Shown here piece by piece: positions 1 to 38,691 of a DNA stretch of 38,691 nucleotides. The stretch covers positions 1-38,691 of IMG/VR virus record IMGVR_UViG_3300008627_000023; one strand, given 5' to 3'. The notes under the pieces were generated by a model, which ran no database searches, had not been told where the DNA came from, and saw only the letters and a program-made list of their open reading frames with translations. This stretch comes from a virus. Positions within the stretch are counted from its first letter, which is position 1. Every line of letters begins with the position of its first letter. Position numbers and translations under genes: made by a program.

Positions 1-247
1 ACATCATCTCTACTGATGAACCTGATGGTAATGGGATATCCTTAACGATATACACATCATCTGCATTCTCACCTGTAGTAGAAGCTGTAACAATCTGAGC
101 ACTAGCATTTACTGAGCCACCTGTCTTATTAGCTACAGTTAGTCCAATGACTACCGTAGTAGTAGAGGGAGATGTTGGAACTGTGTAGACTGTCGTAAGT
201 GATGTGCCTACACTTGCCTTTGTTTTTAATTTGAATGTATTTGCCAT
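1..247 (-). CDS. Tail or capsid-associated structural protein, C-terminus outside window
   Basis: The reading frame is open from an ATG at 247 down to the window edge, giving about 82 residues that begin MANTFKLKTKA. An AGGAG ribosome site sits a few bases before the ATG. The visible part is rich in Thr, Ser and Val with alternating hydrophobic residues, as in small beta-sandwich decoration or tail-fibre proteins, but I recognise no specific family. It is the most downstream visible member of a minus-strand run of similar low-complexity beta proteins at 256-2250. The function is inferred from this company only. Confidence 0.7.
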   Translation of the reverse strand, partial: MANTFKLKTKASVGTSLTTVYTVPTSPSTTTVVIGLTVANKTGGSVNASAQIVTASTTGENADDVYIVKDIPLPSGSSVEMM

Positions 248-255
248 TATTTCTC

Positions 256-615
256 CTAGCCCAATGCGATTGACATAGCTACTGCTGTACCTGCTGCATC
301 ATCATTCTGACTAGCTGCATCATTTAAACCTGCTACTGTTAGTCTTAATTCACACAAATCACCATTTGCAAATGCTTTAGCAGTTGTATCATCTTGTGCT
401 CGTATAACTGTTAATACTTTAGTAGTACTATTTATAGCTGTTACTTTCACAATCTCTAAGCTTGTACCTGCAACATTAGATAATGTTAAGTATGTGTAGT
501 CTGAACCTGATAACGTAGGTAATGCAGTAACATCATTGACAGTAATAGACGTAGCTAAAGCTGTGATAGCTCCATCTAATGTCGTTGCTGCATTGTTACT
601 GAATTTAACTGCCAT
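256..615 (-). CDS. Small tail/fibre-type structural protein
   Basis: This is a 119-residue protein of Ala, Thr, Val, Asn and Asp with an all-beta look. It opens with a segment (about residues 5-30) of the kind seen at the start of many phage fibre and tail proteins, followed by a VTVNDVT-like strand pattern and a C-terminal VELR/LND-like stretch (about 88-100). I recall this pattern from N4-like and other podovirus structural proteins but cannot assign an exact family. It lies between two other probable fibre or tail genes with gaps of 4-9 bases, consistent with one late transcript. It has no Cys and no membrane segment. Confidence 0.7.
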   Translation of the reverse strand: MAVKFSNNAATTLDGAITALATSITVNDVTALPTLSGSDYTYLTLSNVAGTSLEIVKVTAINSTTKVLTVIRAQDDTTAKAFANGDLCELRLTVAGLNDAASQNDDAAGTAVAMSIALG

Positions 616-619
616 AATC

Positions 620-1051
620 TTAACTTACTGTGATTGTCCAAGTAATTGTCATTGAGTCTAAGGCACCTTTATTAACAACTGCAAATACAGTACGTGCTAG
701 CATGTCACCACCTGTAGCTGCATCAAAGATACCTGCTTCAGTAATAGCTGCTGTAGCATCACCTGCTGCCCATGTGCACTCATAAGTAATTGTAGCACCT
801 GATACTGTACCACCTGCTGTAGTCAAAGCATTTCTATCTGTCTCTGTAACTAAAGTAGTCTTAGTATCATCTGCAGCTCCTGTTGTACCTGTACCTACTG
901 CCATATGTGACATAGCTGAGTTAGTACCTTTCATTCTATCTGCTACCCACTCTTTACCTGCTGTAACAACTAAGTTATGTGTCTTCTGCACTACTTCATT
1001 ATTAAGCTTAATTTCTAAAGCACCCGTCAGTGCTAATTTATCGTTAACCAT
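620..1051 (-). CDS. Phage tail fibre/collar-type structural protein
   Basis: This is a 143-residue beta-rich protein. Around residues 50-56 is a MAVGTGT stretch, and near residues 100-120 is an AITEAGIFDA stretch followed by LARTVFA. The C-terminus has TITWTITV. This order of motifs recurs in small phage tail or fibre-associated proteins, including those of N4-like and other podoviruses. Those proteins are thought to be virion components, although their exact position is rarely proven. The gene is tightly packed (4 and 12 bases) with its neighbours, so it is probably co-transcribed with the other fibre genes. Confidence 0.75.
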   Translation of the reverse strand: MVNDKLALTGALEIKLNNEVVQKTHNLVVTAGKEWVADRMKGTNSAMSHMAVGTGTTGAADDTKTTLVTETDRNALTTAGGTVSGATITYECTWAAGDATAAITEAGIFDAATGGDMLARTVFAVVNKGALDSMTITWTITVS

Positions 1052-1063
1052 TTTTATAAACTC

Positions 1064-1870
1064 CTAGTTTATTGTTGCAACATTCAGAGCAGCACCATTA
1101 AGTACACGTCCTGAAACTCTATTAATACTTACTGTGTCACCTATACTAAATGTATCAGTACCTGTGAATGTTTTACTTAATTGTAAACCATGTTCCTCAG
1201 TAAATGTGAAAATATCAGATATTCCTTTACCTAAATTAGTATCTAATATCTCAGTGAAATTTAAACCATCGCCTTTACTACCATAGTAGTCTTTATCTAC
1301 ATATAAACCATCATCTAAACTGAAGCTATCAGTTAATGCTTTAATGATGTTTGCGCTAGCAACATCTTGCACTGTAGCTGTATCTGTAAAATCTCTTTCA
1401 AATAATAAAGCTACTGTAATTACTTCTGAGAATGTGTAGCTATCAGTTAGTACCTTACTCTGGTCTAAGCCAATAATATCCATAATACTGAATATATTGC
1501 CCTTGTTACCATAGAAGTCTTTGTCTATCTGGCTAGCATCATCTAATGTAAACGTATCTGTAAAATTGCGTTTGTAACTTACAGCTTTCATAAAGTTCTC
1601 AACTAAAGTACCTAGTGTGTCACTCTTAGGTGTTATAAAGTCAAAAGCTTTACTTTCTTCAATAGTAGCCGTGTCTTCTAAAACTTTAGTAAGAACTCTA
1701 ATCTGAACATCCGCTAATGGGAGCTCTTCCTTAGGCATTCTATTGTTACTATCTGGGTCTATCCAAATACCAGTAGCGTTAGTTTTCTCGTAAGTTGTTT
1801 GAGCCTCAACTTTAACAATAGACGTTGAAGCCTGTATCTGAACTAAGTTAATTGTAGCTCTAATAGCCAC
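1064..1870 (-). CDS. Repeat-containing fibre-like protein
   Basis: This 268-residue protein is built on degenerate internal repeats. A block of the type TDTFTLDDA followed by DKDFYGNKGN (about residues 105-128) returns as TDSFSLDDG and DKDYYGSKGD (about 180-203). Shorter TDSYTF, SDIFTF and TDTFSIGD units occur between and after them. Repeats with aromatic and Asp residues at fixed positions are typical of elongated beta structures in phage fibres and of tandem Ig-like or sheet-repeat adhesins. The N-terminal 60 residues lack the repeat and may anchor the protein. Receptor binding is an inference from the architecture and position only. Confidence 0.7.
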   Translation of the reverse strand: MAIRATINLVQIQASTSIVKVEAQTTYEKTNATGIWIDPDSNNRMPKEELPLADVQIRVLTKVLEDTATIEESKAFDFITPKSDTLGTLVENFMKAVSYKRNFTDTFTLDDASQIDKDFYGNKGNIFSIMDIIGLDQSKVLTDSYTFSEVITVALLFERDFTDTATVQDVASANIIKALTDSFSLDDGLYVDKDYYGSKGDGLNFTEILDTNLGKGISDIFTFTEEHGLQLSKTFTGTDTFSIGDTVSINRVSGRVLNGAALNVATIN

Positions 1871-1872
1871 AG

Positions 1873-2250
1873 TTAGAAGTCGGCTCTTACCTTAAACTTT
1901 AATTTGTCGAATATAGTTTGCTTTTTACCTGAAGAATCTTCTAGCTCGATTTCACCTTCATAAGTACCAGCATCAACATCTAAAGTCGTGGCGTTCCATT
2001 GCATAAAACATTGCCCACTTGTATAAGGCGCTGTCTTACCACATGTCATAGTGTCAAGAATTGTGTCACTTCCTAGAAGTCTAAAATGAACTTTTACAGT
2101 CTCTGCTGTTAAATCAATAGGTGCCCATGTAGTAGCATCATCTTCATCTAACGTTTTACCTGTAGCTGCAGTGTTGGAGTCTCTTAACGTGAAGTTTAAT
2201 TCAGGTTTGTCGTCTCCTGCAACAAGGTTGATTGTATCGTAATAAGCCAT
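1873..2250 (-). CDS. BppU N-terminal-like structural protein
   Basis: This 125-residue acidic protein starts AYYDTINLVAGDDKPELNF. It then shows the strand pattern seen in BppU-type baseplate N-terminal domains: a polarised opening, a VKVHFRL strand near the middle and a GTYEGEIEL strand near residue 95. Proteins of this type sit in tail or fibre attachment complexes. It is the first gene behind an extended -10 promoter at 2308-2316 and has a good AGGAGG ribosome site. The fold resemblance is by eye and moderate; a structure prediction would settle it. Confidence 0.65.
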   Translation of the reverse strand: MAYYDTINLVAGDDKPELNFTLRDSNTAATGKTLDEDDATTWAPIDLTAETVKVHFRLLGSDTILDTMTCGKTAPYTSGQCFMQWNATTLDVDAGTYEGEIELEDSSGKKQTIFDKLKFKVRADF

Positions 2251-2299
2251 TATTTAACTCCTCCTGGAGGTTGTTCTCAGCATTTGGCATGCAATTAAT

Positions 2300-2316
2300 T
2301 TGTCTCTATTATAGCA
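2300..2316 (-). promoter_or_regulatory. Extended -10 promoter for late structural genes
   Basis: On the minus strand the sequence reads TGCTATAAT, a perfect extended -10 box, at 2316-2308. The predicted start is near 2300, about 50 bases before the ATG at 2250. There is no good -35 hexamer, which fits an extended -10 promoter. In N4, late genes are read by host sigma70 RNA polymerase assisted by N4 SSB, and this site would suit that scheme. It lies in the 74-base gap between the adaptor gene and the fibre genes. Confidence 0.6.
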
Positions 2317-2324
2317 CTAGTTTT

Positions 2325-2993
2325 CTAAATAAACCCTCTATCTTCTAATTTAGTATTTGAATCTAAATTATCAGGATTTACTAGTCCTAACATGTTAATT
2401 TGTTTACAGCTTTCGTTGTAACGTAAGTAATAAGTATTATTCTCTGCTTTCATATCACCATTAATAGAAGCATGTGCTTTATAAGCAACATAATTTAATA
2501 GAGCTTCAGTGTATAGTTGGGGCAGTTGTAAGTTAATAGTGATAGATTTAGCTAATTTAGGGGCAGCTGCATACACAACTACCATATCTTTTCTGCCATC
2601 ATCATCTGTGCCCTTAATGACAACTTTACTAGGATCTCTAAACATCACAGATACATTTGTATCTACACCATTAACAAATTTAGTTTTATCATTATTAATA
2701 GGAATTTCTGTACCATCAGTGAAAGCACAACTTATAGCATGTAGAAAATCGTCATCTAGTTTAAACTCTTCACCATTTAAAGCAAAGTCTAATTCCATTT
2801 CTTTCTGCACAATATTAAACTTTTTATGTAATTCAATATTAGCTAAGTTAATGTATGAACGTAACTTATCTCTATTTGTAGTCTGAGTACTAGTAGGTGA
2901 CGCTCCGCCAGGAGATACGTCACCTACGTCTGCCACAGATAACTGACTTAATTCACCATTAACTAGAAATTCTATGTATTCGTAAACTTTCAC
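2325..2993 (-). CDS. Head-tail adaptor-like structural protein
   Basis: This protein of 222 residues lies directly downstream of TerL in the late block, where N4-like phages encode head or tail connector proteins. After an N-terminal region with a Gly/Pro/Ser/Thr-rich linker it has a helical segment (about 40-65, NRDKLRSYINLANIELHKKF). A mixed region follows, then a helix-rich C-terminus. This resembles P22 gp4-type or other podovirus adaptors, as an impression rather than a proven match. I chose the GTG start at 2993 because a GAGG site lies six bases before it; the frame extends four codons further upstream to a TTG. Confidence 0.6.
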   Translation of the reverse strand: MKVYEYIEFLVNGELSQLSVADVGDVSPGGASPTSTQTTNRDKLRSYINLANIELHKKFNIVQKEMELDFALNGEEFKLDDDFLHAISCAFTDGTEIPINNDKTKFVNGVDTNVSVMFRDPSKVVIKGTDDDGRKDMVVVYAAAPKLAKSITINLQLPQLYTEALLNYVAYKAHASINGDMKAENNTYYLRYNESCKQINMLGLVNPDNLDSNTKLEDRGFI

Positions 2994-3023
2994 AAAATAC
3001 CTCAAAATATTTATTGTGTATTT

Positions 3024-3052
3024 ATCATACCACGTTATCTACTTAGATGTAA
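3024..3052 (-). promoter_or_regulatory. Extended -10 promoter before the adaptor gene
   Basis: The minus strand reads TTACAT (3052-3047), 17 bases, then TATGAT (3029-3024), with TGG directly before the -10 box. The same -35-like TTACAT with 17-base spacing is found before the winged-helix gene at 6345-6373. The 12-mer CGTGGTATGATA is also present on the plus strand at 26160. It would start transcripts near 3017, about 24 bases before the GTG at 2993. Confidence 0.5.
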
Positions 3053-3055
3053 CTT

Positions 3056-4657
3056 TTATACAAAGTATGAACTATTGCCTTCTTCTGCTGTTTCAGGTTC
3101 ATCCCAGTACTTACTAAAAGCACTTCTACCATTCTCATCCATTTCAGTAGACACCTCTGAAGGTTTCCAAGCATTAATTTCACCTAACATTGTGATAGTA
3201 TCAATAACATCATCATGCTTAGACTTAAATCCTTTAATCGTAGCTAAATTCAACTCATTTAACATTTCAGCTAACTCTTTAGAATCTCGTAATTCTTCAG
3301 GTAGCCATATCTTACCTGCTTTAAACAAAGGAAGGGCATTTGTTTGAAACCTGCTCATTTTATCTTTAGTGGGACGAATACCAACTTGTGTAGAGCTCTT
3401 TCCCTTACTTAAATTAAAATAAATATTACGAGTCTGCATTTCAGCTTGAATCCAACTAACAAAACCTCCTTGCTGTCCTGTCACCTCAATTCCTACTTCT
3501 TGAGGAACATATTTCTGAGCTAATCTAAATAATTCATCAATAGATTCGTTCATCAGTGCCTGTTTGCAGAAACCATCTACCCATAGCCAGTCACCATTGT
3601 TAGTATAAGCCCATACTGAAATCACAGAGAAGTCCGCTGATTCCTTGTTACTTGTTGCAAAGTCAGTAGTAATATAGAAGTTGTAAGCACTCATATTCTG
3701 CTTAACATTAGCGTGTTTGTACCAAGTTATATCAGAATCGTTAATCAAACGCTCTTCATCAGACATAATGCGTAGCATAAGCTCCTGGTTGAAGCTATCT
3801 ATCTTACCTGCTGCTTTAGATTTAGTATATTGTCCATACACGTAGTCATAATTAAATCTATCTTCCCAAGCACCTCTAAAATTTTCCTCACTTACAGGGA
3901 ACTCTTCACATACTGGGTATACATTTACATGCCATGCCCCAGATTCTACTGCTTTATACAATGGGTCTTTAGCGTTAAAAGGGGTACCTGACCAGATTAC
4001 TTTACGTTTAGCTGGGTGCAACGCATAATCAATAGCTGAGTATACAGTGTTCTCTACACTCTCAATTACAGTAGGGGATCTAGCATCATCATCAGAGATT
4101 AAGTCATCCAGAATAGCTAATTGAGGTCTAGTATTTAGTTCCACGGTTCCACGTACACCTGTCTTAGCACCATGACCTGTTACAACTAGCTCTTTACCCT
4201 CTTTATTCTTAAAATACCATCTAATATCAGTAAATTTAGCCGCCTCTAAGTATTGAAGTAGGAAAGGGCTATTCTGACAGCGTCTTTCTAAACGTAGCCT
4301 CATCTTCTTTACACCATTCTCAATTGAGTCTGACACATACAAAGCATAATCTACATCTCCAAACCCTGGGATAGATCCGTATACTGCTAGATACAAGAAT
4401 AAGTATTCAGCCATGATAGTAGTCTTAGCTAAACCACGAGAACACATATTCACTGTATTCTGCTTCTTGCCTACAATGTTATCTAACATTTGATAGTGAA
4501 TTACAGGGGTTTTATTCTCCTCTCCCCTTTCACCATTAACTAATTTAATAAAACTAACAAATTCTAGTGCAAACTCACTAGGAACGTAATTTGGATCAGG
4601 AGCGTAACTAATATCATTAAGCCACTCCTCAACTGTCTTTTTAATTAATTCTGACAT
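3056..4657 (-). CDS. terL: Large terminase subunit (N4 gp68-like)
   Basis: This is the DNA packaging motor and headful or end-cutting nuclease, 533 residues. The ATPase domain has a variant Walker A, CSRGLAKTT, at about 73-81 and a Walker B, LAILDDL, at about 184-190. A C-terminal RNase H-fold nuclease is marked by TTDFATSNKESADFS (about 328-342), with its catalytic Asp, and by HDDVID (about 481-486). The order and spacing fit phage TerL proteins, and the SRGxAKT variant is common in podovirus terminases. The start overlaps the stop of the 65-residue gene upstream (TAATG), which implies translational coupling. This is one of the firmest calls in the window. Confidence 0.95.
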   Translation of the reverse strand: MSELIKKTVEEWLNDISYAPDPNYVPSEFALEFVSFIKLVNGERGEENKTPVIHYQMLDNIVGKKQNTVNMCSRGLAKTTIMAEYLFLYLAVYGSIPGFGDVDYALYVSDSIENGVKKMRLRLERRCQNSPFLLQYLEAAKFTDIRWYFKNKEGKELVVTGHGAKTGVRGTVELNTRPQLAILDDLISDDDARSPTVIESVENTVYSAIDYALHPAKRKVIWSGTPFNAKDPLYKAVESGAWHVNVYPVCEEFPVSEENFRGAWEDRFNYDYVYGQYTKSKAAGKIDSFNQELMLRIMSDEERLINDSDITWYKHANVKQNMSAYNFYITTDFATSNKESADFSVISVWAYTNNGDWLWVDGFCKQALMNESIDELFRLAQKYVPQEVGIEVTGQQGGFVSWIQAEMQTRNIYFNLSKGKSSTQVGIRPTKDKMSRFQTNALPLFKAGKIWLPEELRDSKELAEMLNELNLATIKGFKSKHDDVIDTITMLGEINAWKPSEVSTEMDENGRSAFSKYWDEPETAEEGNSSYFV

Positions 4658-4854
4658 TACAGGCGGTAACTCCGTAGCTCTTTAACTCGTTTAGCATCGT
4701 CATCCTCTGCTTCAGAAATTAAGTAGCTGACTTCCATAGATATCTGTTCAAACTTCATCCTTTGTACTACATCTGGGGATTCATGCATCCCTTCTTTAGC
4801 TAATTGCTTAATAGCTTTTAATTTAGTTATACAATCATTCATGCAGTGTATCAA
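4657..4854 (-). CDS. Small helical protein between terminase genes
   Basis: This is a 65-residue, largely helical and charged protein with two Cys near the start. I do not recognise it. It overlaps the gene before it by four bases and TerL after it by one, so it is part of the packaging operon and could be a packaging accessory factor. The TTG start follows a strong GGAGG by four bases; an internal ATG at codon 5 is the alternative and is less well spaced. Confidence 0.6.
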   Translation of the reverse strand: MIHCMNDCITKLKAIKQLAKEGMHESPDVVQRMKFEQISMEVSYLISEAEDDDAKRVKELRSYRL

Positions 4855-5600
4855 GGTACCTCCTGGTATTCTGTTTCAACTATACTAGTCTTCTTAGCAA
4901 TAATATCAGAGTGTGCCGCTTCCTGTGCACTCATATGCCCTGCTTGAATCATCTTAAGCTGTTGTTGAGCTAAAGCTTTAGTAGTAGCTCTTAAGTCATC
5001 CACTACATCACTGTTATAATTAACATCTACTTCTACTTTAGCAGTCTCAGGAGCTTTAAGCTGTACAATTAAACATTCAGCAGCTTTTTGTCTCACAGTT
5101 TCAGACTTAGCAGTACGCATTAAATCCGCCTGCATGTTAATAGCTTCCTGATGCAGATCCATATTAAGAACATGTACAGGTACAAGAGACTGCTCCATAA
5201 TCTTATTAACTAAATCATTACGATTGTAGGCAGTAGAGTATGAGGCAATATTCTTACCTGTAATACCCTTATCCACTAATCTCTGGTATCTCTCAGGGAA
5301 CGTCTTACTATACGCTAGCGTATTTCCGTCTCCTAACAGCTTGTAACTAACAAATTTAACTGCATTAATATAATCCAGTGTTTTGTACTTACCTGCTTTC
5401 AATACAGAAGCAAAACTAAGCACATTGTTCCTGTAGTGCTCTCTGAAGTCCCCATCCTCAGTGTCATTAACTACATCAACCATATCTTGGGTCACATACT
5501 TACGCATATTTGAAGGAAGCGTACCCTGTAATTGTGCAACAGACAGTTTAGATTCAGGGTCTTTCTTAGCAATAGCGTTAGTCTTTTCAGTCAATCTCAT
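4851..5600 (-). CDS. Candidate small terminase subunit (N4 gp69 position)
   Basis: This 249-residue helical protein directly precedes the TerL operon members, the usual place for the small terminase subunit, which recognises phage DNA. Residues 60-110 are rich in aromatic and basic residues and could form a helix-turn-helix. Residues 140-215 look like a long helical oligomerisation region ending in Gln-rich repeats, and the C-terminus is charged. I see no diagnostic motif, so the role comes from position and general architecture. It overlaps the GIY-YIG gene by one base. Confidence 0.5.
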   Translation of the reverse strand: MRLTEKTNAIAKKDPESKLSVAQLQGTLPSNMRKYVTQDMVDVVNDTEDGDFREHYRNNVLSFASVLKAGKYKTLDYINAVKFVSYKLLGDGNTLAYSKTFPERYQRLVDKGITGKNIASYSTAYNRNDLVNKIMEQSLVPVHVLNMDLHQEAINMQADLMRTAKSETVRQKAAECLIVQLKAPETAKVEVDVNYNSDVVDDLRATTKALAQQQLKMIQAGHMSAQEAAHSDIIAKKTSIVETEYQEVP

Positions 5601-6001
5601 TAAATATCCTCACTTGGCATGTATAAGTGAAAGTGCTGCTCTGCTTCTTCCACTATTTCTTTTAATCTATCTTCGTGCACAGCTTCAAACCATTCTTTCT
5701 TAGCTCCAATAGGAGTAATCTCTTTAACTAGGGCTGCTAAGATTTTCTTCTCTACAGTCACTACATCATTAAAAACCTCACTTACAGCAATAAATTCAGC
5801 TGTATTAAAGGGTTTATGTTGATTATAGTCTCTGTAACGTTTAGCTAAATCTCTAGTCATTCCTATTTTGATATACTCAGGAAATACATCATCTCGCAGT
5901 ATGTAGATGTACCCACGTTTGATCTCCCTCTTCTCGTAAGCAGGATAGCTATGATAACTACTTAGTAACTGATCTTCTAACCTATTCTTCAGTAATTCCA
6001 A
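5600..6001 (-). CDS. T5orf172/GIY-YIG-type nuclease domain protein
   Basis: This 133-residue protein has the GIY-YIG superfamily core in its T5orf172 form: GYIYILRDD (about 30-38), YIKIGMTRDLAKR (about 44-56), and then a KEWF element (about 103-106) in the C-terminal half. Such domains occur in homing-type nucleases, repair proteins and phage proteins of unknown role. No separate DNA-binding domain is attached. It lies between a winged-helix gene (20-base overlap) and the packaging genes. The TTG start is supported by GGAG seven bases upstream. Confidence 0.75.
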   Translation of the reverse strand: MELLKNRLEDQLLSSYHSYPAYEKREIKRGYIYILRDDVFPEYIKIGMTRDLAKRYRDYNQHKPFNTAEFIAVSEVFNDVVTVEKKILAALVKEITPIGAKKEWFEAVHEDRLKEIVEEAEQHFHLYMPSEDI

Positions 6002-6338
6002 CAGCTTTCTCCTTTTTAGTTAATTTAGTGTAAATAGAGTGCAATTTAGGTTTCTCATCCATAGGACCTAAAACACAATACTCAGGATTTAACATGAAGC
6101 CATGTCTATACTTCTGCATTAGATCTAATTTGATTATCTTTCGAACTCCAGAAGACACATGCGATGCATACATTTCTAATGCACTAGCAATATCCTTCTG
6201 GTTTTCATAGCAGATATTACCAAAATTAGTCTTATTGAAGATATGGGAAAATATCCTAAGTTCACTTTTTGTTAGCTCAGGAGCGATGTCAATAAATCCG
6301 TGTTTGTATACCATGAGATAGGGTGTATTTGATTTCAT
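5982..6338 (-). CDS. Winged-helix DNA-binding protein, RepL-like
   Basis: This 118-residue protein has a winged-helix layout. A helix with LTKSELRIFSHI lies at about 22-33, then a QKDIASAL helix (about 47-54), a recognition-type helix with SHVSSGVRKI (about 59-68), and a wing with YRHGFMLNPEY (about 76-86). The pattern resembles RepL-type plasmid initiators and small regulators. Three direct copies and one inverted copy of an 8-mer lie 70-140 bases upstream (6406-6475) and are plausible binding sites. There is no Shine-Dalgarno site, and the ATG sits where transcription from a TATAAT box at 6345-6350 should begin, so the mRNA may be leaderless. Confidence 0.65.
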   Translation of the reverse strand: MKSNTPYLMVYKHGFIDIAPELTKSELRIFSHIFNKTNFGNICYENQKDIASALEMYASHVSSGVRKIIKLDLMQKYRHGFMLNPEYCVLGPMDEKPKLHSIYTKLTKKEKAVGITEE

Positions 6339-6344
6339 GCGCTA

Positions 6345-6373
6345 ATTATATAACTAATTACAGAAATATGTAA
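6345..6373 (-). promoter_or_regulatory. Promoter with predicted leaderless start
   Basis: The minus strand shows TTACAT (6373-6368), 17 bases, then TATAAT (6350-6345). Six bases follow and then the ATG of the winged-helix gene, so the start codon coincides with the expected transcription start. The ten-base string GTTATATAAT here is shared with the promoter-like site at 28188-28197. Confidence 0.5.
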
Positions 6374-6405
6374 CTACAATTACACTTTTTTATTATTCTT
6401 AACTA

Positions 6406-6475
6406 AAAGTTACGGAAATCTAGTACAAAAGTTACATAGTTTGCAGAACTAAAGTTACGTGGATCGTGTAACTTT
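6406..6475. repeat. Iteron-like AAAGTTAC repeats
   Basis: AAAGTTAC occurs at 6406-6413, 6428-6435 and 6451-6458, at intervals of 22 and 23 bases (about two helical turns). An inverted copy, GTAACTTT, lies at 6468-6475. Looser GTAACT elements lie near 6370. This spacing puts all direct copies on one face of the DNA, as in initiator iterons or clustered operators. The array is upstream of the winged-helix gene on the minus strand. Confidence 0.65.
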
Positions 6476-6840
6476 GGGTATCTGAAACCCTTGATTTTAA
6501 AGGGTTCCCCTAATCTATATCTATAAGGGGGTTTGGGGGAGCATTCGCATCCCCCACCAGAAGTAGGAGCATAATGAGGATAGAATTAGGAGGAAACAAC
6601 ATAGATTAACTAATACTAATAGTATTATTAATATTAATTATAAAGTAACGGACACCTTCCACCCCTTGGGGGGGGTTACAGGTGTCCTTATCAGAAGGAG
6701 GAGTATATTAGAAAACACTAATGGAGCAGTACAGATTTTCATAATCTACTTACGGGAGTAGTAACTTACTGTATTGGGGCAGATTCTTAAAGGTACCCCC
6801 CCCTATGCCTTGACCATAACTATCTTTTTCCTTACACATT
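6476..6840. other. Gene-free hairpin- and homopolymer-rich segment
   Basis: No convincing gene is present. Visible hairpins are AACCCTT/AAGGGTT (6486-6506), GGGGGA/TCCCCC with an inner GC pair (6535-6555), TAATACT/AGTATTA with a three-base loop (6611-6627), and GGACACCT/AGGTGTCC enclosing ACCCC-TT-GGGGG (6650-6687). CTACT/AGTAG lies near 6747. There is an eight-G run at 6668-6675 and an eight-C run at 6796-6803, both striking in AT-rich DNA. The segment separates minus-strand late genes from plus-strand early genes, where N4-type genomes have their ends. It may hold terminal-repeat or packaging sequences. Confidence 0.5.
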
Positions 6841-6843
6841 GCC

Positions 6844-6858
6844 CGTGACTTCGTCACG
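6844..6858 (+). promoter_or_regulatory. Candidate vRNAP hairpin promoter H1
   Basis: CGTGAC-TTC-GTCACG is a perfect 6-bp stem with a three-base loop. N4 vRNAP promoters are 5-7 bp stems with a three-base purine loop on the template strand, centred near -12. Here the template loop would be GAA, giving rightward transcription from about 6863 into the gene at 6904. The core and the following bases (GTCACG-C-C-T-GGC) nearly match H2 at 7238. Confidence 0.7.
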
Positions 6859-6903
6859 CCTGGCATAATTTTGTGTCATCTTTTAACTACATAGGAGTCT
6901 ATC

Positions 6904-7134
6904 ATGGCTAAATCATACAAAAACTACAACATCCTTGCTTCAGGTACAGAACTTAAGGGAGTGAACATCAGTGTGTCTGGTGCTGATGTAAATGTTGATA
7001 ACTTAATTACCATCTTAACTGGTGGTGATTATGATATTACCTTAACTGCCTGGAAAGACAAGCAAGCACCTAATGGTGTTAATGCTTTACTTACAGGTAA
7101 AGTTGACTCTTCTGACGAAGAGCCTGCATTCTAA
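6904..7134 (+). CDS. First early gene, small protein of unknown function
   Basis: This is a 76-residue acidic protein with a central VDVNDNLITIL-like run of beta-prone residues and a Ser/Asp/Glu tail. I do not recognise it. It is a one-gene unit: a hairpin promoter candidate 46 bases upstream, an AGGAG site before the ATG, and a very strong terminator directly after the stop. N4 places small host-takeover genes in this first position, so a role against the host early in infection is possible but not shown. Confidence 0.8.
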   Translation: MAKSYKNYNILASGTELKGVNISVSGADVNVDNLITILTGGDYDITLTAWKDKQAPNGVNALLTGKVDSSDEEPAF

Positions 7135-7143
7135 CGAATGCAA

Positions 7144-7183
7144 TGTCTCAGCACCTTCGGGTGTTGGGACATACCTTTTTTTT
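7144..7183 (+). terminator. Intrinsic terminator with TTCG tetraloop
   Basis: Twelve paired bases (7144-7155 with 7160-7171, two of them G-U) close a C(TTCG)G tetraloop, one of the most stable RNA loops. Eight T follow at 7176-7183. It begins ten bases after the stop of the 76-residue early gene and isolates that gene from the next unit. Confidence 0.92.
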
Positions 7184-7237
7184 ACACACACCACACATCA
7201 CACAAAAGATAGACACACAGACTACACATAGGATAGG

Positions 7238-7250
7238 GTGACTTCGTCAC
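7238..7250 (+). promoter_or_regulatory. Candidate vRNAP hairpin promoter H2
   Basis: GTGAC-TTC-GTCAC is a 5-bp stem with a TTC loop, followed by GTCAGGC, nearly the same as at H1. It lies just after the terminator at 7183. With N4 spacing, transcription would start near 7256, three bases before the 9-bp AT hairpin at 7259-7279. Confidence 0.68.
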
Positions 7251-7258
7251 GTCAGGCG

Positions 7259-7279
7259 TTATATATACTTTATATATAA
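7259..7279 (+). repeat. Perfect AT-only inverted repeat at predicted mRNA 5' end
   Basis: TTATATATA and TATATATAA pair over 9 bp around a three-base CTT loop. It begins about three bases after the transcription start predicted from H2 and could cap the mRNA 5' end. Alternatively it may be part of an AT-rich promoter for the second phage RNA polymerase. Confidence 0.5.
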
Positions 7280-7306
7280 CTTTATATACATTAATAGGAG
7301 CAACAT

Positions 7307-7564
7307 ATGAAAATATGGAAACATTTAAGTAATTCAATTGTTAACGTTTTAGGTTTAGTAGATGAACTCACAGGTGAACAGGGTCTAAGAGCATCAACCA
7401 GAAATACAATGTCAATCATTAATGAGAGCCTTGAGCAATCATTAGTTATGAATAGAGTAGAGGCTAAGCAAGAATTAGCAGACTTCTTAATCGAGCATAA
7501 CGTATGTATTGATGACAACGGTAACATCACTGAAATCAATTCTAAGACTACAAAGAAAGCATAA
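7307..7564 (+). CDS. Small early protein, helical
   Basis: This is an 85-residue mostly helical, charged protein with no Cys-rich or membrane motif. I do not recognise it. It follows the H2 hairpin promoter with an AGGAG site and precedes a pseudoknot leader. Together with the 154-residue gene downstream it forms the second early unit, which ends at the terminator at 8190. The early position suggests action on the host or on early transcription, as an inference from location only. Confidence 0.78.
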   Translation: MKIWKHLSNSIVNVLGLVDELTGEQGLRASTRNTMSIINESLEQSLVMNRVEAKQELADFLIEHNVCIDDNGNITEINSKTTKKA

Positions 7565-7645
7565 CCCAATATCCTAAGCATGATTCAAAACTGCTCATTT
7601 CCTTTTTAACTAAAGGATAGTACCCAGAAAGTATTTAATAAAGAA

Positions 7646-7693
7646 TATTAGTTTTAACTACCTGCTAATACTCTTAATCTCAATATAGGTAGT
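7646..7693 (+). promoter_or_regulatory. H-type pseudoknot leader PK-A
   Basis: Stem 1 is TATTAG (7646-7651) with CTAATA (7665-7670). Stem 2 is ACTACCT (7657-7663), inside the loop of stem 1, with AGGTAGT (7687-7693). Loops are 5, 1 and 16 bases. A local hairpin TCCTTT/AAAGGA lies upstream near 7600-7618. The pseudoknot ends 22 bases before the ATG at 7716 and leaves the AAGGA site (7702-7706) free just downstream, so it could gate ribosome access. Confidence 0.65.
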
Positions 7694-7715
7694 AATTTCA
7701 TAAGGAAATAAAATC

Positions 7716-8180
7716 ATGGCTATAACATTAGTTGATAAGTCTGCAGAGACTAAAAACACTAAAAAGCAAAACAACCAAGAGTACTACAACATCTATTTAG
7801 ATGATGAAAGAAGTTGTGTTTTCACACCTAACAGTGAGGCAACAGCTAACGTACTTAATACAGACTTAGTACTTAAGATTATTACTAATAATCTAACTAA
7901 CGATGTATTGTTCACTACTACCAAGCCTAGGAAAGTTAATGGCAAGGTATATACTAACTTCCAAGTTAAAGTTAAACCTGTTAAAGGTGAGCACGCTGGT
8001 AAATACGTTGGTATGGGTTTTATCAATTACTATGATAATGAACTAACTGAAACTAGTTCTGAAGAGCAGAAAGCTCTAACAATTAGTAATATGATGACAG
8101 AGTTAGAGGCTGTTAAACCAGAACAGGTTGTTAAACATCTAACAACTGCAGATGCACAAGTACTTGTAGGTAACTTGTAA
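7716..8180 (+). CDS. Early protein, possible OB-fold/ssDNA-binding factor
   Basis: This is a 154-residue beta-rich protein. Residues 20-110 alternate strands with exposed Lys and aromatic residues, a pattern that can fit an OB-fold, and the C-terminal 40 residues are helical. It lies just before the RNA polymerase gene. N4 encodes an early ssDNA-binding protein (gp2) that brings RNA polymerase II to middle promoters, and this gene is a positional candidate, but I see no diagnostic motif. A pseudoknot leader precedes it and a terminator follows. Confidence 0.75.
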   Translation: MAITLVDKSAETKNTKKQNNQEYYNIYLDDERSCVFTPNSEATANVLNTDLVLKIITNNLTNDVLFTTTKPRKVNGKVYTNFQVKVKPVKGEHAGKYVGMGFINYYDNELTETSSEEQKALTISNMMTELEAVKPEQVVKHLTTADAQVLVGNL

Positions 8181-8189
8181 CATCTAATT

Positions 8190-8232
8190 AAGCCTTAAGA
8201 GTGTCATAGCTCTTAAGGTTTATATTTTTTTT
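8190..8232 (+). terminator. Intrinsic terminator before the RNA polymerase gene
   Basis: CCTTAAGAG (8193-8201) pairs with CTCTTAAGG (8210-8218), extended by about three weaker pairs, around an eight-base loop. Eight T follow at 8225-8232. It ends the second early unit, so partial read-through probably feeds the downstream RNA polymerase gene. Confidence 0.88.
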
Positions 8233-8256
8233 ATTAATTAACAAACAGAGGATAGT

Positions 8257-10032
8257 ATGGAAACTAATCAATTACAAACAGAACAACAATATAGCAAGCA
8301 ACAAACTCAAAGCATTATCTTAGAAGACCTTAACAGAGAATTACCAGTTAAGTTATACATGGATGTACTACAAGCAGTATCTAATTATAGAAGTGCTAAG
8401 TACTATGATTCTAAGAACCTACGTATTAAACACCTAAAGAAAACTAATAAAGTAGTTAATGCTATCTTTTATAACATTCTTAAGACTGATAGACAGCGTC
8501 CTATTCAAGACCCAGCTACTTCCATAGGCTTTGATGTAGGTATGAGAAATCCTGTTGATGCAGTTAAGACTGGTGCAGAGTTATTAGCAGTAACAGCTAA
8601 TACAGGCTTATTTGACATCCTGCTGTATACAGATGGTACAGAGGTTAAACCTAAATTGATAGTAGAAACTGATACTAGGCATAAACTAGATATGCTTCAG
8701 TTCTTACCGCCTATGAAAGAAGTACCTCAAGAATGGGTAGACAACAATACTGGTGGCTGGTTATTCGAACAAAAGAGTGTACTGCTTGGTAAGGGTAATC
8801 ACCATGAAGAACCTCAAGCCTTAGATGCTTTAAATAAATTACAGACAGTACCATGGGAGATAGACCCAGATGTGTTACTAAATGAAACTAATAGTAATAT
8901 TGCTATGGATCCTGATCAGTTCTTAACAATAGCATCAGAGTATATTGGTATGCCTTTCTACTTTGTATGGAGATTTGATAAGCGTGGGCGTAGTTACAGC
9001 AGTGGCTATGACCTTAATATTCAATCTAATGAATATGGTAAAGCTTTGTTATCTCTTCATAATAAAGAAGTTATTACTAAACTTGTTAACCTTAAGATAG
9101 CTATTGCTAATCATGCAGGACATGATAAGTTAACTTGGAGAGAACGTATACAGTGGTTTAATGCTCAGAATGATACCTTTGAAACTAAAGATTGGGATGA
9201 ACCTATCTTAGGTAGAAAGGCTATTAGAGCTTATCAAGATACCTTAGATGGTAAAGCTACAGGTTATACAATGTCCTTAGATGCTACAGCTAGTGGTTTA
9301 CAGGTTATGGCAGCGCTTACAGGCTGTAAGAAGACTGCTAAAGCTTGTAATATGGTTGATACAGGTAAACGTGAAGACCTTTACGAAATGGTAGCTGATG
9401 AAATGAATAAGCACTTAAATAATACTGTTGATAGAAAGTTAGTTAAGAAGCCTATCATGACTCATTACTATAATTCACAAGCTAATCCTGCTAATACCTT
9501 TACAGAGGAACAGTTAGAAGTATTCTATAAAGTATTAGATGATTCTTTTGAAGGTGCTGAAGCTATGATGTCTACTATCAATGACTTCTGGAACTACGAT
9601 GCTGATGTACATCAGTGGACTCTACCAGATGGGCATGTTGCTAAAGTTAAAGTTATGGAAATGACTGATACTCGTATTGAAGTAGATGAGTTAAACCATA
9701 GAACGTTTACTTATAGATACGCTAAGCAAACACCTAGTAATAACTATAGAAGCCTTGTAGCTAACATTGTTCACAGTGTTGATGGTTATATAGCTAGAGA
9801 AATGGTAAGACGTGCAGACTTTGAATTAGTACATATCCATGATTGCTTTGTATTCCACCCTAATTACTTAAGAACAGTAACAGGTATGTATAAAGAGATT
9901 ATGGCTGAAATAGCTAGAAGTAATCTATTGAGTGATATCCTTAGTGAGTTAAAAGGACATCATGTACCAGTTACTAAAGCGTCTAATGATTTAGATGTTG
10001 ATATTCTAAGTAGTCAATACATGTTAAGTTAA
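8257..10032 (+). CDS. T7-type single-subunit RNA polymerase (N4 RNAPII-like), one chain
   Basis: This is a DNA-directed RNA polymerase of 591 residues for middle genes. The active-site motifs are in order: DKRGRSYSSG (DxxGR, about 241-250), motif A DATASGLQVMAAL with its metal-binding Asp (about 343-355), motif B RKLVKKPIMTHYYNSQ with its conserved Lys and Tyr (about 392-407), and motif C HIHDCFVF (about 525-532). N4 makes this enzyme from two polypeptides, gp15 and gp16, of about 670 residues together. Here one continuous frame holds everything and is shorter, with a reduced N-terminal domain. It lies between two terminators, so its dosage depends on read-through from the unit before it. Confidence 0.93.
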   Translation: METNQLQTEQQYSKQQTQSIILEDLNRELPVKLYMDVLQAVSNYRSAKYYDSKNLRIKHLKKTNKVVNAIFYNILKTDRQRPIQDPATSIGFDVGMRNPVDAVKTGAELLAVTANTGLFDILLYTDGTEVKPKLIVETDTRHKLDMLQFLPPMKEVPQEWVDNNTGGWLFEQKSVLLGKGNHHEEPQALDALNKLQTVPWEIDPDVLLNETNSNIAMDPDQFLTIASEYIGMPFYFVWRFDKRGRSYSSGYDLNIQSNEYGKALLSLHNKEVITKLVNLKIAIANHAGHDKLTWRERIQWFNAQNDTFETKDWDEPILGRKAIRAYQDTLDGKATGYTMSLDATASGLQVMAALTGCKKTAKACNMVDTGKREDLYEMVADEMNKHLNNTVDRKLVKKPIMTHYYNSQANPANTFTEEQLEVFYKVLDDSFEGAEAMMSTINDFWNYDADVHQWTLPDGHVAKVKVMEMTDTRIEVDELNHRTFTYRYAKQTPSNNYRSLVANIVHSVDGYIAREMVRRADFELVHIHDCFVFHPNYLRTVTGMYKEIMAEIARSNLLSDILSELKGHHVPVTKASNDLDVDILSSQYMLS

Positions 10033-10035
10033 CAA

Positions 10036-10074
10036 AATCCCCTATGCCGTAAGGTATAGGGGGTTATTTTTTTT
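10036..10074 (+). terminator. Intrinsic terminator after RNA polymerase gene
   Basis: CCCCTATGCC (10039-10048) pairs with GGTATAGGGG (10053-10062) around a GTAA tetraloop (GNRA class). Three weaker base pairs extend the stem, and eight T follow at 10067-10074. It begins four bases after the stop codon. Confidence 0.93.
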
Positions 10075-10101
10075 ATTATGAGTTGGTGGTTGAAAGTACG
10101 A

Positions 10102-10118
10102 AGTGGACTCCGTCCACT
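10102..10118 (+). promoter_or_regulatory. Candidate vRNAP hairpin promoter H3
   Basis: AGTGGAC-TCC-GTCCACT is a perfect 7-bp stem with a TCC loop (GGA on the template, the loop I recall for N4 promoters). It lies 27 bases after the RNA polymerase terminator, with a predicted start near 10122, ahead of the small gene at 10146. It would restart transcription of the accessory region. Confidence 0.65.
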
Positions 10119-10145
10119 AATGTGAATTAATAAAAAGGAAATGAA

Positions 10146-10274
10146 ATGCAACAATTAATTATTTTTAAACAAGACTTTATAGGGGATTGTTGGGTACAAC
10201 TATGCCAACATTTAGATATCCCATTTGAAGCTAAAAAAGCAACAATTTACTTTACTTCTGTAGATTTCGAATAA
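10146..10274 (+). CDS. Small protein of 42 residues, unknown function
   Basis: The frame begins MQQLIIFKQDF and ends SVDFE. It is preceded by AAGGA and placed 28 bases after the H3 hairpin. It has two Cys and a mixed hydrophobic-acidic composition but no motif I recognise. It is supported as a gene by promoter and ribosome site placement rather than by family. Confidence 0.6.
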   Translation: MQQLIIFKQDFIGDCWVQLCQHLDIPFEAKKATIYFTSVDFE

Positions 10275-10303
10275 TTGTTAGACGAAAGACTAACTGCTAT
10301 AAT
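10275..10303 (+). promoter_or_regulatory. Sigma70-type promoter with a dyad in the spacer
   Basis: TTGTTA (10275-10280), 17 bases, then TATAAT (10298-10303) with TGC directly before it (extended -10). Inside the box-to-box interval is an inverted repeat, GTTAGAC-GAAA-GACTAAC (10277-10294, one internal A-A mismatch), overlapping the -35 box like an operator. The predicted start, near 10310, gives a short leader for the gene at 10322. That gene has no clear ribosome site. Confidence 0.6.
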
Positions 10304-10321
10304 TAATATTGAAAACACACA

Positions 10322-10528
10322 ATGTCATCTAAACTTCACTACTCACACTTTGAAATTAAGCATTGTACCCATTTAGGATGTATAAATCATACTAGACAGG
10401 GGTGTAGACTTAATCTACTCTCTATTGAGAAATATGGGACTCTAGTAGAAGGATTACATAATCCTACAATGTGTCAGGCAAGAAGACAAAATGACTTACA
10501 TATGACTGAAAGGATGTTACATGAATAA
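10322..10528 (+). CDS. Small Cys/His-rich protein, probable zinc binder
   Basis: This 68-residue protein has a cluster of likely metal ligands at about 14-28 (HCTHLGCINHTRQGC), plus a Cys near residue 51. The spacing suggests a zinc knuckle or small zinc finger used for nucleic-acid or protein contact. I recognise no named family. It overlaps the helicase gene by eight bases, so the two are probably coupled. The ATG lacks a good Shine-Dalgarno site, consistent with a short transcript from the promoter at 10275. Confidence 0.7.
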   Translation: MSSKLHYSHFEIKHCTHLGCINHTRQGCRLNLLSIEKYGTLVEGLHNPTMCQARRQNDLHMTERMLHE

Positions 10529-11909
10529 TTTTGCATTTAATTTTGGCAGTTCTGCACCTGCTATAAACTTTACTCAAGAGCAGCAAGATATTATTAATAG
10601 TACGGAATCTGCGATTATTGTGAATGCTGTAGCAGGATCAGGAAAGACTTCTGTACTTATGCAATTAGCTAATACAACTAGTAATGGGCTATATTTAGCG
10701 TTTAATAAGGCAATTGTAAATGATGTAGTTGATAAGTTACCTATGGGTTGGAGTTGTAAGACTTTCAACTCACTAGGCCTTTCTATGTTGAAACACCACA
10801 GTAAATTTAAATCTAGTAAAGTAAATTTTAAAAAATATTCAAAGCTATTTAACTATGATGTAGCTGCAAATCTTGCACAAAAGCACATGACACTAGGAGG
10901 TAATGCCAGTGATAAATCATGGGAAGCAACGTGTGATAGATTTAATATTGCTTCTAATCTAATTGAAGATGCTAAAGTATTCCTGAAACAGGGATTAATG
11001 CACACTACTGAAATTAGTGGTGATGAAATGTTGGAATACCCTATGCGATTAGGAATGAAAACAGAAAAGTACGATATGGTACTTGTAGATGAGTGCCAGG
11101 ATTTAAATCCTCAACAAATTAAGTTCTTGAATTGTATACCAACAAACAAGATAGTATTTGTAGGAGATGCTCATCAAGCTATTTATGGATTTAGAGGTAG
11201 TGATCCTCATGCTATTGATCTAATTAAACAAGGATACAATCCTAAAGAATATCCTATGTATGAGAGTTTTAGATGTCCTCAGGAAATACTATCAATAGTA
11301 CATAGTAGAGTTCCTCATATCACTAGTCAAAAGACAGGAGGAGTATTACAGCAAAAATACGCACATAGTATACAATACCCTGATGACTGTTTTATTATTA
11401 GTAGAACTAATTCTTCACTGATTAAACTAGCTTACCAGTTTATCAAGAAAGATATTAAATTCTCAATTGGTAGAATGTTTATAGCTCAATTAGAGAAAGA
11501 ACTAAAGCCACTACTGAAGACAAATAGTCGTATTGACACATTAATTGATAACACAAAAGCACAGTATCATAAGATACTTCAGATTTATGAATCTAAGAAC
11601 TGGAACACTGCTGCATTAAATGACAGATACTCAGGTATTTTTGCTATCTTAGATAGATGCAACACAATTGCAGAAGTTAAAACTTTTATTAAATCTATGA
11701 AGTTACACGAAGATAGTGCAAGTAAGAGAAAGTTAATGACAATTCATGCAAGTAAGGGTTTAGAAACAGACACAGTATTCTTCATTAATCCTGATATTTG
11801 TGATTATCTAAAAACAAGAACAAATGTGGAATGGGAACAGCAACAGGAAGATAACTTATATTATGTAGCATGTACACGAGCACTGCAACAGTTAGTATTA
11901 GTTAGATGA
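10521..11909 (+). CDS. UvrD/Rep-family SF1 DNA helicase
   Basis: This is a 462-residue superfamily 1A helicase. A Q-motif-like NFTQEQQDII lies at about 17-26 and Walker A AVAGSGKTS at about 36-44. Walker B VLVDECQDLNPQQ (about 187-199) has DECQ in place of the usual DExQ. Motif III is GDAHQAIYGFRG (about 215-226). Motif V/VI elements are MTIHASKGLE (about 407-416) and YYVACTRA (about 447-454). It is compact compared with the roughly 700 residues of UvrD, with short accessory subdomains. The likely role is strand separation during phage DNA replication or recombination. Confidence 0.93.
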   Translation: MNNFAFNFGSSAPAINFTQEQQDIINSTESAIIVNAVAGSGKTSVLMQLANTTSNGLYLAFNKAIVNDVVDKLPMGWSCKTFNSLGLSMLKHHSKFKSSKVNFKKYSKLFNYDVAANLAQKHMTLGGNASDKSWEATCDRFNIASNLIEDAKVFLKQGLMHTTEISGDEMLEYPMRLGMKTEKYDMVLVDECQDLNPQQIKFLNCIPTNKIVFVGDAHQAIYGFRGSDPHAIDLIKQGYNPKEYPMYESFRCPQEILSIVHSRVPHITSQKTGGVLQQKYAHSIQYPDDCFIISRTNSSLIKLAYQFIKKDIKFSIGRMFIAQLEKELKPLLKTNSRIDTLIDNTKAQYHKILQIYESKNWNTAALNDRYSGIFAILDRCNTIAEVKTFIKSMKLHEDSASKRKLMTIHASKGLETDTVFFINPDICDYLKTRTNVEWEQQQEDNLYYVACTRALQQLVLVR

Positions 11910-12157
11910 ATGCTATTGATATATTTGATATTGTTCCTGGAATGGGATTACTAATTCCCACTGATAGAGGGAAATGTGAATTTACAAAGCATATAGTGGT
12001 TAGCACTTCAAAAGGGCACCCAGGTTCACGTAAGGTATATTGTAATCATGGTTTTGAATTTGGAGAAGAACACACTTTTTATCTAAATAACCAAGTGAAT
12101 CAAACCTTCTTACTTCTAGAACCAGAACACACAATTATAAACTTTGATGAGGACTAA
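11906..12157 (+). CDS. Small protein of unknown function
   Basis: This 83-residue protein overlaps the helicase stop by four bases (ATGA). It has a beta-rich appearance with GMGLLIP, a Cys-His pair near the middle (YCNHGFEFG) and an acidic tail. I do not recognise it. Tight coupling to the helicase suggests shared expression rather than proven shared function. Confidence 0.7.
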   Translation: MNAIDIFDIVPGMGLLIPTDRGKCEFTKHIVVSTSKGHPGSRKVYCNHGFEFGEEHTFYLNNQVNQTFLLLEPEHTIINFDED

Positions 12158-12159
12158 CT

Positions 12160-12441
12160 ATGCAAATTGAAATATGGCAACTAGCTATCATAACTTCTAT
12201 TATAGGTACAGTAGCATTCCTGCAAGGAATGCGACATATAGGAAAGAAAATTAATAGGATAGGTATTGCTGTAAGTAAACAACAAGTAGATACAGCATAC
12301 TCAGCAGGATTTGAAGATGGTAGAACACAACCTGAATGTTTTAATTCTATAACACCAGATAATGGTGGGGAATGTTATGCTTCAGAATGTACACATCATT
12401 GTAAAACAGAGCCTTTATGTGGTTCACAACATAGGAATTAA
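12160..12441 (+). CDS. Small membrane-anchored Cys-rich protein
   Basis: This is a 93-residue protein. Residues 6-24 form one hydrophobic segment (IWQLAIITSIIGTVAFLQG), followed by a basic patch, which predicts an N-terminal membrane anchor with the rest in the cytoplasm. The C-terminal third has five Cys and several His (ECYASECTHHC and PLCGSQH), a likely metal site. The combination hints at an inner-membrane factor, but no family is recognised. A two-base gap separates it from the preceding gene. Confidence 0.68.
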   Translation: MQIEIWQLAIITSIIGTVAFLQGMRHIGKKINRIGIAVSKQQVDTAYSAGFEDGRTQPECFNSITPDNGGECYASECTHHCKTEPLCGSQHRN

Positions 12442-12444
12442 CTA

Positions 12445-12636
12445 ATGTTAAATTATTCATTTATTTATGACAATATGATTGAACATAAACGTAAGTGTCA
12501 TGCATGTAAAACAGACACCCTTAAAAAAACTAAAGAAACAGAAGGTGATGGTATTAAAGCACCTTCATATATTATTTATGAGTGTCAGGAGTGTGGGCTA
12601 ACTCATAAGCGTATTACTAAAAACTTTAGAGATTAG
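12445..12636 (+). CDS. Small zinc-ribbon protein
   Basis: This is a 63-residue protein with two CxxC knuckles, CHACKTD (about 18-24) and CQECGLTH (about 48-55), the arrangement of a zinc ribbon. The intervening loop is basic and polar. Such proteins usually bind nucleic acid or polymerase subunits, and the exact partner is unknown. It sits between two small genes with gaps of 2-3 bases in one transcription unit. Confidence 0.75.
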   Translation: MLNYSFIYDNMIEHKRKCHACKTDTLKKTKETEGDGIKAPSYIIYECQECGLTHKRITKNFRD

Positions 12637-12638
12637 AA

Positions 12639-12995
12639 ATGGGTTATAGAAGTGCAGTATGGTTAGTAGTTCCTAATGGGTATACTAAAGAATTTGAAAA
12701 CTTACTAAAAGATGAATGGTGGGATTCTAAATACCCTACTGACCTATTTCCTGAGAGTACTCATACTACATACTTACTAGAAGATTGGAAATGGTATGAC
12801 AGTTACACAGATGTACAGAAAATTACTGGTTTCTTACAAGACAGAAACACAATGGCTGAAATATTAGATCCTGACGGTCTAACACACACAAGTGCTATTG
12901 TAAGATTAGGTGAGGAATTTGGAGATTATGAAGACCATTTAGGTACAGCCTATGAATTTGAAATTTACCCTACACAAGGAATAGAAGGAGTTTAA
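12639..12995 (+). CDS. Phage protein of the MGYRS type
   Basis: This is a 118-residue acidic, aromatic-rich protein that starts MGYRSAVWLVV. From memory, a MGYRS opening followed by hydrophobic strands recurs in uncharacterised proteins of many phages, without a known function. The pattern of alternating strands and the EDWKWYD segment near residue 50 suggest an alpha/beta fold. It has no catalytic motif that I can name. It lies in an operon-like run of small genes. Confidence 0.7.
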   Translation: MGYRSAVWLVVPNGYTKEFENLLKDEWWDSKYPTDLFPESTHTTYLLEDWKWYDSYTDVQKITGFLQDRNTMAEILDPDGLTHTSAIVRLGEEFGDYEDHLGTAYEFEIYPTQGIEGV

Positions 12996-12997
12996 TT

Positions 12998-13162
12998 ATG
13001 GATACCTTTACTATATTTACACTGGTAATTGCTACAATTGGAGTAGTTATAATTAGTTATGGTCTTGTAATGGCTATTGAAATCAACAAAGATATTAATC
13101 GTAGAGTCATTAAACAAGACCCTGCAAATTTCACACACTTTAAAACTAAATTTGAAAAATAG
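12998..13162 (+). CDS. Small single-pass membrane protein
   Basis: This 54-residue frame starts at the ATG at 12998, with AGGAG eight bases upstream. Residues 4-26 are a single hydrophobic segment (FTIFTLVIATIGVVIISYG). A short charged C-terminus with INKDINRRVI follows, so the tail probably faces the cytoplasm. It may be a host-membrane-acting accessory protein. It is supported by the ribosome site, the membrane pattern and a snug fit between neighbours. Confidence 0.65.
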   Translation: MDTFTIFTLVIATIGVVIISYGLVMAIEINKDINRRVIKQDPANFTHFKTKFEK

Positions 13163-13171
13163 GAGAATATT

Positions 13172-13381
13172 ATGAGCAATGCCTTTAATGAATACATGTC
13201 ATATTGTAGTGACCAAGATAATGCTGGTTACTCAAATGTAAAAACAACTATAGACACATTACTTGAAGATTTAGATGGTCAACCTCCTGAAGAACAAGTA
13301 GGCTTTCGTAAATACGAAACTAAAACTAGAACACTTTCTGTAAAGCGTAATCGTGGAGACTACCAGTATGGGAAGAGTTAA
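13172..13381 (+). CDS. Small protein of unknown function
   Basis: This is a 69-residue hydrophilic protein, acidic in the middle and basic at the C-terminus (about 50-69, with several Lys and Arg). No motif is recognised. A clear AGGAG precedes the ATG. The end overlaps the next gene by 14 bases, which includes its likely ribosome site. Confidence 0.65.
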   Translation: MSNAFNEYMSYCSDQDNAGYSNVKTTIDTLLEDLDGQPPEEQVGFRKYETKTRTLSVKRNRGDYQYGKS

Positions 13382-13640
13382 ACAACAACTTATTGATGAG
13401 CAAGAGCATGATGAATTCATGCGTGACCAAGAACCTGATTTTGATGACTATGCTAAAGCTAAATTAGCTAAAGACAAGGATGACTATGAAGAATGGGCAA
13501 AAGTTGAAGAAGAAGGTGAATACTGCCAAGAGTGTTATCACATACAGAGGACTACTGATCCTTACGGGACTGGCGATAGTCCTACTGTTAGAGAATGCAC
13601 TGCTGATAACCCTATGGAATGTCCTGGAGTAGTTCAATGA
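13368..13640 (+). CDS. Acidic protein with C-terminal Cys cluster
   Basis: This 90-residue protein has a strongly charged helical N-terminal two-thirds (Asp, Glu and Lys). Its Cys-containing tail includes YCQECYH (about 52-58) and two further Cys about 20-30 residues later, an arrangement that could hold one zinc. The ATG at 13368 is preferred over the GTG at 13353 because GGAG lies nine bases before it. I do not recognise a family. Confidence 0.68.
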   Translation: MGRVKQQLIDEQEHDEFMRDQEPDFDDYAKAKLAKDKDDYEEWAKVEEEGEYCQECYHIQRTTDPYGTGDSPTVRECTADNPMECPGVVQ

Positions 13641-13819
13641 GTAACTTAAATGAAATACTAGATAAAGCTTTTAATGTAAGAGATCTATTACTAGAAATTG
13701 AAAATCCTAGTGAAGACTACATTACAGTTACAAGACTACTTAAAACTGTTGAAATGAATAGTAGAGAGCTGCTAGATATGCAAGATGCTATAATTGATTA
13801 CTTAGAAGAGAAACTATGA
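13637..13819 (+). CDS. Small helical protein
   Basis: This is a 60-residue, almost entirely helical acidic protein, with leucines in heptad-like spacing from about 12 to 58. It could form a coiled coil or a small helical bundle. The ATG at 13637 overlaps the preceding stop in an ATGA arrangement and has a GGAG upstream; an in-frame ATG at 13619 is less likely. The function is unknown. Confidence 0.66.
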   Translation: MSNLNEILDKAFNVRDLLLEIENPSEDYITVTRLLKTVEMNSRELLDMQDAIIDYLEEKL

Positions 13820-14001
13820 GCTATCCAGCAAACATACACCAAGCATTTACTGATGCCCAAGCTACTATTAAAAAGTTTCCTAAACATAAAGACAACATCG
13901 AAGATGCATTTGATTTAATGCTATCTGAAATTGAAGATGGTGAATCTGATGACTGGGAAATAGATAAATTTTATAACTACATGGTGGAGTTAACCTCATG
14001 A
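13816..14001 (+). CDS. Small acidic helical protein
   Basis: This 61-residue protein overlaps its neighbours on both sides by four bases in ATGA arrangements, a strong sign of coupled translation. It is acidic (a cluster of Asp and Glu at about 42-50) and helix-rich. No named family is recognised. Confidence 0.66.
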   Translation: MSYPANIHQAFTDAQATIKKFPKHKDNIEDAFDLMLSEIEDGESDDWEIDKFYNYMVELTS

Positions 14002-14222
14002 CTGAATCAGTTAAACAATATAACATCCCTAAAGGGGATAAAGTAGTAATGCGTGACTCTAATGATAATCCTACTAGCATGAAGTTCCTCGGTATGGATG
14101 GTGCTTATGGTCGTTGGAAGGTAGGTGAAGAAACTTTAATAGGTAACTACTATGGCTTATTTCATTACAACACCAGCCAGAAATACTGGTATTACGAACC
14201 AGAGGAGAGTAAAAATGAGTGA
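13998..14222 (+). CDS. Small protein of unknown function
   Basis: This 74-residue protein has beta-prone segments (GDKVVMRD, KFLGMDGAYGRWKVG) and an aromatic C-terminus (QKYWYYEPEE). It has a SH3-like or small barrel look, but this is only an impression. It overlaps both neighbours slightly and belongs to the same operon. Confidence 0.66.
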   Translation: MTESVKQYNIPKGDKVVMRDSNDNPTSMKFLGMDGAYGRWKVGEETLIGNYYGLFHYNTSQKYWYYEPEESKNE

Positions 14223-14529
14223 ATTTAATTTAGATGAATGGTCAGACATGAAGATTGACCAGTGGTTTTATGACAGACAGATTGCACAGAATGGTAATCC
14301 ATTAACACAATCTATTAAAACACTGGAAGAAACTACTGAATTAATTGATGCTATTAATCGTAACGATAGACACGCTATGATGGATGCAGTAGGAGATATC
14401 TATGTCACCCTTAGGGGAGTATGCTTAACAGCAGGTGTTGAATTTGATAACTGTGTACAACAAGCTTACGATGAAATTAAAGACCGTACAGGCTATCTTC
14501 GAGAAGATGGTATGTTTATTAAGGATTAG
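14215..14529 (+). CDS. MazG-like nucleotide pyrophosphohydrolase
   Basis: This 104-residue helical protein has the MazG-fold signature: LEETTELIDAI (about 38-48) with the ExxE acidic pair, then DAVGDIYVTLRG (about 59-70), and a closing DEIKDRTG helix near residue 90. The length fits small phage MazG-like proteins that hydrolyse (d)NTPs or (p)ppGpp-like nucleotides. The ATG at 14215 is used because GAGGAG precedes it; an upstream in-frame ATG lies inside the previous gene. Confidence 0.8.
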   Translation: MSEFNLDEWSDMKIDQWFYDRQIAQNGNPLTQSIKTLEETTELIDAINRNDRHAMMDAVGDIYVTLRGVCLTAGVEFDNCVQQAYDEIKDRTGYLREDGMFIKD

Positions 14530-14532
14530 ATT

Positions 14533-14727
14533 ATGGCTATTTATGGAGATAATAAACATAACTACGAAGATAATCGTGTTGAAATAGGTTGGGCAACTGA
14601 AATACATAACTACTTAGTAGACCAAGTGCAGCGAGCTAAATCTAAACATTACACAACTAAACAAAAATTCTATGAAGACCTAGCTGAAAAGCAAGACATG
14701 GTCATTGAGTATTTAGAAAGAAATTAA
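14533..14727 (+). CDS. Small protein of unknown function
   Basis: This is a 64-residue hydrophilic, helix-rich protein with many Lys, Glu and Tyr residues. No motif is recognised. It follows the MazG-like gene by three bases and is the last gene before the structured leader at 14745-14810. Confidence 0.65.
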   Translation: MAIYGDNKHNYEDNRVEIGWATEIHNYLVDQVQRAKSKHYTTKQKFYEDLAEKQDMVIEYLERN

Positions 14728-14776
14728 TAACTAGTTTAAGAACACAAAGGCCTCATATAGACCTCAGCCTTGTTAG

Positions 14777-14810
14777 CCAGTTTGAGAGTACTGGTGTGTA
14801 AAAACTCTCA
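14777..14810 (+). promoter_or_regulatory. H-type pseudoknot leader PK-B
   Basis: Stem 1 is CCAGT (14777-14781) with ACTGG (14790-14794). Stem 2 is TGAGAGT (14783-14789) with ACTCTCA (14804-14810). Loops are 1, 0 and 9 bases (TGTGTAAAA, ending in A as is common for the long loop). The stems stack directly, the textbook H-type form. A further hairpin AAGGC/GCCTT (14747-14771) lies just upstream. It ends 28 bases before the ATG at 14839. Confidence 0.7.
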
Positions 14811-14838
14811 CTTAATTTAATTTATATTTGGAAATATT

Positions 14839-14967
14839 ATGAGTAAAACACTTATTGAAGGCAGAACTCAAAGAAGAGATGCCAATGGTAACAGAATTAG
14901 TAAAAAATCAGTTAGTCATGGTACATATCGTTGTACAAGACACCCAAATAGTAAGCGCTGTAAATAA
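14839..14967 (+). CDS. Small basic protein
   Basis: This is a 42-residue, strongly basic frame (about 13 Lys or Arg). It has two Cys near the end and a short GGA site before the ATG. The composition suggests nucleic-acid binding. It follows PK-B, so that leader may control it and the 58-residue gene just downstream. No family is recognised. Confidence 0.6.
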   Translation: MSKTLIEGRTQRRDANGNRISKKSVSHGTYRCTRHPNSKRCK

Positions 14968-14969
14968 TT

Positions 14970-15146
14970 ATGAAACAGCCTGCAGATTACCCAACACAGC
15001 CTACATGTGAAACATGTGGCTCTTATTCTTCTCAATTAGAAGAAGGGATGTGTAAGTGGTGTAGATCACATTACAATCTTATTCCTAATGTAGCACCTGG
15101 ATTTTTTAAACGTACAATTAGAAAGTTAAAATCCAAGTTCAAATAG
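14970..15146 (+). CDS. Small zinc-ribbon protein with basic tail
   Basis: This 58-residue protein has two knuckles, CETCG (about 13-17) and CKWC (about 28-31), and a basic tail (about 47-58). The arrangement fits a small zinc ribbon that contacts nucleic acid. It starts two bases after the previous stop. Its stop codon overlaps the first bases of the H4 hairpin. Confidence 0.68.
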   Translation: MKQPADYPTQPTCETCGSYSSQLEEGMCKWCRSHYNLIPNVAPGFFKRTIRKLKSKFK

Positions 15147-15159
15147 GAACTCCGTTCCT
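15145..15159 (+). promoter_or_regulatory. Candidate vRNAP hairpin promoter H4
   Basis: AGGAAC-TCC-GTTCCT is a 6-bp stem with a TCC loop, overlapping the end of the preceding gene. With N4 spacing the start is near 15164, 14 bases before the ATG at 15178. It would feed the MoxR/VWA and DNA polymerase block. Confidence 0.6.
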
Positions 15160-15177
15160 TATTGCAAGGAGCTATTA

Positions 15178-15366
15178 ATGCTAGAAGAAAACCAAACAGA
15201 ATTTAAAGTATTAGATTCTGAAAATCAACTCGTCTATAAAGTAGAAGAACTCTCTGAAGACATACTGCAATTAACATTTAATGCAACATTAATTCAAGAA
15301 GACCAAATAGATGAGTTACTTATTACAATTAAACAATTACTTTACGAGGAGCCGTCATGCGATTAG
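15178..15366 (+). CDS. Small acidic protein
   Basis: This is a 62-residue, mainly acidic helical/beta protein with one Cys near the end (EEPSCD). It has a GGAG site close to the ATG. It is not recognised. It overlaps the next gene by 10 bases. Confidence 0.65.
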   Translation: MLEENQTEFKVLDSENQLVYKVEELSEDILQLTFNATLIQEDQIDELLITIKQLLYEEPSCD

Positions 15367-15947
15367 GACAACAAGCCCAATATAGCATTCAACAAGATAT
15401 TATGAATGATTTATTTAATCTGCCTACAACTAAAATTGAAACAGCTAAAACAGAACTAACTACTAAATGTTATGAAACATGGATTTCATACTATACTCCA
15501 TATATTTCAAAATTACCTGCTGGATTTTTTCATCATAAACATAAAGTGCAAATGTTAGTAAATGAGGAAGAAAGCGAACGTTGGTATACAAAACGTAATC
15601 CTCATTATTATTTAGCAACAGTAGACCCAAAAGATGAGTGGAGACCTTTGGAAATTCCTTTTACTGTTCCTAGAGAACATGAAGAAGAAGTATCTACACT
15701 ACACCAACAAGATACTGATTTGCAAAAAGAAATGCAAGAAATGAAACAGTACTTAAATGATTCTTTGGATACTTGGAATACTACTACTAAATTACGTAAA
15801 GGGTGGCCTGAAATGCTTCATAAGTATATTCCTGAAGAACCTAAACGTGCACCACGTAAAGCTAAACAAGTAAAAGAAGAAGTAGTTCCTGATGCACCAA
15901 CATCTTCTATGCAACAAAGAGTTACCTTAAATATTCTGGAGAATTAG
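15357..15947 (+). CDS. Protein of unknown function before the MoxR/VWA pair
   Basis: This 196-residue protein has an N-terminal alpha/beta part (about 1-105, with SERWYTKRNPHYYL near 72-86), a coiled-coil-like stretch at about 115-140 and a Lys/Pro/Ala-rich flexible region at about 155-185. The position, one base before the AAA ATPase, matches the N4-like arrangement in which a third protein accompanies the MoxR and VWA proteins. I cannot give a family name. Confidence 0.68.
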   Translation: MRLGQQAQYSIQQDIMNDLFNLPTTKIETAKTELTTKCYETWISYYTPYISKLPAGFFHHKHKVQMLVNEEESERWYTKRNPHYYLATVDPKDEWRPLEIPFTVPREHEEEVSTLHQQDTDLQKEMQEMKQYLNDSLDTWNTTTKLRKGWPEMLHKYIPEEPKRAPRKAKQVKEEVVPDAPTSSMQQRVTLNILEN

Positions 15948-15948
15948 T

Positions 15949-16977
15949 ATGTTAGATATCACACCTAAAGATGCCTCAGAAGGCTTAAAACGCTTATTTA
16001 AAGCAGATAAAGTACCTATGCTTGTAGGTAGCCCAGGAATTGGTAAATCAGACATTATTAATGATTTAGCTAAATCAGTTAATGTAGAAGTACGTGACCT
16101 AAGGTTAGCACAAGCAGACCCTACTGATCTACTAGGATTTCCTATTGTAGATAAAGCAGGTATACGTATGAAATACGCACCACCATCATTATTTCCATTA
16201 AAAGGTATTGATAAAATTCCTGAAGGTAAGAATGGTTGGCTAATCTTTTTAGATGAGATGAATTCAGCTACCCCTAATCTACAATCAGCAGCTTATAAAG
16301 TTGTACTGGATCGTATGGTAGGAGAATATGAATTACACCCTAATACTTGGATTGTATGTGCTGGTAATAAAAAGACTGATAAGGCAGTAGTTAACAAATT
16401 AAGTACAGCTATGCAGTCTAGATTAATTCATATGAATCTATCTGTAAGTCACAAGGACTGGTTAGAGTGGGCTAATACAAACGGTATTGATCATAGAGTA
16501 ATTTCATTTATTAAATTTAGACCTGAGCGTCTACATACATTTGATCCTAATCATAGTGATGATACGTTTGCATGTCCTAGAACTTGGAGCTTCTTGTCAG
16601 ATATTATTGCTTCAAGAGAAGACTTTGACTATACAGACTATGTATTAATGTCGGGTACTGTAGGTCAAGGACCTGCTACTGAATTTAAAGCATACTGCGA
16701 GATTTATGAATCTCTACCTACTATTGAGGATATGTTACAAAATCCTCATGGAATTCAGATGCCAGATGAACCAGATAAACAATACGCTTTAACTACTCTA
16801 GTTAGTCATAATATGAATGAACAAAATATTACACAATTACTAGTTGTAGTTAATAAGCTACCTCCTGAAATGCAATTACTTACATTAAAAGATGTATATA
16901 GTAAAACACCTGCATTAAAAGGACATCAATTAATTTTAGATTGGGTAAATAAGAATGCACACTTAATGGTAGGATAA
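15949..16977 (+). CDS. MoxR-type AAA+ ATPase (N4 gp24-like)
   Basis: This is a 342-residue AAA+ protein. Walker A is VGSPGIGKSD (about 26-35), and Walker B LIFLDEMNSA (about 98-107) has the DE pair. The sensor region is CAGNKKTD (about 138-145), and the segment around RLIHMNL (about 161-167) is typical of MoxR and related DUF-type ATPases. MoxR proteins remodel a partner VWA protein, which is the next gene. The pair is conserved among N4-like phages, although its job there is unclear. Confidence 0.85.
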   Translation: MLDITPKDASEGLKRLFKADKVPMLVGSPGIGKSDIINDLAKSVNVEVRDLRLAQADPTDLLGFPIVDKAGIRMKYAPPSLFPLKGIDKIPEGKNGWLIFLDEMNSATPNLQSAAYKVVLDRMVGEYELHPNTWIVCAGNKKTDKAVVNKLSTAMQSRLIHMNLSVSHKDWLEWANTNGIDHRVISFIKFRPERLHTFDPNHSDDTFACPRTWSFLSDIIASREDFDYTDYVLMSGTVGQGPATEFKAYCEIYESLPTIEDMLQNPHGIQMPDEPDKQYALTTLVSHNMNEQNITQLLVVVNKLPPEMQLLTLKDVYSKTPALKGHQLILDWVNKNAHLMVG

Positions 16978-16981
16978 TACT

Positions 16982-18118
16982 ATGGAGACAAACAAAACTT
17001 TAGAAGACAGAATTAGGTATGCCAAAGTGCAGTTAATGTCTAAATCTGTGTTTCTATCTACTATATGTCTTCGATTACGTCATGAAATTTCAGATGTAAT
17101 ACCTACAGCAGGTACTAATGGACTTACTATTCTATACAATCCTGATTTCGTAGCTTCTATTGATACAGAAGAGCTTACTGGGCTACTGGCACACGAAGTG
17201 TGGCACGTAGCATTCCAACATATTACAAGAGTAGGAAATAGAGATAAGCGCTTATGGAACGTTGCTGGTGACTACGTAATTAATGATATGCTACTTAAAG
17301 CAAATTTTAAATTACCTGCTGATGGTTTGCATGATAGTAAATATGCTGATATGACTACTGAGCAAGTGTATGACATCATATTTGAAGAGCAAGATCAATA
17401 TAAAAACTTTGTACAAGATATCTTAGAACCTGGTGAAGGATCTACTAATGATCAAGATTCTCAAAATACTGCACAAGGTACTGATAAGCTAAAAGAGCAA
17501 TTAACTAGTATTATTGTACAAGCACAGACACAATCCATGATGGCTGGTAAACAACAAGGTGAAATCCCTGGGGAAGTAGCTAGAATGATTGATGATCTAA
17601 TTAATCCTAAATTAGATTGGAAACAGTTATTAGATAGGTATGTAAGTGAACGCAGTAAGAATGACTTTACATGGATGAGACCTAATAAAAGGTTTATGCC
17701 TAATCATTACTTGCCTAGCATGTATTCTGAAACAATTGGAAATATCACTATTGCTATTGATACTTCAGGTTCAGTTACACAAGAAGAACTAACTGAAATG
17801 CTAACTGAAATTGAAAGTATTAGAGATACCTATCAGCCAGAAGAACTAGTAGTAATTGACTGTGATTACATTATACATGGTGTACATAAAGTAGATAAAT
17901 ATACAGATATTCATGATATCCAATTTAAAGGTGAAGGGGGTACTTCTTTCGATCCTGTATTTGAATATTGTAAAGATAATCCTCCTAACATACTAATCTA
18001 CTTCACGGATTTATACGCAGAGCCTGTACAAAATAATGTAGAATATGATGTTTTATGGGTATGCAACTCAGATCATGAGCCTGCAGTAATAGGGGAGACT
18101 ATTTATATCAATGACTGA
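16982..18118 (+). CDS. VWA protein with metallopeptidase-like HExxH (N4 gp25-like)
   Basis: This is a 378-residue protein with two modules. An N-terminal peptidase-like region has LLAHEVWHVAFQH (about 69-81), an HExxH zinc motif, followed by further acidic residues. The C-terminal VWA domain (about 255-375) has DTSGSV (MIDAS, about 259-264) and a late YFTDLY. This matches the COG3864 class, VWA-like predicted metal-dependent peptidases, that work with a MoxR ATPase. A Gln-rich linker (about 155-200) joins the two. It starts four bases after the ATPase. Confidence 0.85.
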   Translation: METNKTLEDRIRYAKVQLMSKSVFLSTICLRLRHEISDVIPTAGTNGLTILYNPDFVASIDTEELTGLLAHEVWHVAFQHITRVGNRDKRLWNVAGDYVINDMLLKANFKLPADGLHDSKYADMTTEQVYDIIFEEQDQYKNFVQDILEPGEGSTNDQDSQNTAQGTDKLKEQLTSIIVQAQTQSMMAGKQQGEIPGEVARMIDDLINPKLDWKQLLDRYVSERSKNDFTWMRPNKRFMPNHYLPSMYSETIGNITIAIDTSGSVTQEELTEMLTEIESIRDTYQPEELVVIDCDYIIHGVHKVDKYTDIHDIQFKGEGGTSFDPVFEYCKDNPPNILIYFTDLYAEPVQNNVEYDVLWVCNSDHEPAVIGETIYIND

Positions 18119-18299
18119 AATCATTACATTATCTCAAGCATTATGCTTTGAGTATTACATGGGTGCTATTGAACAGACTTCTACTTCTTTTTCAAAAAAA
18201 GAAGCTTTAGAGTTTTACACACAGCATAAAGAAGAATATTTAGATAAAGCTGAAAAAATATTGGATTTACTTTCAAAGCCACCTAAAGTATTACATTAA
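18111..18299 (+). CDS. Small helical protein
   Basis: This is a 62-residue helical, acidic protein that overlaps the VWA gene by eight bases. It is not recognised. The position between the VWA gene and the DNA polymerase gene, and the overlap, support it as a real gene. Confidence 0.65.
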   Translation: MTEIITLSQALCFEYYMGAIEQTSTSFSKKEALEFYTQHKEEYLDKAEKILDLLSKPPKVLH

Positions 18300-18304
18300 C
18301 TTCT

Positions 18305-20755
18305 ATGAAACCAATTACTACCGTACTTCTCATTAATGAGAGAGGTGGGATAGATGAATATTCGTTAAATGAATACTACTATGCTCCTTTAGAAAAATTA
18401 GGTATAGCTAGAGATTCTATAATAGCTAAACCACTAATATACGATACACCTAAAAAAGTATCTGCTAAAGTAGGTAAAGCATGGTTAACTAAATTAAGGG
18501 AACAAATTCCTACTACTGTAACTAACTTAATTGTTGCAGACAGTAACTACTACAAGTGGTTAACTAAAAATACAAAGGTATCCACACATGTAGGTACTGC
18601 TGTACTGAGTAAATTTGACGAATATGAAGACTTTAGGTGTGTACATGTACCTCACTACAAATCATTGTATAAACAGCCTGAAAATCAATTACTAATTGAT
18701 ATAGGACTTAAAGCTATTACAGGCTTTACTAAAAAAGCTGTCATACATTCTGAAGAATACACTAAAGTTCTAGGTACTGAGTTAGATATTTTAGATCAAC
18801 TATACCAATACCCAGCACTGACTGTAGATATTGAAACCACAGGACTTAAATTAACAGACACTATTGTTACTATTGCTTTTGCATGGGATCAACATAATGG
18901 TGTTGCTATTGATATTAGAGAAACTGGTTACTGGAATATTAAAGAATTCCTAGTAAATTACTCAGGTACTTTAATTATGCACAATGCATTATTTGATGCT
19001 AAGCTAATGATAGCTAATTGGTGGATGGAATCTGAAACTGACTACAAAGGATTGCAAGAAGGTCTTGAAGTATTTAGTCAAGTAGACGACACCATGTTAC
19101 TTGCTTATTTAGAAAAGAACTCTACTACTCAAGTAGATTTAGGGCTTAAAGGCAATGCTCTTGAATATGTAGGAAATTATGCTTTAGATGTAAAAGATAT
19201 TACTAAACATACTTCTGAAGAATTAATGAAATACAATCTAATTGATACGTTAGCTACATGGTTTGTTTATAACAAATATAGTAACCAACTTACTAGTGAA
19301 ACGTATATTGATATATTCAAGCCTAGTATTAAGCCTATTCTTAAAATGATGTTAGTAGGCTTACCACTAGACCAAGCAGTAGTAGATACAGTATACAAAC
19401 AACTAAAAGATGAAGAATATGCAGTACGTGTAAAGTTACATAAATTACCTACTATCCAAAAAGCTGATCAAATATTTCAAGAACAAGCACGAGAACAAGC
19501 TAATGCTAAATTAAAAACTAAAGTAAAGTCTATTGAAGATTTTCAGTATATTCAATTTAACCCAAGTTCAGGAAAGCAAATAGCAACAATACTCTTCGAA
19601 ATACTAAAGCTACCTGTATTAGATATAACTGCTGGAGGTAGTCCAGCTACTGATGCTAAAACACTTAAAAAACTTAAGAAAGAGACTCAAAATACAGAAG
19701 CTCTTGAAATTATAGAGGGTATTCTTAAAATTGCAGAAGTATCTAAAATAACAGGTACATTTCTTAAAGCTTTTAAAGCTGGAAATAACTTTTTACATGG
19801 TAATCTAAAATTAGGTGGAACACAATCAGGAAGACTATCTAGTAATTCACCTAATTTAACTAATCTACCTGCACAAGGTAAGATGGGTAAGTTAATTAAA
19901 AGCTGTGTTGTAGCTCCTGAAGGGTGGTTATTTGCAGGTGCAGATTTCAATGCTCTAGAAGCTAGAATTAATGCAATTGTATCTGGAGACCCTAATAGAA
20001 TTAAGATTTATACTCAAGGTTATGACAGTCACTGTCTAAATGCATACGCATATTTTAAAGACCAAATGGCTGACATAGACCCAGAAGATGTAGATAGTAT
20101 TAATTCAATTTCTAGTAAATACAAGGAACTTAGACAAAAAGGTAAAGGACCTACATTTGCTTTAACTTATGGAGGTACAGCGTTCACTTTAAATAAGAAT
20201 GCTGGTATCCCATTGAAGGAAGCTAAAGAAATTGAAGATAGTTATCATGAACTATATAAGGTATCTGATGAGTTTGCTGAAAAGAACAAGAAATTTGCTA
20301 TTAAACATGGCTACATGGAATGTGCTTTTGGGTTAAAAATTAAGACACCTATTATTAGTAAGTCTGTAATGGATAATAAAAAGACTCCATATGCAGCAAC
20401 TGCAGAAGTACGTAGTGCTAACAATGCAGTTACACAATCCTGGGGGATGCTACTTAATAGAGCAGTAATCGCTACGAATCAAAGGATCGAAGAAGCAGAA
20501 ATGTATGCAGATATCCTTCCTGTTAACATGATTCACGATGCTGCCTATTTCTTAGTAAAAGATGACCCTAAGGTAGTTAAATTCCTTAACGATGTTCTAA
20601 TTGAAGAAATGGAATGGAATGAGCATCCGCTCATTCAGTCAGATGATATTCCTATGTTAAGTGATTTAGATATAGGCAAATCTTGGGCAGATATGACATT
20701 ATTGCCTAATAGAGCTTCACTAGAAGAAGTAGATAAAATTTTAAAATCGTTATAG
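18305..20755 (+). CDS. Family A DNA polymerase with 3'-5' exonuclease (N4 gp39-like)
   Basis: This is a replicative DNA polymerase of 816 residues. The exonuclease domain shows ExoI DIETTGL (about 175-181), ExoII MHNALFDAK (about 225-233) and ExoIII around YNLIDTLA (about 309-316). The polymerase domain has GRLSSNSPNLTNLP (about 506-519), motif A ADFNALEAR (about 546-554), motif B with KGPTFALTYGG (about 615-625) and motif C MIHDAAY (about 742-748). The N-terminal 170 residues are phage-specific. It sits in the middle of the replication block, right after the MoxR/VWA cluster. Confidence 0.96.
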   Translation: MKPITTVLLINERGGIDEYSLNEYYYAPLEKLGIARDSIIAKPLIYDTPKKVSAKVGKAWLTKLREQIPTTVTNLIVADSNYYKWLTKNTKVSTHVGTAVLSKFDEYEDFRCVHVPHYKSLYKQPENQLLIDIGLKAITGFTKKAVIHSEEYTKVLGTELDILDQLYQYPALTVDIETTGLKLTDTIVTIAFAWDQHNGVAIDIRETGYWNIKEFLVNYSGTLIMHNALFDAKLMIANWWMESETDYKGLQEGLEVFSQVDDTMLLAYLEKNSTTQVDLGLKGNALEYVGNYALDVKDITKHTSEELMKYNLIDTLATWFVYNKYSNQLTSETYIDIFKPSIKPILKMMLVGLPLDQAVVDTVYKQLKDEEYAVRVKLHKLPTIQKADQIFQEQAREQANAKLKTKVKSIEDFQYIQFNPSSGKQIATILFEILKLPVLDITAGGSPATDAKTLKKLKKETQNTEALEIIEGILKIAEVSKITGTFLKAFKAGNNFLHGNLKLGGTQSGRLSSNSPNLTNLPAQGKMGKLIKSCVVAPEGWLFAGADFNALEARINAIVSGDPNRIKIYTQGYDSHCLNAYAYFKDQMADIDPEDVDSINSISSKYKELRQKGKGPTFALTYGGTAFTLNKNAGIPLKEAKEIEDSYHELYKVSDEFAEKNKKFAIKHGYMECAFGLKIKTPIISKSVMDNKKTPYAATAEVRSANNAVTQSWGMLLNRAVIATNQRIEEAEMYADILPVNMIHDAAYFLVKDDPKVVKFLNDVLIEEMEWNEHPLIQSDDIPMLSDLDIGKSWADMTLLPNRASLEEVDKILKSL

Positions 20756-20763
20756 GAGTAGCT

Positions 20764-20904
20764 ATGAGCTGGTATTGCCAAATGATAGATGGTAAGAGAC
20801 GTTGCATGGATTTTGGAGAGTACCAATTACATGGTTGGGTATTAGATAAGTCATTTGCTGTTGAAGAAAAAATGGGTGTATTTACACGCAAGGAGAAGAA
20901 ATGA
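20764..20904 (+). CDS. Small protein, unknown function
   Basis: This is a 46-residue frame that starts with GGAG six bases before the ATG and ends in an ATGA overlap with the next gene. It has a CQMIDGKRRCM section and a basic C-terminus. It is supported by ribosome site and coupling only. Confidence 0.58.
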   Translation: MSWYCQMIDGKRRCMDFGEYQLHGWVLDKSFAVEEKMGVFTRKEKK

Positions 20905-21092
20905 ATCCACATAAACATGCTGAAGTAATTCATCATTGGGCTGAAGGATACACTATACAAAAGAAAGTATACCTTTGTTGTGAACCTAAACAAAATGGCA
21001 GATGGATAGACTGTGAAGTTACTCCTGGCTGGCATGAAGACAAAGAATATCGTGTTAAGCCTATTAATTTAGAGAAAACTGAAGATGTATAA
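20901..21092 (+). CDS. Small phage protein of the WADG/YRVKP type
   Basis: This is a 63-residue protein with an N-terminal HAEVIHHWAEGYTIQ (about 6-20) and a C-terminal EYRVKP (about 49-54). I recall this pairing, a HAExIKxWADG start and a YRIKP end, from many small phage proteins of unknown function. It could bind a partner in replication, but this is not shown. It overlaps the neighbour genes by 4-8 bases. Confidence 0.72.
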   Translation: MNPHKHAEVIHHWAEGYTIQKKVYLCCEPKQNGRWIDCEVTPGWHEDKEYRVKPINLEKTEDV

Positions 21093-22065
21093 ATATACTA
21101 ATAATGAGAACATTTCATTACCTCTAGCAGTATGGCTAATGAATGATGACTATGATTATGATGGCAGATCTAATGTAATTAGTGCGACATCTCTACTTAA
21201 GCCTATTCGTCAACTAGTTTTACAAAAACAAAATAAAGACTTAGATAAAACAGTAGATATTTCAAATTTAGTCAGTTCTAGAATGGGATCTGCTATTCAT
21301 GCTATTGCTGAAGAAGCATGGACTAACCCAGACAACGTAGTAAAAGCTCTAAAAGCCTTAGGTATGTCTAACATAATTGAGCGCATTAATATTAATCCTG
21401 AAGACAATGAACTAACAGATACTGATATTCCTGTATACGTAGAACAACGTCATGAAAAAGAGCTTAATAATTTTATCATTTCAGGGAAATATGACCTAAT
21501 CTTAAACGGTACGTTATCTGATTATAAAAGTACCTCTGTATGGACATATATTTACGATTCTAACGCTCTTAAATACACCCAACAAGGAAGTATTTATAAA
21601 TGGTTAGCTCCAGAACGTATTACAGATACGCATATGGAGATTCAATTCATTTTTACTGACTGGTCATCTGCTGCAGCTCTTAGAGATCCTAAATATCCTC
21701 AAAGTAGAGTAATGACAAAACGTTACCCTTTATGGTCAGTAGAACAAACTGAACAGTATATTAAAGAAAAGCTCAGTAAATTACAGGAACTTATAGACAC
21801 TCCACAGGAGCAGTTACCTGTATGTACTAAAGAAGAACTTTGGGAAAGTGACACTAAGTATAAATACTTTAAAAATCCTAAAGGTACAAGAGCTACTAAG
21901 AACTTTGACACTCTAGAAGAAGCTAACCAACGTATGGCTGATGATGGAATGATTGGGGTAGTTAAAACAGTACGGGGAGAAGCAAAAGCTTGTCGTTACT
22001 GTGATGTTGTTGATATCTGCCAACAAGCTAAAGCATTAGCTGCTGAAGGTAGATTAATTTTATAA
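21085..22065 (+). CDS. PD-(D/E)XK nuclease, RecB/Cas4-like
   Basis: This is a 326-residue nuclease-like protein. Residues about 66-78 (GSAIHAIAEEAW) resemble the His/Glu start motif of RecB-type nucleases. GKYDLIL and then LSDYKST (about 133-150) give the D...D-x-K core. A C-terminal Cys set (CRYCDVVDIC, about 303-312) could bind a zinc or an iron-sulfur cluster, as in Cas4 and AddB. The likely role is trimming DNA ends in replication or recombination. It lies between the DNA polymerase block and the primase gene, as in N4-like phages. Confidence 0.82.
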   Translation: MYKYTNNENISLPLAVWLMNDDYDYDGRSNVISATSLLKPIRQLVLQKQNKDLDKTVDISNLVSSRMGSAIHAIAEEAWTNPDNVVKALKALGMSNIIERININPEDNELTDTDIPVYVEQRHEKELNNFIISGKYDLILNGTLSDYKSTSVWTYIYDSNALKYTQQGSIYKWLAPERITDTHMEIQFIFTDWSSAAALRDPKYPQSRVMTKRYPLWSVEQTEQYIKEKLSKLQELIDTPQEQLPVCTKEELWESDTKYKYFKNPKGTRATKNFDTLEEANQRMADDGMIGVVKTVRGEAKACRYCDVVDICQQAKALAAEGRLIL

Positions 22066-22074
22066 GGAGATAAG

Positions 22075-22344
22075 GTGGAATACTTAATTAATTTATTTAA
22101 AAAATTGTTTACAAGCACAGAAAAAGTGCCAACCGTAATTAAGAAAGAACGTAAAAAAGCTGATAAGCGTAAGTTTACAAAAGGGCAATTAGAGCATTTG
22201 CTTAATGTTCTTGAGAACAAGAAATATGGAGTTACTTCGTACGCTAAGTTAGTAGATTATGGCAATTTAAAATATGGGTATGACAAAGTATATGTAACGT
22301 ACTATAACAATATTAATAAATATAAAAAATCACTAAAGGGGTAA
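22075..22344 (+). CDS. Basic protein of unknown function
   Basis: This 89-residue Lys-rich protein begins at a GTG (22075) with an AGGAG site upstream. It has an amphipathic N-terminus and a central KKERKKADKRK patch (about 24-34), so nucleic-acid binding is plausible. The C-terminal half has several Tyr in a YGYDKVYVTYY-like pattern. I do not recognise it. Confidence 0.65.
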   Translation: MEYLINLFKKLFTSTEKVPTVIKKERKKADKRKFTKGQLEHLLNVLENKKYGVTSYAKLVDYGNLKYGYDKVYVTYYNNINKYKKSLKG

Positions 22345-22347
22345 TTC

Positions 22348-24480
22348 ATGTCCAAATATTTTCAATTATCTGAGGATATAGTTGATGTATTAGTAGCTAA
22401 AACACAATCTAACAATAGACATTTCTTCAGAATTCTTACTGCTTACTACTTAAGTAAAGTTGCATCTATGATGCGAGTCAATATTGAAACACAAGATAGA
22501 GGTGTAATTCCTATTAATACCTATGCGCTAAATTTAATGCCTTCAGGAGCAGGTAAAGGATATTCTACAAATTTAATTGAAGAAAGTTTAATTGCTGACT
22601 TCAAAGAAGAATACCTACAGACACTATTCCCTAGCTTAGCTGCTAAAAACATAGCAGGATTAGCAAAAGTTTTAGCTCAAACAAGTCAACTAGACATTAC
22701 CACTATTGAAGAAAAACTAACTAGTGAATTTGAAAGTTGTGGTGAACTACTATTTAGTTTTGATTCAGGTACAACACCTGCAATTAAACAAATGCGTCAA
22801 AAGCTTCTATTAGCTGGTGCAGGCTCTATGAATCTAGAAATGGATGAGGTAGGTAGTAATCTGCTAGGTAATCTAGAAATGATTAATACTTTTTTAGAAC
22901 TCTACGATATTGGTAAGACTAAACAAAAGCTTATTAAGAGCACTACTGAAAATAAAAGAATGACTGACATTGATGGTAGAACTCCTACTAATCTAATGTT
23001 ATTTGGTACACCTACTAAATTACTAGATGGTGGTAAGACTGAAGATGATTTCAAACAAATGTTAGAAACTGGGTATGCTCGTAGACTCTTATTTGGCTAT
23101 GAGCAAGCAGAATCTGTGGTTTCACCTCTAACACCAGAAGAACAATTTGATAAGCTAGTTGACCAAAACCAAAGTAATTTGATGCAACAAATTAGCCTTC
23201 ATTTAAAGCGTTTATGTAATTCTAATCATTTTAATACTCTAATACAAATGAGTAGAGAAATCTCAATACAGCTGCTTACCTATAAAACAGATTGTGAAGA
23301 AAGAGCTATCAAAATGAAAGCTCATCAAGAACTACACAAAACTGAGATAAAGCATAGATACTATAAAGCACTTAAATTAGCTGGTGCTTATGCGTATATT
23401 GATGGCCAAACAGAAGTTAAAAGAGAACACTTAGAAGCTGCTATTACTTTAGTTGAAGATTCAGGAGAACATTTCAATAGAATTTTAAAAAAGAAAGGCC
23501 CATATATTCGATTAGCTGAGTATATTGCTGATATTGGTACTGAAGTAACACAAGTAGATCTTGTAGAAGATTTACCTTTTTATAAAGGCAGTGAAAGAGA
23601 CAAACAATCTTTAATGAATTTAGCTATTGCTTATGGGTATAAGAATAATATTATTATTCGTAGATCAGAAACTGATGGTATTGAGTTCTTTTCAGGAGAA
23701 GCACTTAAAAAAACTGATTTAGATAAAATACATGTATCTCATAGTACTGACATAACTGAGAATTTTCAAGAAGACTGTACAAACTTTACTAAGCTTCATG
23801 AATTAGTGACAAACCCTGGATATCACTATACAGCTCATGCATTTAAAGATGGGTATCGTAATAGTGATAATGCTATTCCTGGTTTTGATCTATTAATCTT
23901 AGATTTAGATGGTACTGTACAAATGAGTACTGCTGAAACATTATTAGAGCAGTATACATATCTAATGGCTACTACTAAACGTCATACAACTGATACAAAT
24001 AGATTTAGAATCATTCTACCTATTAGTCATTATCTAAAACTATCATCAAGAGACTATAGTAAATTCATGGAAAATGTATTCTCGTGGTTACCTTTTGATG
24101 TAGATGCACAAACTAAGAACATTTCACGTAAGTGGTTATCTCATAATGGGCATCATGTATACAACCAAGGTAAATTAGTAGACGCTACACTATTTATCCC
24201 TCAAACTAAAAAATCAGATAAATTCAACCAGTCTGTAATTGATGCAGGAGCTATTTCTAATATGGAAAGATGGTTCTTAGCTAATACAGAAATGGGTAAT
24301 CGTTCTAATATGCTGTACAGATTAGGTTGTGTATACATAGATAGTGGAGCAGATATGAGTGAAATTGAAGGTCTTCTAGCTAACTTTAATGATAAGTTAG
24401 AAGTGCCTCTTCCAGAGACTGAATTGAAAAATCAAGTAAATGCAGCTCTTAATTCTAAAATTAAACGTCAAGGAGTTTAA
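22348..24480 (+). CDS. Primase-helicase-like replication protein (N4 gp43-like)
   Basis: This is a 710-residue replication protein. The N-terminal half resembles DUF3987-type ATPases, with a Walker A-like MPSGAGKGYS (about 65-74) and a later EMDEVGSN (about 168-175). The C-terminal part has features of an AEP-type primase. LILDLDGT (about 519-526) supplies the DxD metal site, KRHTTDTNRFRIILP (about 545-559) resembles the later catalytic and nucleotide-binding strands, and a basic C-terminus follows. It is about the size of N4 gp43, which I recall as a primase/helicase. I am confident of a role in replication initiation or priming, less so of each activity. Confidence 0.75.
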   Translation: MSKYFQLSEDIVDVLVAKTQSNNRHFFRILTAYYLSKVASMMRVNIETQDRGVIPINTYALNLMPSGAGKGYSTNLIEESLIADFKEEYLQTLFPSLAAKNIAGLAKVLAQTSQLDITTIEEKLTSEFESCGELLFSFDSGTTPAIKQMRQKLLLAGAGSMNLEMDEVGSNLLGNLEMINTFLELYDIGKTKQKLIKSTTENKRMTDIDGRTPTNLMLFGTPTKLLDGGKTEDDFKQMLETGYARRLLFGYEQAESVVSPLTPEEQFDKLVDQNQSNLMQQISLHLKRLCNSNHFNTLIQMSREISIQLLTYKTDCEERAIKMKAHQELHKTEIKHRYYKALKLAGAYAYIDGQTEVKREHLEAAITLVEDSGEHFNRILKKKGPYIRLAEYIADIGTEVTQVDLVEDLPFYKGSERDKQSLMNLAIAYGYKNNIIIRRSETDGIEFFSGEALKKTDLDKIHVSHSTDITENFQEDCTNFTKLHELVTNPGYHYTAHAFKDGYRNSDNAIPGFDLLILDLDGTVQMSTAETLLEQYTYLMATTKRHTTDTNRFRIILPISHYLKLSSRDYSKFMENVFSWLPFDVDAQTKNISRKWLSHNGHHVYNQGKLVDATLFIPQTKKSDKFNQSVIDAGAISNMERWFLANTEMGNRSNMLYRLGCVYIDSGADMSEIEGLLANFNDKLEVPLPETELKNQVNAALNSKIKRQGV

Positions 24481-25236
24481 ATGAACAATAACTTAGTATT
24501 AGTATGTGGTAAATCCGCATCAGGTAAATCAGCAAGTCTTCAACATATTGATGACCCAAAAGGTGTTTTGTATCTTAATTGTGAGAACAATAAAAAATTA
24601 CCTTTTAAATCTGATTTTATTCAGTACACAATCACAGATCCTGAACATGTTCCTATGATTATCAATGCGTTAGAGACTGAAGAGTCTATCAATATTGGTG
24701 GTAAAGACCATGATACAGGTAGCATTCACACAGTTGTAGTAGATAGTTTAACGTATCTAATGGATATGTATGAAAGTACTAAAGTACTGACTTCATCTAA
24801 CACTATGCAAGCCTGGGGAGGTTATGCTCAGTTTATGAAGAATATGATGGCACAAGATGTAGCTAAATCTACTCGTAATATCATTTTCTTAGCTCATACC
24901 TCAGATGTCTATAATGAGTCTGAAATGGTTAATGAAACGCTTGTTAAAGTTAAAGGCTCATTAATGAATCAAGGTATAGAGAGTTTCTTCTCTACTGTTA
25001 TCAGCTGTAAGAAGATGCCATTAACTAAAATGGAAATTGCTAACTCTCCTCTATATAAGATTAATGACACAGAAGAGATGCTTGGCTTTAAATATGTATA
25101 CCAAACTCGTTTAACTAAAGAAACTGTTAACGAGCGTATGCGTAGTCCAGTAGGTATGTGGGAAATGAATGAAACATTCATTGATAACAATATACAACAT
25201 GTACTGGAACGTCTTCATACTTACTATGAAGACTAA
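24481..25236 (+). CDS. RecA/Sak4-like ATPase
   Basis: This is a 251-residue single-domain ATPase. Walker A is GKSASGKSA (about 10-18), and a Walker B-like TVVVDSLTYLMD lies at about 84-95. The remainder is compact, with a FLAHTSD sensor (about 138-144). This matches Sak4-type annealing or RecA-core proteins that work with SSB in phage recombination and replication. It follows directly on the primase gene with no gap, as in N4-like gene order. Confidence 0.82.
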   Translation: MNNNLVLVCGKSASGKSASLQHIDDPKGVLYLNCENNKKLPFKSDFIQYTITDPEHVPMIINALETEESINIGGKDHDTGSIHTVVVDSLTYLMDMYESTKVLTSSNTMQAWGGYAQFMKNMMAQDVAKSTRNIIFLAHTSDVYNESEMVNETLVKVKGSLMNQGIESFFSTVISCKKMPLTKMEIANSPLYKINDTEEMLGFKYVYQTRLTKETVNERMRSPVGMWEMNETFIDNNIQHVLERLHTYYED

Positions 25237-25304
25237 GGTGTTTATGTAAATATGCAGAGTTTAGCCTTTAGTAGACGAGGACTATAAATTAAACTCAAGT
25301 TGCT

Positions 25305-25342
25305 AGTCATTTTGGCAGTTTATGACTTTAACTAAGACTGCC
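25305..25342 (+). promoter_or_regulatory. H-type pseudoknot leader PK-C
   Basis: Stem 1 is AGTCAT (25305-25310) with ATGACT (25322-25327). Stem 2 is GGCAGT (25314-25319) with ACTGCC (25337-25342). Loops are 3, 2 and 9 bases (TTAACTAAG). It ends eight bases before an AAGGAG site at 25351-25356 and 18 before the ATG at 25361. The 124-base gap also holds a 5' segment (25237-25304) with no clear gene. Confidence 0.72.
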
Positions 25343-25360
25343 TTCTAATTAAGGAGAAAA

Positions 25361-25663
25361 ATGAAAAATCGAGCATTAAAAAATATTGCGCAAATTTGGC
25401 GTAAGAAACAATTAGTTAAAGCTGAAGTAGATGAAGCTTTAGATAAATATGATTTAAGTAATACAGCTAAAGATATCTTTATCTACATAGCAGCGAACAA
25501 AGCAAATATTTCATCTATTGTACATAATCCGTATTTTGCAGATAAATCAATATCTACAATCAAACGTGCAGTATTAGAACTTAAACAGAGTGTTTTAATT
25601 GAGAGTCAAGTAGATTCCATTGATAAACGTGTGTATTGGTTAATACCTACACAAGGGGACTAA
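25361..25663 (+). CDS. Winged-helix protein
   Basis: This is a 100-residue protein with a MarR- or GntR-like winged-helix outline: a basic N-terminal helix, DLSNTAKDIFIYIAAN (about 30-45), a recognition-type helix KSISTIKRAVLELK (about 64-77) and a wing with RVYWLIP (about 90-96). It probably controls phage transcription or replication. A pseudoknot leader in front suggests that its own translation is regulated. Confidence 0.7.
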   Translation: MKNRALKNIAQIWRKKQLVKAEVDEALDKYDLSNTAKDIFIYIAANKANISSIVHNPYFADKSISTIKRAVLELKQSVLIESQVDSIDKRVYWLIPTQGD

Positions 25664-25664
25664 T

Positions 25665-25748
25665 ATGTTATTTGAATACCTAGTTGGGGCAAGTATTCTA
25701 TACCAAGCATGGCTTATTTATTTAATTATTAACGACTTCCAGGAGTAA
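25665..25748 (+). CDS. Tiny membrane peptide
   Basis: This 27-residue frame starts at 25665, one base after the previous stop. It is nearly all hydrophobic (about residues 2-22, a single membrane segment), with a short acidic end. An AGGAG near its end supplies the next gene's ribosome site. It is small, so the call is tentative. Confidence 0.45.
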   Translation: MLFEYLVGASILYQAWLIYLIINDFQE

Positions 25749-25750
25749 CT

Positions 25751-26155
25751 GTGGGCAGTAAAAATTTAGAATTCACATTAGATGATGGTACTGTTATTAC
25801 AACTAACCAGCTTAGTGAACAATTAGGGTGCAGTGTTAGTACTGCCTATGCAAGATTAATGGCATCGAAAGATCCTAAGTTAGTTTATCGTAAAGTTAAT
25901 AAAACCCATAAAGGCGGGAGGTTTTACACTTTAGATGATGGCACTAAATGGAATGCTGCTTCATTATCTGAAGCTTTAAGTATTCCAATGTCTACTGCTG
26001 CTACTAGGTTATCTTGTTATACAGATCCTAAAAAGGTATTAGCACCTAGACATACTAAGACACGTAAAAAAGAAAAATCAGTACCTAGTATCATTAAACA
26101 ACGTATGTACTTTGACCCAGATGGTTTCTGGAAATTAATTAATAAAGCTACTTAA
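25751..26155 (+). CDS. DNA-binding protein with two tandem HTH-like modules
   Basis: This 134-residue protein is an internal duplication. Module 1 (about 8-47) has FTLDDGT, then QLSEQLGCSVSTAYARL, then DPKLVYRK. Module 2 (about 58-98) has YTLDDGT, then SLSEALSIPMSTAATRL, then DPKKVLAP. Each looks like a short beta pair followed by a helix-turn-helix. A basic link (about 100-112) and an aromatic C-terminus follow. It starts with GTG, with AGGAG five bases upstream. It probably recognises two half-sites as a monomer, which would be unusual and informative. Confidence 0.7.
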   Translation: MGSKNLEFTLDDGTVITTNQLSEQLGCSVSTAYARLMASKDPKLVYRKVNKTHKGGRFYTLDDGTKWNAASLSEALSIPMSTAATRLSCYTDPKKVLAPRHTKTRKKEKSVPSIIKQRMYFDPDGFWKLINKAT

Positions 26156-26159
26156 GTAT

Positions 26160-26171
26160 CGTGGTATGATA
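26160..26171 (+). promoter_or_regulatory. Extended -10 promoter before the structured region
   Basis: CGTGGTATGATA contains TGGTATGAT, an extended -10 box (26162-26170), five bases after the stop of the HTH gene. The same 12-mer is at 3023-3034 on the minus strand as part of another promoter. The -35 region is poor. The predicted start near 26177 falls at the beginning of the structured gene-free stretch. Confidence 0.5.
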
Positions 26172-26590
26172 GCCAAGGTTACGCAGATTAGAGCCATTAA
26201 ATCAGCTGCAGGGGCAGATCAACATGATCTACCTTATGGATCACTCCTCGATTGTTGGGGCTGCCCTTATCTGAAGGGATATTAATCACTAGTCCCCTGT
26301 AAAAAAGGGGCATTAATGTAAAAGGTACCAGTAATAATGTTTTATCCCTGTGTAGAGGGGAGTGTAGTAGTGTACTGGTATCTATGTTGTTAGGCACTAC
26401 TATTATATAATCTACAATAGCGTATAGAGGGATGGTGGCTATTATGAAAATAACTACCCTCAGTATAAACTAGTTGATCCAAACGTAAGTTCGATCTATG
26501 ACGTTCTCCCTCAATTAGGTTTATATCGTTAGAAACATCGTAAATGTTAGTCCTCTACTTTCCTATTTGTAGAGGCACTCTAATTCAAAC
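26172..26590 (+). ncRNA. Candidate structured noncoding RNA
   Basis: About 420 bases hold no plausible gene but many complementary segments. Examples are GGGCAG/CTGCCC (26212-26217 with 26261-26266), enclosing ATCA-6-TGAT; ATTAAT...CCCC with GGGG...ATTAAT (26281-26317, 6+4 bp); TACCAGTA/TACTGGTA (26326-26333 with 26373-26380); GAGGG...CCCTC (near 26427-26461), enclosing GGT/ACC and TATT/AATA; AACGT/ACGTT (26482-26505); and CCTCTAC/GTAGAGG (26552-26558 with 26569-26575). The base composition is clearly richer in G and C than its neighbours. Many short helices in tandem are typical of ornate phage or bacterial RNAs. I see no T-run terminator, so the 3' end is uncertain. Confidence 0.5.
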
Positions 26591-26618
26591 TATATATATC
26601 TCTTTACATAATATACAG

Positions 26619-26686
26619 GTGTCCACCAGTATACTTTTATGGGTTTTAAAGTAATAAGGAGATATTTATGAAAACCTGGTGGACAC
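26619..26686 (+). promoter_or_regulatory. 11-bp leader hairpin enclosing a ribosome site
   Basis: GTGTCCACCAG (26619-26629) pairs perfectly with CTGGTGGACAC (26676-26686). The 46-base loop contains AAGGAG (26656-26661) and an ATG at 26668. The 3' arm overlaps codons 3-7 of the tiny frame that starts there, so translation of that frame would open the hairpin. Confidence 0.6.
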
Positions 26687-26697
26687 TCACATTATAA
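26668..26697 (+). CDS. Nine-residue leader peptide with tandem Trp
   Basis: ATG at 26668 opens a frame encoding MKTWWTLTL, then TAA. It has a good AAGGAG six bases upstream. The two adjacent Trp codons lie in the 3' arm of the 11-bp hairpin, the arrangement used by attenuator leaders to sense a charged tRNA. The next gene starts 14 bases after its stop. No phage family is known to me with this peptide. Confidence 0.45.
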   Translation: MKTWWTLTL

Positions 26698-26711
26698 CAG
26701 GAGATCCAAAT

Positions 26712-26921
26712 ATGGTGAAGAAAGAACTGACCCCTGAACAACTTAAATTGTTCAAACAAGTAACAGGTACAGAAGACATGAAACTAGAAGATAAATTAGT
26801 TTTAGCTATAGCACCTGTGATAGCTGCTCGTAATTACTGTGATGCAACTGATGTTGCCCAGATTAGTTGGCACATTGTAAATGAGATTATGAAAGAACGT
26901 TATACGCATTTAGGAGAATAA
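26712..26921 (+). CDS. Small helical protein downstream of the leader peptide
   Basis: This 69-residue protein begins MVKKELTPEQLKLFKQ, with AGGAG before the ATG at 26712. An alternative GTG at 26679 lies inside the leader hairpin and is less likely. It is almost entirely helical. It is not recognised. It precedes the 163-residue gene by one base. Confidence 0.7.
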   Translation: MVKKELTPEQLKLFKQVTGTEDMKLEDKLVLAIAPVIAARNYCDATDVAQISWHIVNEIMKERYTHLGE

Positions 26922-26922
26922 T

Positions 26923-27414
26923 ATGGGATTTATTAAAGACCGTAATTTCAAATCAAAAATACCTAATGATCTAGGAGTATCTACAGAAAACTTAGATTTT
27001 AATTTACTAATGGGAGATATCGTACAAGCAATTGATATTACTATCAAACAGTATGCTCAACATAAAAATAATAGTATTTATGTGCGTTTCCACGCAAATG
27101 CTATTGAAAAATTAGGGTTACACCATGATGATTCAGTAATGATAACTTTTAATAAATCGTTTACTAGATTTGGTATTCGTAAAGATACTAGAGGAATCAA
27201 AGTAAAAGGAACTAATAAACTACTTTCATTACAGACTTCAAATAAGCTGTTTAATCAATTTGACTTAGATACTGAATGGTATGCTTTATATGATGATATT
27301 GTAAAAGCTACTGATGGTAACTACTTTACTACTGATGTATTTCAAGACAGTAGTTTACTAGAACAGATTAAAGATGACAAAGCTTGGAAAAACTTTGTTG
27401 AAAGTATGGAATAA
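26923..27414 (+). CDS. Protein of unknown function in the replication block
   Basis: This is a 163-residue alpha/beta protein. The first 60 residues contain a helical segment (DIVQAIDITIKQYAQH, about 32-47). The middle has basic beta strands (SVMITFNKSFTRFGIRKD, about 76-93), which could bind nucleic acid. In gene order it lies between the Sak4-like and SSB genes, where N4 has an uncharacterised gene. Its stop directly abuts the opposing stop of the minus-strand gene at 27415 with no gap. Confidence 0.7.
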   Translation: MGFIKDRNFKSKIPNDLGVSTENLDFNLLMGDIVQAIDITIKQYAQHKNNSIYVRFHANAIEKLGLHHDDSVMITFNKSFTRFGIRKDTRGIKVKGTNKLLSLQTSNKLFNQFDLDTEWYALYDDIVKATDGNYFTTDVFQDSSLLEQIKDDKAWKNFVESME

Positions 27415-27801
27415 CTATTTAGGTAATTTAAGATTTGCTAGGTAAGAACCATAGCCTTCTAGATCTTTTCTACCTAATCCTATAGAATCAGCAACATTAG
27501 TATCGATAAACCAATCACCTAACTTGTAACCCCCATATCCTGCAAGTGCTGCAAGACCTAGAGTACCACCTACTGTTGGTTTAGCTCCCATAAAAGAACC
27601 TTGAAGGTTCATAGGAAGTTTACCTGCTTTCCACCAATTAGTAGTGGAAGGATTAGGAATACCTTGTTTAGCTGCCATAGAATTAGGTAACCATGACTGA
27701 CCTTTACCTGTTAAAGCATGTCTGGTCATATCTGCAGCTTGTGCAGCAGATGCTCCTGCTAAAGTATTAAGAGATAACTGCTTTAATTCATCAGAGGTCA
27801 T
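27415..27801 (-). CDS. Gly/Ala-rich protein, possible virion or membrane component
   Basis: This 128-residue protein has a Gly/Ala-rich segment at about 75-95 (GGTLGLAALAGYGGYKLG), which could insert in a membrane or form a tight helix contact. A Trp/Gly/Pro-rich centre precedes it. It overlaps the next gene by four bases (ATGA-like), so the two are one unit. Both are on the minus strand among plus-strand replication genes. Late-gene polarity suggests a virion protein, but no family is recognised. Confidence 0.65.
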   Translation of the reverse strand: MTSDELKQLSLNTLAGASAAQAADMTRHALTGKGQSWLPNSMAAKQGIPNPSTTNWWKAGKLPMNLQGSFMGAKPTVGGTLGLAALAGYGGYKLGDWFIDTNVADSIGLGRKDLEGYGSYLANLKLPK

Positions 27802-28178
27802 ATTTCTTTAGGGGCACCTGATGGTAAGATTTCTGGAGCTGTTTGTAAGTTATATAAATGCATAAAGTCTTGCAGTAAGAAAGGAATACCTAACACGCCT
27901 GGTAATTTAGTTCCTCCTGGGAATCTAAAATTAGTATTCTGAGGTTTAGGTTTATACATATTCTTTTCGTGACGAGCAGCATCTTTCATAATATCTTGCT
28001 GATTCATACGAACTACTTCTTTAGCTTGTTCACGTAAGATAGCTTGGTCTTTATTCCAAGCAGGGTTAATTACAGATTTCCCATTTTGTGTAATAAATTG
28101 GGGGTGTTTACTAGGAAAGTTACCTTTAGCATCAACACCTGGTAACTTTAACCCTTTAATATCTTCAAATCCGCTCAT
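27798..28178 (-). CDS. Protein of unknown function, possible virion component
   Basis: This is a 126-residue protein from ATG 28178 (MSGFEDIKGLKLP). The middle is charged and helical (about 45-75), and the last 35 residues contain a Pro/Gly-rich PGVLGIPFLLQDFMHLY stretch. No ribosome site is visible, and a TATAAT box ends nine bases upstream, so the mRNA may be nearly leaderless. A TTG in frame at 28199 is the alternative start and also lacks a ribosome site. Confidence 0.6.
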   Translation of the reverse strand: MSGFEDIKGLKLPGVDAKGNFPSKHPQFITQNGKSVINPAWNKDQAILREQAKEVVRMNQQDIMKDAARHEKNMYKPKPQNTNFRFPGGTKLPGVLGIPFLLQDFMHLYNLQTAPEILPSGAPKEI

Positions 28179-28187
28179 AGTAGTGGC

Positions 28188-28197
28188 ATTATATAAC
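28188..28197 (-). promoter_or_regulatory. TATAAT box next to the start codon
   Basis: GTTATATAAT on the minus strand (28197-28188) includes TATAAT at 28193-28188. The predicted start is near 28181, three bases before the ATG at 28178. The same ten bases precede the winged-helix gene at 6345-6354. No good -35 box is present. Confidence 0.4.
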
Positions 28198-28255
28198 AAA
28201 AAAAGCTAAAATAGGAAAATCTCTATACTTATTTAACACAACATATTTTATATAT

Positions 28256-28274
28256 GAGGGTACTCCGTACCCTC
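28256..28274 (+). promoter_or_regulatory. Candidate vRNAP hairpin promoter H5 before SSB
   Basis: GAGGGTAC-TCC-GTACCCTC is a perfect 8-bp stem with a TCC loop, the longest of the family. With N4 spacing the transcription start is near 28277, three bases before stem 1 of the pseudoknot PK-D. It would give the SSB operon a vRNAP-type promoter. Confidence 0.65.
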
Positions 28275-28279
28275 TAATG

Positions 28280-28330
28280 AATTTACAATTATTAGTTGTC
28301 TAATTGTAAATTTAAATTATATCTGACAAC
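28280..28330 (+). promoter_or_regulatory. H-type pseudoknot leader PK-D of the SSB mRNA
   Basis: Stem 1 is AATTTACAATTA (28280-28291) with TAATTGTAAATT (28301-28312), 12 bp. Stem 2 is GTTGTC (28295-28300) with GACAAC (28325-28330). Loops are 3, 0 and 12 bases. The AGAGGA ribosome site starts at the next base and the ATG is at 28344. In T2/T4, a leader pseudoknot in the gene 32 mRNA lets the SSB repress itself; this leader has the same setting. Confidence 0.75.
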
Positions 28331-28343
28331 AGAGGAAAATATT

Positions 28344-29063
28344 ATGCCTAATTTAACATTAGACGCTGATGTCGTTCAAGACAAAGAAACCCTAGGTGGT
28401 GGTGGAAACCAACGTGTATGGGAATCAGGAGTATACAATGCTATTATTGAAATGGCCACCATTGAAGAATCTTCAGGTGGTGCTACTGCTGTAAACGTAA
28501 CAATTAAAGCTGCTGACGCAGACGCTAAAGTATTCCCACTAAGAGATACTTTCTGGGCTACTAGTGGTAAAGCTAAAGGTCAAAACCCTTACTATGTAGA
28601 TCAGAAAGGTGTTAAGAAGCCTTTACCTGGTTATACTGCTGCTAACCGTATGTGTGTTGCTGCTAATGGTGAAAATCTAGACACTACTGTAAAAGCTGGT
28701 GGAAAGAAAATGGTTAACGTATGGTCTTATGAAGCTAAAAAAGAAGTTCCAACTGAGAAGTGGGTACTAACTGATCTAATTGGTAAGCCTATTAAGATTG
28801 CAGTACAGAAATTTAAACGTAATAAGCAGAAGAAAACTGATGCTGGTTATGTAGATATTGCTGATACTTTCGAAACTAATGAAGTACGTTACTTTGCTAA
28901 TGCTACTACTGGTCTTTCAGTAGATGAAATGGCTAATGGTGAAACTGAAGCTACATTCATGGATGCATGGCACGAAAAAAATGCTGGTAACATTATTGAT
29001 CAAACTAATAAGGATCTTGCAGCAGCTTCAACAGCTGAAACTAAGAAATCAGTATTTAGTTAA
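28344..29063 (+). CDS. Single-stranded DNA-binding protein (N4 gp45-like)
   Basis: This is a 239-residue protein with an OB-fold-like alternation of strands in residues 20-190 and a C-terminus that ends KKSVFS, similar in style to the flexible tail of N4 SSB. N4 SSB has about 265 residues, binds ssDNA and also activates host RNA polymerase at late promoters. The position before the RuvC-like gene and after the Sak4 region agrees. The ATG at 28344 follows AGAGGA; a longer frame would begin inside the pseudoknot leader. Confidence 0.75.
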   Translation: MPNLTLDADVVQDKETLGGGGNQRVWESGVYNAIIEMATIEESSGGATAVNVTIKAADADAKVFPLRDTFWATSGKAKGQNPYYVDQKGVKKPLPGYTAANRMCVAANGENLDTTVKAGGKKMVNVWSYEAKKEVPTEKWVLTDLIGKPIKIAVQKFKRNKQKKTDAGYVDIADTFETNEVRYFANATTGLSVDEMANGETEATFMDAWHEKNAGNIIDQTNKDLAAASTAETKKSVFS

Positions 29064-29524
29064 TGTCTATACTTGCTATAGACCCAGGTCAAAATGGCAG
29101 TACTTGTTGTCTTCCTACACAGGGAGACATAGTATTTGCTGATCATAACAAGTATTCTAGTATAGATTTGTACACCTTTATGCGTAATTCACAAGCTAGT
29201 GTTGTTGCAATTGAAGATGTACACTCTTTATTTGGGATGTCAGCTAAATCTAATTTTAGATTTGGTTACAATTTAGGGCTAGTTACCACTCTCTCTGAAT
29301 TACTTGATATACCTATTATCAAAATTCAACCTAAAGTATGGCAAAAGTACATAGGTTGTACTAAACCTAGTGGTAAGCAATTAAAGAAAGAAGTAGCTGA
29401 AATAGCTAATAATTTGTACCCTCAAGCTCCTTTATATGGTGCTAGAGGAGGATTGTTAGATGGTAGAAGTGATGCTTTAATGCTTGCCCATTTTATTAAA
29501 CAAAACCACAAGGATTTATTATGA
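29063..29524 (+). CDS. RuvC-like Holliday junction resolvase
   Basis: This is a 153-residue RNase H-fold nuclease. Acidic metal ligands appear in order: D7 in AIDPGQNG, E51 in VAIEDVH, and the pair D133/D137 in LLDGRSDALM. This fits RuvC-type resolvases that cut branched DNA before packaging. The start codon overlaps the SSB stop (TAATG), so the two are translated together. Confidence 0.85.
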   Translation: MSILAIDPGQNGSTCCLPTQGDIVFADHNKYSSIDLYTFMRNSQASVVAIEDVHSLFGMSAKSNFRFGYNLGLVTTLSELLDIPIIKIQPKVWQKYIGCTKPSGKQLKKEVAEIANNLYPQAPLYGARGGLLDGRSDALMLAHFIKQNHKDLL

Positions 29525-29817
29525 GACTCGTCATTGAAATGTCATCACAAGAAGTTGCAGAGCTTATAAACAACTTAGAAGTAACTGAAGTTGTTGTTAA
29601 TACTAATCATACAGAAATGCCTGCAGCTAAACCTAAAGCTAAACGTAAAACTAAAGCTAAGGCTAAACCAGAAGTAGCTGAACAAGTACAAGAAGATGCA
29701 GCTAAATTAGAAAAAGACGCTGTAGATACAGCAGTAAAAGCTACTGCTAAAATTGCTGATAAGCTTGACACAAATGGAGAAAACTTTAGTGTTAGTAAGT
29801 CCCCATGGGCCAGCTAA
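29521..29817 (+). CDS. Lys/Ala-rich histone H1-like tail protein
   Basis: This is a 98-residue protein. Its first 30 residues look folded, then residues 38-58 form a Lys/Ala/Pro run (AAKPKAKRKTKAKAKP), followed by an acidic-and-Ala helical segment to the end. Such tails bind DNA in histone H1-like or AlgP-like proteins. It overlaps the resolvase by four bases. It could compact DNA or recruit the resolvase, but this is inference. Confidence 0.7.
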   Translation: MRLVIEMSSQEVAELINNLEVTEVVVNTNHTEMPAAKPKAKRKTKAKAKPEVAEQVQEDAAKLEKDAVDTAVKATAKIADKLDTNGENFSVSKSPWAS

Positions 29818-29963
29818 AGCAACTACTTTTGACCATTCTATGGTCAATACTAGTATTAGGTGTAATCTTAGCTAGTGTATTTGTAGCACCCCTACTCATA
29901 GGAGCAGGGGTAGTTATTGCTATTTATGTAATCATCCGTATTATGAACACAGATGCTGATTAA
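29805..29963 (+). CDS. Small two-helix membrane protein
   Basis: This 52-residue frame overlaps the previous gene by 13 bases. Residues about 7-28 and 29-46 are two hydrophobic stretches split by a PLLIGAG turn, so a membrane hairpin is likely, with short charged ends. It has the shape of small holins or phage membrane proteins, but no lysis gene is seen beside it. Its TAA stop shares the TTAA at 29960-29963 with the vRNAP stop on the other strand. Confidence 0.6.
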   Translation: MGQLKQLLLTILWSILVLGVILASVFVAPLLIGAGVVIAIYVIIRIMNTDAD

Positions 29964-32900
29964 AGCTCTGTAACAATATCCACACCAGGTAATCTAAACA
30001 CTTCTTCGAACAAGGCCTCTGGCCCTGCAATAGGAGGAGCAAAATTACCACCTATGATAGCTGAATCATAAATATCAGGTACATCTACATCTAGGTATTC
30101 CTGCAATCCAAGTAGTAACATTACATTAGCAGGCTGTCTTCCCAGTGTTTTAAATACAGCTCGTTGAATCTTATACCAGTACTGGAAGAATAAAATAAAT
30201 CCTGATTTATTTATGTAATGTGCTGTTCTGGATACACCAGGAATATCATAAAGTACAAATGTATCGTATAGAATAGCTAACCTAGCTTCTTTAGTTAAGT
30301 TAGGCTGTGCTTTCTTTAAATGGTCATTAAGTACTACTCTAGCTAAGAAGTCTGACATTTGAAAAACTTCTAATACAGCTCTGTGAGGAGCTGTTGTTTT
30401 ACTCATGTAAGCTAATTTACCTGCTTTCATGAACGACTCTGGAAGATACTTACCGAGTGTATCTTCCACTTTCTGACTCATAGTAGTCACAGTTGAATAC
30501 TCATCTAAGTGAATTTCTTCTACCATAGAAGTAAATAAGTGTTCATCCATCAATTCTGCAATTGGATTTTCGTTCAATTCTCTTCTTAAAGCAACAATTC
30601 TATTTTCTAAATCTGCATTCTGTTGCTGATCTCCCATAAATTTATAATAAGTTTCAATTAACTCAGCTGCTGTTCTCTTAAAGCTACGCAAGTCTTGTGC
30701 TGCACGTACCTGCCCTTTTACAGCTTTAACTGGGTTTACCCCATTTACCATTAACATCAATGTGTTACTGAAAATGTTATCAGCTAATACTTCTGGGTGT
30801 TTTAAAATAATATTACCTACTGCTATACTTGTTAAAGTAAGTAGAGCCTTCTCTATATAAGTTAATCCTTTTCTAACTGAAGCAGGTAATTTCTGAATAC
30901 CTGGAATATCCATAAGACGTAAGTCCTTGAATCCAAAGAGAATATGTAATTCTTCTTTAACTACTGGGAATACAGGCCCTTCCTTTGTTTCAATAGCATT
31001 GTCTAAAATACGCTGTTGTGTAGATTTAGGTAAGTATATAAAGTACTTTGCTTTGTTCTTCTTATCTAAAAGATTAACGAAACGTTTATCATGCTTATCT
31101 TTGTAATGAGCATTGAAAGTATCTACCATGTATTGAACTGCTTCTTTCTCAATCCTAGCTGAGTTCTTCTTATCTACCTGATGCATCTCCATTTGAGTTA
31201 ATACAGTTTCAAATCTAGAATCTGGTTTCAACAGACGTTCTTGGTGTGCACTGGACATCATTACACGGAAATCATAAATACCCCCATCCTTATCGTATAG
31301 AGGTACTAATTGAGATTCCTTGTTCAACTTACCACTAATTACTTCGTTTTCTAATTTAGTAATTTGTTGCTTAATAAATGCATCAATAATAGGTTTAATC
31401 TTTCTAGGATCTCCAATCATATTCCCTGTAATAGGGTCTTTCTTTTGGTATTTCTCTTCTTTAGATAATAATTCAAATACTGTAGTACCTTTAGAACGTT
31501 GACTAGTATACGAAACGATACCCGTTGTTCTAGGAGCTTCAGGATTAAACTTATTAATGAATACACCATACTTAACAGATGTGATTCCTCTGATTTCACC
31601 TACTTCTTCTTCTAATACGTATCCTTCTTTAGCAAGTGCTTTAGCTTCAGTAAGAGGAGCTGTAATAATATCTACGTCAGGATTGTATTTAGAACGCGTA
31701 TACCCTTTAACCATAGAGTATGGAGCTTCCGTATTAAATAGCTCCCTTCTAGCAGCATTATGAGTAACTGAGTGCATCTTAATAATAGAATGTACTAAGT
31801 TATCAGTAGGGTCTGCTTCAAACTCTTTATCAATTACTTCTAAAGTAGAAGTTCTCCATTTTTCTGGAGAGTACTTTAATGCTTTTAAACTAACTAAAAT
31901 ATCAATAGCTTGTATAGTTGAAGCATCTTTAGTTACGTCTACTTCCTTTTTGTATAGTTGTTGGTGCAATTGATACATACGATGAGCACTTAGAGCCTGC
32001 AAAGAACTCTTAGTTTCTGTATTGTTCATAAATTTAGCTAATTCTTGTACTTGTAATCTATAGAACGTATCATTTGCTGTACCTACTTGCAATTCATAAT
32101 GGCGAATTGTCTTTTGTAGTAATGCAGGGTCTTTAATCAACTCTACAATATCATCAATTGTAAACTTATTACTATCATAGAGAGCACGTAAATCTGGCTT
32201 CAACAATGTAGCAGTTAACGCTGTTTGCTGTGTACGTGTAACTTTCTTACTCTTAACAGCTTTTCGTAAAGCTAGTGCCATACTCTTAGCTCTATGGAAA
32301 CGTTGTGATTCAACTAAAGCTTTTGCTTTCAATACTAATTGAGAAGCTCTTAATGAACCTGTACCAGTAACTAATTCTTTGGTCATTAAAGCTACTGTCT
32401 GTGCTTGCTCAGTTTCACTTAAAGCAACAAAAGCCTTACCAAAAGCTCTTTCAGTGGCAGCCTTCTTGATTGAAGGAGGTAACGCTGCAATATTTTTTAG
32501 CATATTGCCTACTGGTGTATCTCCAGCTAACTTCTGTGCACCAATGTGCGCTGCATCTATAATGAAATCAGCTATCTTATCTTTAGATTGAAATACTAAC
32601 TGACTTAAATGATGCTCTTTTGCTTGACGTAATAAATTACGTTTATGAGTCTCATTGATAGTTGCTACTTCTAGTGCAAAGTTATAAAACTTTTCATACT
32701 CAGCTGTAGGCATTTTCTTATGTCTAACACGAGTATTGAATTGCTCTTTAATATAGTTGTATAAGTGAATTAACTTATCAAAGAAAGTACCATCTTTGCT
32801 CCATGCTTTATTTATAGGGGCTACTTTTACTTTCTTCAGTGTGTTAGTTAAATTCTTATTAGTTAAAGCATAAATTAAGAACTCTGTAGAATTTTGCGAT

Positions 32901-35900
32901 ACATATTTATACTGCTTCTGTGCTACTTCCACTTCTGCTTGACTATTAGATTTAACACCCCCAGCTAAGAAAGTATTTACACTAATGTGAGGCATTGCTT
33001 CTTTATGTAACTTATTAAGTTTATCTTTCAAACGAGGGTTACTTTTTAGTACATGGTCAATGACTGAATGTAGTAACTCATGTACATAAACTTCTTGTCC
33101 ACCTTGCTCAGCGTATGTAACAGGAGTATTCTTATTTAATTGAACTACAACTTTACGTAAATCTTCACTAAATCCACCTGTTGTTGCACCTTCAACAAAC
33201 CCAGTTTCAACTAACACATCATCTACATTCTGGATGTGGTCTAGTACTAGAGATTGTAAAATTTTATGTAAATGTTTAGTGTGTTCCTTATCAGGGTGTG
33301 TCTCAATACTTCCTAGGTCTTTAAATATCTGTGTTGCTTGCTGGGTTACTGGAGCATTCTGATGCCACATAACCATATCGTCTAACATTTCATTAAAACT
33401 ACTACCTACAAACTCACTGCTAAACATATTTGGAGGTGTGATGCCATTTACTTCAGTAGGAGCATATAAATTGAAATCTAAGACATCTTTAGCTCTTGGC
33501 CTATCAAATGCCTTTATTTCACCCTTCTTTGCAAATACAGACCTTGGGTGTACAAATCTAATGCCTGCTCCTAGTGTACTACTAAAATGCATTTTTTGAT
33601 TTTCTAGACTTGTATCACTAGCCATAAAATCTACAAGAGTAGCTTTAATACCTACTGTGCTCTCATCTACAATAACTGTGCTAGATCCTTTAGGCTTTGC
33701 AGGGTTAGCTGCTACTTTTGCATTATAGGTACCTACAGTCTTGTTGTTATTAACATCTACAAGTTCATAGTAAACAACTCTACTATCTTTTTTATCTTGG
33801 TAACGTTTAATATTTTGTACTTTCACATTCTCAGGAGGTACTATTACAGTGTACATCTGGAAAGAACGTTTTGGGTCACCTATATTATAGATAATCTCAG
33901 AATTTTTAAAATTACTATGTATAAGCTTTTTGAGAGTACCCCCTCTAAATATATTAGCGTCTACTCTGAAATCTAAATCATGTAGAGCACCTTTACCTTT
34001 TCTGTAAATATTACCAAAAGCAGTGAGAGCTAGGCTGCCTGTAACTAAAGCACTAGGTATTAATTCTTGTACCTTCTTAATTACTTTAGCTCCTTCTGGG
34101 TTCTCTTGTAAGATTGTTTCTACATCTTGCTTTTGAGTACCTTTCTTAGGAGTAGTTCTAATAGCTCCTGAAAGAGTACCTTTCTTGAAGTCCCCATATA
34201 AGTTGTAATACTCATCACGTCCGTCATTAAATAAGTCATAACTTAATATACGCTGTTCAAATGCACTAGTACTTTCAAATAACTCAGTAAAAATACTCTT
34301 AATTATTTTCCAAATACGCTTAGCTAAAGAAACTTTAATCTTAGCTTCTTTGCCTAATACTTCATCTGTAAAGCGTTCTCCCATTGCAGTAGCTAGAATT
34401 TCTTTAGCTCCTACTCTATCTACTTTATTATGCTTCATGGTACGCTTGATAATCTTATCAACATCAGTCGTATGCTCAAGCATATTTAAGTAAATATGGG
34501 CGTACTCATGTGGAACAGTATCTAATGCAGCTTTACCTTTAGAGTAGTATGCAGCAGCACCTATTGCTTTACCTAATACTTCATTACCATATTTATCTAC
34601 TAAATCTTCAGTAGCAGTTAATTCAACATTAGGGTACAGTGCCTGTAAACGAGACTCTAATTTTCTAAATAGCTCTTGATGGTCATGTAGTGTTTTGTAA
34701 TGACTACTGTGCTGGTAATCTTCTTTACCTTCGTCTAATTGTTCTTGCAAAGCTTCACTAGTAATCTCAGTGTTATTTAAATCAACATGAGGCACATACA
34801 TGTTCTCTACAGTACCTTTATCAATTTCTTCAAATAACTCTTGACGTACATAAGTCACTGCACTTAATGTGGATTGGTGCTGAGTTAATACATCTGTAAT
34901 ACTGATTTTATCAGCAGCATCTTTACTTTTGTTAACATGTCCTTGTTTTAAGAAATCATCATTAACTTCTGCTTTTTCTTTTTTTGTTAGTTCTTTCCAA
35001 TGGTCTAAGAAACGAGATTCCATCGTACCAAGTAGAGTAGTTAACTTTTGTTGTTCTACAGTGTGTGAATTATATGAATCTTTACCTTTGTATAACTGTT
35101 CAGATGTTCCAATCATAGCATCATGAATTGGAATAACAGGTACTTGACCATCTTTAGTAACTAAGTCCATTAAAGTACTCTGTAAAGCACTAGCATCAAA
35201 TCCTTGAATACTACGTACTACCGATGCTGCACCCGCAGCATCATAAGTGTAAACTACTGGACGTAATTGAGGACTTTCGTCTTTAAATGGCAATTCAATA
35301 ATACGCTTAGATTGTGATTTTTTAGTTTTAACTAAATCAATAAACGCAGTCCCTTTTTCATCTGTGTGGTGCTTTAATTGAATACGAGGGAAGTACTTAA
35401 TAAGTTCCTGTGTTATTCTATCTCTGTCACCAGGAAGTAAGTTGTACTCTGTTCTACCGTCCATTGAATGTACTTCATTCTGGTACTTACGCATAAATAA
35501 GAAGAAACTAAATTCTGCTAATTGAGTGTAATAGTCAATAGCTTCGGTATTAACAATAGTTTCTTCTTTACTTTGCTTGATTGCAGGAACTAATGTATCT
35601 GTTAATGCCTTTTTAAGTGTCTCATCAATAGCTTCTGAACCCTGTGATAAATCAGCCATCGGAATAGTATGTAGAGTGCCACTATCTAATACTGCTTTAA
35701 CTTCTTCAGGTTTAACCCAGATATTGTAAGCAGCTTTTTCATAATTAAGAATATTGTTAATATTAACGGATAGTTCTCTAACTCTAACTACAATTTCTGC
35801 TTTACGTTTAGTGCTGGTGTCTTTAGCTGAATACTCTTTTTGTAATGCCCAAATATGTTTTAGTAAGTCTGTATGGAAAGAACCTGCAGTCTCTCTAGAT

Positions 35901-38101
35901 ACTGAAAAAACTCCTCCTGAGTAATTTAGAACCATAAATGGAGGTTTACCTGTGTTACGTCTGTTTGTAACTAGAGGCATGTAAATATGATTAAATAAAT
36001 TAAACTTTGTAGTTGCAGCTTTAATAGCATTTTCAGAATATAGTCTAGTGTATTCTCCTAAATTCTCAAACTTACCTAATAAAGCATTAGCAAAGTTAAG
36101 ATATCCATCTGGAGTTGCTCCATCAATATTCTGTACTTGTTGTGAGTATGGTGTTGCATCATCATCAAAAGTGTAACCTACTCGGTTAAGCTCTTTCTTC
36201 ATTACATCTACACTCTTAGATGCAAATTGTAGTAAACCAATTGAATAACCACTGGTTACAGCATCAGCTTCTAATACAATATCAGTTTCAAATGCAGTAC
36301 CTGTTTCTAGTTGAGCTAATGCTTTAACACCAATTAAAAGTGCTGTATTGCCTTTAGGGTACTTATCTGTGAGTTCTAACATAGCATCTACAAAAGCTTC
36401 TTCAGATACCTCATTATCTTTTAAAGTGCTTGTAGCAGACACAGCTCTACTTAACGCTGATGTTTCATCAGCTAAATCAGCAACAACACTCTCATATAGT
36501 TTAAGAGAACCTACTAAATCTGTTTTATCAATACTTAGATCAAAATGTTGAGCTACTGCTATCTTAAATGTATGAAACTTACTGATTTCATTAGCGTCAT
36601 TACTATTAGGGTCAATAGATACTCTTGAAGCTGCTTTAGGCCTAACTAAAAAACGATGTACTGTTTTAGAGCTATGTGGGTTTAAGTCAGACAGAATCAT
36701 CATTCTGTGTTGATTCTGTGTTTGCCATTTTAGATAGAACTCGTGAATAAGTCCTGAGTCAAAGTAGCGCTTAACAGCCTTAATATCATTCTGTAATTGC
36801 TCATTCTTAGCTTTAATAGAATCAATTAGGTCTGTATGTAGGAATAACGAAGAATCTGTGGTATCCACAATACCTGCTAGCTTTTGACGTAGTAGTACAG
36901 CTTTCTTTCTAAGAGCTACATTGTCAGTGTCAGCACCTACCATAAACAAATGAAAGCTATCATTAACTGTCCATTTTGTATTATTTAGTTGTTTAAATAA
37001 TTCACGTACTTTTTCACCTACTTTACCAATTGCGCCTTTAGGTTTTACAACCTCATTAGTATTTGGAGTTAATGAAGGTGTATTAAAATCCTGTGCAGTT
37101 CCAAAAAAATCATCTAACTTTTCAGAATCCTTACTTATTTCCTCAACATTAATACCTTGTGCATCATTAATAGCATAATAGCTATACTGCTCAGTAGTAG
37201 TTTTGTTTGCTGATACACGTTGGTATTTAATATCATGCTGGTTAAGAATACCTACTTTTTTACCAATTTCTAATGCCAAGAAACCTAAGTTATACCTAAG
37301 TAAATAATCTACGTCTTTACCATATTCAGGAGTGTTACTCTTAATATTAAGAGATTTGTAGATAAGACTACCTATTTGCATAGCTGATTCATGTCTTAAT
37401 GAACCACTAGGTTTACCTTCAAATGCTTGATACACTTCAGAAGGAATAATTTCACCAGGTGCGTAATCTACAATTGCTTCAATTTGGTCTTGTGTAAAAC
37501 CTTCTAATGAACGTTGTCCATCAGTGGAATACCATCTAACTAATTGAGTCAGCATACTGAATATAATAGGCTGAGGTAAATGGAAGTTGTAGTTCTCTCC
37601 TACTTTATTTGCACCATATAATAATGGCAGTACTTTATTTGTGTAAAGCGTAGGTTTAAAATCTAAATTTTCATTAACTGAAGCTCTAAAGGGTGCGTAT
37701 AAGTTAATTAGAGTAGTTACTACTTTTGGATCCAAACCTTGTTCTAATAGAAAACTAGTGAACTTCTTACTATCATTGTATAGTGCAGGGTCTAGGAAAG
37801 TATTTACTTTTTTATCTGTATTAGCTGTTACAAATAAATCTAAAGGAACTTTACCTTCTTCAATAGAAAAATGTAAATACTCTATAGCATGTAATACAGG
37901 TGAGTACACACCTTTTGCTGGCATGTGTACTTTAAATAAGTCAGATGGTATATCTAAAGTATCAAAGTACTCAGTTAAACTATTTACAGCATTATTAAAT
38001 TGGATTATAGACTGAGTGGTACCTTGAACATTTTCTAACTGCGTATTGTAATGTTTAACAATAGCATCTCTGATTAACTGTTTAGTACATTTAACACCCA
38101 T
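29960..38101 (-). CDS. Giant virion RNA polymerase with added peptidase and nucleotidyltransferase modules (N4 gp50-like)
   Basis: This is a 2713-residue single frame. The RNA polymerase core is near the N-terminus: a TxxGR-like QTQNQHRMM (about 461-469), motif A EADAVTSGYSIG (about 612-623), motif B TGKPPFMVLNYSGG (about 720-733) and motif C IPIHDAMIG (about 992-1000). N4 vRNAP has about 3500 residues with the polymerase in the centre. After it come a zincin-like VPHEYAHIYLNM (about 1197-1208) with a later AKEILATAMGE, and a nucleotidyltransferase-like TGSLAL...HDLDF (about 1355-1377) with RPRAKDVLDF (about 1533-1542). A second zincin-like VHELLHSVIDH (about 1674-1684) follows, with STEFLIYALTN downstream. 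Residues 1800-2700 are long helical regions. The protein should be packaged and ejected with the DNA. AGGAG precedes the ATG. Confidence 0.92.
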   Translation of the reverse strand: MGVKCTKQLIRDAIVKHYNTQLENVQGTTQSIIQFNNAVNSLTEYFDTLDIPSDLFKVHMPAKGVYSPVLHAIEYLHFSIEEGKVPLDLFVTANTDKKVNTFLDPALYNDSKKFTSFLLEQGLDPKVVTTLINLYAPFRASVNENLDFKPTLYTNKVLPLLYGANKVGENYNFHLPQPIIFSMLTQLVRWYSTDGQRSLEGFTQDQIEAIVDYAPGEIIPSEVYQAFEGKPSGSLRHESAMQIGSLIYKSLNIKSNTPEYGKDVDYLLRYNLGFLALEIGKKVGILNQHDIKYQRVSANKTTTEQYSYYAINDAQGINVEEISKDSEKLDDFFGTAQDFNTPSLTPNTNEVVKPKGAIGKVGEKVRELFKQLNNTKWTVNDSFHLFMVGADTDNVALRKKAVLLRQKLAGIVDTTDSSLFLHTDLIDSIKAKNEQLQNDIKAVKRYFDSGLIHEFYLKWQTQNQHRMMILSDLNPHSSKTVHRFLVRPKAASRVSIDPNSNDANEISKFHTFKIAVAQHFDLSIDKTDLVGSLKLYESVVADLADETSALSRAVSATSTLKDNEVSEEAFVDAMLELTDKYPKGNTALLIGVKALAQLETGTAFETDIVLEADAVTSGYSIGLLQFASKSVDVMKKELNRVGYTFDDDATPYSQQVQNIDGATPDGYLNFANALLGKFENLGEYTRLYSENAIKAATTKFNLFNHIYMPLVTNRRNTGKPPFMVLNYSGGVFSVSRETAGSFHTDLLKHIWALQKEYSAKDTSTKRKAEIVVRVRELSVNINNILNYEKAAYNIWVKPEEVKAVLDSGTLHTIPMADLSQGSEAIDETLKKALTDTLVPAIKQSKEETIVNTEAIDYYTQLAEFSFFLFMRKYQNEVHSMDGRTEYNLLPGDRDRITQELIKYFPRIQLKHHTDEKGTAFIDLVKTKKSQSKRIIELPFKDESPQLRPVVYTYDAAGAASVVRSIQGFDASALQSTLMDLVTKDGQVPVIPIHDAMIGTSEQLYKGKDSYNSHTVEQQKLTTLLGTMESRFLDHWKELTKKEKAEVNDDFLKQGHVNKSKDAADKISITDVLTQHQSTLSAVTYVRQELFEEIDKGTVENMYVPHVDLNNTEITSEALQEQLDEGKEDYQHSSHYKTLHDHQELFRKLESRLQALYPNVELTATEDLVDKYGNEVLGKAIGAAAYYSKGKAALDTVPHEYAHIYLNMLEHTTDVDKIIKRTMKHNKVDRVGAKEILATAMGERFTDEVLGKEAKIKVSLAKRIWKIIKSIFTELFESTSAFEQRILSYDLFNDGRDEYYNLYGDFKKGTLSGAIRTTPKKGTQKQDVETILQENPEGAKVIKKVQELIPSALVTGSLALTAFGNIYRKGKGALHDLDFRVDANIFRGGTLKKLIHSNFKNSEIIYNIGDPKRSFQMYTVIVPPENVKVQNIKRYQDKKDSRVVYYELVDVNNNKTVGTYNAKVAANPAKPKGSSTVIVDESTVGIKATLVDFMASDTSLENQKMHFSSTLGAGIRFVHPRSVFAKKGEIKAFDRPRAKDVLDFNLYAPTEVNGITPPNMFSSEFVGSSFNEMLDDMVMWHQNAPVTQQATQIFKDLGSIETHPDKEHTKHLHKILQSLVLDHIQNVDDVLVETGFVEGATTGGFSEDLRKVVVQLNKNTPVTYAEQGGQEVYVHELLHSVIDHVLKSNPRLKDKLNKLHKEAMPHISVNTFLAGGVKSNSQAEVEVAQKQYKYVSQNSTEFLIYALTNKNLTNTLKKVKVAPINKAWSKDGTFFDKLIHLYNYIKEQFNTRVRHKKMPTAEYEKFYNFALEVATINETHKRNLLRQAKEHHLSQLVFQSKDKIADFIIDAAHIGAQKLAGDTPVGNMLKNIAALPPSIKKAATERAFGKAFVALSETEQAQTVALMTKELVTGTGSLRASQLVLKAKALVESQRFHRAKSMALALRKAVKSKKVTRTQQTALTATLLKPDLRALYDSNKFTIDDIVELIKDPALLQKTIRHYELQVGTANDTFYRLQVQELAKFMNNTETKSSLQALSAHRMYQLHQQLYKKEVDVTKDASTIQAIDILVSLKALKYSPEKWRTSTLEVIDKEFEADPTDNLVHSIIKMHSVTHNAARRELFNTEAPYSMVKGYTRSKYNPDVDIITAPLTEAKALAKEGYVLEEEVGEIRGITSVKYGVFINKFNPEAPRTTGIVSYTSQRSKGTTVFELLSKEEKYQKKDPITGNMIGDPRKIKPIIDAFIKQQITKLENEVISGKLNKESQLVPLYDKDGGIYDFRVMMSSAHQERLLKPDSRFETVLTQMEMHQVDKKNSARIEKEAVQYMVDTFNAHYKDKHDKRFVNLLDKKNKAKYFIYLPKSTQQRILDNAIETKEGPVFPVVKEELHILFGFKDLRLMDIPGIQKLPASVRKGLTYIEKALLTLTSIAVGNIILKHPEVLADNIFSNTLMLMVNGVNPVKAVKGQVRAAQDLRSFKRTAAELIETYYKFMGDQQQNADLENRIVALRRELNENPIAELMDEHLFTSMVEEIHLDEYSTVTTMSQKVEDTLGKYLPESFMKAGKLAYMSKTTAPHRAVLEVFQMSDFLARVVLNDHLKKAQPNLTKEARLAILYDTFVLYDIPGVSRTAHYINKSGFILFFQYWYKIQRAVFKTLGRQPANVMLLLGLQEYLDVDVPDIYDSAIIGGNFAPPIAGPEALFEEVFRLPGVDIVTEL

Positions 38102-38691
38102 CTGGCAATACTCCTAATTTTTTAGCTGCTGTCTTCCATTGATCTAAACTTAATGAACCCTCTGCGTACACAGTACCTAATTTAGTTAGTACTCCTGCTT
38201 TAGCAAAAGCATCTTTAACTTCATTAGTAGAATCCCCAAATAAGTCTCCCTGTGCTTGAGTTTCTTCTGTTGATTTTACTTCTTTTGTTTCTACTGTAGA
38301 AGTACTTTGTAGTAAATCATTAGGGTCTTGTTTAGTATCAGATTCTGTCCCAGCACCTTTGTTATCTTTTGCTGGGATTTCTTTAGTAGTACTCTTCAAC
38401 AAGTCGTTAGGATCTACTTGGTTTTCTTTGTCTACTTTCTTAGGTTCAGAAGCGTGTTTCTTTTGTGTTTGTTTACTTTTAAGAATTTCATTTACATCTT
38501 TAGCCTCGCCCTCCACAGACTTCGTCTGTTCGGACTCGCCAACTTTTGTAGTATCTTTAGGAGCTGTATCTTCTAATTTAGATATCTTTTGCGTCAGTAG
38601 CTCATTAACATCTCTTTGATGCTTAGAGGTGTCGATACTAGCTTCTGGGTTACTTAATTTAGTTTCAGCAATATTATCTACTAAATCAACA
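38091..38691 (-). CDS. Virion-associated protein with repeated D-x-N-x-L motif, N-terminus outside window
   Basis: The frame is open from the window edge to its stop at 38091, about 199 visible residues. I see no ATG upstream of the GTG at 38516, so the real start lies outside the window. The visible part is hydrophilic, mostly Lys, Glu, Thr, Ser and Asp, hence disordered. A short motif recurs: RDVNELL, KDVNEIL, VDPNDLL and QDPNDLL, with a related VDLVDNI near the edge. The C-terminal 45 residues look folded. It overlaps the vRNAP start by 11 bases, the place of N4 gp51/gp52-type virion proteins. A peptide-docking role is inferred. Confidence 0.75.
   Translation of the reverse strand, partial: VDLVDNIAETKLSNPEASIDTSKHQRDVNELLTQKISKLEDTAPKDTTKVGESEQTKSVEGEAKDVNEILKSKQTQKKHASEPKKVDKENQVDPNDLLKSTTKEIPAKDNKGAGTESDTKQDPNDLLQSTSTVETKEVKSTEETQAQGDLFGDSTNEVKDAFAKAGVLTKLGTVYAEGSLSLDQWKTAAKKLGVLPDGC
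38515..38529 (+). repeat. Inverted repeat resembling the hairpin promoter family (H6)
   Basis: ACAGAC-TTC-GTCTGT is a 6-bp stem with the same TTC loop. It lies inside the coding region of the minus-strand repeat protein and, read as a vRNAP promoter, would point away from that gene with no plus-strand gene behind it. It may be chance or an antisense start. Confidence 0.3.

Follow-up and report, generated by a model that had tools for sequence, protein, structure and literature searches.

Four gene leaders of an N4-like phage, together with their counterparts in related phages, fold by prediction and covariation into H-type RNA pseudoknots. The four knots, here termed PK-A to PK-D, do not represent one homogeneous class, as a long-stem type (PK-A and PK-D) stands against a compact type (PK-B and PK-C). 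N4-like phages are known for their three-polymerase programme, and the knots suggest that at least one group of them has a further, post-transcriptional level of control. Paired mutations which keep the folds intact in relatives point to a level of phage gene control that has received little study. As a tentative best explanation, we propose that the leader knots are cis-acting post-transcriptional (translational) operators, with the one in front of the SSB gene perhaps resembling the operator of T4 gene 32, whose leader pseudoknot is the best known among phages (PMC3014915, excerpt).

Four leader pseudoknots in the window

The analysed stretch of 38,691 nt, hereafter the window, possesses a gene content (virion RNA polymerase, SSB, RNA polymerase, primase, Sak4) that fits the N4-like phage proposed in the initial annotation. 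Folding of the window recovered all four H-type pseudoknots at the sites where that annotation had placed them, all on the plus strand and with stem and loop sizes that match its description within 1-2 nt. PK-A (7641-7693, core 7646-7693, stacking energy -20.6) is composed of S1 (7646-7652/7664-7670, extending to 7641-7644/7672-7675 across one mismatch), L1 (7653-7656), S2 (7657-7663/7687-7693) and L3 (7671-7686, shorter when S1 is extended). It precedes the gene of a 154-aa protein (7716-8180, plus strand) located directly before an N4-like RNA polymerase of 591 aa (8257-10032, plus strand), which is taken as RNAPII, the middle RNA polymerase. An identification of the 154-aa protein as N4 gp2 was dismissed as there was no profile match, and two structure models of it are of low confidence (pLDDT 51 and 46). 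PK-B (14776-14810, -23.7) comprises S1 (14776-14781/14790-14795), L1 (14782), S2 (14783-14789/14804-14810) and L3 (14796-14803), and is followed by the gene of a small basic 42-aa protein (14839-14967, plus strand). PK-C (25305-25342, -23.55), with S1 (25305-25310/25322-25327), L1 (25311-25313), S2 (25314-25321/25335-25342) and L3 (25328-25334; 7-9 nt according to how S2 is drawn), lies before a 100-aa gene (25361-25663, plus strand, phrog_37711). PK-D (28278-28330, -24.8) is built from S1 (28278-28291/28301-28314), L1 (28292-28294), S2 (28295-28300/28325-28330) and L3 (28315-28324), and heads the N4-type SSB gene (28344-29063, plus strand, match to phrog_743). The 3' ends of PK-A, PK-B, PK-C and PK-D are 22, 28, 18 and 13 nt away from the ATG, respectively, and the knots of the window and its relatives mostly end about 13-29 nt upstream of the start codon.

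For each of these leaders, which were the initial annotation's own picks, the 75 nt before the ATG were compared with 5000 dinucleotide shuffles. Hits of this quality are rare in the shuffled leaders (p = 0.0004 for PK-A, PK-B and PK-D, p = 0.001 for PK-C). By itself, a scan of the whole window is weaker support: at E ≤ -22 the plus strand yields five matches, where 60 shuffles averaged 1.25 and reached at most 5. PK-B, PK-C and PK-D account for three of the matches; the other two are the hairpin of a terminator at 10036 and a segment running antisense to an ORF at 377, with PK-A (-20.6) outside these five. Using leaders set by a simple gene caller (plus strand, 50-450 nt, n = 10), a pseudoknot of E ≤ -20 ending at most 45 nt from the start was found in 4/10, where shuffles predict 0.07; the share of about half given in the initial annotation thus amounts to 4/10. 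Across 13 contigs including the window, 23/110 plus-strand leaders carry such a knot with about 0.5 expected, and 21 of the 23 are members of the four PK families. The shuffled controls proposed along with the initial annotation thus reveal an excess of knots.

That the folds arise by chance in AT-rich leaders is extremely improbable. In favor of chance, the minus-strand counts of the whole window are near shuffled values, and scan matches also occur in control phages, i.e. N4 (positions 1-45000, scanned as two pieces) and the first 45000 positions of both JA-1 and pYD6-A. In these, 8/75 leaders match at E ≤ -20 with about 1.5 expected, and 6/8 of the matches end no more than 45 nt from the start; on visual inspection, the majority are terminator hairpins with a U run behind them. 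The "other strand" control of the leader scan itself likewise exceeded shuffles (6 vs 1.3 at E ≤ -22). Chance is contradicted by the covariation in relatives described below and by the finding that a given family turns up again and again at the same genes. As a method control, the scan was applied to the T4 gene 32 leader, where it located the 28-nt knot starting 67 nt before the ATG, in agreement with PMC3014915 and PMC535899 (excerpts), with 20/500 shuffles scoring equally well. Among the control-phage matches, those at 18599-18891 in JA-1 and 4986-5335 in pYD6-A are not plainly terminator hairpins.

Covariation and the two types of knot

Of the relatives, the best 80 of 124 were retained. 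The PK-A fold is present in 14/14 distinct leaders of the gene directly upstream of the middle RNA polymerase; these leaders were not selected for a knot. Their MAFFT alignment (A5), comprising all 14 leaders and superseding a seven-leader version (A4) that was partly out of register, provides a covariation score of 0.638 compared to 0.262 for shuffled data (0/500; plain MAFFT alignment). Hereof 13/17 pairs are changed on both sides, and 13 were reached in 8/500 shuffles. A counterpart of PK-D was found in 12/70 distinct SSB leaders, the window's included. Alignment A2 consists of these 12, chosen from the 70 for a visible knot with 58 left out, and four of its rows (window, L050, L058, L011) are in part out of register, an error that works to the disadvantage of the structure. 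The resulting score is 0.495 compared to 0.234 (0/500; plain MAFFT alignment), and 14/17 pairs are changed on both sides (0/500). One leader, L041, fails the strict scan for stems of at least 5 bp (p = 1.0) because of mismatches in S1 and was retained among the 12 by homology. Outside the chosen 12, 10/58 SSB leaders reach p < 0.05 in the strict scan, many of these stretches entering gp44 coding sequence.

For the knot-forming S2 alone, the covariation score was matched by 0/500 shuffles in both families and 100% (PK-A) and 86.2% (PK-D) of the S2 cells are paired, while doubly changed pairs and pair types are not above shuffles (304/500 and 470/500 for PK-A; 48/500 and 173/500 for PK-D). G-U cells exceed A-C cells by 20:3 in PK-A and 23:3 in PK-D, which points to the plus-strand RNA, i.e. 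the mRNA strand. The compensatory stem changes that the initial annotation had suggested looking for in related phages thus exist in the homologues of PK-A and PK-D. They are also present in the relatives of PK-B (L130, L013, L122 and, more distant, L139, L141, L144) and PK-C (L012, L130, L149, L134, L127, L150), here counted in few, hand-aligned segments without a shuffle control. PK-B-like elements precede genes that look unrelated by eye. A link of PK-C to the phrog_37711 gene was rejected, as its relatives precede another small gene.

In both PK-A and PK-D, the first stem is long and the third loop is rich in pyrimidines and almost devoid of G, with 79% pyrimidines in PK-A (2 G in 117 nt; 12/14 loops, without L225 and L238, read by hand, S1 being continued past a mismatch in some rows) and 75% in PK-D (1 G in 124 nt). 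PK-B and PK-C show another geometry and contain purines in their loops. The four knots are thus not the single regulatory RNA class proposed in the initial annotation, and the term undescribed applies within the searches made, which gave no Rfam match: in Rfam 15, the window gave four matches up to E = 5, all to eukaryotic families and far below the gathering score, and 12 relatives gave none at the gathering score. The A and D families could become Rfam models.

Some riboswitches possess H-type pseudoknot leaders, and the knots could accordingly be metabolite-binding riboswitches of the pseudoknot type. The lack of a relevant Rfam match in these searches and the loop sequences, which are not conserved within the A and D families (alignments A5, A2), make this highly improbable. 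A near-DNA comparison of window positions 1-25000 with annotated phages gave one match, a terminase stretch.

The SSB leader and its predicted promoter

Directly 3' of PK-D, the sequence contains a Shine-Dalgarno-like AGAGGA (28331-28336, plus strand). Upstream of the knot lies a hairpin of the N4 virion-RNA-polymerase promoter type (28256-28274, plus strand; 8-bp stem, coding-strand loop TCC, template loop GGA), which has the stem of at least 5 bp and the template loop G-N-A closed by C-G of the N4 vRNAP promoter rules (PMC4496689, excerpt). Its predicted +1 is at 28276, assuming a centre at -11, and the phage encodes a virion RNA polymerase (29960-38101, minus strand, phrog_2206). The GGA loop is as in the N4 early promoters P1-P3, which form a template-strand hairpin with a C-GNA-G triloop. 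In N4 (leaders of the gene 1-25 region), hairpins of the same form precede gp1, gp2 and gp15, whereas here the hairpin precedes the SSB gene. Such a hairpin is found just upstream of 11/12 SSB knots with a predicted +1 4-18 nt before S1, which would place the knot close to the 5' end of the mRNA; the gap between knot and ATG is 13-23 nt across the 12 leaders.

This arrangement could also mean that the knot helps the nascent RNA to leave the DNA template, an SSB-involving step of N4 virion-polymerase transcription, for which transcript displacement by EcoSSB has been described in N4 (PMC4496689, excerpt). We consider this very unlikely, since four other hairpin promoters of the window (6844, 7238, 10102, 15145) have no knot before the next start, and no promoter hairpin is present within 100 nt upstream of PK-A, PK-B or PK-C. 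In 18/18 cultured Schitoviridae loci (annotated N4-like isolates) no PK-D-like SSB-leader knot was seen, and control at the SSB leader is thus not universal; four of these loci (L101, L102, L105, L112) reach p < 0.05 in the strict per-leader scan.

Possible modes of control

In the translational-operator model that we tentatively prefer, the SSB mRNA would have a short leader starting at the virion-RNA-polymerase-type promoter, with the knot filling its 5' part and abutting the Shine-Dalgarno sequence. Whenever there is more SSB than the single-stranded DNA takes up, SSB would attach to the knot, whose pyrimidine-rich, nearly G-free L3 is exposed, and block binding of the 30S subunit; once single-stranded DNA appears, SSB would leave the knot and translation resume. 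As a long-stem, pyrimidine-loop knot also heads the middle RNA polymerase operon, SSB or the product of the first gene may control this operon likewise. The compact PK-B and PK-C probably act on the same step, i.e. entry of the ribosome or an RNase at the leader, in a non-autogenous manner: with PK-B-like knots before unrelated-looking genes, autogenous control of all four does not fit.

PK-D resembles the gene 32 operators of T4, T2 and RB69 in that an H-type pseudoknot lies upstream of the ribosome-binding site, with the SSB gene directly downstream. The gene 32 knot is near the mRNA 5' end, and the promoter hairpin predicts that PK-D may be so as well. As with PK-D, the gene 32 knots have diverged in sequence and remained similar in structure among relatives (PMC535899, excerpt). 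Differences are the N4-type SSB (phrog_743), the size (42-53 nt with a long S1 compared to about 28 nt) and the spacer to the ATG (13-23 nt compared to 39 nt). Moreover, T4 gene 32 has an AU-rich unstructured stretch of more than 40 nt with UUAAA/UAAA repeats, which the PK-D leaders lack. With covarying knots before both an N4-like SSB gene and the middle RNA polymerase operon, repeated evolution of pseudoknot operators by different phage SSBs becomes testable.

A possible but doubtful alternative to such operators is a protein-independent 5' leader element, in which a compact cap protects the mRNA against 5'-end-dependent decay and leaves the ribosome-binding site accessible. The position of PK-D near the predicted 5' end, the similar distance of all knots to the ATG and the compact PK-B-like knots before different-looking genes, as expected for a generic element, are in line with it. 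However, 6/10 plus-strand window leaders (50-450 nt) lack such a knot, as do four SSB leaders with a promoter hairpin (L064, L067, L106, L161), and a pyrimidine-rich loop would have no obvious role. Moreover, PK-A and PK-D are each tied to one gene, which suggests gene-specific control.

The initial annotation, whose interpretation is overall partly supported, had suggested that one protein, for example the SSB, may act on all four knots. A common regulon of this kind, in which a single phage protein acting in trans, with SSB as the simplest candidate, binds most or all of the knots and orders early and middle protein synthesis, appears improbable. The four knots do occur within one window, and PK-A and PK-D agree in geometry and in having a pyrimidine loop almost free of G despite different stems; PK-B and PK-C, however, deviate in geometry and have purine-containing loops. 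Equally unlikely is the phage-wide form, with an N4-type SSB binding sequence-diverged, structurally alike knots on its own mRNA, the middle-RNA-polymerase operon and perhaps the compact-knot mRNAs, and the level of free SSB reporting the amount of single-stranded phage DNA. If true, it would couple the replication state to phage transcription and translation, and T4-style autoregulation would have had an independent origin in a different phage family, where it came to cover several operons.

Two further systems are comparable. In E. coli S15 mRNA, a pseudoknot at the translation start mediates autogenous control, the knot at the ribosome-binding site trapping the ribosome, whereas the knots described here are located just upstream. 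The STAXI motif is a pseudoknot RNA often near SSB genes, as is PK-D; according to the excerpted source (PMC2864571), it is built of two to three knots in tandem, in which UUCG loops are frequent, whereas PK-D is single and has no Rfam match.

Leader pseudoknots in the window and its relatives

Prediction and covariation together show that conserved RNA pseudoknots occupy fixed positions before specific genes of this N4-like phage. The window was scanned exhaustively for pairs of stems, S1 and the knot-forming S2, each 5 bp or longer, with a first loop (L1) of 1-6 nt, an inter-stem loop (L2) of 0-2 nt and a bounded third loop (L3), evaluated by nearest-neighbour stacking energies (E). All four H-type pseudoknots lie where the initial annotation had placed them. 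On the plus strand these are PK-A (7646-7693, E = -20.6), before the gene of a 154-aa product that precedes the middle RNA polymerase, PK-B (14776-14810, -23.7) and PK-C (25305-25342, -23.55), before genes of 42-aa and 100-aa products, and PK-D (28278-28330, -24.8), before the SSB gene. Their rarity is borne out by dinucleotide shuffling of the 75-nt leaders, 5000 times each (p = 0.0004 for PK-A, PK-B and PK-D; p = 0.001 for PK-C). In the whole window, five knots reach E ≤ -22, where shuffled sequence gives 1.25 on average and 5 at most; since this excess is only modest, single-sequence evidence is insufficient alone to settle the reality of the knots.

In the window and 12 related contigs, 13 in all, 177 leaders hold 27 knots at E ≤ -22, compared to a shuffled mean of 1.6 and maximum of 5, and 183 non-leader strands hold 6 compared to 1.3; the contigs are kin, and the counts are thus not independent events. 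Knots of E ≤ -20 ending at most 45 nt from the start occur in 23 of 110 plus-strand leaders (about 0.5 expected): nine of type D, six of type A, three each of types B and C, one terminator-like (contig G001) and one other (G004). Such leader knots are absent from G014 and G015, whose RNA polymerases, at 48% and 47%, rank with the least similar. In the control phages N4, JA-1 and pYD6-A, the scan likewise finds knots at E ≤ -20 in 8 of 75 leaders, where about 1.5 would be expected. Six of them end no more than 45 nt before the start, and most of the eight appear by eye to be terminator hairpins; the scan alone therefore overcounts in any phage. The case for the predicted knots is carried by the way their families recur and covary.

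In G004 (the contig behind locus L131, in the orientation used in the analysis), a strong leader knot at 16189-16259 directly follows the SSB gene and holds a GGAGG Shine-Dalgarno-like sequence inside the fold.

Covariation in the PK-A and PK-D leaders

Homologues of the 154-aa product, collected by profile without selection for the knot, comprise 22 loci; 8 leaders are identical to another, leaving 14 distinct ones, among which L232, L234 and L239 are near-identical. All 14 carry the knot at p ≤ 0.01 each (1000 shuffles; 10/1000 in L238); in L225 its 3' end lies 43 nt from the chosen start. In their MAFFT alignment both sides change in 13 of 17 pairs (a count reached by 8/500 shuffles), the covariation score is 0.638 compared to 0.262 after shuffling (0/500 as high), and 89.5% of cells are paired, compared to at most 47.7% when slid. 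For S2 alone, 84/84 cells are paired and the score is 0.524 compared to 0.203 (0/500); its three doubly changed pairs lie within the shuffled range (304/500).

For PK-D, tblastn over the fetched loci, which include the best 80 of 124 relatives, gave 119 SSB loci with 70 distinct leaders. The layout is found in 12 of these, chosen because the knot was visible, and ends 13-23 nt before the ATG. S1 spans 10-14 bp (6 bp in L011) and, as drawn, is interrupted by one or two mismatches in seven of the 12; it is combined with an L1 of 2-6 nt, an S2 of 6-8 bp, an L2 of 0-2 nt and an L3 of 7-19 nt. The SSBs that could be aligned share 35-66% identity with that of the window. Plain MAFFT alignment of the 12 leaders reveals changes on both sides in 14 of 17 pairs, a covariation score of 0.495 compared to 0.234 (0/500 shuffles as high) and 86.7% paired cells, compared to 35-45% after sliding. 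S2 alone scores 0.364 compared to 0.217 (0/500), and both sides change in 4 of its 6 pairs, a count attained by 48/500 shuffles. Covariation in homologues, named by the initial annotation as a check, is present for both leaders. G-U cells outnumber A-C cells by 20:3 (PK-A) and 23:3 (PK-D), as selection on the plus-strand RNA would lead one to expect.

Two knot classes and upstream elements

The knots form two classes, the long-S1 PK-A and PK-D and the compact PK-B and PK-C. Common to the former is a pyrimidine-rich L3 (79% in PK-A, 75% in PK-D, compared to 51% for whole 75-nt PK-D leaders) with two G in 117 nt and one in 124 nt, respectively, read by hand from 12 of 14 PK-A and all 12 PK-D loops. 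The compact class has an S1 of 5-6 bp and an L3 of about 5-8 nt that includes purines. PK-B recurs in the close relatives L130, L013 and L122, the last with a compensatory C-G to U-A change, and its layout in the more distant L139, L141 and L144; a core-pattern scan of viral contigs returned nine stretches, none outside contigs already found. By eye, the genes downstream of PK-B-like knots appear unrelated to one another. PK-C recurs shortly downstream of gp44 in L012, L130, L149, L134, L127 and L150. Hand alignments without shuffle control give both-side changes in 4/5 + 5/6 pairs for PK-B (nine rows, including L008 and L020 of uncertain kinship) and in 5/5 + 5/5 for PK-C (seven rows), counts that lean towards structure.

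Upstream of PK-C (25250-25304), a complementary pair GTTTA...TAAAC surrounds a purine-rich stretch, by eye in 7/7 PK-C rows examined, and may be a second structured element. Shortly upstream of PK-A (about 7616-7634) lies a GATAGT...AGAAA element, seen in 7/7 contigs examined (window, L174, L176, L178, G003, G005, G009), which is perhaps a middle promoter or operator; the N4 gp2, gp3 and gp8 leaders contain AACTATC, the reverse complement of GATAGTT.

In 11 of 12 PK-D leaders, an upstream hairpin with the coding-strand loop TCC closed by C-G predicts a start 4-18 nt before S1. It has the form of N4 early promoters, observed upstream of N4 gp1, gp2 and gp15, whose template loop is given as -12A -11G -10G with -9C (PMC4496689, excerpt). 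A TCC-type hairpin without knot occurs in four other SSB leaders (L064, L067, L106, L161). Four further hairpins with a C-TNC-G triloop, built like N4 virion-polymerase promoters (plus strand, 6844-6858, 7238-7250, 10102-10118 and 15145-15159), each precede a plus-strand gene, with no pseudoknot after them.

Gene context and possible function

PHROG matches give the window, a virus record of 38,691 bases, an N4-like gene set and order: an RNA polymerase (8257-10032), followed by helicase, ATPase, DNA polymerase, exonuclease and primase, then Sak4/gp44 (24481-25236), SSB (28344-29063), a Holliday resolvase and, on the opposite strand, the virion RNA polymerase (29960-38101). A near-DNA search of annotated phages with the first 25,000 bases found nothing beyond one weakly similar terminase stretch. 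The RNA polymerase is one 591-aa ORF whose halves match phrog_2166 and phrog_2051, whereas N4 has separate gp15 and gp16. The virion RNA polymerase (2713 aa, matched over residues 1587-2687 only) is shorter than that of N4 (CDS about 10.5 kb). The gene at 25751-26155 encodes 134 aa that match the profile of a Ren-like exclusion protein (phrog_16568, E 2.9e-9), with Pfam helix-turn-helix matches below cut-off.

The SSB gene lies 3.1 kb downstream of gp44 with its own leader, and at least 1.9 kb behind gp44 in 12/12 knot-bearing loci. In 18 loci of cultured Schitoviridae the gap is 9-66 nt in 14 and holds one intervening gene in 4. The L136 type also has its SSB gene apart from gp44 (2.8 kb, contig G015), yet without a knot.

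A search of open-licence PMC papers for pseudoknots in N4-like phages or Schitoviridae yielded one paper, PMC10654107, which, as far as its text was available, names the word in its reference list only; nothing was returned for H-type pseudoknots in phage mRNA leaders. For SSB, gene 32 and autogenous control, the matches listed comprise T4/RB69 work and no N4-like phage title. Among the RNAs that this literature describes in the vicinity of SSB genes, STAXI (PMC2864571, excerpt) comes closest.

The knots would be cis-acting, affecting either mRNA decay or the initiation of translation. By analogy, the SSB leader knot may work like the T4 gene 32 operator, with which it agrees in gene, place and structure (PMC535899, PMC3014915, excerpts); the main rival is a 5' protector that is independent of protein. 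We keep the SSB leader out of the gene 32 operator type, because it lacks the extended AU-rich spacer, carrying UUAAA repeats, that these excerpts describe for T4. The geometry of the T4 knot is close to that of the compact PK-B and PK-C; under relaxed limits our scan recovered it with an S1 of 4, an L1 of 1, an S2 of 7 and an L3 of 5, ending 39 nt before the ATG, and 20/500 shuffles were equally good.
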